A stretch of DNA of 64,000 nt from Psychrobacillus sp. INOP01. Its GTDB lineage: Bacteria > Bacillota > Bacilli > Bacillales_A > Planococcaceae. The translations under genes and the position numbers were made by a program. Every line of letters begins with the position of its first letter. Positions within the stretch are counted from its first letter, which is position 1. Below the pieces are notes generated by a model. That model was given only the letters and a program-made list of their open reading frames with translations, had not been told where the DNA came from and ran no database searches. The stretch covers positions 4,237,979 through 4,301,978 of the forward strand of contig NZ_CP073315.1 in the NCBI RefSeq assembly GCF_018140925.1, read 5' to 3'. This document shows positions 1-64,000 of this stretch, piece after piece.

Positions 1-153
1 TCTATATACGTTTTCACCGACAGTGAGTGTAATTATGGATTCTATGATAGTAAAAAATTTAAACGTATAAATGAACAAGAAATCATTTTTGAACAGTTCA
101 AAGATAGACTAACTGTGTATTTATATGAATATAACTACGCTTATTTATCTTAA
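1..153 (+). CDS. 3' end of an unidentified gene (partial)
   Basis: An open frame enters from the left edge and ends at TAA 151-153, giving the last 50 residues of a protein. It is rich in Tyr, Lys and Glu, has no membrane segment and shows no motif I recognise. A hairpin followed by T residues at about 218-250 probably ends its transcript. The start lies outside the window. Confidence 0.5.
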   Translation, partial: SIYVFTDSECNYGFYDSKKFKRINEQEIIFEQFKDRLTVYLYEYNYAYLS

Positions 154-217
154 CAGAAGTAGTCAACTACTTTTTAGGAATTTATTCATTGTATAGAGAA
201 TCATATACTCTACCAAG

Positions 218-252
218 AGAAGATAAATTAAGTTAAATTAATCTTCTTTTTC
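218..252 (+). terminator. Intrinsic terminator
   Basis: AGAAGAT pairs with ATCTTCT across an AT-rich loop and is followed by a T-run. It lies downstream of the partial gene at the left edge. Confidence 0.5.
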
Positions 253-462
253 TTGTTTGATAAACATTTTTTGGCATCAAACAGACTGAACGGCCAGTAG
301 TTCATAAAGGCATTTTATCCGATTCCATGCAAACAATTTCAGTTAAGATATGCGTGTTGATGAATCTTATGTATCAGAAAATGCATAAAAGTCAAACCTT
401 GTAAAAGAACGTGCGTTTCCTTATATTTGTATCTAGATAGTTTATAAAGGAATTAAATTAGT

Positions 463-1122
463 TTGAAAGTAGGTAGGTATACAGTGAAGATTGACACACC
501 CAAGATCCCTGAAGATCTAACAGAAAGAAGATTTACAGATATTTTTTACGAGGAATATCCGGAATTTGATATGTGTTTGGTTACCGATTCAGAATTTGCC
601 AACGAAGTACTTGAAAGATTGAGACTATATAAAACAGTGATTAGGAATTGTAATTTCGCAAATACGGATTTTAGCCGAATTGATCTTACTGATGTGCGCT
701 TTGAGAATTGTGATTTATCCAATGCTAATTTGGGTAATGCCTCCATGAATCGAGTTGAGTTTCTCAATTGTAAGTTACTTGGCAGCAACTTAACAGAGTC
801 TTATATCGGTAATACAAGATTTAGGGAATCAATTCTTAATATGGTTACGTTCGGTAACTCAAAACTTGAAAAGGTGATTTTTGATGATGCTATGTTAGAA
901 AGCGCTGACCTTTTTGACTGTAAGCTTAAAAAAGTAGAATTTCTTTCATGCAATCTTAATGGAGCGAGCTTTGAAGAGACACCATTAAAAGGTATTGATA
1001 TAAGCTCATCCGATTTTGATTATTTAACTGTTTCAATTGAGAACTTAAAAGGATGTATAGTATCAACGTCTCAAGCGATACAATTTGCTTCGTTATTAGA
1101 GCTAAATATCCGAGAGTATTAG
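463..1122 (+). CDS. Qnr-like pentapeptide-repeat protein
   Basis: This 219-residue protein consists largely of tandem pentapeptide repeats of the A(D/N)LxX type (for example CNFANTDFSRIDLTDVRF from about residue 63), which fold as a right-handed quadrilateral beta-helix. A two-block layout followed by a C-terminal helix (QAIQFASLLELNI) resembles Qnr/MfpA-type DNA mimics that protect gyrase and topoisomerase IV from quinolones. The length is typical of Qnr. The start is TTG, with AAAGGA about 10 bases upstream. It stands alone next to a chloramphenicol acetyltransferase gene. Gyrase protection is inferred from family resemblance; chromosomal pentapeptide proteins often give little resistance. 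Confidence 0.75.
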   Translation: MKVGRYTVKIDTPKIPEDLTERRFTDIFYEEYPEFDMCLVTDSEFANEVLERLRLYKTVIRNCNFANTDFSRIDLTDVRFENCDLSNANLGNASMNRVEFLNCKLLGSNLTESYIGNTRFRESILNMVTFGNSKLEKVIFDDAMLESADLFDCKLKKVEFLSCNLNGASFEETPLKGIDISSSDFDYLTVSIENLKGCIVSTSQAIQFASLLELNIREY

Positions 1123-1311
1123 TTGCAGTTTTATTCCCTTTAAAAAACTTCGTATTTTTGATTTTAAGTGGCTTAAAATGACTTGTGAAGGCTTTATTTA
1201 TCATAAAAGGCAAAATAAATTTTGAAGATAATTATGCAAAGTTTTATACTTGCTGTCTTGCCAACAATGTAGTGAAATTATAATAATATTTTAAATGAGA
1301 GGTTGAAATAG

Positions 1312-1944
1312 ATGACATCTTATCAAATCATTGATTTAGAAAGTTTTGCAAGAAAAAATTATTATGAGTATTTTATGGCGACAGACACAACGTTTGAAAT
1401 GACAGTAAAAATTGATGTTACACGAGCAGTTAAAAAATGCAAAGATGAATCTATAAGTTTTTATGCTTACTCCATTTTTAATTTGACTAAATCGGTTAAC
1501 AAGATTCCGAATTTTAGGTATGCCCACAAAAATAAGCAATTAGTAGAATGGAAAGAATTAGTGCCAACGTTTACGAATTTTAATCAAGAAACAGAGTTAT
1601 TTTATAGTTTATGGTTGGAAGGGTTAACAGATTATAAATCAGTTGACCGTGAGTACAAAAAGCTTATAAAAGACTTTGCAAACACAACAGATATCGCGCC
1701 AATGGGAGCTGTTCCACCCAACGTGGTGAATATTTCATCAATTCCTTGGATGCATTTTGAACATTTTTCATCTCATCCAGGAGCTATCAAAAATAATATA
1801 ACACCAATGATTACTACTGGAAAGTACGAAAAAGTTGGGACACAATTGCTAATGCCGGTGAATGTTAAGGTACATCATGCAACAGTAGATGGCTATCATG
1901 TGTGTTTATTTTTTGAAATACTGCAAAGAGAAATGAACCGTTAA
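1312..1944 (+). CDS. cat: Type A chloramphenicol O-acetyltransferase
   Basis: This 210-residue enzyme would transfer acetyl from acetyl-CoA to the 3-hydroxyl of chloramphenicol in the cytoplasm. The catalytic motif HHATVDGYH is at residues 188-196, and the length fits the CatA trimer-forming family (about 215). The N-terminal SRKNYYEYF-like segment is also typical. It starts at ATG 1312 behind AGAGGTTG and ends in a strong terminator. No attenuator-style leader peptide is evident, so inducible regulation is not supported. It lies just outside the left end of the cassette array. Activity on chloramphenicol is expected but chromosomal xenologues vary. Confidence 0.88.
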   Translation: MTSYQIIDLESFARKNYYEYFMATDTTFEMTVKIDVTRAVKKCKDESISFYAYSIFNLTKSVNKIPNFRYAHKNKQLVEWKELVPTFTNFNQETELFYSLWLEGLTDYKSVDREYKKLIKDFANTTDIAPMGAVPPNVVNISSIPWMHFEHFSSHPGAIKNNITPMITTGKYEKVGTQLLMPVNVKVHHATVDGYHVCLFFEILQREMNR

Positions 1945-1948
1945 CCGC

Positions 1949-1988
1949 ACCCCAATTATTGGACGCTTAATGATTGGGGTGTTTTTTA
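1949..1988 (+). terminator. Terminator of cat
   Basis: CACCCCAAT pairs with ATTGGGGTG around a loop of about 15 bases, followed by T6. It lies 5 bases after the cat stop codon. Confidence 0.85.
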
Positions 1989-2137
1989 GAAAATTGTACT
2001 TCCCCCCAAGCGGTGCATAGTTTGCATTTCCTAAGAAACACTTTGCAATGAAAAAGTAGCAGCTTTAATCTATTAAATTCAACATAACTAAAATGGTTCT
2101 GGAAGTTTGAACAGAAAAGTTCAATTTTAATGAAGGT

Positions 2138-2341
2138 ATGATGAATTGCCGTTGGTTGGTAGGTTTTTATTATTATATAAATCTAAATATAGAAGGCATT
2201 TTATTCGATGCCATGCAAACAGAAATTAAACTAATTGAAGGTACTGCTAAAACGAGACGAATCCTATTAGAAGAACTGTATGAAAAAGGGTCGCACATAG
2301 TTAAAATAGAGAGGAAAAGACAAAGACAGGGACAAACATAG
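2138..2341 (+). pseudogene. Short open frame, probably a gene remnant
   Basis: A 67-codon frame with no good ribosome binding site. The part encoding EGILFDAMQTEIKLIEG matches, with substitutions, a second non-coding stretch at 305-350, so both are probably relics of one gene or element. The product is unknown. It lies between cat and the first core site of the array. Confidence 0.25.
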
Positions 2342-2460
2342 ACCATATCCTGCCCACACGGCCGTATAAGATGCAGTAGATAAGAAAATGAGGGGCTGCT
2401 GAGAAATCCATGGCTCTTTCTTAAATTCACAGTCCTTATTAAGATTGTGAAATCTTGCAC

Positions 2461-2483
2461 TTAAACTAACGCCGCAGGTTAGT
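2461..2483 (+). repeat. Solo core B, first of the array
   Basis: AACTAACGCCGCAGGTTAGT. It is preceded by the extended leader GATTGTGAAA then CACTTAAAC, seen at about a dozen other sites. This is the leftmost recognisable core. Confidence 0.8.
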
Positions 2484-2770
2484 AAAAAAAGGGAATAGCC
2501 AAAATGAAGTCGAATTTTTAATCATAAGTGTAGAGGGAGATGTATGGTAAAAAAAGGGAATCGGTTTGTTTGCAATTGGTATAGTAATGATTTTAATGGA
2601 CATGCCTCATTTATTGGGAGTTTAAATAATAGGGGGTAGATTAGAGGTCGTCAATTATTTAATAATGACAACAATCGCCATCACACTTTGTACAGTTTTC
2701 TCGCTAACCGAACAAGAACGTGGGTTCTTTTTTATTTAAGAACTAACGCTCTTATTTTGGCAATAAAAAA

Positions 2771-2815
2771 TGACCAGGCTCACAAATTTTTGTGATTACC
2801 TGGTCTTTTTTTAGA
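2771..2815 (+). terminator. Intrinsic terminator
   Basis: GACCAGG...CCTGGTC stem with a loop of about 25 bases that contains a smaller hairpin, followed by T7. A related CCAGG hairpin lies at 3706-3743. Confidence 0.75.
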
Positions 2816-2869
2816 TGAATTTAATGTAACGGTTGGTAGCCTCTCATATTCAAGAACTAATAAACACTA

Positions 2870-3088
2870 TTAATTCGAAACTTGAGTTTTTTTCATCATT
2901 GAAATTAGCGCCATTCCAATTAAAGAAACAATCCCTAAGAAGAACAATAAGAATCCAATTGGGATTAAGAAGAAGGGCTCTTCTAAGGTACCATCTGGTG
3001 CTACATTACTTCCAATGATAGCCTTTGCAATAAAGCAGATTACTCCTAAAAAAATTGGTGTTGATGCGATAAAATATTTTTTCTTCAT
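2870..3088 (-). CDS. DUF3955-type two-helix membrane protein
   Basis: A 72-residue protein with two hydrophobic segments (about residues 6-24 and 36-62). A short polar loop with PDGTLEEPFFLIPIG lies between them, the pattern of DUF3955 proteins. It follows a small HTH regulator on the same strand with about 30 bases between them. A GGAGG site precedes the ATG. The regulator, this gene and a decayed DUF2975-like frame upstream form the usual trio. The molecular role is unknown. Confidence 0.6.
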   Translation of the reverse strand: MKKKYFIASTPIFLGVICFIAKAIIGSNVAPDGTLEEPFFLIPIGFLLFFLGIVSLIGMALISMMKKTQVSN

Positions 3089-3118
3089 ATCATTTTTCCT
3101 CCATAAAAGTTAGTTTAA

Positions 3119-3322
3119 TCATTTTTTATATTCCAAGATATCACCTGGCTGACAGTCTAATACTTCACATATTTTTTCTAATGTTGAAAATTTGACAGCT
3201 TTTGCTTTTACATTTTTTAAAATTGAGACGTTTGCCATTGTGATACCCAGTTTTTCCGATAATTCAGTAACACTCATTTTCCTCTTTGCCAGCATTACAT
3301 CAAGATTAACTATGATAACCAT
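3119..3322 (-). CDS. Small Cro/C1-type HTH regulator (YozG-like)
   Basis: A 67-residue protein that is almost entirely one Xre/HTH_3 domain: NLDVMLAKRKMSVTELSEKL, then the recognition helix region and CEVLDCQPGDILEY. This matches the YozG-like regulators encoded beside DUF2975 membrane proteins. The start chosen is the ATG at 3322, with GAGGTG 4-5 bases upstream; an upstream ATG at 3334 lacks spacing. It probably represses its own small operon, including the DUF3955 gene just downstream. Confidence 0.8.
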   Translation of the reverse strand: MVIIVNLDVMLAKRKMSVTELSEKLGITMANVSILKNVKAKAVKFSTLEKICEVLDCQPGDILEYKK

Positions 3323-3334
3323 GTTACACCTCAA

Positions 3335-3595
3335 ATCGTTAATTCGTTATCCTGCTTTATATCACTTGCTTTACGCAATATGAAAGTAAAGAAGTAAATA
3401 CAGAAATAACAATTGCAAAAAATAGAATAGCAAAAGAATCATTAATAGATTAGTGTTGTATTTGCCACTAATAAATACAGAATGTAATGCGATAACATAT
3501 AAAACGCCTTCTGTCATTGCTAAAACACTTATACACTTTAACCTATTGCTAATTCCTTCTGTTTCAATGATTCACCGCCTTCTCAACTTTCTAAT
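3335..3595 (-). pseudogene. Decayed DUF2975-like membrane protein gene
   Basis: Upstream of the HTH gene on the same strand, broken frames encode a hydrophobic stretch and a C-terminus reading KASDIKQDNELTI. This is the hallmark end of DUF2975 proteins, which precede YozG-type regulators. Several stops and frameshifts interrupt it. The ending and position are the basis for the assignment; the rest is too degraded to align by eye. Confidence 0.5.
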
Positions 3596-3705
3596 GTTAG
3601 AATAACGGATGATACACCCTTAGTCAATGTTTTTTTATCGTAAAACAATAAAATATTATTGTTTCGCTATAAGTGACCATTATTTGAAGATTTTTTCGTA
3701 AATTA

Positions 3706-3745
3706 AAACCAGGTACTCATTAATGCAGTGAGCCCTGGTCTTTTG
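3706..3745 (+). terminator. Intrinsic terminator-like hairpin
   Basis: ACCAGGtactcattaatgc followed by agtgagcCCTGGTCTTTT. The outer CCAGG/CCTGG stem is supported by an inner ACTCA/TGAGC pairing. Confidence 0.6.
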
Positions 3746-3870
3746 CTTAAATGTTGTTCATTTATAATAAAGTTTGATTTAAAATCCTATCCTCTATAGA
3801 TTTCTAAGAGGTGAGATAATTTTTTTATTGGATATTCATGTTAATATCACTAAAAAGATTGTGAAGAAAT

Positions 3871-3905
3871 GTACTTAAACTAACGCGGCAGGTTAGTTGA
3901 ATAAG
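3871..3905 (+). repeat. Core site with B centre and extended leader
   Basis: AACTAACGCGGCAGGTTAGTT with right arm GAATAAG, preceded by the leader GTGAAGAAATGTACTTA. No A-linker part precedes it. Confidence 0.9.
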
Positions 3906-4010
3906 CGGTATTTCATAATTCTTAGTTCGAGAACAGATTTCATATAATTCCCAATTTTTTGAAACCTTTCCGTTTTTTAATCCGTATATACTTTAAAGGG
4001 AGGAATCGTG

Positions 4011-4433
4011 ATGAAAAAGATAAAGATAATGTTATTGTTTTTCTCAGCTTTACTTTTAGTTGCTTGTACTGATAGTTCCAAGAATGATGAATTAAAAGCA
4101 TATGTCTCAGATTTTGAAAACTCAGGGTTTAAAAATAAAGCTGGTCAAATCATTGTTTTATTAGATGAGGGAATAATGATTGATAGCCATGTTCTTAGGG
4201 GACAGAGTGACAAAAAAAGCAATATTGATAAGGTTCTTGAAAAAGAAAATATTCCACTTAACCAACAATTTAATAAAATTTATAAAGACGCTACGATTAA
4301 GACAGTTGGTTCTAAATACTATATAACTCTTGAAGAAAATATTAAGTTAGAGTTTGAAAAGATAGGATTAAGAATTATCCAGGACCCAGAAGGTGTCGAG
4401 TATTACACACAAGAATATTCTGAGGAGAATTAA
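4011..4433 (+). CDS. Small lipoprotein, cassette cargo
   Basis: A 140-residue predicted lipoprotein. The N-terminus has Lys residues, a hydrophobic core and the lipobox LVAC with Cys19. The mature part is acidic and soluble and matches no family I know. ATG 4011 is 7 bases after AAAGGGAGG; GTG 4008 is an alternative start. Core B lies about 105 bases upstream and a full A-linker-B unit starts 8 bases after the stop, so this is a complete one-gene cassette. It is probably anchored on the outer face of the membrane. Confidence 0.75.
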   Translation: MKKIKIMLLFFSALLLVACTDSSKNDELKAYVSDFENSGFKNKAGQIIVLLDEGIMIDSHVLRGQSDKKSNIDKVLEKENIPLNQQFNKIYKDATIKTVGSKYYITLEENIKLEFEKIGLRIIQDPEGVEYYTQEYSEEN

Positions 4434-4440
4434 AGTGCAA

Positions 4441-4525
4441 TATTCAACTAACGGGTGCTTTACTTCAAGAAGGAGTAACGCCTTTTTTCTAATTGAACTA
4501 ACGTAGCAGTTTAGTTCAATTAGAG
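4441..4525 (+). repeat. Full cassette-site unit (core A, linker, core B)
   Basis: Core A with centre GGTGCT, the TTTACTTCAAGAAGGAGTAA linker hairpin with T-run, then core B (centre TAGCAG, right arm TTTAGTTCAATTAG). Confidence 0.92.
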
Positions 4526-4605
4526 GGTATTATTAGAAGAATGACGAATTAGTCAATATTAGTGTAGTTCTTGAGTATTTTCTTTTACAAATGAGGGGTG
4601 ACAAT

Positions 4606-4794
4606 ATGGAATTTTTAATTCAAGCAGGACTTTTTTTAAATCCAATTTTAGCAATAGTATTTTGCTTAAATTTAGTAGCATTAATCAAAAAAGTTAGTAG
4701 TGATAGTAATGCTAGTACCTCTAAAAATACATTTTGGATGACTATTTCAGCTACCTATATCATGTTTAGTATAACTTGGATGTTTCTATTGTAA
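4606..4794 (+). CDS. Small two-helix membrane protein, cassette cargo
   Basis: 62 residues with two transmembrane segments (about 6-26 and 43-61) joined by a polar Lys/Ser loop. The start chosen is ATG 4606, 6 bases after AGGGGTG. It is bounded by core B at about 4495-4525 and a solo core A at 4821-4845. I do not recognise a family. Confidence 0.65.
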   Translation: MEFLIQAGLFLNPILAIVFCLNLVALIKKVSSDSNASTSKNTFWMTISATYIMFSITWMFLL

Positions 4795-4820
4795 TTCATT
4801 TACAACTCAATCTTTCTTAT

Positions 4821-4846
4821 TTCACTAACGGGTGCTTTAGTAAAAA
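4821..4846 (+). repeat. Core A without partner B
   Basis: CACTAACGGGTGCTTTAGTA, directly followed by a terminator instead of the usual linker and core B. Confidence 0.85.
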
Positions 4847-4857
4847 AGGACATCAAA

Positions 4858-4899
4858 ATAAAATGAGCTTGGAGAAAATATCCCAGCTCATTTTATATG
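4858..4899 (+). terminator. Intrinsic terminator
   Basis: AAAATGAGCTtgg pairs with cccAGCTCATTTT, a near-perfect stem of about 13 bp, ending in TTTTAT. Confidence 0.8.
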
Positions 4900-5056
4900 T
4901 GCATTTTAAATTAACCTTTATCTTTAATAAAGCCTTTTATTAAAAGCATACTGTAGCAGCTATTTTCAATTATAATAAGGTACAGAATAATCAGCTTAAT
5001 CGGAACTTATTTTAGATACAATCGTATTAGGGATAAAAGACAAAGGAGGAAAAATA

Positions 5057-5197
5057 ATGAAAAATTTCGAAAAAGAGTATCCCATATTGAAAGAAGAGCG
5101 TAGACGAAAAGAAAGTAAAGACAGGAATATTGAATCACTTATTTATTTAGGTGTCGGGCTTTTAGGAATAGCCATTGGCGTATTATATTTTATCTGA
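5057..5197 (+). CDS. 46-residue single-helix membrane protein
   Basis: ATG 5057 follows an excellent AAAGGAGGAAAAATA ribosome binding site. The product has a highly charged N-terminal half (KEERRRKESKDR) and one C-terminal transmembrane helix (SLIYLGVGLLGIAIGVLYF). Such small tail-anchored proteins are common in spore formers. No family is recognised and function is unknown. Confidence 0.55.
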   Translation: MKNFEKEYPILKEERRRKESKDRNIESLIYLGVGLLGIAIGVLYFI

Positions 5198-5373
5198 AGC
5201 ACTCATTAGAAGAAAGGCTTAGCCATAGAAGAACCCCCCTTTATTCGATAACAATATGGAGTTACTCATGATTTATAGTCTAGACTATTTCTAGTTCTTA
5301 CGGATAGCTAATTCGCTACCCTACACAGGCAGTTATTAAAATAAAAATGTTCATATATTAATACAATGACAAA

Positions 5374-5565
5374 AATGCGAAATTTAAAAAAGTAACAAAT
5401 GGTGCAATTGATTATGATTACCGAATCAATATTACATTAAATACTGGATAAGCAATGTGGGTTGAATCGGATAAAAAATTACTAATGTTCATTGATACGT
5501 ACGAATACTATACAATCGAAAATGATAGCGACTTCTTTGAGATTTTAAAGAATGCCACTGAATAG
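5374..5565 (+). pseudogene. Decayed paralogue of the cassette protein at 53071-53517
   Basis: The frame matches the last 65 or so residues of the protein at 53071-53517 (AKFKRVT...YRVNITLNTGYAMWV...YEYY..ENDSDFFEIL). The 5' part is missing and an in-frame TAA replaces the Tyr of GYAMWV. A full site unit follows 18 bases later, as it does at the intact copy. It is a truncated second copy of the same cassette family. Confidence 0.8.
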
Positions 5566-5582
5566 TCAGCCAGAATTAAGAT

Positions 5583-5666
5583 TTTTCACTAACGGGTGCT
5601 TTACTTCAAGAAGGAGTAAAGCCTTTTTTCTTATTTAAACTAAAGCCGCAGTTTAGTTGAATAAGG
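5583..5666 (+). repeat. Full cassette-site unit (core A, linker, core B)
   Basis: CACTAACGGGTGCTTTACTT, terminator linker, then ACTAAAGCCGCAGTTTAGTT with right arm GAATAAG. Confidence 0.92.
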
Positions 5667-5682
5667 TACATTAGGATGAATA

Positions 5683-5691
5683 TGGTAAAAT
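5683..5691 (+). promoter_or_regulatory. Candidate extended -10 promoter of a cassette
   Basis: TGGTAAAAT matches an extended -10 (TGnTATAAT) and lies about 17 bases after core B. The same string recurs after core B at 22257 and 47381. Confidence 0.45.
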
Positions 5692-5764
5692 AAATAATAA
5701 CTCAAATGTTTTTGTTCAGCTTCCTCTATTGAGCTAAGAACGTTACATTTTAGGGGGATTTTAA

Positions 5765-5998
5765 ATGGAAAAAATCTTAGTAAAAACAGGGATATATTCA
5801 TTGGTTTTATCTTTCTTCTTATAAGTAGTCTTTATGAAAAGAGAAGAAAGCACAACTGATTTTGAGGGGATGACTTCATATGTTGTAACGCCTTATTCAG
5901 AGTTTTTCTTTCATATTTTTAGATATTCTATTATCACTTCAATCATTGCAGTAATATTTGTATGGCTATATATACTGTCAAAAAAGGAAAAAGAGTAA
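5765..5998 (+). pseudogene. Small membrane-protein cassette gene with an in-frame stop
   Basis: A 77-codon frame begins at ATG 5765 behind AGGGGG. It encodes two hydrophobic segments around a polar loop (MKREESTTDFEGMTSYVVTP). The frame is open except for TAA at 5822-5824, inside the first membrane helix. Either the gene is dead or translation restarts at ATG 5834 with one helix. A core A with extended leader follows at 6030. Family not recognised. Confidence 0.6.
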
Positions 5999-6029
5999 CA
6001 AACTCAACAAGTGTATTATTACTTTATAG

Positions 6030-6101
6030 ATATTGTGAAGGTTTGTACTTAAACTGACGGGTGCTTTACTTCAAGAAGGAGTAAAGCCTTTTTTCTTATA
6101 A
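6030..6101 (+). repeat. Core A with extended leader, linker, core B lost
   Basis: Leader TTGTGAAGGTTTGTACTTAA, core AACTGACGGGTGCT and terminator linker. The sequence then leaves the consensus at TTCTTATAAG, so core B is missing. Confidence 0.88.
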
Positions 6102-6193
6102 GCAGCAGAAGAGGTGAACAAGGAAGTTATAGTTTCGTGTTAAACCGTAATAAAAGTCGATTTTAATTAAATCGAATAAGTGAGGTGAAGATT

Positions 6194-6316
6194 GTGGATA
6201 ATCTGTTGATTGTAATAGGAATTGTTCTTTGTATCTCGCAATTTTTCATAGCTAAACAAAGTAAGGTGAAAACGTCATTATTTCTAGCAATTTTATTTAG
6301 TATTATTGATTTTTGA
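6194..6316 (+). CDS. 40-residue hydrophobic small protein
   Basis: GTG 6194 follows GAGGTGAAG. The product is one long hydrophobic segment, a short basic loop (KQSKVKTS) and a second hydrophobic end. Its 3' end runs into the broken end of the cotA remnant on the opposite strand. It may itself be a truncated membrane protein. No family is recognised. Confidence 0.4.
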   Translation: MDNLLIVIGIVLCISQFFIAKQSKVKTSLFLAILFSIIDF

Positions 6317-6329
6317 TGATTTTATTTGA

Positions 6330-7636
6330 ACTTGTTGTTGTCGTTCAAGAATTTGAAAGTCAACCAAATGGATATGGATAGGATGAGGATCATCATCGAT
6401 TATATTAATAATTCGCCAAATTTCAACGGTGTCTACTTCAATTCTTTCGGAAACTCTGTCTATTCACATTTTACCGTCCAATAAATTCAAGGAACGACCA
6501 TATTGATCCTTGGTTCTGACGAGTGTTAAATCTCTTGTTCTCTTTGCCATACTTCTTGGAAGTCGTTTTATCGGCCCTAAATAGAAAGGAAGAGAGCTGG
6601 TATCTGTACTTTTTAACGGAACAGTTACTCTGAATTGCATGACATCTGTTGTTTCGGGGGATGCACTCTTAGTGACATTTTTGAGAATTATGGTCTGTCC
6701 GTAGTTTTGAGAAAAATCAATTATCACATCTATACGCTCGGCACTCATAAGTATAAATTCATTTAGTAATACTCTTGTCTCAAGAAAGCCCCCATCCGTG
6801 CCAATTTGATACAAAGACTGATTAGAGTCCATTTTTAATGTAAGGATTCGACTATTGGATGCATTTAAAATTCGAAATCGGTATTTTCTTGGTTCAACGT
6901 CTAAAAATGGATAAACCTTCCCGTTTACAAGAATCGTATATGCATCAAAAGGTGGGGCAAGAGAAGGATGAGGAAGACCTATGTCGTTTTGATCTGGTTT
7001 GCTGGGGTAGTAAAGTGAACCGTCTGGGTTGAACGAGCGGTCCACAATTAAAAGAGGAATTTCATATTTTCCTTTCGGAAGATTAAGTGATTGTTCATGA
7101 AAGTCGCGAATGAGATAGAAGCCCGCGAGTCCCGCATAAACGTTTAATCTGGTAATTCCCATCGTGTGGTCGTGATACCATAGTGTAGTTGCTCGTTCAA
7201 TGTTCGGATAAGTATATATTTTTCTTTCAAACAAAGGTCCCGTTTGTTCAAAATTTCTCGTGAACCATGCTTCGGGGTAACCATCACTATGGGAAGGTGT
7301 CCTTCCTCCGTGTAAATGTACAACGCTTCTACCCTCTGGAAGAGTTATTTCGGAACCATGAATGGTTGTATCGATGGGAAGAAAGTGCTTATTGGGCAGA
7401 TTATTAATCCATTTAACAAACACTGTTTCATTATTCATCACTTCGAACGTAGGACCTGGAAATGTTCCTTCATAACCCCATAAACGTGTTGGTCCGAGGT
7501 CCCTGTGTAGCTTCTGAGAAAACTCCTCCATTGTCACTTCGTAATATGAAATATTATAACTTCTCTTCTTAGGAGATAACATGTTTGGAATAGGCAGTTC
7601 ATCCACGAATTTTTGTAATTTTATCTTTTCAGGCAT
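6330..7636 (-). pseudogene. cotA: Truncated CotA-like multicopper oxidase (spore-coat laccase)
   Basis: The first 390 codons match CotA-type laccases closely: HLHGG (type 2/3 copper ligands), WYHDH, NVYAGLAGFYLIRD, NGKVYPFLDVEPRKYRFRILNASN and GTDGG. TGA at 6464 replaces the Trp of the KRWxD segment. The frame then stays open through HPIHIHLVDFQILER before homology stops near 6335. The last 70 or so residues, with the HCH/HE copper ligands, are missing, so no active laccase can be made. Full length would be about 510. The break lies in the cassette region, suggesting that array rearrangement removed the end. Confidence 0.85.
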
Positions 7637-7722
7637 AAGATGGAAGACCTCTCTCTGTTAATATCTACAGAGTAAGTTTATGAGTGTGAACTTGTCCGGT
7701 ATGACTATAGGTATTTTTCTTA

Positions 7723-7752
7723 TGCAACTAACGGGTGCTTAGTTAAACAAGA
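7723..7752 (+). repeat. Core A without partner B
   Basis: CAACTAACGGGTGCTTAGTT, one T shorter than the consensus. It is followed by a bidirectional terminator in place of linker and core B. Confidence 0.85.
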
Positions 7753-7767
7753 CCAACATGTCGATTG

Positions 7768-7816
7768 AAAAACCAAGCACCCTTTGCCAACAATGACTTT
7801 AGGGTGCTTGGTTTTA
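7768..7816. terminator. Bidirectional terminator
   Basis: AAAACCAAGCACCCT pairs perfectly with AGGGTGCTTGGTTTT. On the minus strand it lies about 55 bases after the aldo/keto reductase stop. Confidence 0.85.
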
Positions 7817-7871
7817 TAGGACCTGTTTTGGATTCTTTATTTACATTTGAATAAATTATAGAAAAAAGCAA

Positions 7872-8789
7872 TTAAGGCAGTACATTTCCTGCAGCACGAT
7901 AGATGCCATACCACTCCTCACGAGTAAGAAGGATATCACTTGCCTTACAGCAATCCTTAAAACGGCCTTCATTCATCGTACCGATAACCGGTTGCATGTT
8001 TGCTGGATGACGCAATAGCCACGCGATAGCGATGGTTGTGTTGCTTACTTCATATTTGTTCGCGACTTCATCAATCTTTTGATTCAATTCAGGAAACTTG
8101 TCATTACCTAGGAATACTCCCTCAAAGAGCCCGTATTGGAAAGGGGACCATGGCTGAATGGTAATATCGTTCAGTCTGCAATAATCAAGTATGTTACCAT
8201 CTCTGTTCACAGCAGAATCATTTTCCATGTTCACATTAAATCCATTAGAGATCATGTTTGCATTGGTAATACTTAATTGAAGTTGATTAGCAACGATTGT
8301 TTGCTTCACCGACTTCTTAAGTAATTCGATCTGCATTGGATTCTGATTGGAAACACCAAAGTGACGAACTTTTCCTGAACTTTCAAGAATATCGAAAGCC
8401 TCCGCCACTTCTTCTGGTTCTACCAAAGTATCAGGACGGTGTAGCAGCAGAATATCTAGGTAATCTGTATTCAATCTCTTTAAGCTTCCGTCAACTGATT
8501 CTATAATATGTTCTTTTGAAAAGTCGAACATTCCTTCTCGAATACCGCACTTAGATTGTAAAATAATCTTTTCACGAATATCATCGTTCATATGGATGGC
8601 TTCAGCAAATATTTCCTCGCATGTTCCACTCCCATAAATATCAGCATGGTCGAAGAAATTTGCACCTAATTCAAGCGCTGATTGGACAAAGTGCTCAGCC
8701 TCGGCCTTTTTCAGAGAATTAATGCGCATACAGCCGACTGAAACAACCGGCACCTCTAAAGTACTTTTTCCAAGTTTCATAGTCCTCAT
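7872..8789 (-). CDS. Aldo/keto reductase
   Basis: A 305-residue NAD(P)H-dependent oxidoreductase with the (alpha/beta)8 fold. The catalytic tetrad is visible as FFDHADIYG (Asp, Tyr), ILQSKCG (Lys) and LLLHRPD (His); GVSNQNP and the C-terminal IAWLLRHPANMQPVIGTM segment complete the family pattern. It resembles the YdhF-like branch. The start is the ATG at 8789, 7 bases after AAGGAGGAT; an ATG further upstream has no such site. Monocistronic, minus strand, opposite to most cassettes, with its own terminator. Substrate unknown. Confidence 0.88.
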   Translation of the reverse strand: MRTMKLGKSTLEVPVVSVGCMRINSLKKAEAEHFVQSALELGANFFDHADIYGSGTCEEIFAEAIHMNDDIREKIILQSKCGIREGMFDFSKEHIIESVDGSLKRLNTDYLDILLLHRPDTLVEPEEVAEAFDILESSGKVRHFGVSNQNPMQIELLKKSVKQTIVANQLQLSITNANMISNGFNVNMENDSAVNRDGNILDYCRLNDITIQPWSPFQYGLFEGVFLGNDKFPELNQKIDEVANKYEVSNTTIAIAWLLRHPANMQPVIGTMNEGRFKDCCKASDILLTREEWYGIYRAAGNVLP

Positions 8790-9016
8790 GTTATATCCTC
8801 CTTGATTGTAATTGTGTAATTTCATTTAATGAGTTTGAACTTTTCTTCCACGCTGTGGCAAAGGTAGATGTATACGACAAATGGGAAATTCTGCTTATGT
8901 ATCCCTTATTGATTGTGACACACAGGTAAAGCGTTTTCAAGAAACTACTACGCAGTAATCTAGCGAAGGATTACTTCCCAGACCCAGAGACAGAAATACC
9001 AGTTCTGATTTTTTTT
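8790..9016. other. No intact gene
   Basis: A plus-strand relic about 8880-9010 can be read as a short stretch including AKDYFPDPETEIPVL, without a start and with stops. I do not recognise it. Confidence 0.3.
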
Positions 9017-9115
9017 ATTCAACTAACGGGTGCTTTACTTCAAGAAGGAGTGAAACCTTTTTAGGAGTAAAGCCTTTTTCTTTCTTCAACTAAAGCAACA
9101 GTTTAGTTGAAGAAG
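9017..9115 (+). repeat. Full site unit with a duplicated linker arm
   Basis: Core A, then the linker's right arm AGGAGTAAAGCC appears twice (once as GGAGTGAAACC), then core B (centre CAACAG, TTTAGTTGAAGAAG). Slippage or partial duplication in the linker. Confidence 0.9.
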
Positions 9116-9189
9116 TCTAATTTATTTAGGAGGATTATTTTGGAACGTATTAACAATTATAAAATTAAAACACCAAGGGGGTGTTTTTC

Positions 9190-9315
9190 ATGAAAAAGTG
9201 GTCAACTTATATATGGAAATTAATTTGGGTTATTGGATTATTTTTATTAATAAACATCAGTTTTGATATTAAAAATCAAATTAAAAATAGCTCACATTTC
9301 GATATGATTTTATGA
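9190..9315 (+). CDS. 41-residue single-helix membrane protein
   Basis: ATG 9190 follows AGGGGGTG. The product is a basic N-terminus (MKKWSTYIWK), one transmembrane helix and a polar tail. Its TGA overlaps the ATG of the next gene (ATGA, 9312), so the two are translationally coupled. Unknown function. Confidence 0.55.
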   Translation: MKKWSTYIWKLIWVIGLFLLINISFDIKNQIKNSSHFDMIL

Positions 9316-9599
9316 TTTATTGGACTAGTTTTATTGTTCTCTTTATATGGGGTATCTATCTATCACTTATTTTTATAAAAAAATGGTCAATTACAATAAA
9401 TCTACCTTTACTAATTTGCGTATTCATTCCTTGTTTTCTCTTATCGTTAATTATGCCATTATCAGCAACTTTCCCAATTTCTTTTTCAATAGGTGGTATT
9501 TGGTTACTAAAAGTTTTAAGCTCAAATTTGATTGAAATTGTTGCAGGTTTAACACTCATGCTAAGCATTTTTAATAACTCAGTAAGCAAGAGTGAATAA
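9312..9599 (+). CDS. Membrane protein, second gene of a two-gene cassette
   Basis: 95 residues with three hydrophobic segments (about 3-22, 30-52 and 58-88). Start ATG 9312 overlaps the stop of the previous small gene by 4 bases. The pair lies between core B at about 9085-9115 and a core A with extended leader at 9602, so this is a rare two-gene cassette. Family not recognised. Confidence 0.6.
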   Translation: MIYWTSFIVLFIWGIYLSLIFIKKWSITINLPLLICVFIPCFLLSLIMPLSATFPISFSIGGIWLLKVLSSNLIEIVAGLTLMLSIFNNSVSKSE

Positions 9600-9601
9600 A
9601 A

Positions 9602-9651
9602 CAGTTTGTGAAGGAATGTACTTAAACTAACGGGTGCTTTAGTTGAAGAAG
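9602..9651 (+). repeat. Solo core A with extended leader and symmetric arms
   Basis: Leader GTTTGTGAAGGAATGTACTT, then AACTAACGGGTGCTTTAGTT with GAAGAAG. This is a single core, not a full unit. Confidence 0.9.
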
Positions 9652-9847
9652 GCACATTAAAAAATTGAACTTACTTTTTTATAAAAACGAAATAACTAAT
9701 AACATTTAAGAAGTCATTTTGATTTATCCTTTTAAAATGGCTTCTTTTTGTTTGTCGTGAAATAAGGTTTGTAAAGTTTTTTTCAAACTATTTTTAATAA
9801 ATTTAGTTGAAGGAGGGTATACCAGATTTCAATTATTAAACAATAGA

Positions 9848-9880
9848 AACGCTGAACTCAAGTTCAGCGTAATATTTCCA
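9848..9880. terminator. Terminator downstream of ktrA
   Basis: ACGCTGAACTcaAGTTCAGCGT is a perfect stem. It lies about 55 bases beyond the ktrA stop on the minus strand. Confidence 0.65.
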
Positions 9881-9932
9881 TCTTTTTTCGGTTATTTTGG
9901 TACTTATCATTGACTTCCTAATAAAGAAATAA

Positions 9933-10598
9933 TTACAACAACTTATCTTCCAATCGTTTTAAGTTTGAATTTAGACCCATTGCTACTAATATATCACCTG
10001 AGTAGATGACATCACTTGGTAGAGGAGATACATTAATCTCATTTTCTCTTTTAATGACCAAAATGGTGACATTGAATTTTGCACGAATATTCAAATCTAG
10101 TAAAGTCCGATTATGCATATGCTGATTGACACGAATTTCTACGACACTATATTCCTCAAATAAATTAATATAATCAAGTAAATGGTCCGATGACATGGAT
10201 TGGGCGATTCGAATCCCCATATCCACTTCTGGATGTATGACACGATCGGCACCGATTTTATCTAACAACTTTTGATGGTACACATTCTGGGCTTTTGCCC
10301 AAACTGTTTTGACGCCAAATTCCTTTAGATTGAGCGTCGTGAGGACACTAGCTTGTATATCCTCTCCAATCGCGACAATAACATGGTCGAAATTTCGGAT
10401 ACCGATTGATTTTAAGAACACTTCCTCCGTAGCGTTCCCTTGTATTGCGTGGGTGGAGTACGGAACAAATTCCTCCACCCTTTCGATATCATGGTCAATG
10501 GCAAGCACATCATGACCGAGCGTATGCAATTCTCGGCAAATACTACCTCCAAATCTGCCCAAGCCAATAACAGCGAACTGCTTATCCTTTTTTGTCAT
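9933..10598 (-). CDS. ktrA: KtrA, cytosolic regulatory subunit of the Ktr potassium channel
   Basis: A 221-residue RCK protein with an N-terminal Rossmann fold (AVIGLGRFGGSICREL, then DHDIERVE and GNATEE), which binds ATP/ADP. A C-terminal TrkA_C domain begins about residue 135 and is the c-di-AMP-binding part in Bacillus. It would gate a KtrB-type membrane subunit. The start is ATG 10598, about 9 bases after GAGAGGAG. It lies 21 bases after a ktrB remnant and behind kimA on the same strand. With KtrB destroyed here it must either pair with a KtrB or KtrD encoded elsewhere or be an orphan. Confidence 0.88.
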   Translation of the reverse strand: MTKKDKQFAVIGLGRFGGSICRELHTLGHDVLAIDHDIERVEEFVPYSTHAIQGNATEEVFLKSIGIRNFDHVIVAIGEDIQASVLTTLNLKEFGVKTVWAKAQNVYHQKLLDKIGADRVIHPEVDMGIRIAQSMSSDHLLDYINLFEEYSVVEIRVNQHMHNRTLLDLNIRAKFNVTILVIKRENEINVSPLPSDVIYSGDILVAMGLNSNLKRLEDKLL

Positions 10599-10619
10599 TT
10601 CTTCCACTCCTCTCTCTAC

Positions 10620-10850
10620 TTATCCTGTAAATACTTGATCGTATGGATAGCGATGGTGAACTTTTTTAGGTTTCATTAACAAGAAAAATAAAGTTAAAGG
10701 ACCAATACGTCCAACAAACATAACCATGGGTGTGGTAGTTGCGAACGGGAGTTTTAAACAAAGTGTCCCAAAAATAATTAATAACAAGAAACTTCCCGCA
10801 ATAACTACAGGGGGTGAAACTGATTTTCTTTTCTTCTTAATTACCTGCAT
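10620..10850 (-). pseudogene. ktrB: ktrB with a large in-frame internal deletion
   Basis: The 76-codon frame joins the first 35 or so residues of a KtrB/TrkH potassium channel (KSVSPPVVIAGSFLLLIIFGTLCLKLPF) directly to its last 30 or so (MFVGRIGPLTLFF then RYPYDQVFTG). About 370 residues, including all four selectivity-filter pore loops, are missing, so no channel can form. The start and ribosome binding site (GGGAGTG) are intact and the reading frame is kept. Normal KtrB is about 440-450 residues. Confidence 0.88.
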
Positions 10851-10890
10851 ATGAACACTCCCAGAGATAGATTATAAACAACTTATTTAA

Positions 10891-12717
10891 TCACTTCTTA
10901 AAATGATAAGGTACTGTAATTACCACGACATCTCTACGGTAAAGCAAGATTGCTCTGATTAGTAAACTAGACTGGTTATGAAGGATATTATGCCATCCTT
11001 TTTTGGGAATAAACTGAGGAATCAAGACAGACACACGATAGTCTGATTCATTGGCTTTATACTCCACGGTACTGATAAATTTTGCTAAAGGTTGAGTAAT
11101 ACTTCTATATTGGGAATGTAATGTTACCAACCGAATATTAGGCTGCCATTTATTCCACTTTTCTTCAAATATACGTTCATCTTTCCGTTCAAAAGCCACA
11201 TATACGGCAATGATTTTGGCGGGATTAAGTGATTTGGCATAGTTTAATGAATTCTCTACAACATGCGTGATACCCGCTACTGGAACAATAATAACGTTCC
11301 CTTTAATTGTTAAAGGAGGTTCACAAGTAGATACATTTAATTGTTGGCCTACAGAAACATAGTGTTTTTTTATTTTATGAAAAAGTAAAATAAGTAATGG
11401 TAAAAAGACTAGAACCGCCCAGACCTGTCCAAATTTTGTGATAAAGAATATCATCATTACTGCAAGACTGATGAATGCCCCAACAAAATTAGTTATTAAT
11501 TTGATGACCCAGCCCTTCGGTTTTTCTCTCATCCATTTAACCAACATTCCGGTTTGTGATAACGTAAAAGGTATAAATACCCCGACAGCATAAAGTGGGA
11601 TAAGTTGTTCCGTTTGCCCTTGGAATACAATAATGAGAAGAATGGAAGTAATCCCAAGCGTAATAATCCCATTAGAATAACCTAATCTGTCGCCTCTCAT
11701 CTTAAACATACTAGGAATATATTTGTCATTGGAAAGACTGAACGCTAAAAGTGGGAATGCGGAATATCCAGTATTTGCTGCGAGCACAAGAATCATGGCA
11801 GTCGTTCCCTGTATAAAATAGTACATATAGTTTCTTCCGAAAATCTCAGAAGCCATTTGTGAAATAACAGTTTCTTCACCTTTAGGTGTAATTCCATAGT
11901 AATAGGCTAAAAAGACAATTCCCACAAATAACAAGGCGAGTAATGAACCCATCATCATTAAGGTTTTAGCTGCATTTTTAGCTGCAGGATTTTTGAAGTT
12001 TGGTATTGAATTAGAGATAGCTTCAACACCAGTTAGAGCTGAACTACCAGAAGCAAAAGCTCTAAGTAATAAAAATAAAGTGATACCCGCTACAGGAGTT
12101 CCGAGTGGTGCGTGTAACTCAGATGAAACACTTCCAGTGATAATATGGAAAAGTCCTACACCGATTAGGATAAACAAAGCTACCACAAACAAATAGACTG
12201 GGTAAGCGAGAATCGAAGCAGACTCGGTAATGCCTCTCAAATTTAAAATGGTAACGAATATGACCAGAATACTTGCAATGATCACATTATGACCGTGTAA
12301 GCTTGGAATCGCAGATGTAATGGCATCAGTTCCGGCAGAGACACTCACAGCAACAGTCAAAATATAATCCACCAACAAAGAACCGCCTGCGATTAATCCC
12401 GCATTCTCTCCAAGGTTTTCTTTCGCCACAATATAGGCACCGCCACCTCGAGGATAAGCAAAAATGATTTGTCTATACGATAAAATAAGGGCCATTAATA
12501 GAACAAGGACACCTACTGCAATCGGAATTGAATACCAAAATGCGATTGTGCTCACTGAAACCAACACAAGTAGAATCTGTTCTGGACCATAGGCAACCGA
12601 CGATAAGGCATCTGAAGAAAGGATTGCCAAAGCTTTCGTTTTGTTAAGCTTTTGTTCGCAAAGTTCCGATGACTTTAAAGGACGACCTATTAAAAACCTT
12701 TTTACTGCCGATAACAT
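10891..12717 (-). CDS. kimA: KimA-type high-affinity potassium transporter (YdaO)
   Basis: A 608-residue APC-superfamily K+/H+ symporter, the same length as B. subtilis KimA. It has about 12 membrane segments. The characteristic start (LSSDALSSVAYGPEQILLVL) is at about residues 34-53, followed by YPRGGGAYIVAKENLG, and a cytosolic C-terminal domain from about residue 460 is the c-di-AMP-binding part in homologues. The start is ATG 12717 with AAGTGG 6 bases upstream; an upstream ATG at 12846 lies inside the riboswitch terminator. Regulated by the c-di-AMP riboswitch at 12868-12998, so expression should fall when K+ and c-di-AMP are high. Confidence 0.92.
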   Translation of the reverse strand: MLSAVKRFLIGRPLKSSELCEQKLNKTKALAILSSDALSSVAYGPEQILLVLVSVSTIAFWYSIPIAVGVLVLLMALILSYRQIIFAYPRGGGAYIVAKENLGENAGLIAGGSLLVDYILTVAVSVSAGTDAITSAIPSLHGHNVIIASILVIFVTILNLRGITESASILAYPVYLFVVALFILIGVGLFHIITGSVSSELHAPLGTPVAGITLFLLLRAFASGSSALTGVEAISNSIPNFKNPAAKNAAKTLMMMGSLLALLFVGIVFLAYYYGITPKGEETVISQMASEIFGRNYMYYFIQGTTAMILVLAANTGYSAFPLLAFSLSNDKYIPSMFKMRGDRLGYSNGIITLGITSILLIIVFQGQTEQLIPLYAVGVFIPFTLSQTGMLVKWMREKPKGWVIKLITNFVGAFISLAVMMIFFITKFGQVWAVLVFLPLLILLFHKIKKHYVSVGQQLNVSTCEPPLTIKGNVIIVPVAGITHVVENSLNYAKSLNPAKIIAVYVAFERKDERIFEEKWNKWQPNIRLVTLHSQYRSITQPLAKFISTVEYKANESDYRVSVLIPQFIPKKGWHNILHNQSSLLIRAILLYRRDVVVITVPYHFKK

Positions 12718-12790
12718 GTATTCCACTTCTTTCTTCTCTGAGTTATCGAAAAGATAACTCTTAATGTGATGCTGAACTATAAAAAAAGAC

Positions 12791-12833
12791 AAAAAAAGTC
12801 CACAAGGCATCGGGAAATAGCCTAGTGGACTTA
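12791..12833 (-). terminator. Riboswitch-controlled terminator of kimA
   Basis: On the minus strand AAGTCCACTAGGC pairs with GCCTTGTGGACTT, followed by T7. It sits between the riboswitch and the kimA start, as expected for an OFF switch working by termination. Confidence 0.85.
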
Positions 12834-12867
12834 ATTGCATTCTCACTAGTTCAAATTCCTCTCTTAT

Positions 12868-12998
12868 AACGCTTACGAGGTTAGCTGTCGGGTTCGGGCT
12901 AAAAGAGTAGCCCTACCTACAAACGTAGGATTCACCCCAAGCGGCAAGAGTAGCCACGATTACATGGGTCCCCCGTTCCAAATGGATTAAGCGATGTA
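12868..12998 (-). ncRNA. c-di-AMP riboswitch (ydaO/yuaA leader)
   Basis: Read on the minus strand, the conserved blocks appear in order: ATCGCTTAATCC, GGGGACCC, GGGGTGAATCC, GTAGGTAGGGCTACTC, CCGAACCCGACAGCTAACC and TCGTAAGCG. These are the signature segments of the ydaO-yuaA class. Binding of c-di-AMP promotes the downstream terminator. It controls kimA and, by read-through, the ktrB remnant and ktrA. Confidence 0.93.
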
Positions 12999-13197
12999 GA
13001 AATATGAAACTGAGAGTAATAATACTCCTTTGTTTTCAACTTGTAAATAAAAATTTGTAGGGGCTGTTAAACCCTGTATCAGGGCTTATTTGTCGAGAAG
13101 AACTCTAACTGTGGCAATAATATATTATGCATTCTAATTAAAAGAATTTGGATAGTTTTTTAAAATACTGTTCGAGGAAATAGCATCTAATTGTTCT

Positions 13198-13238
13198 TTT
13201 TCTTGTTCAACTAACGCAGCAGGTTAGTTCAATAAGAA
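13198..13238 (+). repeat. Solo core B with perfect arms
   Basis: CTTGTTCAACTAAC, centre GCAGCAG, then GTTAGTTCAATAAG: nearly symmetric arms of about 14 bp around a 7-base centre. It lies between the potassium genes and the cyclodeaminase operon. Confidence 0.92.
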
Positions 13239-13331
13239 TAAATATTTACATTGGACTTTTTTATGTTATTATTAATGTAAATAAAATAACATGGTGCTGT
13301 TTTTATCCCCGGGTAAAAACATTTAATAAAG

Positions 13332-13392
13332 CATTGAGTCTCATTCCCATTAGGGCCTATTTATAGGCGGGGTGAGATTCAATGCTTTTTGT
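13332..13392 (+). terminator. Strong terminator or attenuator before the cyclodeaminase operon
   Basis: AAGCATTGAGTCTCATTCCC pairs almost perfectly with GGGGTGAGATTCAATGCTTT, then TTG and T6, with an inner GGGCC/GGC hairpin. It ends about 47 bases before the next start codon, so it may be an attenuator in the leader. I see no known riboswitch core. Confidence 0.7.
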
Positions 13393-13438
13393 TTTTTATA
13401 ACCATTGTTATTTAGACAAGTATAAGGAGGTAAAGTCA

Positions 13439-14452
13439 ATGTTTGAATTTAGAGTTTTGAGTAATGATATCGTTAAACAAGTATTAAAAGTTAACCAAGT
13501 GATTGATTTAGTTGAGACAGTTTACAAATCTAAAAGTGAGAGTAAAACTGAAACATGGCCAACCATTTTTTATGATTTTGAACCGGGTAAGGCAGATATG
13601 GACATTAAATCAGGTTATTTAAAGAGTGAAAAGCTGTTTGGACATAAGACAGTAACATGGTTTGGTGAGAATGAAGAAAAGGGCATACCAACTTTAATAG
13701 GTTTGATTGTCGTATTTGATGCTGAAACAGGGAAACCTTTAGGGATAACGGATGCTGCGTTCATTACAGGAATACGAACTGGAGCGTCTGGTGCTATAGG
13801 AGCTAAATACTTAGCTAGAAAAAATTCTAAGAATCTATTAGTTCTTGGAGCCGGAAACCAGGCAATTTTTCAAATTGCAGCTACACTGACAGCATTGCCA
13901 AATCTAAAAAAAGTAATGATATCAGCAAGAAATAAAATTAAACTAGAAAGTTTTATTAGCAGTATTTCACAACGACTACAACAAGAATTTGGAATCGATA
14001 CAGAAACAATAATATTTGAAGAAGTTGAATGTTTAGAAAGTGCTGTAAAAAACAGTGACATCATCATCACTGTGACGTCTTCAAGAGTACCGTTAATAAA
14101 AAATAACTGGGTACAAAAAGGAACGCATATTTCATGCATAGGGGCGGATATGGTAGGTAAACAAGAAATAGAATCTGAAATCATGTCAAAAGCTAGCATT
14201 TATGTAGATGATATGGAACATTGTGTACAAGTTGGTGAAATTGAACTACCTCTTAAGCAAGGCATAATTACGGAGAGTAATATCACTGGGGAGATTGGTG
14301 ATTTAATATTGAGGAAAATTAAGGGAAGGTCCAACGATGAACAAGTAACTGTATTTGATGCTACAGGAATGGCACTTTTAGATCTCTATACAGCAAAAAT
14401 TGCACTACAGACAGCCGAAGAAAAAGGTTTTGGGATAAAATCAGAAATTTAG
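13439..14452 (+). CDS. Ornithine cyclodeaminase/mu-crystallin family protein
   Basis: A 337-residue NAD(P)-binding enzyme. GIRTGASGAIGAKYLARKNS and LLVLGAGNQAIFQI (nucleotide-binding loop) mark the ornithine cyclodeaminase/mu-crystallin family, with VTSS and CIGADMVGKQE in the usual places. The start is ATG 13439, behind AAGGAGG; an in-frame ATG at 13382 falls in a terminator stem. It is followed 14 bases later by a threonine dehydratase-like gene. The same pair (EutC/EutB) occurs in ectoine breakdown and in other amino acid catabolic operons, so the true substrate is open. Confidence 0.82.
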   Translation: MFEFRVLSNDIVKQVLKVNQVIDLVETVYKSKSESKTETWPTIFYDFEPGKADMDIKSGYLKSEKLFGHKTVTWFGENEEKGIPTLIGLIVVFDAETGKPLGITDAAFITGIRTGASGAIGAKYLARKNSKNLLVLGAGNQAIFQIAATLTALPNLKKVMISARNKIKLESFISSISQRLQQEFGIDTETIIFEEVECLESAVKNSDIIITVTSSRVPLIKNNWVQKGTHISCIGADMVGKQEIESEIMSKASIYVDDMEHCVQVGEIELPLKQGIITESNITGEIGDLILRKIKGRSNDEQVTVFDATGMALLDLYTAKIALQTAEEKGFGIKSEI

Positions 14453-14466
14453 AAGGTGGAATATAA

Positions 14467-15432
14467 TTGCTGAGTTTTAATTATAATCATGTTAAAGACG
14501 CTTATGAACGTATCAAAAATAATGTGACAAAAACACCACTTGAGGAATCTTTTTACTTGGGAGATGAAAGTAAAAAATATTTCTTTAAACTCGAATCTTT
14601 ACAAAGAGTAAAAAGCTTCAAAATCCGAGGAGCATTAAATAAAATGATGACTTTAACTAAGGAGGAAATGAGTCATGGTGTTGCTGCAATTTCTTCAGGC
14701 AACCATGGAAGTTCCGTAAGTTATGCAGCTTCGATTCTTGGAATAAATAATGTGAAAATCATTGTTCCTAAAAGTACCCCACAAAGCAAAATAGACAAAA
14801 TTCAATATTTTGGAGGTGAAGTAATACTATTAGGAAATAATTATGATGAAGCTCATTCATTAGGGATGGAATTTATAAAAGAACATAAATTAATTTATAT
14901 TGATGCTTACTATAGTGATCCTCAAATTTATGGTGGTCAGGGTACAGTTGCGATTGAACTTCTTGAGCAAAATAGTGACATTGATACCATCGTAGTGCCG
15001 ATAGGGGGAGGTGGGCTAATTACAGGAATAGCTGTTGCCGCTAAAACTATAAAACCAGAGATTCGTATCATAGGAGTACAAACAGAGGCATGTCCTGCTA
15101 TGATAAAATCTTACGAAGACAATATTTTTTATGAAGAATTTCACAGCGAGGAATCATTATGTGATGCTCTTGTTGGAGGGATCGGTAAACTCAGCTTTGA
15201 TTTGGCCAAAGATTACGTTGATGATTTTATAGCTGTATCAGAAGAATCTATTGCTAAAGCAGTTAGTTTCATGGCAAAAAAGGAGAAGTATATTGTGGAA
15301 GCAGGTAGCTGCACTACGGTAGCTGCCGTTATGGATTATAGAGAGCGAATTGGAGGGAAAAACATTGCTCTTGTTTTATCCGGTGGTAATATAGATGGAA
15401 ATGTATTGACTGATATTTTATCAAAATACTAA
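14467..15432 (+). CDS. Threonine dehydratase-like PLP enzyme (serine/threonine ammonia-lyase fold)
   Basis: A 321-residue fold-type II PLP enzyme. The Schiff-base lysine is in KSFKIRGA (about residue 51), SSGNHGSSVSYAA binds the carboxylate, and VPIGGGGLITG binds the PLP phosphate. Length fits a catabolic threonine/serine dehydratase without the regulatory ACT domain, or EutB of ectoine catabolism. The start is TTG 14467, 7 bases after AAGGTGG. Likely co-transcribed with the cyclodeaminase-like gene, the two acting on a common amino acid intermediate. Confidence 0.82.
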   Translation: MLSFNYNHVKDAYERIKNNVTKTPLEESFYLGDESKKYFFKLESLQRVKSFKIRGALNKMMTLTKEEMSHGVAAISSGNHGSSVSYAASILGINNVKIIVPKSTPQSKIDKIQYFGGEVILLGNNYDEAHSLGMEFIKEHKLIYIDAYYSDPQIYGGQGTVAIELLEQNSDIDTIVVPIGGGGLITGIAVAAKTIKPEIRIIGVQTEACPAMIKSYEDNIFYEEFHSEESLCDALVGGIGKLSFDLAKDYVDDFIAVSEESIAKAVSFMAKKEKYIVEAGSCTTVAAVMDYRERIGGKNIALVLSGGNIDGNVLTDILSKY

Positions 15433-15504
15433 TGTGATTTGTTACTATGACAGAACATATTAAATAAAAAATTTCTTCAAGAGAATAAAATTTGATTACA
15501 AATT

Positions 15505-15538
15505 AAAAAGGCTTTCCTTAATGGAGAGCTTTTTTTAT
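15505..15538 (+). terminator. Terminator of the cyclodeaminase/dehydratase operon
   Basis: AAAGGCTTTCC with GGAGAGCTTT, followed by T5, about 75 bases after the stop codon. Confidence 0.75.
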
Positions 15539-15640
15539 ATATTTGGACTAGCAAGGGCATTTTCGTTAACCTAGATAAGAACCAAATAGAATTACTATTT
15601 TGGAAATTTATAGTCAATAATAAAAATGAAAAGTAAGTTT

Positions 15641-15727
15641 CTTCTTCAACTAACGGGTGCTTTACTTCAAGAAGGAGTAAAGCCTTTTTTTCTTATTGAA
15701 CTAAAGCGGCAGGTTAGTTTAAGAAGG
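15641..15727 (+). repeat. Full cassette-site unit before DUF3953 copy 1
   Basis: Core A, terminator linker, core B with centre GCGGCAG and right arm TTAGTTTAAGAAGG. From AAAGCGGCAGG rightward the sequence matches the unit at 24096-24182; to its left there are differences. Confidence 0.95.
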
Positions 15728-15850
15728 AAATAATGAAAGTAATGAAGAATGGTACAAGTAAAGAGGTATTTATATACTAAATAACGAAAAGTATTGATTC
15801 TTATACCACCATTTTGAATCTAACAATAACGTTAAAAAGAGAGGCGAATA

Positions 15851-16078
15851 ATGCTAAACAGATTAAGAATACCGTTATTAATATGTGCTGTAGTTTTTGG
15901 ATTTTTAGATTTAATAACTCCGCTTGAGTTAATACCATTTATGATGTTGTCAGGTACTTCGATGTTTCTGTCAGGATTAGATGAATTTAAAAAAGACAAA
16001 AAAGCAAAATATGGTTATATATTCATAACTATTTCTATAATTCTAATTTTGGTTGCTGTAATTAAATTATTTACATAA
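15851..16078 (+). CDS. DUF3953-type small membrane protein, copy 1
   Basis: 75 residues with three hydrophobic segments (about 6-20, 25-42 and 54-74) and a lysine-rich loop DEFKKDKKAKYG, the DUF3953 pattern. It is nearly identical at DNA level to the gene at 24306-24536, but lacks one Leu codon (MLSGTS here, MLSLGTS there) by a 3-base deletion. Upstream and downstream cassette DNA is also duplicated. ATG 15851 follows AGAGAGGCGAATA. Function unknown. Confidence 0.75.
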   Translation: MLNRLRIPLLICAVVFGFLDLITPLELIPFMMLSGTSMFLSGLDEFKKDKKAKYGYIFITISIILILVAVIKLFT

Positions 16079-16252
16079 TGGTGTTGCATTGAACCAAGAA
16101 GGATTAATGACTTTTTAGCGTTTTTTCTGCTTGGAAAGGTTATAGGAGAAAGCTTGAAAAAGCAGAAGGTGAAGAAGAAATAAGACACGCATTTGTGCCT
16201 TTTCTCCTGATGATATAATTTTGTTTCTTATAGCAATTGCAGTATTTATTTT

Positions 16253-16338
16253 TTAAGCTAACGAGTGCTTTAGCAAACAAGTGGCTGCCTGTAAGGGTGC
16301 TTTTTCTTATTGAACTAACGGTGCAGGTTAGTTGAGTA
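16253..16338 (+). repeat. Full cassette-site unit, GGCTGCC-linker class
   Basis: Core A (AGCTAACGAGTGCTTTAG), linker stem GGCTGCCTGTAAGGGTGC, core B with centre GTGCAG. It ends DUF3953 cassette copy 1; compare 24710-24797, where only the core B centre and beyond differ. Confidence 0.94.
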
Positions 16339-16365
16339 AAAAAATGAATTGGAGGTCGAACAGAT

Positions 16366-16611
16366 ATGAAACGAGAGGGAATTGTTAAATGGTTTAAAGA
16401 AGAAAAGGGGTATGGTCGTATTATGCTTGACGGTGAGGATGGAAATCATGTTTTTGTTCATTTTAGTTCGATTTTACCTGATAAAGAAAGACTTCCAAAT
16501 GGATTCAGATTCCTTAAACAAGGTCAAAAAGTATCCTTTGATTTAGTTGAAAAACCAAATTCTACTGACCAAAAGCAAGTTGCAGAAAATGTAATCATTA
16601 TCTCTGACTAA
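16366..16611 (+). CDS. Cold-shock-domain protein
   Basis: 81 residues forming one OB-fold cold-shock domain. GIVKWFKEEKGYGRI corresponds to RNP1-bearing strands (KGYGRI for KGFGFI) and HVFVHFSSI to RNP2. It is a little longer than CspA/B (about 66) because of an insert (PDKERLPNGFRF). It probably binds single-stranded RNA or DNA. Start ATG 16366 follows GGAGGTCGAAC. A one-gene cassette between core B at 16338 and core A at 16617. Confidence 0.82.
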   Translation: MKREGIVKWFKEEKGYGRIMLDGEDGNHVFVHFSSILPDKERLPNGFRFLKQGQKVSFDLVEKPNSTDQKQVAENVIIISD

Positions 16612-16616
16612 AAAAT

Positions 16617-16649
16617 TCTTTTTCAACTAACGGGTGCTTTAGTCAAGTA
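16617..16649 (+). repeat. Core A at the 3' side of recombinase copy 1
   Basis: CAACTAACGGGTGCTTTAGT followed by the recombinase terminator. The same junction occurs at 21227-21260. Confidence 0.9.
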
Positions 16650-16681
16650 GAGCAACGTCTTTTAAGACATTGCTCCTTTAC
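16650..16681 (-). terminator. Terminator shared by recombinase copies
   Basis: GAGCAACGTcttttaagACATTGCTC. The same hairpin lies beside the intact recombinase at 21260-21288. Confidence 0.75.
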
Positions 16682-16683
16682 AT

Positions 16684-17528
16684 TTAAAAGTACTTCTGAT
16701 AATACTCTTTCCTTAACCTTCCGCTTAACTGAGCATAGATCTTGGTGGTTTCACTTTTCTCATGTCCGATAGACTTTGTATGACTTCAATAGGAGCTCCA
16801 TTATTCATCAAATGAGTTCCATAGCTGTGTCTAAGTTGGTGCGGATGAATCTCTTTATTAATTTCCGCACGATTGGAGATTCGCTTGATGATGTATCGCA
16901 TTTGGGCGACACTCATTTTATGTGGCTGTCTTGCTGTTACAAAGATTGCTGAAATATGGTCTTTACGGCTTTCCATATACCGTTTGAGCCATATGTCACA
17001 ACGTGTATTAAAATAAACTTCTCTTTCCTTATCGCCTTTTCCTCTAACGACCGCGGATTGATTGGACCAATTAATATGGTTCTTTTCTAACGCAACTATT
17101 TCTCCAATTCGACAACCGGTAGAAAACATGAATTCAAAAATCGCTTTTTCCATTGGGGAATGACACGATTCACGAAGGTGTTCAATCTCCCGTTCGGTTA
17201 GATACTTGGGAATTCGCTTACCTACTTTGGGTTCTTTAATTTTGGAAGTTGGATTCTTACTTAGGAAACCTTCTTCATGAGACCAACGAAAAAATGACTT
17301 CAAAAAGCGGATACGATGTGCAAGACTGGCCGGTTTTAAATGCTTGCCGGATATAGCGAGATATTCCATCAGTTGATTTGTATCCAGCAATTTCATCTCT
17401 ATATCCTTAAAATAACCAATTAGTAGCAAAGACTGTAATCGGTAGGCCCTCAACGTTTGTGGCGAAAAGCCCTCTATTCGCTTATCCGCTTCAAACGAAG
17501 CCCATGCTTTTGATAGTAACAATTCCAT
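16684..17528 (-). pseudogene. Tyrosine recombinase copy 1, frameshifted before the catalytic His/Tyr
   Basis: About 90% identical by eye to the intact recombinase at 21295-22134. A 1-base deletion near 16770 changes QSLIGHEKSETTKIYAQ to QSLSDMRKVKPP, so the GH motif and the nucleophilic Tyr are lost and translation ends at 16725. Arg, Lys and HQLR are still present. The remaining sequence reads correctly in the shifted frame to the position of the normal stop (16684). Unless frameshifting restores it, this copy is inactive. It sits between core A at 16617 and a core at 17595, in the opposite direction to other cassettes. Confidence 0.9.
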
Positions 17529-17575
17529 TCCCCCTAAAATAGTAATATTAAAAGGATTATTGCCAACTTAATAGA

Positions 17576-17581
17576 ATTATA
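17576..17581 (-). promoter_or_regulatory. Possible -10 of recombinase copy 1
   Basis: TATAAT on the minus strand in a block (about 17545-17595) conserved upstream of all three recombinase copies. The -35 region would overlap the adjoining core site. Confidence 0.35.
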
Positions 17582-17594
17582 GACATAGGGGGTG

Positions 17595-17627
17595 TTTTGA
17601 CTAACCCGGCAGTTTAGTTGAATAAGG
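17595..17627 (+). repeat. Solo core next to recombinase copy 1
   Basis: GACTAACCCGGCAGTTTAGTT with GAATAAG. An equivalent core adjoins the 5' side of each recombinase copy (22211, 46917). Confidence 0.9.
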
Positions 17628-17684
17628 GATAGAGATATAATTAAAATGCGAAATTAATGTGAAAACTTAGTTTTGGAGGTTTAT

Positions 17685-18146
17685 ATGGACTATATTATGG
17701 ATTTAAGAAAGTTAGTAGGTAGTCGTCCGCTTATTATGGTTGGTGCCTGTGTCATTGTAATAAATAAAGAAAATAGTCTACTCTTGCAACTTCGTAAGGA
17801 TAATAATTGTTGGGGATTAGCTGGTGGTTCTTTAGAAATGGGGGAATCTTTAGAACAAGCAGCTAAAAGAGAATTACTTGAAGAAACAGGTTTGGTTGCA
17901 AATAAATTAACGTTATTCAATGTCTATTCTGGCGAAAAGTTCTACTATAAATATCCGCATGGTGATGAGGTTTATAATGTGGTAACAGCTTACATATGTA
18001 ATGATGATTATGAAGGAGTATTAAAAAAAGAGGATAGTGAAGTTCAAGAATTACATTTCTTTCGCTTCAACGAACTTCCGTCCAACATTAGCCCACCCGA
18101 TTTACCAGTAATACAAGAATACTTACAAAAGTTTATATTCAACTAA
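17685..18146 (+). CDS. Nudix hydrolase, cassette cargo
   Basis: A 153-residue Nudix protein. The Nudix box is complete: GGSLEMGESLEQAAKRELLEETGLV, at about residues 46-70, which holds the Mg2+-binding glutamates. Substrates are nucleoside diphosphates linked to another group; which one cannot be told. ATG 17685 is 6 bases after TTGGAGG. Its stop codon TAA is formed by core A itself (TTC AAC TAA CG), so the gene runs right into the site. Nudix genes are also common integron cassette cargo. Confidence 0.88.
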   Translation: MDYIMDLRKLVGSRPLIMVGACVIVINKENSLLLQLRKDNNCWGLAGGSLEMGESLEQAAKRELLEETGLVANKLTLFNVYSGEKFYYKYPHGDEVYNVVTAYICNDDYEGVLKKEDSEVQELHFFRFNELPSNISPPDLPVIQEYLQKFIFN

Positions 18147-18220
18147 CGGGCGCTTTACTTCAAGAAGGGGTATAGCCTTTTTTCTTATTGAACTAACGCA
18201 GCAGTTTAGTTCAATAAGAA
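18136..18220 (+). repeat. Full cassette-site unit (core A, linker, core B)
   Basis: CAACTAACGGGCGCTTTACT, terminator linker, core B centre CAGCAG with TTTAGTTCAATAAG. It supplies the stop codon of the Nudix gene. Confidence 0.94.
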
Positions 18221-18275
18221 AAACAAAAAATACCGCTCAATAATCCAGACAATGAAAAGTATTTAAAATTATATA

Positions 18276-18640
18276 TTACCTCTTTACAGCATGGATAAAA
18301 TGGACTGTCTCAAAAGCACATAAATAATCTGTACGATCTCTAAAGAAAAGTTCCTGTATTGCATTAGGTGTCAAATGTTCATAAATAAGCAAACCTGATT
18401 CTTCTAACATGGTTTGAATTTCGTTATTTGTGAAACTGGATTTCATCGATTCGCCACTTGCTGAAGCCATTTTAACCATATTTCCAACTCTATTAGACAT
18501 GCTTTTTTCTTCATAGAGTGTATCATCTGCATAGTCAAAAACTATAGAGGTTCCCGATGGGACTTTAGCAAATAAATGTTTAATCAGGCTTGAATTTTCA
18601 TCTCGAATTGAGATAGAACAGTATACGGCTTTTTTTATGA
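18276..18640 (-). pseudogene. 3' fragment of a SAM-dependent methyltransferase (LCM/YktD-like)
   Basis: About the last 115 codons of a class I methyltransferase of the leucine carboxyl methyltransferase/YktD group: VPSGTSIVFDYADDTLYEEK, then a C-terminal LLIYEHLTPNAIQELFF region. The first 180 or so residues, including the SAM-binding GxGxD motif, are gone, and the sequence breaks near 18640 at the start of the next cassette. It lies antisense to its neighbours. Confidence 0.65.
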
Positions 18641-18727
18641 AAAAGGAGGTTAGTGTAATAAAAGAAGTGTTTTTTAATAACATATAAAATGTTATTTTTA
18701 CAAAAAGCGTTGGGAGAGTGGCTAAGC

Positions 18728-19741
18728 ATGATAAAATATCCAATCTTAGAAAAAGGTGCAACAATAGGAGTAACTGCACCATCATCTGGAGTCCCAAGTG
18801 AATTACATCACTTGTTGAAATCTGCATTCAAAAGTGTGGAAAAGAAAGGTTTTAACTTCATCTGCGGAGAAACTGCATGGACACAAGATAAGGAAAAGTC
18901 TGCATCTGCTAAAAAGCGTGCAGAAGAGTTCAATAAAATGATGCTTAGTGATAATATTCAACTTATTATTCCTCCTTGGGGCGGAGAGCTACTTATTGAG
19001 ACACTTGAATATATTGACTTTGAAAATATAAAAAGTAAGTGGATATTAGGTTATTCTGATATAAGTCTGCTACTGTTAGCAATTACATTGAAAACGGGTA
19101 CTGCTACAGCACACGGAACCAACTTAGTGGATTTAAGAGGAGAGTATTCTGATGATACGACAGCAATGTGGCGAACAGTATTGTCTACCAAAATGAATGA
19201 ATCAATTCTCCAACATTCATCAGAAAAATATCAAAAAGAATGGCAACCTGATAACCCTACTCCTTATATTTTCAATCTAACAGAACAAACTTACTGGAAA
19301 TCAACTGTAAACGAAAAAGTTAAGATACAGGGGCGATTACTTGGTGGTTGTATTGATATAATTAGGCATCTGATTGGTACACCATATGGGAATGTACAAA
19401 ATTTTAAAGAGAATTATATTGAAGGAGATTCTGTTATTTGGTATCTCGAAAATTTGCAGTTATCGACAACTGAATTGCGTAGGACCCTCGTGCAAATGAA
19501 ATTAGCAGGTTGGTTTGAGGATTGTAGTGGCATTATGTTTGGGAGAAGTCCAGCAAATCCAGCTGTTACAAATTATACAGTTGAAGATGTTTATAAAGAA
19601 CTTTCTAAAGAGCTTCAAATTCCTATTTTGTACGATATTGATTGCGGTCATGTTCCACCACAAATGACTTTTATAAATGGAGCATTCGCTGAAGTTGAAT
19701 CAGATAATGGTCAAGGTACTGTGTTACAAACTTTTAAATAA
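18728..19741 (+). CDS. MccF-like serine peptidase (S66 family, LD-carboxypeptidase fold)
   Basis: A 337-residue peptidase of family S66. The nucleophile Ser lies in WILGYSDISLLL (about residue 116), and the catalytic Glu and His regions are visible (GRLLGGCIDIIRHLIGTPYG and CGHVPPQMT). It is closest in pattern to MccF, which cuts processed microcin C and related aminoacyl-nucleotide toxins and so gives self-immunity. ATG 18728 follows GGGAGAG. The gene lies inside the array, so a resistance role is plausible; cell-wall LD-carboxypeptidase activity is the alternative. Confidence 0.82.
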   Translation: MIKYPILEKGATIGVTAPSSGVPSELHHLLKSAFKSVEKKGFNFICGETAWTQDKEKSASAKKRAEEFNKMMLSDNIQLIIPPWGGELLIETLEYIDFENIKSKWILGYSDISLLLLAITLKTGTATAHGTNLVDLRGEYSDDTTAMWRTVLSTKMNESILQHSSEKYQKEWQPDNPTPYIFNLTEQTYWKSTVNEKVKIQGRLLGGCIDIIRHLIGTPYGNVQNFKENYIEGDSVIWYLENLQLSTTELRRTLVQMKLAGWFEDCSGIMFGRSPANPAVTNYTVEDVYKELSKELQIPILYDIDCGHVPPQMTFINGAFAEVESDNGQGTVLQTFK

Positions 19742-19904
19742 AATTATAGATGTGTTCTTTAATGATTTTTTTTGTAATAAATTTAAGGGCGTATTCTTAG
19801 GTAATGTTCAAACAGACCAAGAAGACTATGAAATGTTTCATAATTGGGTTGAGACAATGCTATATCGTACCGATTTAGAACTAAATATAGTTAAACCTTA
19901 TTAA
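19742..19904 (+). pseudogene. C-terminal remnant of an unidentified gene
   Basis: Directly after the peptidase stop, an open stretch encodes a tail ending QEDYEMFHNWVETMLYRTDLELN and a normal stop at 19902. There is no start or ribosome binding site. It looks like the end of another cassette gene that lost its 5' part when the peptidase gene arrived. Confidence 0.4.
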
Positions 19905-19980
19905 ACTAACGGGTGCTTTACTTCAAGAAGGAGTAAAGCACCCGTTAGTTGAAGTAATGCAACAGGTTAGTATAACAAAG
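19899..19980 (+). repeat. Site unit with core A followed by an inverted core A, then core B
   Basis: AACTAACGGGTGCTTTAC is followed after 11 bases by its exact reverse complement GTAAAGCACCCGTTAGTT, then by a core B (GCAACAGGTTAGT). The 18-bp stem replaces the usual T-run linker. It is the only clearly inverted core seen. Confidence 0.93.
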
Positions 19981-20006
19981 TTATTGTACTAAAAGGGGGA
20001 GAATGG

Positions 20007-20426
20007 TTGATTAAAAGGAAAGCTATAACTTTTTTCTTTGCAACAATTTTGTCGATTACTTTCATCTTAATTTTTATTTTCGGCGAATGGGAAAGACCAT
20101 TTGAATTGATACCTATGATTGGGATTTATAGCTTACTATTTTCACCGATTATATTAATTTATGGTGTTCCTGTAACTTTTTTATCTGATTATTTATCCAA
20201 ACGATTCAAAGGATTTAAAAGAGTGATTTTAGCACTACTAATTCATTTGTTTTTTGTTATTTCTTTTGCATTTGTCTATGGCATAATCTTTGAATCAAGT
20301 GATTTCTTTTCAAACTTTAATAACTATTGGGTAGGAGAAGGGGAACTAAATTTTATTGCTGGAATTATGACTTCATTTTTCTTTTGGGCGGTGGATGAAG
20401 TCCTAAGACGTATCCGACCCGAATAA
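20007..20426 (+). CDS. Four-helix membrane protein (UPF0715-like), cassette cargo
   Basis: 139 residues with four hydrophobic segments (about 8-25, 33-57, 73-93 and 113-130) and an acidic loop before the last. The layout resembles UPF0715 proteins, but by eye this is tentative. TTG 20007 follows AAGGGGGAGA; an ATG 4 bases upstream is out of frame. It is a one-gene cassette between core B at 19980 and the unit at 20434. Confidence 0.65.
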   Translation: MIKRKAITFFFATILSITFILIFIFGEWERPFELIPMIGIYSLLFSPIILIYGVPVTFLSDYLSKRFKGFKRVILALLIHLFFVISFAFVYGIIFESSDFFSNFNNYWVGEGELNFIAGIMTSFFFWAVDEVLRRIRPE

Positions 20427-20433
20427 AAAATTT

Positions 20434-20525
20434 TCTTATTCAACTAACGGGTGCTTTAGTTAAACAAGGGGCTGCCTGTATGGGTAGCTTTTTCTTATTG
20501 AACTAACGCAGCAGGTTAGCTCAAA
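20434..20525 (+). repeat. Full cassette-site unit, GGCTGCC-linker class
   Basis: Core A CAACTAACGGGTGCTTTAGT, linker stem GGCTGCCTGTATGGGTAGC, core B centre CAGCAG. The whole unit can fold with A pairing to B and the GGCTGCC stem at the tip. Confidence 0.95.
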
Positions 20526-20550
20526 TGGGTGGATGCACTAAAAGAGTATT

Positions 20551-20582
20551 AAAAAAGGAACAGTAAAAAACTGTTCCTTTCT
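20551..20582 (-). terminator. Terminator of the RidA gene
   Basis: AAAGGAACAGT/ACTGTTCCTTT perfect stem with A and T runs on both sides, 6 bases beyond the stop on the minus strand. Confidence 0.85.
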
Positions 20583-20587
20583 TAAAT

Positions 20588-20980
20588 TTAAACTTCAGCA
20601 CACCATAATTCTATTTCTATCTTCAATTCAGGCAAGCCTAATGCTGAAATATATGCAATTGTCATTGAAGGGTATTCATCCTCAAAAAATTCATCCCATT
20701 TAAGGTATAGATAATCCCAGTCTATTTCTTCAGTCGCCCAAATATTAACTTTAATGACGCTATCTTGTGATAACCCCTCTGATTGAAGAACCTTTTTCAT
20801 GTTAGCAAAAGTATTAGTTATTTGGTCGTTTAGATTTTGAGGGACGTTGCCGTTCATATCTGTCCCTACTTGACCCGATGTTACTATTAAACCAGCACCT
20901 TTTGGTACTCTAGTGACATGACTGTAGTTTCCTACTGGTTTGGGCATGAACTCAGGGTTATTTCTAATAATTTTTTCCAT
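20588..20980 (-). CDS. RidA/YjgF-family protein
   Basis: 130 residues with the YjgF/YER057c/UK114 pattern: NPEFMPKPVGNYSHVTRVPKG, GLIVTSGQVGTDMNG, then VIKVNIWATEEIDW near the middle. Classical members hydrolyse reactive enamines/imines from PLP enzymes. The usual C-terminal IEIECIA is replaced by IEIELWCAEV, so enamine deaminase activity is not certain. ATG 20980 follows GTGAGGT. Monocistronic and antisense to the plus-strand cassettes, with its own terminator. Confidence 0.85.
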   Translation of the reverse strand: MEKIIRNNPEFMPKPVGNYSHVTRVPKGAGLIVTSGQVGTDMNGNVPQNLNDQITNTFANMKKVLQSEGLSQDSVIKVNIWATEEIDWDYLYLKWDEFFEDEYPSMTIAYISALGLPELKIEIELWCAEV

Positions 20981-21226
20981 AATAATACCTCACTCACTAT
21001 AAATTTTCTGCTTATTTTCTTATTATTTAGACAGAGCTCACCAATTATTATCTAATTAATAGAAAACAGCAGTCGAGTACCCATAACCCATAGATAAAAA
21101 CACAAGTATTTTCTTTTTCATGGTATGGACACTCCCTTTCTTTATAATGTGGGCAATATATATATTATAAATTAGTAATAGATTTTCTAAAGTTTACTAT
21201 ACCACAATATATTATATGCTAACAAA

Positions 21227-21259
21227 TCTTATTCAACTAACGGGTGCTTTAGTAAAATA
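21227..21259 (+). repeat. Core A at the 3' side of the intact recombinase
   Basis: TTATTCAACTAACGGGTGCT with right arm TTAGTAAAAT, followed at once by the recombinase terminator. Confidence 0.92.
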
Positions 21260-21288
21260 GAGCAACGTCTTTTAAAACGTTGCTCCTT
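21260..21288 (-). terminator. Terminator of the intact recombinase
   Basis: GAGCAACGTcttttaaaACGTTGCTC with flanking AT tracts, 7 bases beyond the recombinase stop on the minus strand. Confidence 0.85.
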
Positions 21289-21294
21289 ATTCAT

Positions 21295-22134
21295 TTAAAA
21301 GTACTTCTGATAATACTCTTTTCTTAATCTTCCGCTCAACTGAGCATAGATCTTGGTGGTTTCACTCTTCTCATGCCCCATAAGACTTTGTATGACTTCA
21401 ATAGGAGCTCCATTATTCATCAAATGGGTTGCGTAGCTATGTCTAAGTTGGTGTGGATGAATCTCTTTATTAATTTCCGCACGATTGGAGATCCGCTTGA
21501 TGATGTATCGCATTTGGGCGACACTCATTTTGTGTGGCTGTCTTGCTGTTACAAAGATGGCTGAATTATGGTCAGTACGACTTTCCATATAGCGTTTAAG
21601 CCATATGTCACAACGTGTATTAAAATAAACTTCTCTTTCCTTATCGCCTTTTCCTCTAATGATTGCGGATTGATTGGACCAATTAATATGGTTCTTTTCT
21701 AACGCAACTATTTCTCCAATTCGACAACCGGTAGAAAACATGAATTCAAAAATTGCTTTTTCCATTGGGGAATGACAGGATTCACGAAGGTGTTCAATCT
21801 CCCGTTCGGTTAAATACTTGGGTATCCGCTTACCCACTTTAGGTCCTTTAATTTTGGAAGTTGGATTCTTACTCAGGTAGCCTTCTTCATGGGACCAACG
21901 AAAAAATGACTTCATAAATCGGATACGATGTGCAAGACTAGCTGGTTTTAAATGCTTGCCGGATATAGCAAGATATTCCTTTAGTCGATTTGTATCCAGC
22001 AAACTCATTTCTACATCCTTAAAATAACCAATTAGTAGCAAGGACTGTACCTGGTAGGCCTTTAACGTTTGTGGTGAAAAACCCTCTATTCGCTTATCCG
22101 CTTCAAACGAAGACCATGCTTTTGACAGTAACAA
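21295..22134 (-). CDS. XerC/D-type tyrosine recombinase, candidate cassette integrase
   Basis: A 279-residue site-specific recombinase. Residues 1-90 form the SAM-like core-binding domain (FSPQTLKAYQVQSLLLIGYF; SFFRWSHEEGYLSKNP). The catalytic set is complete: Arg138 (STGCRIGE), Lys162/165 (GKGDKER), His228-x-x-Arg231 (HPHQLRHSYATH), His254 (LMGHE) and nucleophile Tyr263 (TTKIYAQ). The 60 residues between Lys and HxxR show no insertion, so it lacks the extra domain of integron IntI. The start is TTG 22134, behind GGGGAA. Cores flank it at 21227 and 22211. Three decayed copies lie in the array, supporting the idea that it moves as, or with, a cassette. Confidence 0.93.
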   Translation of the reverse strand: MLLSKAWSSFEADKRIEGFSPQTLKAYQVQSLLLIGYFKDVEMSLLDTNRLKEYLAISGKHLKPASLAHRIRFMKSFFRWSHEEGYLSKNPTSKIKGPKVGKRIPKYLTEREIEHLRESCHSPMEKAIFEFMFSTGCRIGEIVALEKNHINWSNQSAIIRGKGDKEREVYFNTRCDIWLKRYMESRTDHNSAIFVTARQPHKMSVAQMRYIIKRISNRAEINKEIHPHQLRHSYATHLMNNGAPIEVIQSLMGHEKSETTKIYAQLSGRLRKEYYQKYF

Positions 22135-22189
22135 TTCCCCATTCCCCCTAAAATAGTAATGTTAAAAGGATTATTGCCAATTTAATAGA

Positions 22190-22195
22190 ATTATA
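22190..22195 (-). promoter_or_regulatory. Possible -10 of the intact recombinase
   Basis: TATAAT on the minus strand in the segment conserved upstream of all recombinase copies. The -35 zone would fall beside or in the core at 22211-22240, so binding at the core could affect expression. Confidence 0.35.
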
Positions 22196-22210
22196 GACAT
22201 AGGGTGTATT

Positions 22211-22240
22211 TTTACTAACGCGGCAGTTTAGTTGAAGAAA
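22211..22240 (+). repeat. Solo core at the 5' side of the intact recombinase
   Basis: ACTAACGCGGCAGTTTAGTT with GAAGAA. It lies about 75 bases upstream of the recombinase start and begins the lipoprotein cassette on the other side. Confidence 0.92.
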
Positions 22241-22256
22241 AGAATTGGGATTTTTA

Positions 22257-22265
22257 TGGTAAAAT
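22257..22265 (+). promoter_or_regulatory. Candidate extended -10 promoter of the lipoprotein cassette
   Basis: TGGTAAAAT lies 16 bases after the core and 60 bases before the lipoprotein start. Same string as at 5683 and 47381. Confidence 0.5.
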
Positions 22266-22324
22266 ATAAATAATTAATAGATGATTTCAAGTATAAGGAT
22301 TTTCAATTACAGGGGGGGAGAATA

Positions 22325-22918
22325 ATGAAGCTAATAAAATTAGCATTTACAGGATTATTGGTAAGTGGAATATTAACAGGGTGTACGAAGGAAGAAACGA
22401 AGGTTGAACAAGCTAAAACAGAAGAAACGAAAGTTGAACCAGTAAAAACAGAAGCCGAAGTCAACGACCCGAAGACCTGGAAAGACGTTTCAACGCCAGA
22501 AGGCTTCAACAGTTATGGAATAGAACCAACGTTGGAAGCTTGGATTGCCTATCACGCTGAAGATATTGGCAAAACAACCGACGTGAAAGAATATTACCCG
22601 AGGGCAAGACGCCTCAGAAATGAGTTGAAATATTTTCGGATTCAAGGTGACGACCTTCAAAAAGACTTTGATAATTTGGAGGTGCTTCAAACTTTGATGG
22701 GTAATCTTGATTATTCTATTTCGGTAGCAGAAGAGCAAGGGATTGAAACGGTGGAAACCTATGACGAATTAAAAAAAGCTTTTAGGTATTTCACAGAACT
22801 AGTTCACGATATCGACATTGTAATAAATCACGACGGAAAGGGCGAAACATTCGGGTTCACGCACCAATTAGACGGGAAAAAAGTTAAGGAAATAGAAACG
22901 TTCATCTATATAGATTAA
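22325..22918 (+). CDS. Lipoprotein with a charged repeat spacer, cassette cargo
   Basis: A 197-residue predicted lipoprotein. The signal peptide ends in the lipobox LTGC (Cys20). It is followed by a flexible spacer with a repeated EETKVEQAKTE/EETKVEPVKTE motif (about residues 23-46), then a compact helical domain (PRARRLRNELKYFR...TYDELKKAFRYFTELVHDI). ATG 22325 follows GGGGGGGAGA. The domain is not one I recognise. It would be exposed outside the membrane. Confidence 0.78.
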   Translation: MKLIKLAFTGLLVSGILTGCTKEETKVEQAKTEETKVEPVKTEAEVNDPKTWKDVSTPEGFNSYGIEPTLEAWIAYHAEDIGKTTDVKEYYPRARRLRNELKYFRIQGDDLQKDFDNLEVLQTLMGNLDYSISVAEEQGIETVETYDELKKAFRYFTELVHDIDIVINHDGKGETFGFTHQLDGKKVKEIETFIYID

Positions 22919-22968
22919 CTATTTTTGATATCACTTCAAGATGGATTACAGCTTTTTTGTTGAATCTA

Positions 22969-23031
22969 TAAAGCTAACGGGTACTTTACTCAAAAAGAGT
23001 AAAGCTTTTTTTCTTGTTAGATAAAGCCATA
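22969..23031 (+). repeat. Degenerate unit: core A, short linker, decayed core B
   Basis: AGCTAACGGGTACTTTACTC, linker stem CTTTACTCAAAAAGAGTAAAG, then CTTGTTAGATAAAGCC in place of core B. Confidence 0.85.
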
Positions 23032-23054
23032 TTCATTTAAAAAGGGGAAATTAT

Positions 23055-23531
23055 ATGACAAAAAGAACAAAAAAAATGAGTATATTCTTTTTATCAATTC
23101 TTCTACTAATAGGGCTGTCTTTATGGTTTTTTGAAAAGGATAAGCGGGAAACGAAGGATTTTGCAGATAAACTCTACTCTTATCCTTTACCTCCAGAAAC
23201 AGAAGTTATTCAAAAAGGTTATGATTATGGAAGCTCTTATGGTGGAACACCACTAGCTAATGGAAATTATATAACTGCGGTTGCCTACATGAAGTTGTCA
23301 TCCAACCTCAGTGAGAAGGAATTAATTGATTACTACAAAGCAATAAATGTTTCAGAGATTTACTTTGAAGGTGACGAAGAAATTAAAACATCCCGTACTG
23401 GTAGAACTTGGTATAAAGGGATAACTCCAGTAAATCCAAGTCAAGAAAAGAATATTCAAAAACCAATAGAACTTATTGTCCAAACAAAAACGGTATTTTT
23501 ATCTGCCTTTGCCGATTTTGCTAGACAATAA
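23055..23531 (+). CDS. Membrane-anchored extracytoplasmic protein, cassette cargo
   Basis: 158 residues with a basic N-terminus, one transmembrane helix (about 9-26) and an exported domain starting KDKRETKDFADKL. The domain holds YPLPPETEVIQKGYDYG and a central SEKELIDYYKA helix. Similar small exported proteins occur in Bacillales genomes but I cannot name the family. ATG 23055 follows AAAGGGGAAATTAT. A solo core A with symmetric arms follows 20 bases after the stop. Confidence 0.7.
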   Translation: MTKRTKKMSIFFLSILLLIGLSLWFFEKDKRETKDFADKLYSYPLPPETEVIQKGYDYGSSYGGTPLANGNYITAVAYMKLSSNLSEKELIDYYKAINVSEIYFEGDEEIKTSRTGRTWYKGITPVNPSQEKNIQKPIELIVQTKTVFLSAFADFARQ

Positions 23532-23550
23532 AAAGAAACGCCAATTGCCT

Positions 23551-23587
23551 TTCTTATTCAACTAACGGGTGCTTTAGTTCAATAAGA
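23551..23587 (+). repeat. Solo core with A centre and perfectly symmetric arms
   Basis: CTTATTCAACTAAC, centre GGGTGC, then TTTAGTTCAATAAG. It acts as both the end of one cassette and the start of the next, with no linker. Confidence 0.94.
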
Positions 23588-23624
23588 CGTTATTTGTAAT
23601 TTCACAAAGAAGGAGAAAATTACA

Positions 23625-24059
23625 ATGAAAAAATTTATTATATTAACGTTAATAGCTATTATTTTGACAGGATGCAATGGATTTCCAAAAGGTACTATTA
23701 TTCAACCAGAAGGCAAAGTTATTGTGAACGGCGAAAAATATACTATGATGCCTAATGATTTTGAATGGAAAGAAGATAATGTTGAAATAAAAGATATTAG
23801 TTCTAGTGATATATATAAATTAGCCGATGATTTTAAAACTTTAGAAGTAGAAAAAAGCGATATATTAAAATTTGAAATTGAAAAGAATCCTTCTTCCATA
23901 ACAATAACTAAACTTAATGAAGATGGTACAATTGAAAATGTTGAAATGAAAGATTATGAAATAACAATGCCATTTAAAGAAGGGTACTATATTTATGAAC
24001 TTAAAGTAATATGGGATAAAGGAAAAGAGACTTTTGTTTTTGATGTTGATGTAAAATGA
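23625..24059 (+). CDS. Small lipoprotein, cassette cargo
   Basis: A 144-residue lipoprotein with lipobox LTGC (Cys17). The mature part is acidic and beta-rich in appearance (PEGKVIVNGEKYTMMP near the start; FVFDVDVK at the end). Overall plan and C-terminal sequence (YELKVIWDKGKETFVFDV) resemble the lipoprotein at 53657-54160 (VVANWEHGTATYAFSLNV), so the two are probably distant paralogues. ATG 23625 follows AAGGAGAAAATTACA. Confidence 0.75.
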   Translation: MKKFIILTLIAIILTGCNGFPKGTIIQPEGKVIVNGEKYTMMPNDFEWKEDNVEIKDISSSDIYKLADDFKTLEVEKSDILKFEIEKNPSSITITKLNEDGTIENVEMKDYEITMPFKEGYYIYELKVIWDKGKETFVFDVDVK

Positions 24060-24095
24060 AAAGAGAGTGACCTTCAATTAAAAACTTTGGTCTCT

Positions 24096-24182
24096 CTTAT
24101 TAAACTAACGGGTGCTTTACTTCAAGAAGGAGTAAAGCTTTTTTTTCTTATTGAACAAAAGCGGCAGGTTAGTTTAAGAAGG
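24096..24182 (+). repeat. Full cassette-site unit before DUF3953 copy 2
   Basis: Core A, terminator linker, core B with a point change (GAACAAAAGCGGCAGG) and right arm TTAGTTTAAGAAGG. The left half differs from the unit at 15641 while the right half is identical. Confidence 0.94.
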
Positions 24183-24305
24183 AAATAATGAAAGTAATGA
24201 AGAATGGTACAAGTAAAGAGGTATTTATATACTAAATAACGAAAAGTATTGATTCTTATACCACCATTTTGAATCTAACAATAACGTTAAAAAGAGAGGC
24301 GAATA

Positions 24306-24536
24306 ATGCTAAACAGATTAAGAATACCGTTATTAATATGTGCTGTAGTTTTTGGATTTTTAGATTTAATAACTCCGCTTGAGTTAATACCATTTATGAT
24401 GTTGTCATTAGGTACTTCGATGTTTCTGTCAGGATTAGATGAATTTAAAAAAGACAAAAAAGCAAAATATGGTTATATATTCATAACTATTTCTATAATT
24501 CTAATTTTGGTTGCTGTAATTAAATTATTTACATAA
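24306..24536 (+). CDS. DUF3953-type small membrane protein, copy 2
   Basis: 76 residues and the same three-helix protein as at 15851-16078, with the extra Leu in MLSLGTSMFLSG. The duplicated block runs from about 24157 to 24778 and is almost base-for-base identical to 15702-16320, including promoter, gene and a downstream gene relic. ATG 24306 follows AGAGAGGCG. Function unknown. Confidence 0.75.
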   Translation: MLNRLRIPLLICAVVFGFLDLITPLELIPFMMLSLGTSMFLSGLDEFKKDKKAKYGYIFITISIILILVAVIKLFT

Positions 24537-24709
24537 TGGTGTTGCATTGAACCAAGAAGGATTAATGACTTTTTAGCGTTTTTTCTGCTTGGAAAGGTTA
24601 TAGGAGAAAGCTTGAAAAAGCAGAAGGTGAAGAAGAAATAAGACACGCATTTGTGCCTTTTCTCCTGATGATATAATTTTGTTTCTTAAAGCAATTGCAG
24701 TATTTATTT
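24537..24709. other. Gene relic inside the DUF3953 cassette
   Basis: Broken frames with fragments such as GKVIGESLKKQKVKKK, present identically at 16079-16252. A second gene of this cassette has decayed, and did so before the duplication. Confidence 0.35.
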
Positions 24710-24797
24710 TTTAAGCTAACGAGTGCTTTAGCAAACAAGTGGCTGCCTGTAAGGGTGCTTTTTCTTATTGAACTAACGAAGCAGGTTAGTTCAATAA
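24710..24797 (+). repeat. Full cassette-site unit, GGCTGCC-linker class
   Basis: Same as 16253-16338 up to GAACTAACG; then the centre is AAGCAG instead of GTGCAG and the following DNA is unrelated. This marks the exchange point. Confidence 0.95.
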
Positions 24798-24948
24798 TGA
24801 TTCTTTTTGCTCGTCTAATTCGTATGCAATATAAAAATCATACCTTTTTGTATTATATAACAATTATAGAATCATAATTTCGTTTCCTACTTTATAACAA
24901 CTCCAATCGATAAACTATTAATAAATTTATTCAAAGGGGTTTATGCTG

Positions 24949-25293
24949 ATGCTGACGATACCAGAATCAATACAGCCATCAATCATTTATGTTACATTCG
25001 CTTATCAAATTTGTTTATTCCTATTTGTTTTTTTTAGAATTGTCGTTTTTATTTTCGCTCTAAAAAAGATTAAACGCCCACTAAGTATCGCTTACGATAT
25101 TTCTCTTTTTGTCATAACAACACTTTGGTTACTTTATCTAGAATTACAAGACTTTATTGATTTACAAGGCTTTATTAGCGACCCTTATGATTCCCCTATA
25201 TTCTTATTTGCTGGTTCAGCCTATTTCGTATCAATATTCGATTTTATATACAATTATTTTTCATATAAAAAAATAAAATCCACGAATTTGTAA
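24949..25293 (+). CDS. Three- to four-helix membrane protein
   Basis: A protein of 114-116 residues with hydrophobic segments at about 17-42, 54-72 and 85-103 and a basic C-terminus (YKKIKSTN). ATG 24943 is only 3 bases from AAAGGGG, so ATG 24949 is the more likely start. It is followed by a strong terminator. No family recognised. It lies between core B at 24797 and the unit at 25370. Confidence 0.6.
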   Translation: MLTIPESIQPSIIYVTFAYQICLFLFVFFRIVVFIFALKKIKRPLSIAYDISLFVITTLWLLYLELQDFIDLQGFISDPYDSPIFLFAGSAYFVSIFDFIYNYFSYKKIKSTNL

Positions 25294-25310
25294 ACTCGTG
25301 GATTTTTATT
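25274..25310 (+). terminator. Intrinsic terminator overlapping the gene end
   Basis: AAATCCACGA pairs with TCGTGGATTT, followed by T-rich DNA. The left arm is inside the last codons of the membrane protein. Confidence 0.8.
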
Positions 25311-25367
25311 CTTATCGCTTGTAAGGTACTTACCCAATAGCAGTCCACTGACAATCAGTGTAAATAT

Positions 25368-25460
25368 TTGTACTTCAACTAACGGGTGCTTTAGTTAAAC
25401 AAGGGCTGCCTATAAGGGTAGCTTTTTCTTATTGTACTAACGAGGCAGGATAGTAGAATT
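25368..25460 (+). repeat. Full cassette-site unit, GGCTGCC-linker class
   Basis: Core A CAACTAACGGGTGCTTTAGT, linker GGCTGCCTATAAGGGTAGC, a partly decayed core B (TACTAACGAGGCAGGATAGT). Confidence 0.93.
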
Positions 25461-25615
25461 GATTTTTTAAAATAATAATATTGGTTAAAGTTATATTTAG
25501 CATAGTTAGAAAAATTATTTAAGAATGTTTTTAAAGGTTAATTTTTATAGAACACAAGAAATATCAAAAATAAGAAATTAGTATCTCTTATAATTTTTAT
25601 ATAGGAGTGAGACAA

Positions 25616-26692
25616 ATGAATGAACAGATACAGCTCATGGTTGATTGGATTGAAGCTAATTTAAAAAATCAATTTTCATTAGATGAACTATCTAATTATA
25701 TGGGATATTCCCCTTATTATTGTTCATTTAAATTTCACCAGATAACAGGTATAAGTATTAGACGGTATATTCTTCTTAGAAGATTGTATTTGTCTACGGA
25801 AGACCTGGCAAATAACAAGAAGATTATTGATGTGGCTTTTGATTACGATTATTCTTCTCAAGAAGCATATAGCAGAGCTTTTAAAAGAATTTTTGGTATC
25901 AATCCAAGAGAATTCCAACTTAACAAGTTGCCTGTCCAGTCAGTTGTTAAACTCTTTATTAATAAAAATGGGGAGTGGTATGAAATGAATATTTCAAGAA
26001 AAATTGAGGTTGAAAAGTTAAAAAGTGAAATGAGTGAGTTGTTTGACAAAGACGTGCTTCACATCTTGAATGGTCAAGTTATGTTTAAGGAGTTTAAAGA
26101 TGACAGACTAATGGGGGCTTCAGATTATGCTCCATTCAATGAAGCAATGTGTGTGAACACGACTACAGATCGAGTATTTGATGAAGAATATATATACACA
26201 CGTGCTTCTGGTCATCAAGAATCAGTAGATGAATATATAGAAAAGGTTATAGATCCTTTAACCAATCTTTTTAACAAGGAGTATGAATGTATCGTTTTAT
26301 GGTTTGGTGAAGACATGTTTTGTCAAATGAACCTACTTACCATACTTTCCTATCTTGAACAGTCAGGTTATCAGGGGAAAGTGTTCTTAAATAGTTTCAG
26401 AGAGGATGAATTTAAAGTTAATCAAACCGAACTTAAATTAGGACATTATCATTCTGTATATAAAGAAGTATTGGTCAATCATATTAAGCCATCAAATGAA
26501 CTACTTCCGGTTATGTATCAAGGAATAGTCATATATTTAGATATGCTAAAAGAAGATAATACAGTAGTGAAATATATTAAAAAAAATAAGAATTTATCAA
26601 CTTCCGAATTAATCAAGAGATTATTAGCTCTGTTCCCAACAGTAGGCTATGGAGATATGCAATATAGAGAGCTTATTAATAAAGCTAGATAA
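25616..26692 (+). CDS. AraC-family regulator with a DUF1835-like C-terminal domain
   Basis: 358 residues. The N-terminal 105 or so form two AraC-type HTH motifs (LDELSNYMGYSPYYCSFKFHQITGISIRRYI and IDVAFDYDYSSQEAYSRAFKRIFGINPREF). A C-terminal domain of about 230 residues contains VLHILNGQVMF and IVLWFGEDMFCQMNLLTILSYL, a pattern like DUF1835 proteins, and ends in a helical tail. The start is ATG 25616, behind AGGAGTGAGACAA. Putative transcription activator with unknown signal. It is one of the largest single cassettes and has no obvious target gene beside it. Confidence 0.72.
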   Translation: MNEQIQLMVDWIEANLKNQFSLDELSNYMGYSPYYCSFKFHQITGISIRRYILLRRLYLSTEDLANNKKIIDVAFDYDYSSQEAYSRAFKRIFGINPREFQLNKLPVQSVVKLFINKNGEWYEMNISRKIEVEKLKSEMSELFDKDVLHILNGQVMFKEFKDDRLMGASDYAPFNEAMCVNTTTDRVFDEEYIYTRASGHQESVDEYIEKVIDPLTNLFNKEYECIVLWFGEDMFCQMNLLTILSYLEQSGYQGKVFLNSFREDEFKVNQTELKLGHYHSVYKEVLVNHIKPSNELLPVMYQGIVIYLDMLKEDNTVVKYIKKNKNLSTSELIKRLLALFPTVGYGDMQYRELINKAR

Positions 26693-26747
26693 GGATTGGT
26701 GATTATTCCGTTAAAGGGAGAAATTGTTGAATAAGCGTTACTTTTTT

Positions 26748-26820
26748 TCTTCAACTAACGGGTGCTTTAGTAAAATATCAGTGGGGTTGCTATAGGCAAT
26801 TATTATTTCTTATTCAAACA
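26748..26820 (+). repeat. Core A, linker, decayed core B
   Basis: CAACTAACGGGTGCTTTAGT, linker stem GGGTTGCTATAGGCAA, then CTTATTCAAACAACAAAGC as a degenerate core B. Confidence 0.88.
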
Positions 26821-26832
26821 ACAAAGCATTTT

Positions 26833-27228
26833 ATGGGGGTGATGGGCATTACAATATCTATTCACGATGGTGTGATAATGGGGTACTCAGTAAGTTTTCT
26901 AGAAAATGAATTAATTTTAGATATCGAAACAGTGACAGATGAAATTGTAACTGTTTCATTCGAGAATTACTTAGCACATGATTTCCATCATGTAATGGCG
27001 GGAAGTATTTTGTTTGATATTGATGAAGCTGATTTGAATACATTTTTTGTAGAGAACAGAGAACAATTTGAGAACTTTAAATTATATGCTTGGTCGATCT
27101 GGTACGGTAACACGAATGAACTCGAACAAGAATTACAAAAAGATAACTATAAATGCTATGTTATTAGTGCATCACTAGGATTAACAGGTTATGTATTCGC
27201 TAAAACCCTTAAAATCAAAAGGAAATGA
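26833..27228 (+). CDS. Hypothetical cassette protein
   Basis: About 126-131 residues, soluble and acidic, ending in a basic tail (KTLKIKRK). Segments such as SIHDGVIMGYSVSF and WSIWYGNTNELEQELQKDNYK match no family known to me. The start is uncertain: ATG 26833 has no ribosome binding site, whereas GGGGGTG at 26835 would suit an ATT or ATG near 26842-26848. Flanked by sites at 26748 and 27251. Confidence 0.55.
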   Translation: MGVMGITISIHDGVIMGYSVSFLENELILDIETVTDEIVTVSFENYLAHDFHHVMAGSILFDIDEADLNTFFVENREQFENFKLYAWSIWYGNTNELEQELQKDNYKCYVISASLGLTGYVFAKTLKIKRK

Positions 27229-27250
27229 CAGGTTTGGTGGGGATAACCAA

Positions 27251-27351
27251 AGTTTGTGAAGCATTCTACTTAAACTAACGGGTGCTTTACTTCAAGAAGG
27301 AGTAAGCCTTTATTCTTATTGAACTATAGGAGCAGGATTGTTTAATAAGAA
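27251..27351 (+). repeat. Full unit with extended leader
   Basis: Leader GTTTGTGAAGCATTCTACTT, core A, terminator linker, weak core B (ACTATAGGAGCAGGATTGTT). Confidence 0.92.
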
Positions 27352-27406
27352 GTGAAAAGTAGGGAATACTAATACCTGAAGTTTCAAATAGAATTGAGGT
27401 AGAAAA

Positions 27407-27889
27407 TTGGTATTTTTGATACGTTTAGTAACTGTCCTAATCCTGCTAAATTGTTACCCAATGATAATTATGGCTAAAGAAATAAAGTATAATCACAATA
27501 GCAAAACTATATCCGAAATACAGAAAGAAGTTGGCTTTGCCGTTTTAACTCCAAAAAGGATTCCTGATGATTGGACATTAGATACCAAAACATCCCCTTG
27601 GATAATGCTACATTATATGGACAGCAAGGACACAAAGTTGATGGTCGCTATTGATTTGAGAAAAGGATTTCGACTATCCGATGACGATTTTCCTTATCGT
27701 CAGCAAGTTGATATAAACGGAAACAAAGGTTATTTTCAGGAGTGGGAAGAAAGTGGCGAAGTTGATAAAAATGGAGACACCATCACTGGTGGCTTACTTA
27801 ATTGGGTTCAAGATGGTACTTCTGTAGAAATGAATAGTTCCAGATTATCGAAAGAACAAATGTTAGAAATTGCAAGGTCAATGAATTAA
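27407..27889 (+). CDS. Exported DUF4367-like protein, cassette cargo
   Basis: 160 residues with an N-terminal signal peptide (VFLIRLVTVLILLNCYPMIIMAKE). The exported domain has VGFAVLTPKRIPDDWTLD, NGNKGYFQEWE and a C-terminal SRLSKEQMLEIARSM, the layout of DUF4367 domains found in sporulation/anti-sigma-linked exported proteins. TTG 27407 is 7 bases after TTGAGGTAG. Role unknown. Confidence 0.7.
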   Translation: MVFLIRLVTVLILLNCYPMIIMAKEIKYNHNSKTISEIQKEVGFAVLTPKRIPDDWTLDTKTSPWIMLHYMDSKDTKLMVAIDLRKGFRLSDDDFPYRQQVDINGNKGYFQEWEESGEVDKNGDTITGGLLNWVQDGTSVEMNSSRLSKEQMLEIARSMN

Positions 27890-27890
27890 C

Positions 27891-27977
27891 GTTATTCAAC
27901 TAACGAGGTGCTTTACTTCAAGAAGAGTAAAGCCTTTTTCCTTATCGAGCTTACGAAGCAGTTTTGTTTAACAAGAA
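27891..27977 (+). repeat. Full cassette-site unit (core A, linker, core B)
   Basis: CAACTAACGAGGTGCTTTAC, terminator linker, decayed core B (GCTTACGAAGCAGTTTTGTT). Confidence 0.92.
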
Positions 27978-28014
27978 ATGTAATAGGATATTTTATTTTG
28001 CGGGGTGAATAGCA

Positions 28015-28896
28015 TTGAGAAATGAAAATGAAATGATGGATTTAATATTAAGCTTTGCACAAAGAGATGAAAGAATCCGAGCAGTCTATATGAATGGTTC
28101 AAAAACTAATACAAAGGTTACAAAAGATATTTTTCAAGATTATGATATTGTGTATGTTGTAACAGAAACAGCATCTTTTATAGATGATAAGACATGGATT
28201 AACGATTTTGGAGATTTAATCATGATACAAGAACCTGACAAAAATGATTTTGGCAGGGAAATTGATTTCGATGTTGATAGGTCTTATGGGTTTTTAATGC
28301 TTTTTACAGATGGAAATCGTATAGACCTTCGTATTCAAACAAAAGAGATTATGCTTGAAGAGTATGGAATAGATAAGCTCACGCTTCCCTTAATGAACAA
28401 AGATGAACTCTTGCCAACAATCCCATATCCTACCGATATTGATTACCATATCAAAATGCCATCTAAAGATGAATATAATAGTTACACAAACAATTTTTGG
28501 TGGTGTTTACAAAACGTTGCTAAGGGAATTTGGCGTGATGAACTACCGTATGCAAAACTAATGTTTGAATATACAACGAGAGATTCTTTGGATAAAATGG
28601 TTTCTTGGTGGATTGGAATACAACAAGATTTTCAGGTTTCAACAGGAAAGTTAGGAAAGTATTTTAAGAAATATCTTCCAGAATTATATTGGAATATGTA
28701 CAAAAAAACTTATTCTAATTCTGATTATACAAATATGTGGGAATCGATATTTGTTACTTGTGAACTATTTAGAATCTTAGCTCAAGAAGTTGCTGAACAT
28801 TTTAATTTTACTTATCCAATAGATGATGATAGAAACATGACTATATATCTTAAACATATTAGAAATTTACCTTCTAATGCAAAGGAAATATATTAA
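28015..28896 (+). CDS. Aminoglycoside 6-adenylyltransferase (ANT(6)/AadK family)
   Basis: A 293-residue nucleotidyltransferase. The N-terminal motif NGSKTNTKVTKDIFQDYDIVYVV (about residues 26-48) carries the G-S and D-x-D metal-binding pattern of ANT(6). IDLRIQTKEI and the helical C-terminal domain (NNFWWCLQNVAKGIWRDELPYAKLMFE) are also typical. These enzymes adenylate streptomycin. Length fits (about 285-300). TTG 28015 follows GGGGTGA. It is a one-gene cassette, closely analogous to aad cassettes of integrons. Streptomycin resistance is inferred. Confidence 0.9.
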   Translation: MRNENEMMDLILSFAQRDERIRAVYMNGSKTNTKVTKDIFQDYDIVYVVTETASFIDDKTWINDFGDLIMIQEPDKNDFGREIDFDVDRSYGFLMLFTDGNRIDLRIQTKEIMLEEYGIDKLTLPLMNKDELLPTIPYPTDIDYHIKMPSKDEYNSYTNNFWWCLQNVAKGIWRDELPYAKLMFEYTTRDSLDKMVSWWIGIQQDFQVSTGKLGKYFKKYLPELYWNMYKKTYSNSDYTNMWESIFVTCELFRILAQEVAEHFNFTYPIDDDRNMTIYLKHIRNLPSNAKEIY

Positions 28897-28930
28897 GTTA
28901 ATGGGTGTCCCCCTGAAAATTAGAAGGAGA

Positions 28931-29016
28931 GCTTATTAAACTAACGGGTGCTTTACTTCAAGAAGGAGTAAAGCCCTTTTTCTATTTGTTCCAAAGCAGC
29001 AGGTTAATCCAAGAAG
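28931..29016 (+). repeat. Full cassette-site unit (core A, linker, core B)
   Basis: AACTAACGGGTGCTTTACTT, terminator linker, drifting core B (CCAAAGCAGCAGGTTAATCC with AAGAAG). Confidence 0.93.
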
Positions 29017-29069
29017 CAAAATGGAAATACTATGGCATAAGATAGATAGAAGAAGTGAGGGGATTTGTT

Positions 29070-29438
29070 GTGAGATTTTTGGTGTTTTTTATTGTTCTTA
29101 TAATTTTGGGGTTCTTATTAGAAAAAATAATAAATAAATTACTTCGAGTTGAAAAGAAAAAGATTTCCGAAACTTCCGGTAAAAATATTGACCGATGGGG
29201 AAGAGGCATTATTTTAATTATCTTTTTATGAACACTACCGTTTGTTGTTGCAAAGGACACAACAAATATTATGAAGTGGTATTGGATCATCTATATAACT
29301 TTATTATTAGGTTTTCATTCTATTCTGGAGTGGAAGTACCTAGAGAACTCTAAACAATATGTTACTACAATTATTTATATAATATTAAGTGTAATTATTA
29401 TGTACAATATAGAGTGTTTTCTTCCATTATTGGGTTGA
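29070..29438 (+). pseudogene. DUF4181-type membrane protein with an in-frame TGA
   Basis: A 122-codon frame from GTG 29070 (behind GTGAGGGG) reads as a DUF4181 protein: RVEKKKISETSGKNIDRWGRG, then helices MKWYWIIYITLLLGFHSILEWKYL and a last helix near the end. It is open except for TGA at 29229-29231 in the FL-TLPF segment. TGC or TGT to TGA is the simplest explanation, making it a recently dead cassette gene. No evidence for selenocysteine. Confidence 0.75.
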
Positions 29439-29439
29439 G

Positions 29440-29712
29440 GTAACATTCAGATTTTTCATTTGAATAAAACTTCTTAACTTTATAATCTTGCAAAGCCCAC
29501 TTGTATCCAGTTGACTCATCGCTTTTTACTGTCATTGTAAAAATATGAAGAGGATTATGTGAACTATCTAAGGTTTGTCCTTCTAACTTAGCTTCAAATG
29601 CCCAGAACCAGGATGATTCAATTTTTTTATATCAACTATTCTTTGGCACTTAAAACCTATTCCCTCGGTGGTAACAACTAAATGGACTTCGACAGGAAGA
29701 AAATTCATGATG
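29440..29712 (-). pseudogene. Decayed minus-strand gene
   Basis: Two frames on the minus strand can be joined: MNFLPVEVHLVVTTEGIGFKC, then SFWAFEAKLEGQTLD and SSHNPLHIFTMTVKSDESTG, ending FYSNEKSECYL. Single-base shifts separate them. Family unknown. Confidence 0.4.
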
Positions 29713-29717
29713 TAAAC

Positions 29718-29752
29718 AAAAACTCTCTCTTATACAAGAGGGAGTTTTTTTC
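29718..29752 (+). terminator. Intrinsic terminator
   Basis: AAAACTCTCTcttatacaAGAGGGAGTTTT, followed by T-rich DNA. Confidence 0.7.
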
Positions 29753-29837
29753 TTTTAGTTTTGAAATAGAAGAGGAGAATGAAAATTAGAATTTTTAGAT
29801 TCATATAACCAGACAAATAAAATTGAAGCATTCCGAG

Positions 29838-30419
29838 CTACTTAAGCAATGTAAGTATCTCTTTTATTGCATTATCAACAAATGATCGCTTTGGACGAGA
29901 TTTCATTATTACGGTAAGTCCAATTAACGATACGATTAGTGCCTGTGCTAAGGATTTCGCGTTTACATCGGTCTCAAGTTCACCTGATTGTATACCTCGT
30001 TCAATGGTTTCTTGAAATATGATTGAAAGGTACATTTGATGTTCCCTTGTAAGAATTTCAAATTTCTCATCATGAGGCGCAAGTTCGACCATTGTATTAA
30101 TGCAAAAGCATCCTCTACTGGGACTTTTTGTGTATTCCTCAGCAACCACTTCTTCAAAAAAAGTGCAAAATGCTTCCTTTACTGATGGAAAGTTTTGAAG
30201 TCTTGTTCGGATATCAGAAGCACGGGACATCGTGTATTTGCGTAGAGCGGCTTCGAACAATTCTTTTTTACCCCCAAAGGCAGAGTAAATACTGGGTCGT
30301 TGAATTCCCATTCTGGAAGTTAAATCACTTAATGAGGTTGCTTCATACCCCTTCTCCCAAAATAGTTGCATAGCTGCATCTAATACTTTTTCTTCGTCAA
30401 ATTCGCGGGTTCGTCCCAT
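29838..30419 (-). CDS. TetR-family repressor
   Basis: 193 residues. The N-terminal TetR HTH is clear (EKVLDAAMQLFWEKGYEATSLSDLTSRMGIQRPSIYSAFGGKKELFEAAL), followed by a ligand-binding domain of the TetR_C_6-like type. The start is ATG 30419, 8 bases after GAGAGG. It is divergent from an MFS exporter gene, and the 300-base gap contains two copies of a palindrome (30492 and 30659) that fit its operators. It probably represses the transporter and the monooxygenase downstream. Confidence 0.9.
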   Translation of the reverse strand: MGRTREFDEEKVLDAAMQLFWEKGYEATSLSDLTSRMGIQRPSIYSAFGGKKELFEAALRKYTMSRASDIRTRLQNFPSVKEAFCTFFEEVVAEEYTKSPSRGCFCINTMVELAPHDEKFEILTREHQMYLSIIFQETIERGIQSGELETDVNAKSLAQALIVSLIGLTVIMKSRPKRSFVDNAIKEILTLLK

Positions 30420-30491
30420 AGTCAAAACCTCTCGTTACTTTTTTTTGTTTAATTATAACTATCATATGAAACTGCCAATTGTCTCATTTGC

Positions 30492-30505
30492 ATACTGAAC
30501 AGTAT
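30492..30505. promoter_or_regulatory. Candidate TetR operator 1
   Basis: ATACTGAACAGTAT, a palindrome about 73 bases upstream of the repressor start. Confidence 0.6.
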
Positions 30506-30658
30506 AATATAAAAATACATTTTTCTCTTTATATTGTCAAATGTAGACTACTTAATCCTAACAAGATATTTCCATAAGAAAAGACGTTATTACACGAAAT
30601 GTAATTTATGCGTTGACAGAATTAGTTTCTATAAGTTATATTTACCAAGCAATATAAC

Positions 30659-30672
30659 ATACTGTTCGGTAA
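30659..30672. promoter_or_regulatory. Candidate TetR operator 2
   Basis: ATACTGTTCGGTAA, same motif as operator 1 with two changes, 49 bases before the MFS start. Confidence 0.55.
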
Positions 30673-30720
30673 GTTATATTTCTCAGTATTTAAAATTAAT
30701 AGGAATAAGGGGTGTACTGA

Positions 30721-31983
30721 GTGGAGGAAATTAAAGAAAAAATAGCAGTCAATGCAGAGATAAAGGCGAATTCGAATCGGGGAGCATATATCTCATCTGA
30801 TTCAATCCGTGTCACTTCTATGTCTCGTAATGTGACATTATTATTTGCCGCTGCCTGTGGGATGTCAGTCGCAAATATCTACTTCGCACAACCGCTACTT
30901 GATCAGCTGTCGAGTGAGTTTGGTATTGACTATTCCATCATTGGAATTGTTATTACCATTACTCAAATCTTTTATGGATTAGGATTGCTACTGCTAGTGC
31001 CACTTGGTGATTTTCTGAACCAGCGCCTATTGATTATCGGCCAGATGTTATTATCCGTAATAGTTTTGGTTATAGTTGGAACTGCTTCCAACAGCACGAT
31101 ACTATTTGCAGGATTGGCTTTAGTGGGACTACTTGCGGTCGTAACTCAGACTCTTGTGGCATTCGCAGCATCTATGGCTGCTCCTGCAGAACGAGGGCGT
31201 GTGGTTGGTATTGTAACAAGCGGAATTGTAGTCGGCATACTTCTTGCGCGGTCCTTTGCAGGAATATTAACGGATGTTGCAGGGTGGCGTTCCGTATATC
31301 TAGTCTCTGCTGCACTAATGCTTTTTATGGTTTGTATGTTTTTTAGGGTATTGCCCAATATTGAACGAGAGGTAAAATCACTGTCCTATCCTCAATTGCT
31401 TAGAACGGTGTTTATATTGTTTAAACAAGAACGGATCTTACGCATCCGCTCTGTTCTTGCCCTACTGATTTTTGCTGATTTCAGCATTTTGTGGACTTCA
31501 CTAGTACTGCCCCTTAGCACTCCGCCATTATCTCTTTCGCATAGCGCAATTGGAGCACTTGGTCTTGTAGGAGTGGCTGGGGCTTTATCTGCAGCGCGTG
31601 CTGGGAAGCTAGCTGATAAGGGTTACGGACAGAGAACAACAGGCATTGCTTTAACCTTATTGTTGATTTCTTGGTTATTCATTAGCTATACAGAGCAATC
31701 GCTATTAGCATTAGTTATAGGTATTGTACTGCTTGATTTGGCGGTGCAAGCCATACATGTTACTAATCAAACGATGATTCTTCCATTGCGTCCGGAGGCA
31801 CGGAGTCGGTTAACAGCTGGGTACATGGTGTTTTATTCTATCGGCAGTGCTAGCGGATCAATTGCTTCTACCCAAATGTACGCGCACTATGGGTGGATAG
31901 GAGTATGCTTGCTCGGGGCGTCAGTTAGTGCTTTAGCTCTTCTTTTTTGGACAATGACTAGGCGCGATACTGCTTCCGAATAA
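30721..31983 (+). CDS. MFS drug/metabolite exporter
   Basis: 420 residues with about 12 transmembrane segments. NIYFAQPLLDQLSSEFGI in helix 1 and PLGDFLNQRLL between helices 2 and 3 are typical of the proton-coupled YnfM/DHA1-like branch, with AAPAERGRVVGIVTSG between helices 4 and 5. The start is GTG 30721, 7 bases after GGGGTG. Divergent from the TetR gene. This module looks more GC-rich than the cassette array, consistent with separate acquisition. Export substrate unknown. Confidence 0.85.
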   Translation: MEEIKEKIAVNAEIKANSNRGAYISSDSIRVTSMSRNVTLLFAAACGMSVANIYFAQPLLDQLSSEFGIDYSIIGIVITITQIFYGLGLLLLVPLGDFLNQRLLIIGQMLLSVIVLVIVGTASNSTILFAGLALVGLLAVVTQTLVAFAASMAAPAERGRVVGIVTSGIVVGILLARSFAGILTDVAGWRSVYLVSAALMLFMVCMFFRVLPNIEREVKSLSYPQLLRTVFILFKQERILRIRSVLALLIFADFSILWTSLVLPLSTPPLSLSHSAIGALGLVGVAGALSAARAGKLADKGYGQRTTGIALTLLLISWLFISYTEQSLLALVIGIVLLDLAVQAIHVTNQTMILPLRPEARSRLTAGYMVFYSIGSASGSIASTQMYAHYGWIGVCLLGASVSALALLFWTMTRRDTASE

Positions 31984-32150
31984 AAATATGCCTGTGTCAT
32001 ATCATATCCAGATTCAACATCATGAATCTGAGCTACACTGCAACAAGTTTTAGAAGAAATGAATACTAGTACAGAATAAAGATCAGATATTGTAATTTGT
32101 TACTTACAAAATTGTGGTGGAGAAAAATTTGAAATAGGAGAGGATTGTAT

Positions 32151-33230
32151 ATGGAAATAGGCATTACTTCATTTGTAGAAACTAAACCAGATATTCAGTC
32201 TGGAGAAGTGATGAGTCACGCACTACGATTGCGTGAAGTGATAGAGGAAATTGTTCTTGCTGATCAGGTGGGACTTGATGTGTTTGGCATAGGTGAGCAT
32301 CATAGGGAAGATTATGCGGCCTCTTCACCAGCAGTTTTGCTGTCTGCCGCTGCTACGCTCACGAAACGGATTAGGCTGACTAGTGCAGTTACAGTGCTTT
32401 CTTCAGCAGATCCAGTACGCGTTTTTCAGGATTTTTCAACGTTGGATGGTATTTCAAATGGGCGTGCGGAGATTATGGCGGGAAGAGGGTCGTTTGTTGA
32501 ATCTTTTCCATTGTTTGGCTATAACTTGAATGATTATGATGAACTTTTTGAAGAACATTTGGAATTGCTTCTAAAATTACGTGAGGCCGAAAAGGTAACT
32601 TGGAAAGGTAGGCATCGAGCAGCGATTAACAATTTGGGAATATATCCACGGCCAGTTCAAAGTTCTTTACCGATATGGGTCGGCAGTGGGGGGAATCAGG
32701 AGTCTGCTATTCGTGCTGGTTTGCTAGGACTGCCACTGATGCTTGCAATTATCGGTGGAAACCCGATTCAGTTTGAACCGCTCGTGCAGCTTTATAAGAA
32801 AGCTGCAGCCCATGCTGGTCACGACGAATCACGGCTTAAGGTTGGATCACATTCGATAGGATTTATTGCAGAGAATACTGAAACAGCAGCAGATATGTTT
32901 TTCCCATCTACCCAGGCAGGCATGAATAAACTTGGCAAAGAGCGGGGTTGGGCTCATTATGACCGTACTAGCTTCGATGCCGCGCGCAGTTTTGAAGGTG
33001 CGCTGTATGTTGGAGATCCAGAAACTGTTGCTCAAAAGATTATTCACCTTCGTAAATATGTAGGCATCACACGCTTTATGATGTATGTTCCATTAAGCAC
33101 TATGCCGCATGACCAAGTGATGAAAGCCATTGAGCTGCTAGGAACAGAGGTAGCGCCACGGGTTCGAGAGGAAATAACCAAGTGGGAAACTGAGACAGAA
33201 AATGTATCATCATTCAAGTTAGATTCATAA
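32151..33230 (+). CDS. Luciferase-like (LLM) flavin-dependent monooxygenase
   Basis: 359 residues with the bacterial-luciferase TIM-barrel fold: GLDVFGIGEHH near residue 45, SADPVRVFQDFSTLDGISNGRAEI and MAGRGSFVESFPLFGY, and an SVGGN-like PIWVGSGGNQESAIRAGLLGLPLMLAIIGG. These enzymes use FMNH2 or F420; in Bacillales FMN is likely. The start is ATG 32151, 6 bases after AGGAGAGGA. It follows the MFS gene on the same strand and probably belongs to the same TetR-controlled response. Confidence 0.87.
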   Translation: MEIGITSFVETKPDIQSGEVMSHALRLREVIEEIVLADQVGLDVFGIGEHHREDYAASSPAVLLSAAATLTKRIRLTSAVTVLSSADPVRVFQDFSTLDGISNGRAEIMAGRGSFVESFPLFGYNLNDYDELFEEHLELLLKLREAEKVTWKGRHRAAINNLGIYPRPVQSSLPIWVGSGGNQESAIRAGLLGLPLMLAIIGGNPIQFEPLVQLYKKAAAHAGHDESRLKVGSHSIGFIAENTETAADMFFPSTQAGMNKLGKERGWAHYDRTSFDAARSFEGALYVGDPETVAQKIIHLRKYVGITRFMMYVPLSTMPHDQVMKAIELLGTEVAPRVREEITKWETETENVSSFKLDS

Positions 33231-33251
33231 TGCCTCATACTAAATTGAGAA

Positions 33252-33340
33252 CTGGTAGGCCATCAAGCTTGCGGCGAAAAGCCCTCTATTCGTTTATCAG
33301 CTTCAAACGAAGACCATGCATTTGACGGTAACAGCATTGA
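33252..33340 (-). pseudogene. 5' remnant of a cassette recombinase
   Basis: The minus strand matches the first 30 or so codons of the recombinase family (LSKAWSSFEADKRIEGFSP): compare 22050-22134 and 46809-46886. Only this N-terminal piece remains, directly before the SnoaL-like gene. It shows that a recombinase copy once lay here. Confidence 0.85.
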
Positions 33341-33361
33341 AATAAATATGGAGGTGTTCAA

Positions 33362-33787
33362 ATGACACCAGAACAAATAATTAGAAAATTTTTTGAAGAA
33401 GTACGATCAGGAAAAAATCCAGACTACTCAAATCAATTAATGTCCGAACAAGTATTGGCTCATCAAATTGTATCCGAGGAAGAACAAACAGTTTTAAGGA
33501 CGCCTAAAGATTATGCTGAACACGTAAGAGAAATGATGGAAGCCTATGGTAATTATTCTTTAGAAATTCAAGAATTATTGGTACAAGGAAATAAAGTATA
33601 TGTCCGTTGGAAACAAGTAGGTGCACACGTAGGAGTAGTCGATGGATATCAACCTACAGGACTTACTATAACTCAAATGACAAGTGCAGTATATAAGATA
33701 GAAGGTGGAAAAATTTCCGAGTATTGGATTCAAATTGATAGGTCAGGGATTCAAAAACAATTAGAGTACAATAAACATATTAAATAG
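33362..33787 (+). CDS. SnoaL-like (NTF2-fold) protein
   Basis: 141 residues with the SnoaL/ester-cyclase pattern: TPEQIIRKFFEEVRSGKNPD at the start, LVQGNKVYVRWKQVGAHVGVVDGYQPTG in the barrel and YKIEGGKISEYWIQIDRSGIQKQL at the end. The fold binds small hydrophobic ligands and may isomerise or hydrolyse them. ATG 33362 follows ATGGAGGTG. It lies between a recombinase remnant and a core A at 33822. Confidence 0.82.
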   Translation: MTPEQIIRKFFEEVRSGKNPDYSNQLMSEQVLAHQIVSEEEQTVLRTPKDYAEHVREMMEAYGNYSLEIQELLVQGNKVYVRWKQVGAHVGVVDGYQPTGLTITQMTSAVYKIEGGKISEYWIQIDRSGIQKQLEYNKHIK

Positions 33788-33821
33788 TTATTTGATATTC
33801 CAAAGTGTTAGGATAATAAAC

Positions 33822-33856
33822 TTTTCTTGAACTAAAGGGTGCTTTAGCAGAACAAG
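33822..33856 (+). repeat. Core A without partner B
   Basis: GAACTAAAGGGTGCTTTAGC followed by a GACCATC/GATGGTC hairpin at 33856-33880, a third linker type also seen at 57198. Confidence 0.85.
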
Positions 33857-33915
33857 ACCATCAACCATCATTCGATGGTCTATTTATATGTACAGAACAA
33901 TCAAATAGATTTAGG

Positions 33916-33967
33916 CGATCCAGAAGTATTTCACTTAAACTAACGGGTGCTTTACTTCAAGAAGAAT
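33916..33967 (+). repeat. Core A with leader, truncated linker
   Basis: CACTTAAACTAACGGGTGCT then TTACTTCAAGAAG, where the linker breaks off. Confidence 0.88.
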
Positions 33968-34016
33968 TGAAAGTATTTCGGTAGTCGAATAGTTAAACTA
34001 AGGGCAGGAGGTTTAC

Positions 34017-34454
34017 ATGGACAAAACATCGCTATATGCATATATTCTATTTAGCGGAAATGATGATTTCCCATTAGATGTCGTTACGGAAAGACTAGGC
34101 GTGCAACCTACGAAAACTTGGAAAGTAGGAGAACGAGTAGAGCCTAACCATCCAAAAAATCAGTTATTACGGTCATATACTGGTTGGCATTTTGAAATAG
34201 AAACTAAAGAATCACTAGATACAGAAGATGTATTACGTCCACTTTTAGAAGTATTCCAATCAAAGACAGATACGATTAATCAATTAAAAGAAGAACTTAT
34301 TTTAGATGTACGTCTAGAGTTAGTTATACAGATTTACGATGGATATACTCCAGGATTAGTGATTTATCCTGAATTCAGTAAGTTCGCTGCAGAAATAAAT
34401 GCTTTTTTAGACGTTGATATGTATGTGTTTTCTATTAATGATCCAAATGAATAA
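34017..34454 (+). CDS. DUF4279 protein, cassette cargo
   Basis: 145 residues with the DUF4279 pattern: YILFSGNDDFPLDVVTERLGVQPTKTWKVGE, then YTGWHFEIETKESLDTEDVLRPLLEVF and a final Y-x-PGLVIYPEFSKFAAEI region. Members are often immunity-like or accessory proteins of unknown activity. ATG 34017 follows GCAGGAGGTTTAC. Core A lies 50 bases upstream and a full unit about 55 bases downstream. Confidence 0.82.
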   Translation: MDKTSLYAYILFSGNDDFPLDVVTERLGVQPTKTWKVGERVEPNHPKNQLLRSYTGWHFEIETKESLDTEDVLRPLLEVFQSKTDTINQLKEELILDVRLELVIQIYDGYTPGLVIYPEFSKFAAEINAFLDVDMYVFSINDPNE

Positions 34455-34510
34455 ACGGACTATTATAAACTACATGTCCACATATAATAAAGATTACTAA
34501 GAATGTCAAT

Positions 34511-34596
34511 TATTCTTCAACTAACGGGTGCTTTACTTCAAGAAGGGGTAAAGCCTTTTTTGTTGAACTAACGCGGCAGGTTAGTTTAATAAGAAA
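34511..34596 (+). repeat. Full cassette-site unit (core A, linker, core B)
   Basis: CAACTAACGGGTGCTTTACT, a slightly shortened linker, core B centre CGGCAG with GTTAGTTTAATAAG. Confidence 0.94.
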
Positions 34597-34689
34597 ATGG
34601 GAGTTTTTATGTTCGCATTAGACTCATTATGTGTAATAGAAAGAAAGGCGCAAAAAAATTACGACTGTAACTTAAATAGAAAAAAATAT

Positions 34690-35085
34690 TTACTGTTCTG
34701 GGTGAAGGATATTGCAGGCACTTAACCAATTTCCAGAAGGATCTTTAAATCCAAAACCACCAAATTCGCCTTGTAAATTTAAAGGACCAACTTCAACTTG
34801 TTTTCCTTCAAGCCACTCATATAATTCTTTTAAGGTAGGAGTATAAAAGTCAATTATGCTATGAACGATATTAGTATTTGTATTTGTGAATGATAATCCA
34901 TTAATTTCTTCAGTTTCAACCAAGAAAATCGTTGGAACTCCTTTTGATTTCATAGTAAGCATAGCATTTTTTTTACCTTGAAAGTGGACTTCGGCACCCA
35001 GGATATCGATATAAAACTTTATAGATTCTTCTAAATTAGTAACTGGTATTTCCAGTGTAGCAATATGTGATATTAAATTAGTCAT
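34690..35085 (-). CDS. VOC-superfamily (glyoxalase/bleomycin-resistance fold) protein
   Basis: 131 residues with two beta-alpha-beta-beta-beta modules: HIATLEIPVTNLEESIKFYIDILGAEV at the start and HSIIDFYTPTLKELYEWLEGKQVEVGP in the second half, ending GFGFKDPSGNWLSACN. Metal ligands expected in this fold (His5-like and a late Glu) are not all obvious. ATG 35085 follows AGGAGGCT. Minus strand, monocistronic. Substrate unknown. Confidence 0.82.
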   Translation of the reverse strand: MTNLISHIATLEIPVTNLEESIKFYIDILGAEVHFQGKKNAMLTMKSKGVPTIFLVETEEINGLSFTNTNTNIVHSIIDFYTPTLKELYEWLEGKQVEVGPLNLQGEFGGFGFKDPSGNWLSACNILHPEQ

Positions 35086-35166
35086 AGTAGCCTCCTGTGT
35101 TTTGTTTGCACATATATTTTTCTACACTCAATTAAGAAATCCTTCTTAAGTTTCATTAAGAATGGA

Positions 35167-35409
35167 ATGTCTTATCAAACAAGCCGTTTACATCAAGAAC
35201 AAGATTCTTTAATGATAGATACAGAATACCTATCTGAATTGTTCGAAAAAGGTTTACCAACTTTAAATCAAACAATTACTATAATTTCAACTACTTTAAA
35301 TATAAGATATAAAGAAATTATTCAAGAAATCCTTTTATGTATGTATCAACAAGATATGTTCAAAGAACTAATTAGTTTTCTATTTCCGGAAGAAGTAAAG
35401 AACCTATAA
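35167..35409 (+). CDS. Hypothetical small protein
   Basis: 80 residues, mostly helical by composition (LSELFEKGLPTLNQTITIIS; EIIQEILLCMYQQDMFKELISFLFP). No good ribosome binding site precedes ATG 35167. No family recognised; it may be a remnant. Confidence 0.4.
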   Translation: MSYQTSRLHQEQDSLMIDTEYLSELFEKGLPTLNQTITIISTTLNIRYKEIIQEILLCMYQQDMFKELISFLFPEEVKNL

Positions 35410-35688
35410 TTAAAATTACTTAGTGTTTCACAGTGAACCCCCAGTGAGTAAACTGTCCGCTTAGGGTTAACTTTATTAATTTTTAACTTCTCATGCAGTA
35501 GCTTGAAGTTAAATAACTGTATTTAGTATACAGATTCCGAACTGCCTATATCGTTAATTGAATTTAAACAAGTTCCCAAAGCGGGATTTGGGAATATTTT
35601 TTTGACTATTTGTAGTGGTGTAGTAGTTTAAGATAAGCTTGTTAAAATCCATTTGTTTTGATACACTCAAGCTAATTAAATGCATTTG

Positions 35689-35772
35689 CAGGGGGACACA
35701 TTGGTGTTGAGAAGGTAAAATCTGACCCTTAGAACCTGACCGTTAATACGGACGTAGGGAGCAAAGTACATA
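35689..35772 (+). ncRNA. TPP riboswitch 1 of a tandem pair
   Basis: Conserved thi-box blocks in order: GGGGGACA, GTGTTGAGAAGG, CTGACCCTTAGAACCTGA and CGGACGTAGGGAGCAA. Binds thiamine pyrophosphate. It is followed by its own terminator at 35796. Confidence 0.93.
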
Positions 35773-35795
35773 CAAATTATGAATTTGTACTTACT

Positions 35796-35832
35796 AGGGC
35801 TCCGCGTATTTTTTACGTGGAGCCTTTCTTAT
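35796..35832 (+). terminator. Terminator of TPP riboswitch 1
   Basis: GGGCTCCGCGT pairs with ACGTGGAGCC, then TTTCTT. Confidence 0.85.
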
Positions 35833-35846
35833 GCAAATACTTTAAT

Positions 35847-35928
35847 TGCGGGGGGACACTTTGGTGTTGAGAAGGTTAAAACCTGACCCTTAGAACCTGA
35901 CAGTTAACACTGACGTAGGGAGCAATTA
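35847..35928 (+). ncRNA. TPP riboswitch 2 of a tandem pair
   Basis: Repeats the same blocks with few changes (GGGGGACACTTTGGTGTTGA, CTGACCCTTAGAACCTGA, CTGACGTAGGGAGCAA). It precedes a second terminator 65-90 bases before tenA. Confidence 0.93.
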
Positions 35929-35950
35929 GTGGTGTAGTTTACACTTTTTG

Positions 35951-35982
35951 GGCGTCTCTATTTTTAGAGACGCCTTTTTTTG
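35951..35982 (+). terminator. Terminator of TPP riboswitch 2
   Basis: GGCGTCTCTAtttttAGAGACGCC followed by T7; 32 bases before the tenA start. Confidence 0.9.
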
Positions 35983-36013
35983 CACTTACGTCCACCAATG
36001 AGGAGGACTATGT

Positions 36014-36703
36014 ATGGAATTTTGTGAAAAAGTGAGGAAAGAAACGAATGTTTATTTTGAGGCAAGCTTCGAGCATCCATTTGTACGAGGCATTGCAGAT
36101 GGAACTTTGCCGTTAGAGAAATTTAAGTTTTATATGCTACAAGATTCGTATTATTTAAAGCATTACACAAAAGTCCTGGCGCTTGCAGCAGCGAAAGCAA
36201 CAAATGAAGAGGATATTCACTATTTTTTAGACACGGCACGATTTATTCATGAAGCCGAGTTGGAACTTCATCGTACGACGTTTAAGGATTTAGGCGTTAC
36301 AGCTGAGGAAATTGAACAATTTGAAGCAGCACCTGCAGCCTATAACTATGTGAGTCATATGTATCAGGCGGTTCATACTGGAGATGTTGCAGAAGCATTT
36401 GCAGCGATTTTACCTTGCCCGTGGCTGTATCAAGAAATCGGGCAAAAAATAAAACAAGCTTCGCCTAATATACCGTTATATGCCCAATGGATTGCCCTAT
36501 ATGGATCAGACAAGATGAAAGAAACGATCGAAAAGCAAAAGAAAATGATGAATCGTTTAGCAGCAGAGCAACAGGAAAAAGAAAAATGGTTATATGAGCA
36601 TTTTAAGAAAAGTTGTTACTATGAATGGCAGTTTTGGGAAATGGCTTGGACGATGCAAAATTGGATGCAGGAGGTGTATATCGTTGAGCCTGCAAAAAAT
36701 TAA
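36014..36703 (+). CDS. tenA: TenA, aminopyrimidine aminohydrolase (thiaminase II)
   Basis: 229 residues, all-helical. The active-site Cys is in ILPCPWLYQEIG (about residue 137), with EAELELHR and YEWQFWEMAWTMQNW in the expected places. It salvages 4-amino-5-hydroxymethyl-2-methylpyrimidine from degraded thiamine. First gene of the thiamine salvage operon, under two TPP riboswitches. ATG 36014 follows GAGGAGGACT. Its end overlaps the start of thiM by 20 bases. Confidence 0.94.
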   Translation: MEFCEKVRKETNVYFEASFEHPFVRGIADGTLPLEKFKFYMLQDSYYLKHYTKVLALAAAKATNEEDIHYFLDTARFIHEAELELHRTTFKDLGVTAEEIEQFEAAPAAYNYVSHMYQAVHTGDVAEAFAAILPCPWLYQEIGQKIKQASPNIPLYAQWIALYGSDKMKETIEKQKKMMNRLAAEQQEKEKWLYEHFKKSCYYEWQFWEMAWTMQNWMQEVYIVEPAKN

Positions 36704-37427
36704 TACACAAAAACCTCTCGTACATTGCATCACAAACTATGTAGTGGCGAATTTCACCGCAAATGGCTTGCTGGCGATTGGTGCTTCCCCTGTGATGGCT
36801 GATGCACAAGAGGAAGTAGCCGAAATGGCGAGTAAAGCGGATGCATTACTTCTCAATATTGGGACACTTAATGAACGCACCATTTCTTCGATGCAAGTAG
36901 CTGGCCAAAGTGCAAATACGCACCACGTGCCGATTGTGTTAGATCCTGTTGGTGCAGGGGCAACCGTTTTTCGTACACGTACAACGCTTGCCTTATTACA
37001 ACAGTTAAAGGTGAGCTTAATTCGCTGTAATATAGGAGAACTCGCTGCCATTGCCGGTGTCAATTGGCATTCAAAAGGTGTGGATAGCGGTTCAGGGAAA
37101 CTTGATGTTGTACAAACTGCCAAAACCGTTGCAAGGAACTATAATTGCTTGGTCATTGTCACAGGTGAAACAGATGTATTAACAGACGGTGTTCAAGTGG
37201 CACTGATTACGGGCGGTCATGAAAAGATCACGAAAGTGACGGGCAGTGGCTGTTTACTTAGTGCGATTTGTACAGCCCTACTTGCAAGTAGTACGGAGCC
37301 TTTTTCGGATTTAGCGAATTTATTACGTGAATATAAACAGATAAGTGAATGGGCTTATGGGCCGATTGGTACGTTGCATGAAAATGTACTGAACCATTTA
37401 GAACGATTAGCGGAGGGAACAAAATGA
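36684..37427 (+). CDS. thiM: ThiM, hydroxyethylthiazole kinase
   Basis: 247 residues. PLVHCITNYVVANFTANGLLAIGASPVMADAQEEV is the family signature, LDPVGAGAT follows, and the catalytic VTGSGCLLSA loop is near residue 190. It phosphorylates 4-methyl-5-(2-hydroxyethyl)thiazole. The start is TTG 36684, 7 bases after GGAGGTG, inside the end of tenA; a longer in-frame start at 36594 would add unrelated residues. The stop overlaps thiD by 4 bases. Confidence 0.93.
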   Translation: MSLQKINTQKPLVHCITNYVVANFTANGLLAIGASPVMADAQEEVAEMASKADALLLNIGTLNERTISSMQVAGQSANTHHVPIVLDPVGAGATVFRTRTTLALLQQLKVSLIRCNIGELAAIAGVNWHSKGVDSGSGKLDVVQTAKTVARNYNCLVIVTGETDVLTDGVQVALITGGHEKITKVTGSGCLLSAICTALLASSTEPFSDLANLLREYKQISEWAYGPIGTLHENVLNHLERLAEGTK

Positions 37428-38239
37428 TTGCATGTACAATAGCAGGTTCAGACAGTGGTGGCGGCGCTGGTATTCAAGCAGATCTGAAAACATTTCAGGA
37501 ATTAGGGGTGTTTGGCACATCGGTCATTACAGCATTAACTGCACAAAATACAACAGGTGTGCATGGGATTTTTACAACAACTGCATCGTTTGTACAAACA
37601 CAGCTAAAGGCAGTACTCGATGATTTTGATGTAAAAGCGATCAAAACAGGCATGTTGTTTGATGCAGGAATTATTGAAAGCGTAGTTGCGTTGCTGAAAG
37701 AGCAGCAAATTCCGTTAATAGTGGACCCCGTCATGATGGCAAAAGGAGGCGCTAGTTTGTTACAGCAGCAGGCGATACGTGCGATGAAGGAACAATTATT
37801 ACCAATTGCAACCATTTGTACCCCGAATATCCCAGAAGCAGAGGTACTAACAGGTCGAACGATCCAAACGAAACAACAGATTGACCAAGCAGCGGGCGAA
37901 TTATTAGCGTTAGGCGTACAATGCGTTGTCATGAAAGGCGGGCATCTAGATGGAGAATTGGCGACTGATACGGTGTATTGGAACGGCAGGCATTTTACGA
38001 TGACAACACCACGTGTACAAACAAAAGCTACGCATGGCACAGGCTGTACATTTTCTGCTGCCCTTACGGCACAGTTAGCGAAAGGCTTATTAATGAAAGA
38101 AGCCATGATCGAGGCAAAGAAATTTATACATTTAGCCATTTCCAACCCTTTATCTATTGGTCAAGGTCATGGACCTACCAATCATTTTGCGTACAAATGT
38201 GCAGAAGGAAAATGCGAGGTACTGATTCATGAATCGTAA
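37424..38239 (+). CDS. thiD: ThiD, hydroxymethylpyrimidine (phosphate) kinase
   Basis: 271 residues of the ribokinase fold. AGSDSGGGAGIQADLKTF at the start, DPVMMAKGG near the middle and KATHGTGCTFSAALTAQLAKG with the catalytic Cys/Gly loop near residue 205. It phosphorylates HMP and HMP-P. ATG 37424 overlaps the thiM stop (ATGA). Operon with tenA, thiM and thiE. Confidence 0.94.
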   Translation: MIACTIAGSDSGGGAGIQADLKTFQELGVFGTSVITALTAQNTTGVHGIFTTTASFVQTQLKAVLDDFDVKAIKTGMLFDAGIIESVVALLKEQQIPLIVDPVMMAKGGASLLQQQAIRAMKEQLLPIATICTPNIPEAEVLTGRTIQTKQQIDQAAGELLALGVQCVVMKGGHLDGELATDTVYWNGRHFTMTTPRVQTKATHGTGCTFSAALTAQLAKGLLMKEAMIEAKKFIHLAISNPLSIGQGHGPTNHFAYKCAEGKCEVLIHES

Positions 38240-38843
38240 TATGTTGAATGTTTATTTTATTATGGGAACGCAAAATAGCCAGGAGCCTCTTGAAACACTT
38301 AAAAAAGCATTGCAAACAGGTATTTCTTGTTTCCAATTCCGTGAAAAAGGTGAAGGCTGTTTAACGGGTGCAGCTTATGAGGCGTTTGCGTTTGCCTGTC
38401 AAAAACTGTGCAAAGCGTATAACGTGCCCTTTATTGTGAATGACGACATCGAATTGGCACTAAAAATGGATGCGGATGGGATTCATGTGGGGCAAGATGA
38501 TGTGATTATCACCGAATTTCGCTCACTTGCCAAAGATAAAATTGTGGGGGTTTCTGTACATAATGAACAGGAGCTAGCCCAAGCTGTAAGAAACGGAGCT
38601 GATTATGTAGGCATCGGGCCCATTTATCCAACGAAATCAAAGCATGATGCAAAACCACCGGCAGGGCTCGATTTTCTACAAACTGCAAGAAAGCAGTACC
38701 CGCATTTTCCGATTGTCGGGATTGGGGGCATTGATGAACACAATGCTCACAAAGTTCGAGCAAGTGGAGCTGATGGTGTAGCGGTTATTTCTGTTATTTG
38801 TGAAAGTGCAGATTTAAAAAAGACGATACAAAAATTAAGTTAG
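38229..38843 (+). CDS. thiE: ThiE, thiamine phosphate synthase
   Basis: 204 residues, TIM barrel. FQFREKGEG, FIVNDDIELALKMDADGIHVGQDD and YVGIGPIYPTKSKHDAKPPAGL are the signature segments, and GIGGIDEHNAHKVRASGADGVAVIS binds phosphate. It joins HMP-PP and thiazole phosphate to give thiamine phosphate. It overlaps thiD by 11 bases and completes the salvage pathway. Confidence 0.94.
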   Translation: MNRNMLNVYFIMGTQNSQEPLETLKKALQTGISCFQFREKGEGCLTGAAYEAFAFACQKLCKAYNVPFIVNDDIELALKMDADGIHVGQDDVIITEFRSLAKDKIVGVSVHNEQELAQAVRNGADYVGIGPIYPTKSKHDAKPPAGLDFLQTARKQYPHFPIVGIGGIDEHNAHKVRASGADGVAVISVICESADLKKTIQKLS

Positions 38844-38854
38844 GAGAACGACTA

Positions 38855-38932
38855 ATGGAACTAGATAAACAAACCCTATTAGTTACGGGCGCAACGGGAC
38901 CCCCATTAGGTCACCCCCTATGTATAATATAA
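38855..38932 (+). pseudogene. Truncated SDR-like start behind thiE
   Basis: ATG 38855 follows TAGGAGAACG. It encodes ELDKQTLLVTGATG, the start of a Rossmann-fold dehydrogenase, but the frame ends after 25 residues in unrelated DNA. A fifth gene of the operon seems to have been cut off here. Core A lies about 60 bases further on. Confidence 0.5.
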
Positions 38933-38989
38933 ATAAACATACCGTATTAAGATATATTAAATAAGAAAATTCCGAATTTTCTCTATAAC

Positions 38990-39022
38990 CTTGTTCAACT
39001 AACGGGTGCTTTAGCAGAACAG
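38990..39022 (+). repeat. Core A without partner B
   Basis: CAACTAACGGGTGCTTTAGC, followed by a separate terminator. Confidence 0.88.
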
Positions 39023-39032
39023 GGCTTGGTTT

Positions 39033-39070
39033 TACCCCTTTAGATATGATTGTCTAAAGGGGTGTTTATT
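39033..39070 (+). terminator. Terminator replacing the usual linker
   Basis: ACCCCTTTAGA/TCTAAAGGGGT stem with T-rich tail. Confidence 0.8.
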
Positions 39071-39263
39071 ATGTTGAAAAGGAAAAGAACATCTGTGGAA
39101 CTAGTGGTGACAATAGAGTTGTTCCACAAATTAGACAGAAGAATAGGGTGCTTTATCTGGCAAAATTGGAATATTTATTGAATATAGAAACTGTAGATAT
39201 TAAAAATGGAACAAATAAAAGCTAAATAACAATAATATAATCTCTTTTCTAGATATGCGTTTA
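39071..39263. other. No convincing gene
   Basis: A 37-codon frame from ATG 39071 (MLKRKRTSVELVVTIELFHK) lies near AGGGGTG but has no features. I see nothing else. Confidence 0.3.
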
Positions 39264-40022
39264 TCAAGAATCAAAGAACTTAATACCACTTAGTACAAAA
39301 GCATCAGAACTTGGGCTATAACCAACTAACTTTCTTGTTCCTTCAATATCAATTCGTTTAAACCTGTTGTTAGATACACCATGTAAAATTGAAAATGGAG
39401 GTAAGTTCTTTGCCGTCATCGACTTTAAGAGAAGGTCCATAAAATCTTCTGGGCTTAAGTATGCACTCATATCTCTAGCTGTTAGTGGTTTACCATATGG
39501 ATTATAATCATCATATGCACCTATACGAATAGCAAGACTTTGTAACCCTTCTTCATAAGCAAAATAAGAAGCAACAGCCTCTGCAAAACACTTACTTACC
39601 CCGTACATATTTTTGGGTCTCGTGGGTGAAAAAGCATGTGGTTGATAATCCAAAGGATAGCCTTCAATTGTTTGAGCACTTGAAGCAACTATCACTTTGG
39701 ATACATTATTATTACTAGCAGCTCTAAAAATATTATAGGTTCCCTTTATATGATTTTCTAATAAGGAGCCATAAAAATCAGCATTTGGTGAAGGATTACC
39801 TGCCAAGTGTATAACTATATCTATACCTTTCGTAAATTCTTGACAAGCAGCTAAATCAGAAACATCTAAATATATGATTTCATGATTTGTATCTTTAAAA
39901 ATTTCTAAAGCAGATAAGTTAATATCTGCTAGCCGTAACTGGTAATTCCCTTGCTTTTCTAGGAACCTTGTAACATCTTGGCCAATCTTACCTGCAGCAC
40001 CTGTAACTAAAATTTTTTGCAT
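39264..40022 (-). CDS. NAD-dependent epimerase/dehydratase-family protein (uronate dehydrogenase-like)
   Basis: 252 residues, extended SDR fold: VTGAAGKIGQDVTRFLE for NAD binding, HLAGNPSP, VIVASSAQT and the catalytic YGVSK (Tyr about 143). The arrangement resembles uronate dehydrogenases and small sugar epimerases. ATG 40022 is at the divergent gap with the LysR gene, which probably controls it. Substrate unknown. Confidence 0.85.
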   Translation of the reverse strand: MQKILVTGAAGKIGQDVTRFLEKQGNYQLRLADINLSALEIFKDTNHEIIYLDVSDLAACQEFTKGIDIVIHLAGNPSPNADFYGSLLENHIKGTYNIFRAASNNNVSKVIVASSAQTIEGYPLDYQPHAFSPTRPKNMYGVSKCFAEAVASYFAYEEGLQSLAIRIGAYDDYNPYGKPLTARDMSAYLSPEDFMDLLLKSMTAKNLPPFSILHGVSNNRFKRIDIEGTRKLVGYSPSSDAFVLSGIKFFDS

Positions 40023-40164
40023 TTCACTTCATCCTTCCATGAAAAATACATCCCTTGTCAAGGGTCATATAATAGAGCATGCACTTATTATAAGTTTGTT
40101 ATGGCATTAAATAAAACGAAGAAATATAATGGAAACATGAATAAAATTCATAAGGAGGAACATA

Positions 40165-41052
40165 GTGACTTTAACAAAATATGAAATATTTAACAAAGTG
40201 GCAGAACTCAATAGTTTTACAAAAGCTGCAGAAGTGTTAGGTTTCACCCAATCTGCTGTAAGTCATGCAATTAGCAGTTTGGAAAAAGAGTTTTCCTTTC
40301 CTTTATTTATTCGCAATCACTCTACTTTAACATTGACCAAAAATGCAGAGGAGCTTTTAATTACTGTTCGGAAAATTTTATACTATAACAACATGCTGAA
40401 GCAGGAAGTAGCCGCTATCAATGGGTTCCAAAAAGGAATAGTTAGAGTGGGGGTTTTTTCGAGTATTTCTAAAAACTGGATTCCTGGTATTCTTAAAAAA
40501 ATGGAGGAAAAGTTTCCAAATATTGAAATCGAATTACTGGAAGGAAACTATGCTGAGGTTGAGAATTGGTTACAAAACGGGAGATTAGATTGTGGATTTA
40601 TTAATAATGATACTTACTTTGAATCATTTGAAAAATCCTTTGAAATCGTACAATTGAAGAGGGATCGACTTTTATGTGTTGTATCTAACCAATCCCCATT
40701 ATGTAAGGAAAACCAAGTATCAATGCAACAAATAGAAAATGTACCTTTTATTATGCCAACATATCAGTGTTATGATGATATTCAAAAAATATTTAGGGAG
40801 AATAAAGTTAGCCCCAATATTCGATTCGAAAATATGAATGAATACTCGGTGATCTCCATGGTGGAGAATAATCTAGGAATTAGTATATTGCCAGAAATGA
40901 TTATACCGAAATCAAAAATTTCTTTTACAGCCATTCCACTTAAAAGTGATAGCTATCGAACTATTGGATTAGCTATAAGAAAACCAACCTCACCCGCGAC
41001 TAAGAAATTTTCTGAGATTACTAAAAGGTGGGTATCATTTGAATCAATTTAA
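40165..41052 (+). CDS. LysR-family transcriptional regulator
   Basis: 295 residues. The N-terminal winged HTH (FNKVAELNSFTKAAEVLGFTQSAVSHAISSLEKEF) is classical. The effector domain starts at about residue 90 (KGIVRVGVFSSISKNWIPGIL) and ends with a LysR-substrate pattern. GTG 40165 follows AAGGAGGAACATA. Divergent from the epimerase gene with a 142-base gap, the usual LysR arrangement. Confidence 0.92.
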   Translation: MTLTKYEIFNKVAELNSFTKAAEVLGFTQSAVSHAISSLEKEFSFPLFIRNHSTLTLTKNAEELLITVRKILYYNNMLKQEVAAINGFQKGIVRVGVFSSISKNWIPGILKKMEEKFPNIEIELLEGNYAEVENWLQNGRLDCGFINNDTYFESFEKSFEIVQLKRDRLLCVVSNQSPLCKENQVSMQQIENVPFIMPTYQCYDDIQKIFRENKVSPNIRFENMNEYSVISMVENNLGISILPEMIIPKSKISFTAIPLKSDSYRTIGLAIRKPTSPATKKFSEITKRWVSFESI

Positions 41053-41089
41053 TCTTGCCAAAATCTGAGCTATTTAAATTGAAATGGTT

Positions 41090-41178
41090 CTTCTTGAACT
41101 AACGGAGGCATTAGTTTAAGATCATTGGGTTACTTAGGTATCACTTTTTTCTTGTACAACTAAAAGGACAGCGTTCCT
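41090..41178 (+). repeat. Degenerate full unit
   Basis: GAACTAACGGAGGCATTAGT, linker with GGGTTAC/GGTATC, decayed core B (CAACTAAAAGGACAGCGTTC). Confidence 0.82.
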
Positions 41179-41207
41179 GTAATGAATAAAATTAATTATG
41201 TAAAATC

Positions 41208-41311
41208 AACAAAGTTTGTGAAAAAACGTACTTAAACTAACGGGTGCTTTACTTCAATAAGGAGTAAAGCCTTTTTTCTTATTGAACTAAAGCAGCAGGT
41301 TACTTTAATAA
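41208..41311 (+). repeat. Full unit with extended leader before the 50-residue gene, copy 1
   Basis: Leader GTTTGTGAAAAAACGTACTT, core A, terminator linker, core B (ACTAAAGCAGCAGGTTACTT). From GCAGCAGG rightward it matches 51026 onward. Confidence 0.94.
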
Positions 41312-41355
41312 TAATGTTAAGATTATAGGTGCATTGAGATGTGAGGTGATATTAA

Positions 41356-41508
41356 ATGAAAGGTTGGCTATATGGGGTATATGCTCTAATAATAGCAATA
41401 GTCTCTATGTTTACAGGGGAAATAGTAACGTTTATTATGCTTGGATTTATTTTAATAAGCCTCCAAAATATTCATGCTACCTTAAAGGAGATATTAAAAG
41501 TTAAATAA
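41356..41508 (+). CDS. 50-residue two-helix membrane protein, copy 1
   Basis: ATG 41356 follows GTGAGGTG. The product is MKGWLYGVYALIIAIVSMF, a short TGE turn, a second helix and a basic tail LKEILKVK. The same cassette is duplicated at 51096 with only a few base changes. A core A follows 7 bases after the stop. Function unknown. Confidence 0.65.
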   Translation: MKGWLYGVYALIIAIVSMFTGEIVTFIMLGFILISLQNIHATLKEILKVK

Positions 41509-41514
41509 GAAGAA

Positions 41515-41579
41515 AATTGACTAACGAGGTGCTTTAGTTAAAGATTATGAGCTGTCTTAGACAACTTTTTTCTTATTGG
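41515..41579 (+). repeat. Core A and linker ending copy 1 of the 50-residue cassette
   Basis: TTGACTAACGAGGTGCTTTA, linker stem GAGCTGTCTTAGACAAC with T-run; core B lost at TTATTGGAATACC. Compare 51255, where the same left arm joins a B-type right half. Confidence 0.9.
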
Positions 41580-41652
41580 AATACCGTCAGGAAAATGCGG
41601 ATTTACAAAGCTAAGCCCATTTTCAAGACGATTTCCCCATTTTTAACAACGA

Positions 41653-41934
41653 GAGAATTGATCACTTGTAAATCGATAGACTGTGGCTCTTTTTCCTGTA
41701 ATGGCTAGTGTTAACCAATTAGAGCAGGATCTTATCCTTATGCGCCAATGTGAAGAAATTGAGCTGGCCAAGGAAATAGGGGAATTTAAAGGCCGATTAA
41801 AGAAATATCAAAAAAAATATGCAGGGATGAATTATGCTGTAATGCTATACAAAGAAGGAGATATGATTGTAAATCAAATTTGTGAATTTACAAATGTGTC
41901 ATTATATAGAAAGCTATCGGAGGGGAATGCATAA
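41653..41934 (+). pseudogene. C-terminal fragment of a serine resolvase (Tn3-type)
   Basis: The frame encodes LFPVMASVNQLEQDLI at its start and then GEFKGRLKKYQKKYAGMNYAVMLYKEGDMIVNQICEFTNVSLYRKL, the hinge and HTH of a Tn3-family resolvase. The catalytic Ser domain is absent and the ATG at 41683 is fortuitous. Two residues of the HTH (normally VSRASLYRKL) are missing. Relic of a transposon. Confidence 0.7.
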
Positions 41935-41936
41935 TC

Positions 41937-42110
41937 ATTCCTTATTTCATTAAAGAGAAAGATTACGGATTAATTCGATTGTATTATTATGGAAAAATCA
42001 GGTCAGAGGAAGAGGTCGCTTGTAAATGGCTACTTGTAAATCACTATACTTTCCTGTGCCCTATTTTTAAGCCTTTAGAAACCCATTTTAATCAAATAAA
42101 AAGGAGATAG
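41937..42110 (+). CDS. Possible small protein coupled to the LacI gene
   Basis: A 57-codon frame directly after the resolvase fragment, with CGGAGGGG about 10 bases before an ATC/ATT start. It reads PYFIKEKDYGLIRLYYYGKIRSEEEVACKWLLVNHYTF and stops at TAG 42108, 3 bases before the LacI ATG. It lacks a standard start codon, so it may be the tail of the broken transposon gene. Confidence 0.3.
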   Translation: MPYFIKEKDYGLIRLYYYGKIRSEEEVACKWLLVNHYTFLCPIFKPLETHFNQIKRR

Positions 42111-42112
42111 TG

Positions 42113-43081
42113 ATGTCAACTATAAAAGATATCGCAAAATTAGCTGGTGTATCCATTTCTACGGTTTCAAGAGTCCTGAATAACCATCCATATGTAAAGG
42201 ATGAAAAGCGAAGAAAAATTTTACAAGTGATCGAAGAATTAAATTATCAACAAAACGTGAATGCTATACACCTTGTTAAAGGGAAGACATTTATGGTAGG
42301 TGTGGTACTTCCTTATGTAGATCATCCCTATTTTCAAGCGATTGTCGGGGGAATTATCGAAGCAGCTACTTCAAGTGAAATCGCTGTTCTTTTATGCCCT
42401 ACAAATTATAGTCAAATTGACGAAATCAAATATTTAGAAATGATGAAAAGAAAGCAGATTGATGGGGTTATTATCTGTTCTCGCGCAAATACATGGGAAG
42501 TAATATTACCGTTTACTGAGTACGGTTCACTGGTTGCTTGTGAACTTGTAGAAGAATTACCATGTGCATATACAGATCATTTTGATGCTTTTTCTTCTGC
42601 CTTAAATTTCTTAATTAAAGAAGGTCATAAATCAATTGGCTACTCTGTGGCAAGGAAAAATAGCACTAGCAGTAAAGTGAGGTTTTCTGCTTATCATGAT
42701 GTTCTTGAAAAAAACAATCTGCCCATAAATGAGTCATTTATTTTTCCTGATTGTATCGATATAGATGATGGAAAGAGAATTGTCAAAGAGCTAGTTCAAT
42801 TAAAAGACCGACCGACGGCGTTACTGGTGAATGGGGATGAAGTGGCTGCCGGTATATTGATACAAGCTAAAAAAGAAGGATTAAGTGTGCCTGCCGATTT
42901 ATCCATTATTGGGTTTGATAACCAACCATTTTCAGAAGCCTTAGAACTTACTACCATCGACCAGCACTTAAATGAAATTGGGAAAAAAGCATTCGATTTG
43001 TTCCTTCATGGTGGACATCAAAAAGTTTGTGTTCCATTCGACATAGTGATTAGGAACACCGTTTCAAAGTTACAACGTTAA
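42113..43081 (+). CDS. LacI-family transcriptional regulator
   Basis: 322 residues. The N-terminal LacI HTH and hinge (TIKDIAKLAGVSISTVSRVLNNHPYVKDEKRRKILQVIEELNY) is followed by a periplasmic-binding-protein-like domain (VGVVLPYVDHPYFQAIVGGI...LSIIGFDNQPFSEALELTTIDQ). The start is ATG 42113, behind AAAAGGAGATAGTG. It probably senses a sugar, but no transport or catabolic gene is nearby, so it is an orphan here, linked only to a resolvase relic. Confidence 0.92.
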   Translation: MSTIKDIAKLAGVSISTVSRVLNNHPYVKDEKRRKILQVIEELNYQQNVNAIHLVKGKTFMVGVVLPYVDHPYFQAIVGGIIEAATSSEIAVLLCPTNYSQIDEIKYLEMMKRKQIDGVIICSRANTWEVILPFTEYGSLVACELVEELPCAYTDHFDAFSSALNFLIKEGHKSIGYSVARKNSTSSKVRFSAYHDVLEKNNLPINESFIFPDCIDIDDGKRIVKELVQLKDRPTALLVNGDEVAAGILIQAKKEGLSVPADLSIIGFDNQPFSEALELTTIDQHLNEIGKKAFDLFLHGGHQKVCVPFDIVIRNTVSKLQR

Positions 43082-43171
43082 TATTTTTTCTCTTGACCTG
43101 AAAATGTTTTCATAAATTATAACTCTAAAGAAGGAGTTTAAAATACTTTTCAGGATAAGGAGATGGACAAT

Positions 43172-43528
43172 ATGAATAACCTGATAGATTCATTACTTTT
43201 ACCGGGAGAAAGAATAAAATCAAAGGTAACTGGAACTTTTGCATTGGATGAGGGTACAGGAATTAGTTATATGAATGGTGTTCTAATTGCAACAGATATT
43301 CGATTAATTTGGTTCTCTAAGTACCCTTTTGGTCAGAAGGAAACCATAATTTACGAATATGTTGACCTCAATCATGTTGATATACCTCAATCATCGTTAA
43401 CATTTCATAATGGTATCACGATTAAAGGCAAATGGATTAGCAGTGGGGATATGGAACAATTTTTAGACACAATCAAGTTTTTTTCTCTTTATAGGCTAAT
43501 CGATAAAGCTAGAAAACGTTTTGATTAG
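43172..43528 (+). CDS. YokE-like PH-domain protein
   Basis: 118 residues forming one bacterial PH domain: LLPGERIKSKVTGTF, YMNGVLIATDIRLIWFSKYPFGQKETIIYEYVDLNHVDI and ITIKGKWISSGDMEQFLDTI. The start is ATG 43172, 7-10 bases after AAGGAG; ATG 43163 is too close. Role unknown, possibly membrane- or envelope-stress-linked. Confidence 0.75.
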   Translation: MNNLIDSLLLPGERIKSKVTGTFALDEGTGISYMNGVLIATDIRLIWFSKYPFGQKETIIYEYVDLNHVDIPQSSLTFHNGITIKGKWISSGDMEQFLDTIKFFSLYRLIDKARKRFD

Positions 43529-43716
43529 CGCTTTGGGGTTGCTTAGGCAACTCATTTTTCTTCATGACCTACTATGAAAATAATTCTCTTCAAGAAAAAG
43601 GCGACATTACGCTCATTAAATGAGTTTTCTATCGACTTGTGTTTACAGGTGGCGATGTGAAAGGTTACTTTAACGTTAAATGGAAAATAGAATGAGGTGA
43701 GGATATAAAAAGTCTT

Positions 43717-43805
43717 TCTTCTTCAACTAACAGGTGCTTTAGTTAAAGATCATGGGTTGCTAAGGCAACTCTTTTGTTGAACTAACGCAGTTTAGTTCAA
43801 CAAGC
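43717..43805 (+). repeat. Full unit with shortened core B
   Basis: CAACTAACAGGTGCTTTAGT, linker stem GGGTTGCTAAGGCAACTC, then GAACTAACGCAGTTTAGTTC with CAACAAG: core B centre reduced to GCAG. Confidence 0.92.
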
Positions 43806-43920
43806 AGTTTTTTAACAAGGATGTAGAAGTACTTATTGTAAGAGGAGTTGTTTTGGATAAATGAAGAAGGATGAAACTTATTATTCACGGTTTTATTTAC
43901 AAAATGCTCGATAGGGGGAG

Positions 43921-44775
43921 TTGTATCTGAGTAATTCTAACATAAATTTTACGAAAAGAATGCTAAGAATATTGAGGAACGCAGAAAACGAAGCACAATT
44001 TTCAAAATTAACAGTATTACAGCCCATACATCTCCTAATAGCCTGTTTGAATGAGAAAACAGGAGTTCTTGGAGAGATATCTCTGAAAATCACCTTAGAT
44101 AAGACTTCATTGAAAGCTGTGATGGAGGATACTTCAAATCAGCATGCGACAAACAGTGTTTTTTTCAACGTTAGAGTTACAAAAGAAGTAATTAAAGTTT
44201 TGGAAGTTGCTATTAATTATATGAAAAGATATAACCAAGTCTATGTAAATGAAGGTCATTTGCTTAAAGCATTAATAACAACTAATGTAGTTGACAGTTT
44301 TTTATCAGATGAAAATAGAAAAATAATTTTATCCCTCGGTACTACCTCGCGAGATATGATTACTCATATTGGAAATTATACAGTACCAAAAATTAACACC
44401 CATCTAATCCGTAAAGTGAATAAAAACGAAATTAGTGAACTTGTTCATTTTATTGAAAATAATTTTTCAAAGGAGTGGTCACAAACTATAAGAGAGGCTT
44501 TCTCATTAAGTAAGCCACCGATATACATTGCTTTAGATAATAACGGAGATATTGTAGGGTTTGCTGCTTATGATATTTATAGGAATAAGAAATGTTATTT
44601 TGGTCCTATGGGCGTAGCATTGTCCAATAGAGTTAACGGGATAGGATATTCTTTACTACATCACTGTTTAAAAGACATGAGTGATATTGGTTATGAGTAT
44701 GCAATTATTGGTGATGCGGGGCCGATAGAGTTTTATGAAAAAGCATGTAATGCTGTTGTAATACCTTCAATATAG
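43921..44775 (+). CDS. Clp N-terminal domain fused to a GNAT acetyltransferase
   Basis: About 284 residues. Residues 1-150 resemble the Clp_N double-helical repeat of ClpC/ClpB (FTKRMLRILRNAENEAQFSKLTVLQPIHLLIACLNEKTG, then YVNEGHLLKALI). Residues 160-284 form a GNAT domain (IYIALDNNGDIVGFAAYDIY, then GPMGVALSNRVNGIGYSLLHHCLKDMSDIGYEYAIIG). TTG 43921 lies too close to GGGGGAG; CTG 43927 is better spaced. The fusion suggests acetylation of proteins or partners recognised through the Clp_N part. Not known to me as a characterised family. Confidence 0.75.
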   Translation: MYLSNSNINFTKRMLRILRNAENEAQFSKLTVLQPIHLLIACLNEKTGVLGEISLKITLDKTSLKAVMEDTSNQHATNSVFFNVRVTKEVIKVLEVAINYMKRYNQVYVNEGHLLKALITTNVVDSFLSDENRKIILSLGTTSRDMITHIGNYTVPKINTHLIRKVNKNEISELVHFIENNFSKEWSQTIREAFSLSKPPIYIALDNNGDIVGFAAYDIYRNKKCYFGPMGVALSNRVNGIGYSLLHHCLKDMSDIGYEYAIIGDAGPIEFYEKACNAVVIPSI

Positions 44776-44814
44776 TTTAAAGTACTTCAACACTTCTTAG
44801 AGTAAATTAGACAA

Positions 44815-44846
44815 AGAAAGGAGATATAACAACCTCTCCTTTCTTA
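44815..44846 (+). terminator. Terminator of the fusion gene
   Basis: AAAGGAGAtataacaaccTCTCCTTT followed by CTTATT. A degenerate core (CAGATAATGGGTCATTTTAA) overlaps its end. Confidence 0.75.
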
Positions 44847-44873
44847 TTCAGATAATGGGTCATTTTAATTGGT

Positions 44874-45024
44874 TAGTCGATTTGTATCGAAATCTATTGA
44901 TTGGATTCTAAATCCAAACAATCTAGGAATTGCAGAAATGGTTTTTCAATACTTACCTGTTCTCTTGAATAAAGCAGATAATTATTCATTAAAATATCAA
45001 GATGGTCAAATACATATCTTATAA
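44874..45024 (+). pseudogene. C-terminal fragment of an unidentified protein
   Basis: An open frame without start encodes VSKSIDWILNPNNLGIAEMV, then FQYLPVLLNKADNYSLKYQ and a normal stop. The 5' part is gone. Family unknown. Confidence 0.4.
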
Positions 45025-45077
45025 GAAATATAGCTACAAGATGTTTAATTGGTTAGATTCTTTATTCAAAACCAACT

Positions 45078-45188
45078 AAATTTGTGAATGAATACACTTA
45101 AACTAATAGGTGCAATAGCATCAAAACATGGTCGTCATTTAGACAGCTTTTTCTTATGCAGCTATCGGGGCAGGTTAGCTCAATAAGA
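45078..45188 (+). repeat. Degenerate full unit with leader
   Basis: ATTTGTGAATGAATACACTT leader, AACTAATAGGTGCAATAGCA, linker, core B (GCTATCGGGGCAGGTTAGCT). Confidence 0.88.
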
Positions 45189-45281
45189 AATATGCTAAAA
45201 TACCAAAGAATAGGTGATTTGATGAAACCTACTATTTGGTTCCTATTTTTGTACATAATATCGTGGGGAGAAGGTAGTACT

Positions 45282-46037
45282 GTGAAAACAACAGGAAATT
45301 TTACCGGCAAGGCTGATGTATATGCGAAATATCGCCCTAGTTACTCTAATGAATATATTGATTATTTGTTATCAGCTAACGAACTGAAAGGAGATCGGAT
45401 TGTGGCCGATATTGGTTCAGGTACGGGGATATTTAGCCGCCAGCTCCTTGAAAGAGGTTTAAATGTTATTGGAGTTGAGCCAAATAATGAAATGAGAACG
45501 ATGGCTGAGCAATCATTAAAACTATATTCTCGTTTTAGATCAATAAAAGCAACTGCTGAAAATACCACTTTGAAAGCGAACAGTGTAGATTTAGTAACTG
45601 TTGCCCAGGCATTTCATTGGTTTGATAAAAAAGCATTCAAAATCGAATGTCAGCGGATTTTGAAACAAAAGGCAAATGTTGCGCTTGTTTGGAATAGCAG
45701 AGATTTAACTAGTCCGATTATGAAAGAGAATGCGGAAATTTGCCAAAAGACCTGTTCAAATTTCAATGGATTTAGCGGTGGAATAGAGGAAACTCCAGAA
45801 GTATTTAACAACGTTTTTAAGGATGGAAAGTATGAGTTTAAAATGTATCAAAGTGATTTGCTTTTTGATTATGAAACTTTTTTGGGAAGGAATTTATCAG
45901 CGTCCTATGCTCCGAAAAAAAATGACGAAGAGTATAAAAGGTTTGTTTTCCTCCTGTCAGAGTTATTCGAAAAATACAGTAAGAATGAAAAAATTGTTCT
46001 CCAAAACATAACGAGAAGCTATTTAGGCAATGTCTAA
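45282..46037 (+). CDS. Class I SAM-dependent methyltransferase
   Basis: 251 residues. YAKYRPSYSNEYIDYLLS leads into the SAM-binding motif I VADIGSGTGIFSRQLLERG, acidic GVEPNNEM, then VDLVTVAQAFHWFDKKAF, the pattern of Methyltransf_11/25 enzymes acting on small molecules. The start is GTG 45282, behind GGGGAGAAGG; an upstream ATG at about 45222 would add a hydrophobic segment unlikely to belong. A candidate extended -10 (TGCTAAAAT, 45193) follows core B. Substrate unknown. Confidence 0.85.
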   Translation: MKTTGNFTGKADVYAKYRPSYSNEYIDYLLSANELKGDRIVADIGSGTGIFSRQLLERGLNVIGVEPNNEMRTMAEQSLKLYSRFRSIKATAENTTLKANSVDLVTVAQAFHWFDKKAFKIECQRILKQKANVALVWNSRDLTSPIMKENAEICQKTCSNFNGFSGGIEETPEVFNNVFKDGKYEFKMYQSDLLFDYETFLGRNLSASYAPKKNDEEYKRFVFLLSELFEKYSKNEKIVLQNITRSYLGNV

Positions 46038-46078
46038 GCAGCCGAACATAAAGGGGCTTTAATTGAAGTTTCATTTTT

Positions 46079-46886
46079 CTTAACCTTCCGCTTAACTGGG
46101 CAGAGATCTTGGTGGTTTCACATTTTTCATGCCCCATAAGACTTTGTATTACTTCAATAGGAGCTCCATTATTCATCAAATGAGTTTGCATAGCTATGTC
46201 GAAGTTGGTGTGGGTGAATCTCTTTATTAATTTCCGCACGATTGGAAATACGCTTGATGATATATCGCATTTGGGCGACATTCATTTTGTGTGGCTGTCT
46301 GGCTGTTACAAAAACAGCAGAGTTATGATCATTACGGCTTTCTATGTAGCGTTTAAGCATATGTCGCAACGTGTATTAAAATAAATCTCTCTTTCCTTAT
46401 CGCCTTTTCCTCTAACAATGGCAGATTGATTGGACCAATTAATATGGTTCTTTTCTAACGCGTCTACTTCTTCAATTCGACAACCGTTAGAAAATATGAA
46501 TTCAAAAATCGCTTTTTCCATTGGAGAATGACAGGATTCACGAAGGTGTTCAATCTCCCGTTCGGTTAGATACTTGGGTATTCGCTTCCCTACTTTGGGT
46601 TCTTTCATTTTGGAAGTTGGATTCTTACTCAAGTAGCCTTCTTCATGGGACCAACGAAAAAATGATTTCATAAAGCGGATACTGTGTTCAAGACTGGCCG
46701 GTTTTAAATGCTTGCCGAATATAGCGAGATATTCTTTCAGTTTATTTGTATCCAGTAATTCCATCTCTACATCCTTAAAATAATCAAATAGTAGCAAAGA
46801 CTGTAACAGGTAGGCCTTCAACGTTTGTGGCGAAAAGCCCTCTATTCGTTTGTCAGCTTCAAACGAAGCCCATGCTTTTGACAGCC
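46079..46886 (-). pseudogene. Tyrosine recombinase copy 3, multiply frameshifted
   Basis: Similar over its whole length to the intact recombinase. The first 200 or so codons read through (LSKAWASFEADKRIEGFSPQTLKAY... with NGCRIEE in place of TGCRIGE). A 1-base loss near 46360, then an insertion near 46190, break the frame, and the 3' end is cut at about 46079. The 5' flank has also lost about 35 bases. It lies between a degenerate core and a solo core at 46917. Confidence 0.92.
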
Positions 46887-46915
46887 AATTTAGTAGAATT
46901 ATAGACATAGGGTGT

Positions 46916-46949
46916 GTTTGACTAACGGGGCAGGTTAGTTTAATAAAGA
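46916..46949 (+). repeat. Solo core at the 5' side of recombinase copy 3
   Basis: TTTGACTAACGGGGCAGGTT with AGTTTAATAAAG. Same position relative to the recombinase as at 17595 and 22211. Confidence 0.93.
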
Positions 46950-47003
46950 CTTGAAACAATCATCAATATCAAACGTCAAATCCTGTTAAAGGGGATGTTT
47001 AAA

Positions 47004-47288
47004 TTGTTCCAAATTAGGTTGGTTTTTATATTACTTATGTCAACTTTTCTCTTAGGCTGTACAGATAGTACGGTGACAAATATCCAATCTGTTATTTTAG
47101 AAGATGAAGCAAAGCAAATGGTATTGGATAACCACTATGTTCATAATGAAGAAACTGAAATTCTTTCAGTTGAATTGAAGAACAATAAGTACTATATCGA
47201 GTGGCAAATTGAAGGAGACTGTCAGCGTGGAATAGATAGTATTAATAGTGATCGAGTAATTGAAATTATTGAAGTGGAAATCTGTTGA
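47004..47288 (+). CDS. Small lipoprotein, cassette cargo
   Basis: About 94 residues with lipobox LLGC (Cys19 from the chosen start). The short mature part holds NNKYYIEWQIEGDCQRGID. ATG 46995 overlaps the AAAGGGG ribosome binding site, so TTG 47004 is the better start. A cassette between cores at 46916 and 47335. Family unknown. Confidence 0.65.
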   Translation: MFQIRLVFILLMSTFLLGCTDSTVTNIQSVILEDEAKQMVLDNHYVHNEETEILSVELKNNKYYIEWQIEGDCQRGIDSINSDRVIEIIEVEIC

Positions 47289-47334
47289 AGGGGGCGTTGA
47301 TCCATGAAGGATTAACGCTATTTTTATAGAAAAT

Positions 47335-47368
47335 TTTAAACTAAAGGGGCAGGTTAGTTGAATATGAG
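47335..47368 (+). repeat. Solo core B
   Basis: AAACTAAAGGGGCAGGTTAG with TTGAATATGAG. Confidence 0.92.
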
Positions 47369-47380
47369 ATTGGATGTTTG

Positions 47381-47389
47381 TGGTAAAAT
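47381..47389 (+). promoter_or_regulatory. Candidate extended -10 promoter of a cassette
   Basis: TGGTAAAAT, 13 bases after the core; same string as at 5683 and 22257. Confidence 0.5.
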
Positions 47390-47421
47390 GTAGAGGGTCA
47401 AAATAAAGGGGGAAAAGTTGA

Positions 47422-47691
47422 ATGAATAAGAATTTACAGGCATTTTCGATTATCTTTTTAGGTGTATGTATTGTTATTAGTTCTTGGTTCATTTCTGAGG
47501 CTTTGAAGACTAATGATAGTGTAATTGTTGAAAGTCAAAATGAGAAAGTACGAAACGAAAACCGTTACGAACATATAATGATAGTTTCTGACTATTTTAG
47601 AATTTTTGATAAACAAACGGGCGAATACTGGGAACAAATTGGTGGCGGAGATTGGGAGAAAAATACACCTATATTAAACCCTAATGAGTAA
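47422..47691 (+). CDS. Small membrane-anchored exported protein, cassette cargo
   Basis: 89 residues with one N-terminal transmembrane helix (AFSIIFLGVCIVISSWFISEAL) and a short exported part ending in YFRIFDKQTGEYWEQIGGGDWE. Such YxxxDKxTGxYW tails are common in small Bacillus exported proteins. ATG 47422 follows AAAGGGGGAAAAGTTGA. Core A follows 8 bases after the stop. Confidence 0.68.
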   Translation: MNKNLQAFSIIFLGVCIVISSWFISEALKTNDSVIVESQNEKVRNENRYEHIMIVSDYFRIFDKQTGEYWEQIGGGDWEKNTPILNPNE

Positions 47692-47694
47692 TTA

Positions 47695-47776
47695 CATCAC
47701 TAACGGGTGCTTTACTTCAAGAAAGAGTAAAGCTTTTTTCTTATTGAACTAACTGTGCAGGTTAGTTTAAGAATGT
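47695..47776 (+). repeat. Full cassette-site unit (core A, linker, core B)
   Basis: CACTAACGGGTGCTTTACTT, terminator linker, core B (ACTAACTGTGCAGGTTAGTT). Confidence 0.94.
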
Positions 47777-47855
47777 TGTTTAACTTTTGTTCAACAATCG
47801 GGCCAGATTGTTATTAAGGAATAAACTCTAGCCGCTGGTCCATAGGATATTTACT

Positions 47856-48278
47856 TTAATCATATGTAGCATATTTAGTTAACTTCTCAAATTCTTTGTC
47901 TGAGATATGTCGATGAGAATAAGATAAAACAGTATAATTGGTATCCTCTTTGTCACCGGGTATACGAATAGTCATACGTATTAACTTGTATGGAGGGTTA
48001 TGCGCACCTTCATATCCGATCACTCTTAATGTGATGTCATATGGATCGTTTCCAGATAACTTTTCTATTCTCCCATATTCGAATAACTGATTATCACCAT
48101 GGTTTTGCATTATATCAAGAATTGTTCCACCTAGGCTTCTTAGGAATGCCCTTTCCATTAGACTTGGAAATTGATTTTGGGGTATTGCTTCAGTATCTAC
48201 CTTTGCTTCCGTAGTTTTTTCGCCAAAACTGAGTAAAAGAAAAGTAAGAATGAGTAGGGGGAGTATAGTTTTATTCAT
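47856..48278 (-). CDS. Exported DUF3888-type protein
   Basis: 140 residues with a signal peptide (MNKTILPLLILTFLLLSFGEKTTEA). The domain has SLMERAFLRSLGGTILDIM, then YGRIEKLSGNDPYDITLRVIGYEG and a late PYKLIRMTIRIPG strand, the DUF3888 pattern of spore formers. The start is ATG 48278, 6 bases after AGGTGGTG. Minus strand, antisense to the array. Function unknown. Confidence 0.75.
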   Translation of the reverse strand: MNKTILPLLILTFLLLSFGEKTTEAKVDTEAIPQNQFPSLMERAFLRSLGGTILDIMQNHGDNQLFEYGRIEKLSGNDPYDITLRVIGYEGAHNPPYKLIRMTIRIPGDKEDTNYTVLSYSHRHISDKEFEKLTKYATYD

Positions 48279-48700
48279 TAGGCACACCACCTTTTGTAAG
48301 ATATAGTCCCCTTAATGATGGAGTTTATCCTTGTGTATCAGGAGAATAAATTCAGGTGCTTTACTCAAATAGGCATCTTCATCAATCGGGCGCATTTCTT
48401 TAATAAGGAGTGCGTCTTTCTTTATGAAAAAGATCAGGTTATTGAAAGAACTATACTATATAATAAATGATTTAATATTAATCAAGGTGAACCGCATAAC
48501 AAATAATGGTAAACAAAGGGTAGAACTAACTGCAAATAGTCATTGGCTGTCGAAGATTAATTAAATGTAATCAATGTATTTTCTAATTTATATCTTCTAA
48601 TGAATTTGGCGAGAAGCGAAAACTTTCTTGCAAAGTTCTTTTTTTGTTTCTCAACTAAAGAAATATACGTTAAGAGAAATAAGTAATCTAAATTTGTAAT
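48279..48700. other. No intact gene
   Basis: A degenerate core A (CAGGTGCTTTACTCAAATAG, about 48354) and a GCGC hairpin near 48390-48418. No gene visible before the sigma factor promoter. Confidence 0.4.
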
Positions 48701-48709
48701 TTTTTTGTT

Positions 48710-48732
48710 AACCTTTTTATTATTTAAACGTT
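48710..48732 (+). promoter_or_regulatory. Candidate ECF sigma promoter (autoregulation)
   Basis: TTAACC (AACC at 48710) and CGTT at 48729 are separated by 15 bases, a typical ECF -35/-10 layout. It lies 20 bases before the sigma gene. Confidence 0.4.
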
Positions 48733-48752
48733 TTAAAGGTGGGAGGTTTGAA

Positions 48753-49265
48753 ATGAACGATTCCATAATGGGGAAAAAACTAAATGAGATACTAAAATTT
48801 GTATACTCTTACCTAATAAAAATGGGTGCATCAAAGGAAGATGCAGAAGATATTATTCAAGATACTGCTTATAAATTTTTACAATACATAGACTCAGTCC
48901 AGTTTAATAATACCCAAGCTTGGCTTTTTAGAGTAGCAGTAAATCAATATTATGATATGTCCCGTAAGAAATCTAGGCGAAGAGATATATTATTGAAATT
49001 CAACCTACAAGAAATATTTGAGGAAGAAACACCTGAAAAAGCCCTCATGCAAATTGAAGTAGAGAGGGATATTCATGAAATCTTAACTAAATTAAAACCA
49101 AAATACAGGCAGTTGCTTCTTCTAAAATATAGTACAGGACTAAAAATAAAAGAGATAGCAGAACTGTATAGCATGAAAGAAGGGTCTGTTAAGACTATTC
49201 TCCATAGGGCAAGAAAAGAATTTATAGAACAATATAGGAGGTATGAAAATGAACAAGGAAAATGA
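48753..49265 (+). CDS. ECF-type RNA polymerase sigma factor
   Basis: 170 residues. Region 2 is YSYLIKMGASKEDAEDIIQDTAYKFLQY with AWLFRVAVNQYYDMSRKK. Region 4 is LLLLKYSTGLKIKEIAELYSMKEGSVKTILHRARKEF. The start is ATG 48753, behind GGTGGGAGG. It overlaps the next gene, which encodes its membrane anti-sigma factor. Such pairs respond to envelope or antibiotic stress. A possible ECF promoter upstream suggests autoregulation. Confidence 0.92.
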   Translation: MNDSIMGKKLNEILKFVYSYLIKMGASKEDAEDIIQDTAYKFLQYIDSVQFNNTQAWLFRVAVNQYYDMSRKKSRRRDILLKFNLQEIFEEETPEKALMQIEVERDIHEILTKLKPKYRQLLLLKYSTGLKIKEIAELYSMKEGSVKTILHRARKEFIEQYRRYENEQGK

Positions 49266-50184
49266 GTTTTTTCCTAAAGATCTTGATTTTGAGAAATTAG
49301 TAAAAAAAGCAAAGAAACGTTCAATGATAAAAATGGTGCTCATTTCATTAGTTATTACTCTGATTGTTATAACTGGTCTTTATTTTATTGGAGATAGAGT
49401 GATGATAATGAAAATGGAAAAGGAGACCGACTTAGATTCGACTTGGAACGATATTATGGGTGCCAACATCGAAGAGCAAGGTACAATATACAATTATTCT
49501 CCAACTTCAGCAACAGCAAAAACGAAGATAGTAAAAAATGTAGGAGGAGTACCAATTCCATGGGGTGAACAGGAAAAAGTCTTTACTATTTTTGGAACAT
49601 CTAGATTGATTACTAATAATGGTGCTTCCGGATCAGGTAGCATAGAGGATGAGAGAATTCCTTTATATTATCAAGGAGAAAGAGTAGTTGAATTTTTTCA
49701 TCCACAACTTAACTATAAGCAAATATTTGATGACAGGGCTTTACTTAATAATATTGATGATAACTCTGTTGTAGAAATGGCTTTTTCATTTAATAAAGGA
49801 TATTCAATAGAGGAAGTAAACCAAGTATTTAAAGAACAATTAGCATGGTATTGGGTAGATACCTTTAATAAGGATGTCATAAAAGAGTTAAACGATTTCT
49901 CTAGAGGCTATACCATTCTTGGATTTGAAGCATATGGATTTCAAAACACTGCATCAAACTTTATATCTATCTTAGAGATGGTAAAAGAGGATGGTGGTAA
50001 TTATCAAAATGATGCAGAAGAAATTATTAATAACTTAACTAATCAGGGCAAAATGAAACTAGAACCTCAGAACCTAAAAATTATTGGTGTAGTAGTTACA
50101 GGAAAACCAAGTGATTTAATAAAGTTTAATGATAAATCTATGATTCGCGGTGCTACATTAGGAGCAACAACAGACCAATATTAA
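49249..50184 (+). CDS. Membrane anti-sigma factor (Sigma_reg_N/Sigma_reg_C)
   Basis: 311 residues. A cytoplasmic N-terminus (FEKLVKKAKKRSMIKMVLISL) leads into one transmembrane helix at about 28-48. A large extracytoplasmic domain of the sigma-regulator type follows, with FHPQLNYKQIFDDRALLNNIDDNSVVEMAFSFNKGYSIEEV and GVVVTGKPSDLIKFN near the end. The start is ATG 49249, 6 bases after AGGAGGT, overlapping the sigma gene by 17 bases. It should hold the sigma factor at the membrane until a signal arrives. Confidence 0.85.
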   Translation: MNKENEFFPKDLDFEKLVKKAKKRSMIKMVLISLVITLIVITGLYFIGDRVMIMKMEKETDLDSTWNDIMGANIEEQGTIYNYSPTSATAKTKIVKNVGGVPIPWGEQEKVFTIFGTSRLITNNGASGSGSIEDERIPLYYQGERVVEFFHPQLNYKQIFDDRALLNNIDDNSVVEMAFSFNKGYSIEEVNQVFKEQLAWYWVDTFNKDVIKELNDFSRGYTILGFEAYGFQNTASNFISILEMVKEDGGNYQNDAEEIINNLTNQGKMKLEPQNLKIIGVVVTGKPSDLIKFNDKSMIRGATLGATTDQY

Positions 50185-50196
50185 ACAGGATTGGAT

Positions 50197-50500
50197 ACCA
50201 ATGAAACTAACTTATGAGGAGAGGGGTATTATAAAAAAGTTTTAATTCATATTGCCAATATTATTTCAGGTTTTATTACAATAGGTATTAGTGGGATTAT
50301 GTGGGCTTCCTTAGTTGGATTTAATTAAGTGTATTGGTATATTTATCTAATATTACCTATTTTAAATATTTCAATTTAGTTAGTATGTTATATATTACAA
50401 GTGAAATATTACAAATCTAAAAATGTATTAATTATAACAATTGCAATAGAGATAATTTACATTCTTATATTGACTGCTTTAGGGAACAGTTAAAGTATCT
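50197..50500 (+). pseudogene. Decayed small membrane-protein gene
   Basis: Broken frames encode hydrophobic pieces (KKVLIHIANIISGFITIGIS; IITIAIEIIYILILTALG) separated by two stops. It may have been a third gene of the sigma operon or a dead cassette. Confidence 0.35.
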
Positions 50501-50578
50501 TTCAATCATTTGGGTCAAACTTACGTATGGAGAATTGTTGTGGAATGTGCACTTTATTTTTGAAAGGGGAATTTAGAA

Positions 50579-50980
50579 ATGATGAAACAAGCTATAATTT
50601 CAGGAATTGTATTTAGTTCAATTTTGTTAGTTGGGTGTAATGGAGAGGAGAAAGAAGGACAATTAATAGAAAGCGAGCAGGAAGCAGTAGTTGCTCCGAC
50701 AAATGAGGAAAATGATGAATTAAATTTATTATCAGAATTAAAAAATGAAATAATAGTATCTATTACAGAACAAACGGAACTTGATAGTGAGTCAATAGCA
50801 ATAATGTTAGATGGTAATCCTTTTAAAGAAATGACTATTTCAGTAAGTTTCCCGAAGGATGTAAAAGTTGATGATACGATAATTCAACAAATAATTGAAG
50901 ATTCTATTAAGAATGTTTCTGAAACAGAAAACGTAGCAATTAGCGAAGAAAATATAACAATAAAAATTGAGAAATACTAA
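50579..50980 (+). CDS. Small lipoprotein, cassette cargo
   Basis: 133 residues with lipobox LVGC (Cys20), an acidic Glu-rich spacer and a small domain (EIIVSITEQTELDSESIAIML...DVKVDDTIIQQIIEDSI). ATG 50579 follows AAAGGGGAATTTAGAA. The stop codon TAA is part of core A (AATACTAACGG), as at the Nudix gene. Family unknown. Confidence 0.72.
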   Translation: MMKQAIISGIVFSSILLVGCNGEEKEGQLIESEQEAVVAPTNEENDELNLLSELKNEIIVSITEQTELDSESIAIMLDGNPFKEMTISVSFPKDVKVDDTIIQQIIEDSIKNVSETENVAISEENITIKIEKY

Positions 50981-51052
50981 CGGGTGCTTTACTTCAAGAA
51001 GGAGTAAAGCATTTTTTCTTATTGAACTAGAGCAGCAGGTTACTTTAATAAT
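50974..51052 (+). repeat. Full unit before the 50-residue gene, copy 2
   Basis: TACTAACGGGTGCTTTACTT, terminator linker, core B (ACTAGAGCAGCAGGTTACTT). Identity with 41208-41311 is complete only to the right of the centre. Confidence 0.94.
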
Positions 51053-51095
51053 AATGTTAAGATTATTGGAGCATTGAGATGTGAGGTGATATTAA

Positions 51096-51263
51096 ATGAA
51101 AGGTTGGCTATATGGGGTATATGCTCTAATAATAGCAATAGTCTCTATGTTTACAGGGGAAATAGTAATGTTTATTATGCTTGGATTTATTTTAATAAGC
51201 CTCCAAAATATTCATGCTACCTTAAAGGAGATATTAAAAGTTAATAAGAAGAAAATTGACTAA
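51096..51263 (+). CDS. Two-helix membrane protein, copy 2 (55 residues)
   Basis: Nearly identical to 41356-41508. A 1-base loss near the end changes KVK-stop to KVNKKKID, and the new stop TAA is supplied by the core site (GACTAACGG). Same start signals (GTGAGGTG). One substitution (Val-Met for Val-Thr) near residue 25. Confidence 0.62.
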   Translation: MKGWLYGVYALIIAIVSMFTGEIVMFIMLGFILISLQNIHATLKEILKVNKKKID

Positions 51264-51287
51264 CGGGGCTGTTTAGTTGAATAAAGA
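51255..51287 (+). repeat. A/B hybrid solo core ending copy 2
   Basis: GACTAACGGGGCTGTTTAGT with TTGAATAAAG. The left arm is that of the A site at 41515 (TTGACTAACG) but the centre and right arm are B-type, as expected from exchange between an A and a B core. Confidence 0.93.
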
Positions 51288-51406
51288 AAGCCACCCTCTT
51301 ATATCGCATAACGGATTCTGTAAAATAATTTTATTCTTTGAAGGAATTCATTTATGAAATAGAGAACTATAGTGTGAATGACAATACTATAGTAGAGGTG
51401 AGTAAC

Positions 51407-51817
51407 ATGGGGTTTCAGGCTGATAAGATATTCGTAAATTTAGCAGTTAAAGATTTAAATAAGACTAAGGAATTTTTCTCTAAATTGGGGTTTGAATTCA
51501 ATGCCCAGTTTACCAATGAATTTGCAGCAAGCATGATTATTAGTGAGAATATATTTGCTATGTTGTTAGTTGAAGAACATTTTAAGACTTTTACGAAAAA
51601 AGAAATCGCCGATTCTACAAGAAGTAATGAAGCAATCTTGGCACTATCTGTTGAAAGTAAAGAAAAAGTCGTTGAGATTGTAAACAAGGCTTTAGAAGCA
51701 GGTGGGAAACCTTCAATGGAACCACAAGACCATGGTTTTATGTATGGATGGAGTTTTGAGGATATTGACGGTCATCTTTGGGAGCTTTTTTACATGGATG
51801 AAAGTGCAATAAAATAA
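51407..51817 (+). CDS. VOC-family protein (glyoxalase fold), cassette cargo
   Basis: 136 residues: FVNLAVKDLNKTKEFFSKLGFEFN for the first module and SVESKEKVVEIVNKALEAGGKPSMEPQDHGFMYGWSFEDIDGHLWELFYMD for the second. This matches the DUF/VOC group of YurT-like glyoxalase-related proteins, with the late Glu metal ligand present (HLWELFY). The start is ATG 51407, behind AGAGGTG; the frame extends upstream to 51338 without a good site. Confidence 0.85.
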   Translation: MGFQADKIFVNLAVKDLNKTKEFFSKLGFEFNAQFTNEFAASMIISENIFAMLLVEEHFKTFTKKEIADSTRSNEAILALSVESKEKVVEIVNKALEAGGKPSMEPQDHGFMYGWSFEDIDGHLWELFYMDESAIK

Positions 51818-51927
51818 TTTATTAAAAACATTAAGTAACTCACAATATACCGAATGAGGAAGCTGGCACATGGTGTTGGCTTTTTTGTCGTACATTATGA
51901 AGATTATGTGGAACAGAGTTACAGTTA

Positions 51928-52024
51928 CTTATTAAACTAATGGGTGCTTTAGTAAAGATCATAAGGTTGTTTAAGCAACTCTTTTTTCTTGTTGAACTAA
52001 AGAAGCACTTTAGTTGAAGAAGAT
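51928..52024 (+). repeat. Full cassette-site unit
   Basis: AACTAATGGGTGCTTTAGTA, linker stem GGTTGTTTAAGCAACTC with T-run, core B (ACTAAAGAAGCACTTTAGTT with GAAGAAG). Confidence 0.93.
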
Positions 52025-52113
52025 ATTGAGTAAGTGAGTGTTTTTTATTTAGGAGAGGAACCTTCATCCTTCATAAAGAAAAAAGTATAGTTCATTGAAA
52101 GGGGAACTTAAAA

Positions 52114-52524
52114 ATGAAACTTAGTCAAATTATACCTTTTACAATAAGCGTATTCGTTTCACTAGTTTTACTCATTTTTTGTTTTTTGAGGAAACTATTA
52201 TTAACTACCTATACACCAGTCACTTATAGCATGGAAGAGTTAAAGTCATTCATTTTTTTAGTAGCACTAACAACTTTTTTTCTCATATTAACCTTGATAT
52301 TTGCTACAAAAATACAATTAATAATAATGACAGTTATTTACGGGTTTTTATTTTTCCCAAATTTTATAGCATATATAAGAAGAAATTTTTATTTCCAAGA
52401 TTACGAAATGCTTAAATTCTTAGATGAAACGATGTTATTAACATATTTGTTTCCATTTATTTTAGGAATTACTTTATTAGTAAAAAATAAATCAAATAAA
52501 AAAATAAGTATCCCGAAAGGGTAG
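52114..52524 (+). CDS. Four-helix membrane protein, cassette cargo
   Basis: 136 residues with hydrophobic segments at about 5-29, 44-66, 69-87 and 105-126 and a basic C-terminus. ATG 52114 follows AAAGGGGAACTTAAAA. The stop codon lies in the linker stem of the next site (CCCGAAAGGGTAG), so core A has been lost from this cassette. Family unknown. Confidence 0.65.
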   Translation: MKLSQIIPFTISVFVSLVLLIFCFLRKLLLTTYTPVTYSMEELKSFIFLVALTTFFLILTLIFATKIQLIIMTVIYGFLFFPNFIAYIRRNFYFQDYEMLKFLDETMLLTYLFPFILGITLLVKNKSNKKISIPKG

Positions 52525-52567
52525 CTTTTTCTTATTGAACTAACGTCGCAGGTTAGTTGAATAAGAA
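52509..52567 (+). repeat. Linker stem plus core B, core A lost
   Basis: ATCCCGAAAGGGTAGC stem with T-run, then GAACTAACGTCGCAGGTTAG and TTGAATAAG. Confidence 0.93.
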
Positions 52568-52631
52568 AATCCTTTAAAGTGATTGTAGTTTTGAAAAGTT
52601 TGAATATCCTGTAAGTAAAGGAGAGATAAAT

Positions 52632-52808
52632 ATGATTTGGTTAATAGTTCTTATTATTCTTTTTATGATTATCGGCTTTGCTTTAATAGTTGACAGGAGA
52701 AATAAGAAAATTAATAACAATAATCAGAATCCAATTAATTCAAATGCAAAACCAGGAGAAAGTTCTAACTATATGATGGGTGATAATAGATATAAAAGTG
52801 GAGAATAA
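52632..52808 (+). CDS. 58-residue single-helix small protein
   Basis: ATG 52632 follows AAAGGAGAGATAAAT. One N-terminal transmembrane helix (LIVLIILFMIIGFALIV) is followed by a basic stop-transfer (DRRNKK) and an Asn/Ser-rich tail. One-gene cassette between core B at 52567 and a core A with leader at 52825. Function unknown. Confidence 0.6.
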   Translation: MIWLIVLIILFMIIGFALIVDRRNKKINNNNQNPINSNAKPGESSNYMMGDNRYKSGE

Positions 52809-52824
52809 CTTGCTTAATTTACAG

Positions 52825-52925
52825 AGTTTTTGAAGTGGTGTACTTAAACTAACGGGGCTTTACTTCAAGAAGGAGTAAAGTCTTTTTCCTATTGAAGTAA
52901 CGCAGCAGGTTAGTTGAACAAGAAG
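52825..52925 (+). repeat. Full unit with extended leader
   Basis: GTTTTTGAAGTGGTGTACTT leader, AACTAACGGGGCTTTACTTC (centre shortened), linker, core B CAGCAG with TTGAACAAG. Confidence 0.92.
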
Positions 52926-52975
52926 AAGGTTTTTTTGCGTTTGTGTTGAATAAGTTAATATATGTAAATTAATCA

Positions 52976-53053
52976 ACACAAAGGTTGCTTTACTTCAAGT
53001 CTAAGTGGCGCACTTTATTCTTGAGCTACAAGACAGTTTAGTCCCTGAATAAA
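52976..53053 (+). repeat. Strongly decayed unit
   Basis: AAAGGTTGCTTTACTTCAAG, linker with mismatches, then GCTACAAGACAGTTTAGTCC as a worn core B. Confidence 0.7.
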
Positions 53054-53070
53054 AAAAGGACGGTGTCAAT

Positions 53071-53517
53071 GTGGAGTTAATATCGAGGAATATCAAAAAA
53101 ATCGGAATCGTAATTGTAGCTTTATTGCTTGTTATGGTGTGGGTCATTGTCTTTGCTAATGCTAATAGGACTTATTCTGCATCAGATGTATTAGGAGATT
53201 ATGCTGATTTAAATGCAGAAAATCCATTTGTAGATATTGAAAGTTACGATTTAGAAATAGAGGATATATTTACACCAATTGAAATTCCAGAAGAAACGAA
53301 ACAGGAACTTATAGAGTCTTTTAAAAACGCAAAGTTTAAAAGAGTAACAGATGTTTCAATGGATACAGATTACCGAGTCAATATTACATTAAATACAGGA
53401 TATGCAATGTGGGTTGATTCGGATAAAAAATTACTAAATTTAATTGATGCGTACGAATACTATAGAATCGAAAATGATAGTGACTTCTTTGAGATTTTAA
53501 AGATTACTACTGAATAG
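53071..53517 (+). CDS. Membrane-anchored exported protein, cassette cargo
   Basis: 148 residues with one N-terminal helix (KIGIVIVALLLVMVWVIVFA) and an exported domain with IPEETKQELIESFKNAKFKRVTD, YRVNITLNTGYAMWVDSDKKLLNL and YEYYRIENDSDFFEIL. A truncated paralogue lies at 5374-5565. GTG 53071 follows AAAGGACGGTGTCA. I do not know the family; the domain may sense or bind something outside the cell. Confidence 0.72.
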   Translation: MELISRNIKKIGIVIVALLLVMVWVIVFANANRTYSASDVLGDYADLNAENPFVDIESYDLEIEDIFTPIEIPEETKQELIESFKNAKFKRVTDVSMDTDYRVNITLNTGYAMWVDSDKKLLNLIDAYEYYRIENDSDFFEILKITTE

Positions 53518-53534
53518 TAAGTCTAAATTATGAT

Positions 53535-53620
53535 TTTTTACTAATTGGTGCTTTACTTCAAGAGGGAGTAAAGCCTTTTTTCTTATTGAACTAAAGGGGC
53601 TGTTTAGTTCAATAAGAGTA
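53535..53620 (+). repeat. Full cassette-site unit
   Basis: TACTAATTGGTGCTTTACTT, terminator linker, core B (ACTAAAGGGGCTGTTTAGTT with CAATAAG). Confidence 0.93.
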
Positions 53621-53656
53621 ACTTTTAAAAACTAGAGAAATCGTCGAGGTGCTTTA

Positions 53657-54160
53657 ATGGGAATTCGGTATATTTATTTTGTTTTTATAATTGTAATTCT
53701 TCTAATAACAGCGGGTTGTTCTAATGAGAAATTAGCTAAATATGAGTATGATAATAATAAAAAAGTAGTTATGAAAACAGAAGAAGTAGCCATTTTAACT
53801 CCGCCCAAGTTAACGATTTCAGTAGAAGGCAATAAAATACTTGCCGGACAAGGTTCTTACTTTTGGTCAAAAGATAATGATGATGGTACAGGACGACGTT
53901 TAAATGTAGATGCAGGACCGCCACCAGAAATAGCAGGAAAAGAGTTATCAGTGAAATCACAATCGGAGGTACATTTAGTTTTTGAAGAAGTGCCATCTGT
54001 TTACCAAGTAAGAATTTGGGAATCAGATAATGAAAAAGCAATAGCAGTTACAGATAATACATTCACAATAACTCAGAACAAAGAAATCGTAATATACAGT
54101 GTCGTTGCAAATTGGGAACATGGCACCGCTACATATGCATTTTCACTTAATGTAGAATAA
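53657..54160 (+). CDS. Lipoprotein, cassette cargo
   Basis: 167 residues with lipobox ITAGC (Cys21). The mature domain looks beta-rich (PPKLTISVEGNKILAGQGSYFW; ELSVKSQSEVHLVFEEVPSVYQVRIWESD; IYSVVANWEHGTATYAFSLNV). The end resembles the lipoprotein at 23625-24059. ATG 53657 follows CGAGGTGCTTTA. Confidence 0.75.
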   Translation: MGIRYIYFVFIIVILLITAGCSNEKLAKYEYDNNKKVVMKTEEVAILTPPKLTISVEGNKILAGQGSYFWSKDNDDGTGRRLNVDAGPPPEIAGKELSVKSQSEVHLVFEEVPSVYQVRIWESDNEKAIAVTDNTFTITQNKEIVIYSVVANWEHGTATYAFSLNVE

Positions 54161-54172
54161 TTAAATAAGTAG

Positions 54173-54257
54173 TTATTCAACTAACGGGTGCTTTACTTCA
54201 AGAAGGGGTAAAGCCTCTTTTCTTATTGAACTAATTGGGCAGTTTAGTTGAACAAGG
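54173..54257 (+). repeat. Full cassette-site unit
   Basis: CAACTAACGGGTGCTTTACT, terminator linker, core B (ACTAATTGGGCAGTTTAGTT with GAACAAG). Confidence 0.94.
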
Positions 54258-54340
54258 ATAGTTAAATAAATTATCTTTAATGGTGTGATCACTACATTTA
54301 GAGTGGTAGGATATAGAAAAAATGAATGGGGAATTATATT

Positions 54341-54820
54341 ATGGGAAATTTTAGCGGTGTTGAACTGAAGCATTTTTCAAGTGAGCATATGATAGTATTG
54401 AACTCTTTTGTACTTACAGAAGAACAAAAACAATTTTCTGCATTACCAAACAAATTTGAGGAAGTTACAGAAGGTCAGTATCGTATTGTTATTTTAAGTG
54501 ATAAAACACCTGTTGGTTTCTTTCTTCTAAATTCAAATGAACGAGTTAAGAAATACTCCACTAATCTGAACGCTTTGTTATTAACTGCACTTTCAATTAA
54601 TCAGAACGCACAAGGAAAAGGGTACGCAAAAAAAGGGATGTCATTATTGATTGAGTTTGTTAAATCAGAATTCCCTAAATGTGATGAAATTGTATTAGTA
54701 GTAGATAAAGATAATATTCCAGCACAAAAACTATATTTAAAAGTAGGATTTGAAGATACAAATGAGAGACAAATAGGACGTATCGGCGAAGAAATTATCA
54801 TGAGACTATCAATAAAATAA
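54341..54820 (+). CDS. GNAT-family N-acetyltransferase, cassette cargo
   Basis: 159 residues. The acetyl-CoA loop is NQNAQGKGYAKKGMSLLIEF (about residues 85-104), preceded by LLTALSI (beta-4) and followed by IVLVVDKDNIPAQKLYLKVGFED, the classical GNAT end. The start is ATG 54341, 6 bases after GGGGAA; an ATG at 54326 lacks a site. GNAT genes are the most typical integron cargo. Acceptor unknown. Confidence 0.9.
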   Translation: MGNFSGVELKHFSSEHMIVLNSFVLTEEQKQFSALPNKFEEVTEGQYRIVILSDKTPVGFFLLNSNERVKKYSTNLNALLLTALSINQNAQGKGYAKKGMSLLIEFVKSEFPKCDEIVLVVDKDNIPAQKLYLKVGFEDTNERQIGRIGEEIIMRLSIK

Positions 54821-55094
54821 TGTATAAGACCATAATTAAAAATAACTGCATTTTACGATGCACCAAATTTATCAATTATACAAATAGAAAAATGGTTAGT
54901 TAATTACTATAAATTTTAAATAAAGATTGATTAAGATGGATTCATTCGTTGTGATTTAGTCTGCATTATTTGAAAATTAATAGGTCATTAAATACTAGGT
55001 AATACTTTCCTTTTAGAAACGTGTTCGCCAACCTAATTAATTGTGCATCTATCGGCCCCAAATAGTACAATTCTTTAAGGAAAAGATAAATGTT
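54821..55094. other. No intact gene
   Basis: A short relic (about 54852-54910) can be read as YDAPNLSIIQIEKWLVNYY. Otherwise AT-rich DNA without signals I recognise. Confidence 0.3.
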
Positions 55095-55131
55095 CTAATT
55101 CAACTAACGAGGTGCATTAGTTGAGCAATTA
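55095..55131 (+). repeat. Solo core A
   Basis: TTCAACTAACGAGGTGCATT with AGTTGAGCAATT. Confidence 0.88.
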
Positions 55132-55140
55132 ATTTCATGA

Positions 55141-55356
55141 ATGGAAGGTGGAGTTGGGAGTAAGTCATTTTGGATTCCGTTAATGGCTTCATTTGGAACG
55201 ATGATATTACTATATATAATAGGCTTTATAGCTGATATAGATTTTCTTATATTTAAAATTTCACTCTCGGATACTGAGATTTCTCAACTACCAATCGCTA
55301 TTGGGATGTTAGTGGGGTTTATTAGTGAACGTATTATCAAATCGAAAACTCAATAA
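55141..55356 (+). CDS. Two-helix small membrane protein, cassette cargo
   Basis: 71 residues: helix 1 IPLMASFGTMILLYIIGFIADI, loop FKISLSDTEISQ, helix 2 LPIAIGMLVGFISERI. The ATG directly follows the core site, and GAATGGAAGGTGG is inside the first codons, so the true start may be internal. Bounded by cores at 55095 and 55357. Confidence 0.5.
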   Translation: MEGGVGSKSFWIPLMASFGTMILLYIIGFIADIDFLIFKISLSDTEISQLPIAIGMLVGFISERIIKSKTQ

Positions 55357-55402
55357 TGTGAAACATTATACTTAAAGTAGTGGGTGCTTTAGTGAAACAA
55401 GA
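55357..55402 (+). repeat. Decayed core A with leader
   Basis: AATGTGAAACATTATACTTA leader, then AAGTAGTGGGTGCTTTAGTG with AAACAAG. Confidence 0.8.
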
Positions 55403-55470
55403 AATTTTAATTTTAAATTGTGATGGGATTATTATTTGCCATTAGCTTTTTTAGGAAATGAGATGAAATT

Positions 55471-55911
55471 ATGAATGGATTTACTATTAAAGGCAAGCAA
55501 GGCTTTGTCCGAATTGAACTACAAAATGCAAGTGGTTTCCCTAAGGAAACTAGCCACTTTGGAGGATATGATGCTGAAGGTATAGTTGAAATTAAGAGTG
55601 GAAATTATCATGTTTTAGGTGAAATATGGTTTACAACTGATGATATATATGAGTTTTATAAGCAATTAGAGTGCTACCGTGAACTTAAAGGGATGGCTGT
55701 TTTTTGGAACTACGAAACTTCTCTGAAATTAGAGGTTGTATTCAACCATTTGGGGCAAGTTGTTTTACAAGGCTACTTTAAAGAAAAAGCACATATGGAA
55801 AATGAATTACAATTTGAAATGGAAAGTGACCAAAGTTTTTTATCCTCAACAATAGAGGAATTGAGAAAATTTGTTGACCATTACGGTGATTCAAAAGGGA
55901 TAAAAATATAA
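55471..55911 (+). CDS. WapI-like immunity-family protein, cassette cargo
   Basis: 146 residues, soluble, mostly beta with a C-terminal helix. FTIKGKQGFVRIELQNASGFP, then YDAEGIVEIKSGNYHVLGEIWFTTDDIYEFYKQLE and LQFEMESDQSFLSSTIEELRKF follow the layout of WapI-like immunity proteins, which neutralise contact-dependent toxins. No toxin gene is adjacent. ATG 55471 follows AGGAAATGAGATGAAATT. Assignment tentative. Confidence 0.6.
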   Translation: MNGFTIKGKQGFVRIELQNASGFPKETSHFGGYDAEGIVEIKSGNYHVLGEIWFTTDDIYEFYKQLECYRELKGMAVFWNYETSLKLEVVFNHLGQVVLQGYFKEKAHMENELQFEMESDQSFLSSTIEELRKFVDHYGDSKGIKI

Positions 55912-55916
55912 GTTTC

Positions 55917-55981
55917 TTCTTTCACTAACGGGTGCTTTAGTTAAACAAGTGGCTGCCTGTAAGGGTAGCTTTTTAATCTTG
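55917..55981 (+). repeat. Core A and linker, core B lost
   Basis: CACTAACGGGTGCTTTAGTT, linker GGCTGCCTGTAAGGGTAGC, then unrelated sequence from AATCTTGG. Confidence 0.92.
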
Positions 55982-56079
55982 GAATGTACTATTATCAATA
56001 GGTTAACAATGTTAATCTATGTTAACATTCCGAGATTTTTAGAATGAACATTATGAAACTATTATAGGAGAGTCCTAAA

Positions 56080-57018
56080 ATGAAAAAGAAAATGAACTAT
56101 TTAATCTTACTTTTAACAACCATCTTTATAGTTGGTTGTACCAACATAGAAGATGCATCCATTACAGATGTAGAAACAGATCCACAAGAAGTAACCACAG
56201 TTGAAACAAATTTAAATAGTGAAAAAGAAGAAATTATCACTACGGTTGTTGATGAAGTATTAGTAGAGGAAACACCAACCCAACCAAATAATGAACTGTT
56301 CTCAGGATACAAACTTATTGAAGTTGATGGTGGTGATTTGTCTGGATATCGTGAACCTAACGTCGTCGTTGACATTGGTTACGGGGACCGTGAATATTGG
56401 GCATTTACTAATGAATACGGGCAACTAGTACATGTCATTGCTGACGAAATCATTCTACAAGATGACAGTAACGAACCTGTATTATCGTCTGGCAGATACT
56501 ACCCTGATGAGGCAAAGGTTCCTGGCGTCGAAAGTGACGTTTTAGATGAAGGACATATAATTGCTGATTCTCTCGGAGGGGTATCGAATGCTTATAATAT
56601 TACCCCACAAGATAGTACGCTCAACCGACATGGTGATCAGGCTTATATGGAAGACGTGATCCGTAGCGCAGGTGGAGCTACTAATTTTGAAGCAATTATT
56701 ACATATCCGAATACGGAAACGCAGATTCCTTCAAGTTATCAGTATACCTATACTTTAATGGGTAACGAGATCGTTGATACATTTGACAATGTGAACCCTG
56801 ATGAAGTAAACTCAGCACTCGGTTTAATAGGTAGTGAGCCTTCTGATTCAACTAGTTCAAACACAAACGGTGATATTTCTAGTGCTGATACAAACGGTAA
56901 TGGACAGGTGACGATTAAAGAAGCAAAAGCAGCAGGTTTTAGTATGCCAATAACGAGTGATCATTGGTTATACCCATATATGCACGATGCTGATAAGGAC
57001 GGTATGGTAGGTGAGTAA
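56080..57018 (+). CDS. Secreted lipoprotein DNA/RNA non-specific nuclease with Ca2+-binding tail
   Basis: 312 residues. Signal peptide with lipobox VGC (Cys20), Thr/Glu-rich spacer to about residue 80, then a nuclease domain of the Endonuclea_NS_2 type. The candidate catalytic His is in DEGHIIADSLGGVSNAYNITPQDSTLNRHGDQAYMEDV (about residues 164-201). The C-terminus has DTNGNGQVTIKEAKAAGF and DADKDGM, an excalibur-like Ca2+-binding motif. ATG 56080 follows ATAGGAGAGTCCTAAA. Probably a surface nuclease for DNA uptake, nutrient recovery or competition. Confidence 0.83.
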   Translation: MKKKMNYLILLLTTIFIVGCTNIEDASITDVETDPQEVTTVETNLNSEKEEIITTVVDEVLVEETPTQPNNELFSGYKLIEVDGGDLSGYREPNVVVDIGYGDREYWAFTNEYGQLVHVIADEIILQDDSNEPVLSSGRYYPDEAKVPGVESDVLDEGHIIADSLGGVSNAYNITPQDSTLNRHGDQAYMEDVIRSAGGATNFEAIITYPNTETQIPSSYQYTYTLMGNEIVDTFDNVNPDEVNSALGLIGSEPSDSTSSNTNGDISSADTNGNGQVTIKEAKAAGFSMPITSDHWLYPYMHDADKDGMVGE

Positions 57019-57079
57019 GTCCCTAGAACTTTGAGGCAAAATAAATGAACGAAAGAACATTTTCTTCGTTGGACGATTT

Positions 57080-57164
57080 ATAACAATTTGCAAATGGGTG
57101 TCTATACAGGAACAACTGAAGTTAATGGTCATATCATCTATAAAATTTGTACCGTGAAAATATA
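57080..57164 (+). pseudogene. C-terminal gene remnant
   Basis: An open stretch without start encodes NNLQMGVYTGTTEVNGHIIY and ends at TAA 57162. Source unknown. Confidence 0.35.
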
Positions 57165-57167
57165 ATA

Positions 57168-57228
57168 TTTTTCACTAACGAGTGCTTAGTTAAACAAGAC
57201 CATCATTTTTCGATGGTCTATTTTTTTA
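57168..57228 (+). repeat. Core A followed by a GACCATC hairpin
   Basis: CACTAACGAGTGCTTAGTTA, then GACCATCatttttcGATGGTC with T7 at 57198-57228, the same linker class as at 33856. Confidence 0.88.
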
Positions 57229-57258
57229 TCTAAAACATCAAGTAGATCTCAGAAATCC

Positions 57259-57306
57259 ATTGTGAAATGGTACACTTAAACTACCGCAGCAGTTTAGTTG
57301 AAGATT
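57259..57306 (+). repeat. Core B with extended leader
   Basis: ATTGTGAAATGGTACACTTA leader, then AACTACCGCAGCAGTTTAGT with TGAAGA. Confidence 0.9.
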
Positions 57307-57328
57307 GGTATACCTATATTTATAGAAA

Positions 57329-57382
57329 AAAGACTGTAGGCAAACCTGAACTTTCGTCGAGGGTTTGTCTACAGTCTGAAGA
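57329..57382 (+). terminator. Long hairpin, terminator-like
   Basis: AGACTGTAGGCAAACCT pairs with AGGGTTTGTCTACAGTCT over about 17 bp, loop of about 12 bases. No clear T-run follows, so its role is uncertain. Confidence 0.5.
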
Positions 57383-57428
57383 GACGCATATAGGGTCTCT
57401 TTCCTTACAAATAAATTTATTATTAAAC

Positions 57429-57638
57429 TTAAGCCTTTATTTGTCCAATGATGTCATGGATATCTACAAAAGATCTTTGCTCAATAATTTTACTTTCAGA
57501 AATACGTAAAAGTATCATAAGTGAAAATCTAGCTTCTTTTCCAGTTGCAGGGACACCGGTATGTTTTCCTTCGAAGATAAAATAAGCGGCTACAAGATCA
57601 CCTTCAGCTACCATTTCTACAATCGGCATTTTAAAGCC
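57429..57638 (-). pseudogene. 3' fragment of a SnoaL-like cyclase gene cut by a cassette site
   Basis: The last 70 or so codons of a SnoaL-like ester cyclase: FPGFKMPIVEMVAEGDLVAAYFIFEGKHTG, then ISESKIIEQRSFVDIHDIIGQI. The gene breaks at about 57638, where a linker/core B begins. The first half is missing. Confidence 0.72.
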
Positions 57639-57694
57639 TGGGAAAAGGTAGCTTTTTCTTCTTGAACTAACGCAGCAGGTTGATTTAAGAAGAG
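57638..57694 (+). repeat. Linker stem and core B
   Basis: GGGAAAAGGTAGC with T-run, then GAACTAACGCAGCAGGTTGA and TTTAAGAAG. It truncates the SnoaL-like gene. Confidence 0.9.
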
Positions 57695-57768
57695 AATAGG
57701 AGTTTTTATGTCGCATTTGACATAAAAAGAGTAATAAAAAAACCCTACATCAAATGTAAGGCCAGGAA

Positions 57769-57876
57769 CTATTTCTTTTCAAGTTCTTCTATTCTTTTTT
57801 GTAAATTTTTCAGTATATATTCATTGCCGACAGAGGAACCAAGTCCAGCTACAGCAAAGCCAAAAACAAAGATACT
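57769..57876 (-). pseudogene. 3' end of a small gene cut at a core site
   Basis: On the minus strand the frame reads FVFGFAVAGLGSSVGNEYIL, then KNLQKRIEELEKK and a stop at 57769. It has no start because core A begins at about 57875. One helix plus a short coiled segment. A clear case of a gene cut at the site. Confidence 0.6.
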
Positions 57877-57951
57877 TATTCAACTAACGGGTGCTTTACT
57901 TCAAGAAGGAGTAAAGCCTTTTTCCTTATTGAACTAAAGCAGCAGGTTTGA
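57875..57951 (+). repeat. Full cassette-site unit, core B end changed
   Basis: CAACTAACGGGTGCTTTACT, terminator linker, core B (ACTAAAGCAGCAGGTTTGAA). Confidence 0.93.
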
Positions 57952-57959
57952 AACGGCTT

Positions 57960-58432
57960 ATATAAAAAGGGGGGTTCCATGTACTCATCTTGATACAGAC
58001 GACTATTTTTGGATAACTAAGTTTACAGAACAAAGACATTAACTGAAAGAAGATAAATGCTAATACATGATTTATCGATGTATCAAGACTGTGTTCTTTC
58101 GGGTGCAACATGGGTTGGAGTGACAAATTTAAAACCAGTTTTGACTTAGTTATATTTTTATGGATTCCCCAAATGTAAGACTTGAGAGATTGCAACAAAG
58201 GGAATTTCAGAGGTATGGGAATGAAATATTAGCTGGTGGTAGTAAACAAGACCAATCAAAGGCTTTTTTGGAATGGGCTTCTTTATATGATGAAGCAGGA
58301 ATGGAAGTTAGAAGTAAAATGTTACATGAACATTGGATGTCGGACTTAGTTTGCCCAATATTGAGAATAGAAGGAGACTATTCGGTGAAAGAGCGAGTGA
58401 ATTTAGTCCTCAATTATTTAAGTTTCAACTAA
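57960..58432 (+). pseudogene. Frameshifted P-loop nucleotide kinase-like gene
   Basis: Three frames together read as a small P-loop kinase of the adenylate-kinase-like group: HLDTDDYFWITKFTEQRH, then MGWSDKFKTSFDLVIFLWIP, then VRLERLQQREFQRYG and HEHWMSDLVCPILRIEGDYSVKERVN. The Walker A start is missing and at least two frameshifts separate the parts. The last part (58160-58432) is a 90-codon open frame that should not be taken as a whole gene. Confidence 0.68.
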
Positions 58433-58439
58433 AAAAGAT

Positions 58440-58471
58440 ATTAAACTAACGCGGCAGTTTAGTTGAATAAC
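58440..58471 (+). repeat. Solo core B
   Basis: AAACTAACGCGGCAGTTTAG with TTGAATAAC. Joins the kinase remnant to the next cassette without a linker. Confidence 0.93.
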
Positions 58472-58562
58472 TACTTGAGGAATTATGAAAATAATGAGTA
58501 GGGTTATTATTGCGAAACTTGGTAATATGTGTAAACGTCAAATCTGAAAAGGAGCTGAATTA

Positions 58563-58883
58563 ATGTTAGTAGATGTTTTTTATTATCTAAAATTTTCAAT
58601 TGGTGTTATTATTTTTAGTTTGTTAGTTACATTAATTTTAATATTATTGAAAAAGTCCGTTGTAAGTGGATATTCAGTCAGTATGTTGGTATTTGTTTCT
58701 TGTATCGTATCGGGGGTAAATATGTTTATTTCGGGATATATAGCGGATGAAGTTCCATCTGGAGGAGACCCAATTATCTTCTATATGTTTTTAGTTGTTC
58801 TATTATTAAGTGTAGTAAATATGATTTTAGTTTTTATAAAAACGAAGGAAAAGTTTGGTGAACAAAATATAGTAAATAATTAA
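58563..58883 (+). CDS. Three-helix membrane protein, cassette cargo
   Basis: 106 residues with hydrophobic segments at about 8-29, 36-57 and 73-95 and a short loop ADEVPSGGD between the last two. The C-terminus is basic then polar. ATG 58563 follows AAAAGGAGCTGAATTA. No family recognised. Cassette between cores at 58440 and 58887. Confidence 0.65.
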   Translation: MLVDVFYYLKFSIGVIIFSLLVTLILILLKKSVVSGYSVSMLVFVSCIVSGVNMFISGYIADEVPSGGDPIIFYMFLVVLLLSVVNMILVFIKTKEKFGEQNIVNN

Positions 58884-58886
58884 CGA

Positions 58887-58987
58887 AGTTTGTGAAAAAT
58901 TGTACTTAAACTAATGGGTGCTTTACTTCAAGAAGGAGTAAAGCCTTTTTCTTATTGAACTATAGGAGCAGTTTAGTTGAGGAATAG
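58887..58987 (+). repeat. Full unit with extended leader
   Basis: GTTTGTGAAAAATTGTACTT leader, AACTAATGGGTGCTTTACTT, linker, core B (ACTATAGGAGCAGTTTAGTT). Confidence 0.93.
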
Positions 58988-59086
58988 AATAGTGGTTTTT
59001 TTTGCATTTGACATATTATTCACATTAAGAAGAGGAATAAAAAGAAAGTGCGTCTCTGTATTAAAAAGAAACGCACTTACCAAATA

Positions 59087-59966
59087 TTACTCGTCTTTTA
59101 TAACTATAAAAACACCGCTAAAAATTAAAATTGTACCTATCCAAAATGAAAATCCAATTGTTTCACCTAACAATAGCCAACCTAAAAAGGTCCCGACGAT
59201 TGGTTGGAAGAAAAAGAATAATCCACCGCTAGAAGCATTCATTAATTGGAGACCTTTGTTCCATAATAAAAAACCACCAGCTGTTGAAATAACGCCTAAA
59301 TAAAGTAGTCCTCCTGAAATCGTTGGCTGTAAAACAAGCGATAAGTCTAAATCCTTTAACTTTGGTAGAACAAAGGGCGTCAATAAAATTACAGCAATCA
59401 AAGAAGAATAAGTTGTAAAAACAATTTGTGAATAATGATTAGGAACTTTTTTGATTAAGACGGACATTAATGCCCATGTTAATGCAGCAATTAATAAGTA
59501 AAAGCCACCTAGCTGTTGTGTTCCATCTACTTTGCCATTACCAACAATAATGAACACGCCTACTGTTGCTAGTACAATAGACAAACATTTTTTTGACGTT
59601 ATTTTTTCTTTTAGAATAAAACGTGCAAATATCACCATAAAAGCAGGTGTTGTTGATGTAATAATGGCACCCATTTGAGCCGTTGATAACATCGTGCCAA
59701 TTTCTTGTGTGACAATTGATATGGTATTACCAATAAGACCGACAAGAAAAATAATAAACCAGTCTCGTTTGGCTATTTTCCATGATTGCTTCATGCAAAT
59801 GCCAATAATAGCAAGTACAACTACTGCAATCACATAACGAATCCAGACGAGTTCGAATGGTGGAACAATATCAACTACTACTTTTACTTTTTACTACAAC
59901 ATACATCGCACCCCAAATACTAGCAGCAAGTGATAAAAATAAGGCACCTATTATTTTATTATTCAT
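59087..59966 (-). pseudogene. EamA/DMT-type transporter with a 5' frameshift
   Basis: ATG 59966 behind CGGAGGAAAAAAC starts NNKIIGALFLSLAASIWGAMYVVVK. A duplication of about 7 bases (AGTAAAA) near 59890 then shifts the frame. The rest (IVPPFELVWIRYVIAVVVLAIIG onward, 248 open codons from 59833) is intact, with about nine more helices and two EamA repeats. The family is drug/metabolite exporters of about 300 residues. As it stands the first helix and the rest cannot be made as one protein. Confidence 0.85.
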
Positions 59967-60551
59967 GTTTTTTCCTCCGTTTTTCATAGTTATCTATGTC
60001 CTTAACGGAGAAATGATTTTCTACCATTAAGGAAGAAGAATTGTTGGTACATCTTGTTCAAATAATGGAGAAAACATCATATAAATCATCGCCTTTCTAA
60101 TTTCATTTTTATTGTAGTATATATTAAATATAATAGTATTAATAGCGGGGAGTTGTTAAATTTAACTACTAATCAGTATGAACATGTGACCGTTGGGATA
60201 ATGAGTTTTATAAGGAGACTTTTGAAGATGTATGAGAGCTAATTGCTAACAAACTGCCTTAAGTTTAGATAAGATGGCTCTTATTCTAAATCAGTTCAGT
60301 ATAGTACTGGACTGATCTAGTATAGTTCTTGTCTAAATTTTTCAGCACTGTAAGATGTAGAAAATACAAAAACAGAAAACACTTCACCATTAAAAGGAGA
60401 GAGGATTTATCTATTACAGATGAGTTCTCTTTCTTTTTTCTGTAATGTTTGTCATAAATGTTCAACAAATCTATTTTAATTCTGGGAAAAAATTTTTCTG
60501 TTGCACGAATAAACGAAAATGAATCGTATTATGAAGGGAAGGAGGTTTGGT
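59967..60551. other. Long intergenic stretch, no gene seen
   Basis: Contains an imperfect palindrome around 60288-60315 (ATCAGTTCAGTA...TACTGGACTGAT) and a weak hairpin ending in a T-run near 60394-60442. No gene or core site is visible. Confidence 0.4.
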
Positions 60552-61025
60552 ATGAAAACGTTCGCCGGCTTACGTGTTCATGATATTGTTCAAACTTATA
60601 GTGACACCTTAATACGAATTGCTGTGCAGCAGACAAAAAATATGTCTGAGGCGGAGGATATTGTTCAAGAGGTCTATATGACACTTATGAGACAGAAAAA
60701 GCCCTTCGATAGTGAAGCACATTTAAAGGCTTGGCTCATCAAAGTGATTTTTAATAAATGCAAGGATTACTTTAAGTCTTCTCGCATCAAGAATACGGTA
60801 CCGATAACAGAAGAGATGACGTTTATTGCAAAAGAGGAACAGATTGTTCTCCCTGAGATTTTTGAGTTAAATCACCAAGAGAGGGCCATTGTTTATTTAC
60901 ATTATTACGAAGGCTACACGACTGAAGAAATTGCCAATCTATTAGAGATGAAAATAAACACGGTAGGCTCAAAGTTGAGAAGGGTACGAATGAAGTTAAA
61001 AATTATTTTAGAAGAAGGGAGTTAA
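60552..61025 (+). CDS. ECF-type RNA polymerase sigma factor
   Basis: 157 residues. Region 2: YSDTLIRIAVQQTKNMSEAEDIVQEVYMTLMRQ and LKAWLIKVIFNKCKDYFKS. Region 4: ERAIVYLHYYEGYTTEEIANLLEMKINTVGSKLRRVRMKLK. The start is ATG 60552, behind AAGGAGGTTTGGT; an upstream frame to 60519 has no site. Followed 5 bases later by a membrane protein that should be its regulator. Confidence 0.92.
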   Translation: MKTFAGLRVHDIVQTYSDTLIRIAVQQTKNMSEAEDIVQEVYMTLMRQKKPFDSEAHLKAWLIKVIFNKCKDYFKSSRIKNTVPITEEMTFIAKEEQIVLPEIFELNHQERAIVYLHYYEGYTTEEIANLLEMKINTVGSKLRRVRMKLKIILEEGS

Positions 61026-61030
61026 GTGTG

Positions 61031-61546
61031 ATGAATGCTTATAAGAAAGTGATGAAGCAGATTCATGCTTCCGAAGAATTTAAGAGCAAAATGCAAAAAG
61101 AGATGATGAAATATGAACAAAAAGAGAAGAGGGTTTATATGAAAAATATAAGATTAATGGTTGGAAGTTTAGTAGCTTGTGCCGTAATTGCTGTAGTTGC
61201 TTTAACAAATGCAAACGACGATGCAGCGTTAGATTTGACGGAAAGAATTGTGGTGGATAATTCAGGTCCTGCTGCAAGTGTAATGCTTAATATCGAAGGA
61301 TTCATAACAGAAGTTGGAGAAGATGGACTGAGCTTTACGTTGGATAACGGAATGGAAGTAGTGGTTACAGACGAAACGAAATTAGGGATAGATGGTCCAA
61401 CAGCACCTCCTAAGGAAGAACAGTTATTTGAGCCTAGATTTAGAGTGGGCAATCTAATAGGCGGTTTTACGGAAGATACATCCACAGATCCAGTTACTGC
61501 AACAGTAATTTATACTAACTGGAACTTTGAGAATCCTATTCGATGA
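61031..61546 (+). CDS. Membrane protein paired with the ECF sigma factor (likely anti-sigma)
   Basis: 171 residues. The N-terminal 40 or so are cytoplasmic and charged (MKQIHASEEFKSKMQKEMMKYEQKEKR), as in anti-sigma domains. One transmembrane helix follows (LMVGSLVACAVIAVVAL), then an exported domain with VMLNIEGFITEVGEDGLSFTLDNGMEVVVTDETKLGI, an OB-like segment. The start is ATG 61031, 8 bases after AAGGGAG. Sigma binding is inferred from position and topology. Confidence 0.75.
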   Translation: MNAYKKVMKQIHASEEFKSKMQKEMMKYEQKEKRVYMKNIRLMVGSLVACAVIAVVALTNANDDAALDLTERIVVDNSGPAASVMLNIEGFITEVGEDGLSFTLDNGMEVVVTDETKLGIDGPTAPPKEEQLFEPRFRVGNLIGGFTEDTSTDPVTATVIYTNWNFENPIR

Positions 61547-61550
61547 GGTT

Positions 61551-61583
61551 CTGTTAATAACGGGTGCATTAGTTGAATTATGA
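61551..61583 (+). repeat. Decayed core A
   Basis: TTAATAACGGGTGCATTAGT with TGAATTATG, 5 bases after the stop of the sigma-regulator gene. Confidence 0.75.
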
Positions 61584-61661
61584 AACTGAATACTAAATCG
61601 CAACGTAAGAATCCATTTTGAAAAATCTGTTTTCAAAATGGATTCTAAATAACTCCAGTTT

Positions 61662-61745
61662 TCAACTATGAATAGCATGATTTTCTTTTGCGAATACTTT
61701 CTCTAAATAGATTTCTGTTGTTTCTAACCGTTCATGTCCCAACGA
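61662..61745 (-). pseudogene. C-terminal fragment of a different tyrosine recombinase
   Basis: SLGHERLETTEIYLEKVFAKENHA: the GH and TTxIY(x)xK motif with the nucleophilic Tyr of a phage-type integrase. It is not the same as the array recombinase (MGHEKSETTKIYAQ). The rest of the gene is gone. Confidence 0.75.
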
Positions 61746-61975
61746 TATTATAATGGTCATTATTAACGAAAATAACCAGTTGTACTTAAAACGGCCAATA
61801 CCCTTATATGACAAGGTTTTGACCATTTTTTTATTTTCTACTAAGGTTATGGAAAGAAGGATTAACGCAAAAAGATTGAAAAATCCAGATAAATTAGAAG
61901 AAATAGATGAATAATTGAACAGTCCACGAACCAGTTTGTAAAAGATTGGTGTCGACTTGAAAAAAAGATTGACCA
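61746..61975. other. No gene recognised
   Basis: Minus-strand hydrophobic frames continue from the recombinase fragment but have no family features. Confidence 0.3.
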
Positions 61976-62482
61976 TCTAAATTAAATATAATGGGATTAA
62001 TCTCAAAACCATCCGAGGGAGATTTATATTTATTTAATCAAAAGAATGTTGAAATCAATTCAAAACAGGCAATGCTATTAAGACGTCATAAGATTGGTTA
62101 TTTATTTCAAAATTATGGTTTGGTAGAAGATGAGACAGTAAAATGGAATTTAAATATTGCATTAGAGTACAAAAACTTGTCTAAAAATGAACGACTACAA
62201 AAAATTAAAGAAGCACTAAAAGTTCTCCATTTAGAGAAACTTATGGATAAACAGGTCTATAAGCTAAGTGGAGGAGAACAACAGAGAATAGCGATGCTAA
62301 AACTATATTTACAAGAAAGCCAACTCATATTAGCAGATGAACCCACAGGTTCTTTAGATAAAGAAAATCGGGATGTCATTATACAAATGTTGAAAGATTT
62401 TAAAAACGAGGGTAAAACAATCGCTATTGTTACCCATGATAATTATATTGCTCAAACTTGTAGTAGAGTCATTAATTTATAG
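61976..62482 (+). pseudogene. ABC transporter ATPase lacking its Walker A start
   Basis: About 165 codons from KLNIMGLISKPSEGDLYLFN to the end of an ATPase domain: Q-loop HKIGYLFQNYGLVEDETVKWN, signature LSGGEQQR, Walker B LILADEPTGSLD and H-loop IVTHD. The P-loop (GxSGSGKST) and all upstream residues are missing; the break falls in the Walker A segment. The group resembles bacteriocin/lantibiotic-type exporter ATPases. ATG 61991 is internal and has no ribosome binding site. Confidence 0.83.
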
Positions 62483-62484
62483 CA

Positions 62485-62516
62485 AAAAGGATCTTCAAGT
62501 GAAGGTCCTTTTTCAA
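62485..62516 (+). terminator. Terminator after the ABC fragment
   Basis: AAAAGGATCTTCaagtGAAGGTCCTTTTT, 2 bases after the stop. Confidence 0.85.
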
Positions 62517-62587
62517 TACCGATAACAGGGGTTATGTTAACCTGGTGTGTATGGACTATACCAGCCCGCCCAGCGATCAAATCCAAT

Positions 62588-62626
62588 CTCTTGTTGAACT
62601 AACGAAGCAGGTTAGTTTAAGAAGCA
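62588..62626 (+). repeat. Last core site of the array (solo core B)
   Basis: TTGTTGAACTAACGAAGCAG then GTTAGTTTAAGAAG. No core is seen between here and the right edge. Confidence 0.92.
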
Positions 62627-62775
62627 AAATAATAGGATTTGCGTTTAATTTCCATATACTGTATATTTAATAGAGATATGTTGGTAGTCGAATCTTCAAA
62701 TCTATAGTTCAAAGTTCAAGTGCAACTTTAGCTATTCTACAAGTCTTTATGCGGAAAACCTTCTTTAATTACAAG

Positions 62776-62885
62776 ATTCTCTACCAGTTTTATTTGGAGA
62801 TAATATTGGTACAACTATTACTGCAGTACTTGCTTCTTTAGGGGCAATGTACATAAGAAAATTATTAAATAAAGAAGGTAATCTC
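62776..62885 (+). pseudogene. Fragment of a Na+/phosphate cotransporter-like gene
   Basis: An open stretch encodes DSLPVLFGDNIGTTITAVLASLGAMYIRKLL, matching the NptA/PF02690 repeat (GDNIGTT). It has no start and runs in frame into the penicillin-binding protein start. The rest of the gene is absent. Confidence 0.6.
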
Positions 62886-64000
62886 ATGCGAAAAATTCCC
62901 AATAAACGTGCACAAAGTATGAAAGCTAAACAACGCTCAACTATTACTTTTCGTATGAACGTATTGTTTTTCTCGATATTTATACTTTTTACAATGCTAA
63001 TACTAAGATTAGGCTATTTACAAATCGTTAAAGGAGAAGAATATACGCTTGAATTAGCCCAAGGTGAAGAAATTCCGGTAAATACTAGTGTACCCCGTGG
63101 TCGAATTTTCGATAGTGAAGGACGGATAATGGTTGATAATCTTCCACAACGAGCGATAACGTATACAAAAATGCAAACAACGAAATCAAAAGAAATGTAT
63201 AAAATTGCAGAAACATTAAGTAGTTTAATAGAAAAGAAACCAAACAGTATTACCAAGAGTGATTTGCAGGATTTCTGGTTAACAAAATATCCAGAGGAAG
63301 CACTTGAATTGGTGACAGATAAAGAGCGTAAAGCAATTGAAGCAGATGAAGAATTAGAAAAAAAAGAGCAAAATAGAGCAATCGACCGTTTGACTAGAAG
63401 TAGAATTACGGAAGAACATCTGAATTCTTTTACTCTAGAAGAATTAGAAATCATTGCTATTTATCGAGAAATGGCCTCTGGATATGCATTATCTCCTCAG
63501 ATTATTAAAGGGGATGACGTAAAAGAAGAAGTTACAGTAGAAGAATTTGCACGTGTATCTGAGAGACTAGACGGTTTAGAGGGAGTAAATACTACAACAG
63601 ATTGGAGAAGAGTAAAAACTTCTTCACTAGCTATATTAGGCTCAACTACTTTACCAAAAGTAGGTATTCCAAAAGATCGATTAGATTATTTTCTTTCTCG
63701 AGACTATTCTCGAAATGACCGTGTAGGTACTAGTTATATTGAACAACAATATGAGGAAGTCCTCCAAGGTCAAAAAAGTGTGGCCAAAAATATAACGGAT
63801 GGAAAAGGAAGAGTTATCGATATTCAGACAATTTATGAAGGAAAACCTGGGAAAGATTTAGTGTTAACAATGGACAGTGAAGTTCAATTAGCGCATGAAG
63901 AAATTCTAGCAGAAGAACTACTTAAATTTAGTAAAAACAGTGGTGGTCAATATTTGCAAAATGCATATTTTATCATGATGGATCCTTATACGGGAGAAGT
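62886..64000 (+). CDS. Class B penicillin-binding protein (partial, runs off the right edge)
   Basis: 371 codons of the N-terminal part. A short basic cytoplasmic start, one transmembrane helix (MNVLFFSIFILFTMLILRLGYLQIV, about residues 25-49), then the PBP dimerisation domain: VPRGRIFDSEGRIMVDNLPQRAITY, later YIEQQYEEVLQGQKS and LVLTMDSEVQLAHEEIL. This matches the PBP2/PbpA/PbpH group that cross-links peptidoglycan during elongation. ATG 62886 follows AAGAAGGTAATCTC. The transpeptidase domain lies outside the window. Confidence 0.9.
   Translation, partial: MRKIPNKRAQSMKAKQRSTITFRMNVLFFSIFILFTMLILRLGYLQIVKGEEYTLELAQGEEIPVNTSVPRGRIFDSEGRIMVDNLPQRAITYTKMQTTKSKEMYKIAETLSSLIEKKPNSITKSDLQDFWLTKYPEEALELVTDKERKAIEADEELEKKEQNRAIDRLTRSRITEEHLNSFTLEELEIIAIYREMASGYALSPQIIKGDDVKEEVTVEEFARVSERLDGLEGVNTTTDWRRVKTSSLAILGSTTLPKVGIPKDRLDYFLSRDYSRNDRVGTSYIEQQYEEVLQGQKSVAKNITDGKGRVIDIQTIYEGKPGKDLVLTMDSEVQLAHEEILAEELLKFSKNSGGQYLQNAYFIMMDPYTGE

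Follow-up and report, generated by a model that had tools for sequence, protein, structure and literature searches.

The window, i.e. the whole stretch of 64,000 nt analysed here, belongs to a row of gene modules bounded by two kinds of short sites, A and B, and sequence comparison makes it very probable that these cassettes are moved by the array's own Xer-like recombinase through double-stranded site-specific recombination. With somewhat less assurance, the system can be regarded as a third, separately evolved cassette platform, Planococcaceae-wide and reaching Bacillaceae, whose own Xer-like recombinase would spread as a cassette and whose two-site grammar would alternate genes and mobile terminators, an inserted gene gaining a terminator.

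Sites and layout of the array

The A site reads AACTAACGGGTGCTTTAGTT and the B site AACTAACG-NN-GCAG-KTTAGTT; in both, inverted arms (TTnAACTAA ... TTAGTTnAA) flank a short non-palindromic centre, the arms being 8 bases apart in A and 9 in B. The core AACTAACGNNNNNNTTAGTT, with at most 2 mismatches, gave 59 matches on both strands of the window against 1.1 expected; the roughly 59 core copies of the original prediction thus reflect a repeat pattern far beyond chance, but 59 is not a number of places, since many palindromic places were matched on both strands. Separate scans of the plus strand of the window returned 43 A and 40 B sites; the minus strand gave 3 A and 7 B, and the reversed sequence no A and 2 B. 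The whole genome contains 96 exact A cores and none of the reversed control. In the list below, core designates a match to the above core with at most 2 mismatches and scan the separate A or B scan; three weak A matches (7795, 26106, 61513) and three B matches that are weak or overlapping (27898, 41519, 55102) are omitted.

4446..4465, +, A site, core + scan
4823..4842, +, A site, core + scan
5587..5606, +, A site, core + scan
6052..6071, +, A site, core + scan
7726..7745, +, A site, scan
9021..9040, +, A site, core + scan
9625..9644, +, A site, core + scan
15648..15667, +, A site, core + scan
16256..16275, +, A site, scan
16625..16644, +, A site, opens frameshifted recombinase module, core + scan
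18141..18160, +, A site, core + scan
19904..19923, +, A site, core + scan
20442..20461, +, A site, core + scan
21235..21254, +, A site, opens intact recombinase module, core + scan
22972..22991, +, A site, scan
23560..23579, +, A site, core + scan
24103..24122, +, A site, core + scan
24714..24733, +, A site, scan
25377..25396, +, A site, core + scan
26753..26772, +, A site, core + scan
27273..27292, +, A site, core + scan
28939..28958, +, A site, core + scan
33830..33849, +, A site, scan
33938..33957, +, A site, core + scan
34519..34538, +, A site, core + scan
38997..39016, +, A site, core + scan
41097..41116, +, A-like site, variant centre, core + scan
41235..41254, +, A site, core + scan
43725..43744, +, A site, core + scan
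47698..47717, +, A site, core + scan
50975..50994, +, A site, core + scan
51935..51954, +, A site, core + scan
53539..53558, +, A site, scan
54179..54198, +, A site, core + scan
55375..55394, +, A site, degenerate, scan
55923..55942, +, A site, core + scan
57173..57192, +, A site, scan
57882..57901, +, A site, core + scan
58909..58928, +, A site, core + scan
61555..61574, +, A site, degenerate, core + scan
2464..2484, +, B site, scan
3878..3898, +, B site, scan
4496..4516, +, B site, scan
5638..5658, +, B site, scan
9088..9108, +, B site, scan
13209..13229, +, B site, scan
15699..15719, +, B site, scan
16313..16333, +, B site, scan
17599..17619, +, B site, 5' of frameshifted recombinase copy, scan
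18191..18211, +, B site, scan
19952..19972, +, B site, scan
20501..20521, +, B site, scan
22213..22233, +, B site, 5' of intact recombinase gene, attI-like, scan + cross-genus comparison
24154..24174, +, B site, scan
24771..24791, +, B site, scan
25435..25455, +, B site, scan
27322..27342, +, B site, degenerate, scan
27948..27968, +, B site, degenerate, scan
34566..34586, +, B site, scan
41285..41305, +, B site, scan
45160..45180, +, B site, degenerate, scan
46920..46940, +, B site, 5' of decayed recombinase copy, scan
47339..47359, +, B site, scan
47747..47767, +, B site, scan
51025..51045, +, B site, scan
51258..51278, +, B site, scan
51995..52015, +, B site, scan
52538..52558, +, B site, scan
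52895..52915, +, B site, scan
53589..53609, +, B site, scan
54229..54249, +, B site, scan
57279..57299, +, B site, scan
57665..57685, +, B site, scan
57932..57952, +, B site, scan
58444..58464, +, B site, scan
58958..58978, +, B site, scan
62597..62617, +, B site, scan

Repeats of about 50-100 bases recur. Of the 43 A sites in the window, 67% are followed by a hairpin that precedes a T run, compared with 11% among 400 random stretches, so that A modules look like terminators. The array had been described as 60 kb long (2461..62626); in fact it exceeds both ends of the window, as A cores are found from 4,209,250 up to the end of the contig and again from its start as far as 25,973, which, circularity of the contig being assumed, gives a row of about 119 kb including the whole window.

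1..64000, +, part of the cassette array (A cores past both window ends; circularity assumed)

The A-core scan located further clusters in the same genome near 163-226 kb, 2.76-2.82 Mb and 3.75-3.83 Mb, and about 200 sites of each kind are present in the own-genome array stretches fetched. Successive site pairs in the four own-genome arrays are BA (152), AB (151), BB (76) and AA (50), and many modules have B only; an A after each gene and a B before the next is therefore the usual arrangement, as originally described, but no rule.

The array recombinase

The original prediction named no recombinase; an Xer-like gene was located inside the array on the minus strand, and its product, P0001, is the only full-length copy free of stop or frameshift among four own-genome matches.

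21295..22134, -, intact Xer-like tyrosine recombinase P0001, 279 aa, full-length
21235..22233, no strand, recombinase module, A site to B site, site-bounded
16725..17528, -, P0002, recombinase copy with a frameshift, lacking the C-terminal catalytic end
46069..46884, -, decayed recombinase copy, stops in the frame, B site 5'

On the far side of the decayed copy, the A-site scan of the window found no A site. P0001 is probably the cassette recombinase. It matches PF00589 (Phage_integrase, E 3e-39), and among 40 recombinase sequences R138, K162, H254 and Y263 are invariant and H228 and R231 nearly so, these being the catalytic residues of tyrosine recombinases. It falls under the cut-offs of the NCBIfam models for XerC, XerD, XerA and XerS, with 202 bits for XerD (cut-off 329.6), 198 for XerC (335) and 219.1 for XerA (220). 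Against the integron-integrase profile TIGR02249 it scores 88 bits for a cut-off of 265, residues 187-200 (13) facing 53 profile positions, of which 40 have no counterpart; this gap is presumably the place of the I2 helix, the integron-specific insertion. The role of this helix in integron integrases is treated in PMC7790495. The structure model of P0001 (mean pLDDT 75.9, poor beyond residue 237) served for fold look-up alone, the conclusions on IntI being independent of it, and the closest matches in sequence and fold, the latter as modelled, are the archaeal XerA-type 4a8e and 5hxy and XerD 1a0p.

Between genera, the left half of the B site 5' of the recombinase gene is conserved and the right side variable, with insertions at this site in the comparisons L061/L039, L044/L061 and window/L062. 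The recombinase module has different neighbours in several genera; one plasmid carries the gene with sites around it, and mercury resistance genes sit between two sites of a recombinase-bearing plasmid.

Exchange at the sites

The sister species G093 and G094 differ in cassette content at the six loci fetched. Their alignment breaks at a site in 26 of 50 cases (block ends at the edges of fetched stretches uncounted) against about 11% expected, a figure that counts a site in either genome, the one-genome chance figure being 5%; the other 24 breaks are not at any site. A single IS, copied at two B sites, accounts for 4 of the 26, and without its edges 22 of 46 breaks are still at a site (binomial P 8e-10). 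When junctions are read letter by letter, the first block has a B site at one end in G093 only. The original prediction had proposed such a comparison of related strains, with constant cassette order and no rearrangement ending at a core as the outcome that would speak against it; the breaks cluster at sites instead, in support of its claim of a separate integron-like cassette-shuffling system.

Where shared cassettes occur in other contexts, the left arm goes with the left module and the right arm with the right one, the identity switch falling inside the site of about 20 bases, and the exchange maps to within the site centre. Among pairs at least 98% alike, the NN pair keeps with the left module in 0.62 (13 pairs) and with the right in 0.40 (10 pairs); junctions at lone sites and an NN that tracks neither module well favour a double-strand exchange. 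The NN of B is biased by host genome, being CA in 31 and CG in 18 of 78 own sites, while 51 exact sites out of 68 in G093 carry GG; exchange inside the centre is the one explanation offered for this bias. The idea that NN=GG marks former A ends failed (GG in 81/335 B sites after a gene, 102/465 after a terminator, p 0.50).

Either kind of site shows exchange without the other, so that A and B as a single attC-like unit, i.e. the composite A/linker/B site of the original prediction, is rejected. The strict form of the converse, A and B as fully separate partners, is likewise rejected by 78 pairs (42 disjoint) in which a shared gene end has A after it in one place and B in the other, next to 181 A/A and 477 B/B pairs; 2 of 12 inspected A-vs-B pairs resemble A sites that carry an additional base. 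It is at A sites that genes exchange their terminators. As regards presence/absence candidates, 7 of 71 pairs are site-edged throughout, several of them beside the recombinase gene, and 64 are not site-edged on all sides, many being decayed recombinase genes. Nine loci repeating fetched genomes were excluded from the centre-NN, gene-end A/B and NN=GG analyses and retained in the module-context, lone-A/B exchange, site-pair and presence/absence analyses.

Each module ends in a left half-site and starts with a right half-site, namely the B half (NNGCAGKTTAGTT) for gene modules and the A half (GGTGCTTTA) for terminator modules and the recombinase module, the recombinase gene being itself carried in a site-bounded module. 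In the proposed mechanism, the recombinase would excise modules as circles by recombination between direct repeats, and these circles would go back into the site beside its gene or into further sites of type A or B. Orientation would be set by the polar GCAG/GTGC centre, which would account for sites lying on the strand opposite the recombinase gene.

Distribution across genomes

The search of related genomes for the site pattern, also proposed at the outset, recovered B sites in 93 of 261 family genomes, against 0 for the reversed-pattern control. At least 5 sites are present in 32 of the 40 genomes with a recombinase match of at least 80% and in 13 of the 221 without (Fisher p 3e-23, 261 genomes); G094 (65 sites) and G016 (30) are examples of site-rich genomes in which no match to the recombinase reached E 1e-70. 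At 44 of the 48 recombinase loci examined, some of them overlapping and L087-L090 lying outside this set, A/B sites are found on the opposite strand, and 4 loci have no site; the totals are 225 A and 310 B on the opposite strand, 0 and 6 on the gene's own strand, and 2 and 2 for the reversed control. The recombinase is 94% identical in G149 and G156, where DnaA is at 81 and 80%, and no more alike than DnaA in Paenisporosarcina (85 and 86%) and G258 (80 and 86%). Modules common to different genera reach a DNA identity of 96.7%, some being site-edged at both ends. Viral contigs are site-poor (B in 5 stretches, A in 3), and phage records gave no recombinase match of at least 60% identity. On a plasmid of Peribacillus, a 62% relative is accompanied by 2 B-like sites that share its strand, contrary to the rule.

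Relation to known systems

Movement of the modules by the host's XerC/XerD, the arrangement of the pdif modules of Acinetobacter, is very unlikely, despite the dif-like plan of the sites (two arms, short centre) and the Xer-like recombinase, because site number follows the array recombinase gene across genomes and this gene travels in a module bounded by A/B sites. XerC/D, by contrast, should be present in almost all of these genomes; the common Bacillus/Staphylococcus dif had no match in this genome at 3 mismatches, and the host dif was not located. According to PMC11705084, pdif modules likewise hold cargo, there adaptive genes, between short two-arm sites with Xer-type movement; unlike here, however, they depend on host XerCD and their paired sites are often oppositely oriented, whereas the present sites are direct repeats, mostly chromosomal and linked to their own recombinase gene. 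Among Xer recombinases, the XerA type and XerD give the best sequence and fold matches to P0001, which nearly reaches the XerA cut-off, but its role would be cassette movement rather than dimer resolution. Cre/loxP combines one recombinase with inverted arms and a short asymmetric centre giving direction, a plan found here too, but with many unequal sites and cargo modules and with a fold match weaker than that of XerA.

A true integron, with IntI acting on folded single-stranded attC of which A and B would be the halves, is highly improbable. The plan is integron-like, with an integrase gene opposite to a co-directional array and an attI-like site before it, and A and B share inverted arms that could pair within one strand; as in integrons, including Vibrio superintegrons, the arrays are long, chromosomal and co-oriented, with mostly unrelated cassettes, insertions at the site before the gene and, here, a small plasmid array as well. 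Integron-like in its working, the system yet falls outside the class by the integron-integrase profile, some 40 positions of which are missing from the recombinase. Moreover, A and B are each a junction alone, many modules being B-only, and the NN pair follows neither module well, which differs from a single fixed cut. Two kinds of short double-arm site, with junctions at both, take the place of one folded attC, the recombinase gene is a repeated module, and terminators are swapped as separate modules.

A view of the repeats as REP-like elements or intergenic terminators, rearranged by ordinary homologous recombination, could be suggested by the hairpins after A sites and the recurring longer repeats, but is scarcely plausible given B sites without terminator that also serve as junctions, the identity switch within a single site, the strict polarity, the linked recombinase gene and the site-bounded modules in other genera.

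In Gram-negative bacteria, the textbook means of collecting and reshuffling genes is the integron. In Firmicutes, complete integrons are extremely rare, the IntegronFinder 2.0 paper giving a single one (Limnochorda pilosa) and few CALIN (PMC9024848). No report of the present system was found in the literature searched (at abstract level, preprints and most subscription journals being outside its scope), nor is it described in the accessible parts of PMC8138268, PMC9024848, PMC7790495, PMC11705084, PMC8779076 and PMC13239906. The two-site cassette row would likely function like Gram-negative integrons while being assembled from different parts. If so, Gram-positive Bacillales would gain an integron equivalent with modules shared between genera, and a natural comparison case of a cassette platform arising from Xer-like enzymes without folded single-stranded sites.

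Cargo

Varied cargo, mostly on the plus strand, had been predicted and is borne out by the chosen subset of 60 window proteins, 49 of which are on that strand and 40 of which have Pfam matches at E 0.001, including NUDIX, GNAT, streptomycin adenylyltransferase, LD-carboxypeptidase, cold-shock and chloramphenicol acetyltransferase. Multi-gene modules exist, e.g. a four-gene thiamine operon (36014-38843), and two modules contain riboswitches. That each gene module brings its own promoter is unsupported, promoter-like sites following 12 of 38 B sites and 10 of 38 on the other strand, against 21% of random stretches. One cassette is present twice, its copies being 98.6% identical with different right neighbours.

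15699..16256, +, twice-present cassette, copy 1
24154..24714, +, twice-present cassette, copy 2

Sites A and B

The genes of the window are separated by two kinds of short polar site, A and B, of which a scan of the + strand recovered 43 A cores and 40 B cores, against 0 A and 2 B cores in the reversed window sequence used as control. In the genome of Psychrobacillus sp. INOP01 (G000), site B has the form TT-n-AACTAA-M-G-NN-GCAG-K-TTAGTT-n-AA and site A the form TT-n-AACTAAC-GGGTGCT-TTAGTT/TTACTT-n-AA. The B arms are complementary, with positions 0-5 pairing with positions 15-20 in 81-91% of 235 sites of this genome, and the centres of both A and B are non-palindromic, which gives each site a direction. 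Exact A-core matches number 96 in this 4.30-Mb genome and 0 in the reversed control; they form four clusters and one stray, and the cluster containing the window extends over the contig end. Besides, NN in the B centre shows a host-genome bias, toward CA or CG in INOP01 and toward GG in Paenisporosarcina.

Module turnover between relatives

The original prediction of a separate, integron-like cassette-shuffling system is supported by the comparison of two sister species (G093 and G094), 96.9-99.8% identical in aligned blocks, in which cassettes differ. At one locus, identity stops in a B site and returns in an A site, the interval holding two modules in one species versus one different module in the other; a second locus has 6.2 kb versus 19.3 kb of different cassettes, likewise bounded from B to A. 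Over six fetched loci, 26 of the 50 alignment breaks fall at a site versus about 11% by chance, and the other 24 lie away from any site. Four of the 26 come from a single insertion element, the exclusion of which leaves 22/46 (P 8e-10):
G094, L180-L183 and L190-L191 (fetched loci, read as the reverse complement), near positions 38357 and 20052: IS110-family element, assigned to this family by eye on the basis of its transposase

The two copies in G094 are letter-identical, of 1754 bp each, and both lie at the same point of the B centre (GNNGCAG / IS / GTTAGTT), the sites being empty in G093. IS elements that target attC offer a parallel.

Of 71 candidate presence/absence pairs in other genomes, either within one genome or between two, 7 show a site at every edge; examples are a 1288-bp module with flanks 97.6 and 98.6% identical and insertions immediately adjoining the recombinase gene. 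With the recombinase excluded, 56 alignments (at least 300 bp long and at least 85% identical) show modules common to different genera; the 25 of these 56 that were listed include a module of 1640 bp common to Solibacillus and Psychrobacillus (95.8%) with site edges on both sides, as well as others without site edges.

Where exchange occurs inside a site

The exchange point was sought in pairs of B sites with one flank in common and the other different. Left-arm positions go with the left module (position -1 identical in 0.86 versus 0.31 background, 87 disjoint left-shared pairs) and right-arm positions with the right module (position 21, 0.71 versus 0.32, 78 disjoint right-shared pairs). Among 1031 B sites, with flanks at least 90% identical, NN is identical in 7/7 pairs sharing both flanks, whereas it is near background (0.33 and 0.37) where the right flank alone (0.34 and 0.34, 65 pairs) or the left flank alone (0.42 and 0.39, 80 pairs) is shared; NN therefore mutates slowly and is mostly lost on exchange, as would be expected if both strands were exchanged across the centre. 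At 98% flank identity, the values are 0.40 and 0.40 with the right flank shared (10 pairs) and 0.62 and 0.62 with the left (13 pairs), and the newest pairs suggest some pull of NN toward the left module.

At A sites, the next body is common in 0 of 116 pairs having the gene in common and different following sequence, and in 68 of 110 pairs having both gene and terminator in common (pairs overlap in both sets). In addition, 67% of the 43 window A sites are followed by a hairpin and then a T run, versus 11% of random stretches. Together, these patterns indicate that genes swap terminators at A.

The array recombinase and its distribution

Three copies of a recombinase gene were found in the window array:
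21295-22134, - strand, tyrosine recombinase of 279 aa
16725-17528, second copy, frameshifted before the catalytic tyrosine
near 46 kb, third copy, decayed

The intact protein resembles XerA and XerD, and among solved structures XerD and proteins of the XerA type are the nearest. Among the models listed, it scores over no curated cut-off (XerA 219.1 of 220 bits, XerD 202 of 329.6, integron integrase 88 of 265). When searched in parts, it is matched by the integron profile at residues 87-181 and from 234 on, so that 13 residues face 53 profile positions.

A scan of species genomes yielded 52 loci with relatives. The closest full-length ones (92-96% identity) belong to Psychrobacillus, Lysinibacillus, Sporosarcina and Solibacillus, followed by several Paenisporosarcina and Viridibacillus loci (84-86%), Neobacillus and Bacillus (75-77%), and distant relatives in Sporosarcina, Lysinibacillus and Gracilibacillus (46-63%). 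In 48 of these loci, some overlapping, the strand opposite the recombinase carries 225 A and 310 B matches, as compared with 0 A and 6 B on its own strand and 2 and 2 in the reversed control; at least one A or B site is present in 44 of the 48. Upstream of the gene, a left half-site is kept between genera and the sequence to its right differs; downstream, the sequence left of the A half-site differs between loci. With such conserved half-sites and variable outer flanks, the recombinase gene is itself a module with site-bounded ends, a layout lacking around the gene in two relatives of 62-63% (L063, L064).

Of 261 family genomes, 93 carry B sites, and these cover 9 of the 19 genera; the control gave 0 matches. 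Among 299 genomes drawn from the class, 14 have B sites. At least five sites are present in 32 of the 40 genomes with a recombinase match of at least 80%, compared with 13 of the remaining 221, and in 1 of the 27 whose best match is a relative of 57-66% identity; these latter proteins may form a sister family that has a different role. G053, G158, G197 and G228 are among the genomes with such a best match.

With DnaA identity as yardstick for intergeneric transfer, the recombinase is in excess in G149 and G156 (94%, DnaA 81 and 80%) and not in G093 (85 versus 86%) or G258 (80 versus 86%), so that only some lineages show a clear transfer signal. The Sporosarcina plasmid pSP10-266k (L151) carries a recombinase of 93.5% identity with 4 A and 5 B sites, mercury resistance (mer) genes lying between two of its sites. 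Near this small plasmid array lie an IS110 transposase and genes of group II introns.

Proposed mechanism and likeness to integrons

The recombinase would pair two sites of the same direction and both strands would then be exchanged across the site centre, releasing a circle. The circle could insert next to the recombinase gene, at the site preceding it, or at a different site, and all modules would be kept in one direction by the polarity of the centre. A and B partners would be exchangeable because gene modules and terminator modules (pieces beginning at an A half-site and carrying a terminator-like hairpin) end in the same half-site, and they appear to have been exchanged in 78 pairs. A/B alternation is nonetheless commoner than not (BA and AB, 303 of 429 steps), which may reflect either the site centres themselves or a selective benefit of having a terminator behind every gene.

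The likeness to integrons lies in the predicted way of working and the difference in the recombinase, which fails the IntI test (88 versus 265 bits). No description of this system was found in the literature covered, preprints and most subscription journals being outside its scope.

Cargo

The cargo comprises single genes and larger units:
1312-1944, chloramphenicol acetyltransferase-like gene
9933-13003, c-di-AMP riboswitch, then a - strand permease and a TrkA-type gene, against the array direction
28015-28896, streptomycin adenylyltransferase-like gene
35680-38843, two tandem TPP riboswitches, then a four-gene thiamine operon, flanked by one B site and one A site

The thiamine unit is a module of several genes that has regulation of its own.

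Position on the chromosome

If ter is placed opposite dnaA, the arrays run in the direction of replication at 86 of 96 A cores in INOP01 and at 19 of 20 in G003; in G094, 64 of 65 B sites are co-directional with replication. Among the ten INOP01 exceptions, two are palindromic places matched a second time on the other strand, and the remaining eight lie no more than about 33 kb from the assumed ter. The terminal half holds more than 90% of these sites in INOP01 and G094, and 70% in G003. The arrays of these three genomes run along replication and are crowded toward the terminus.
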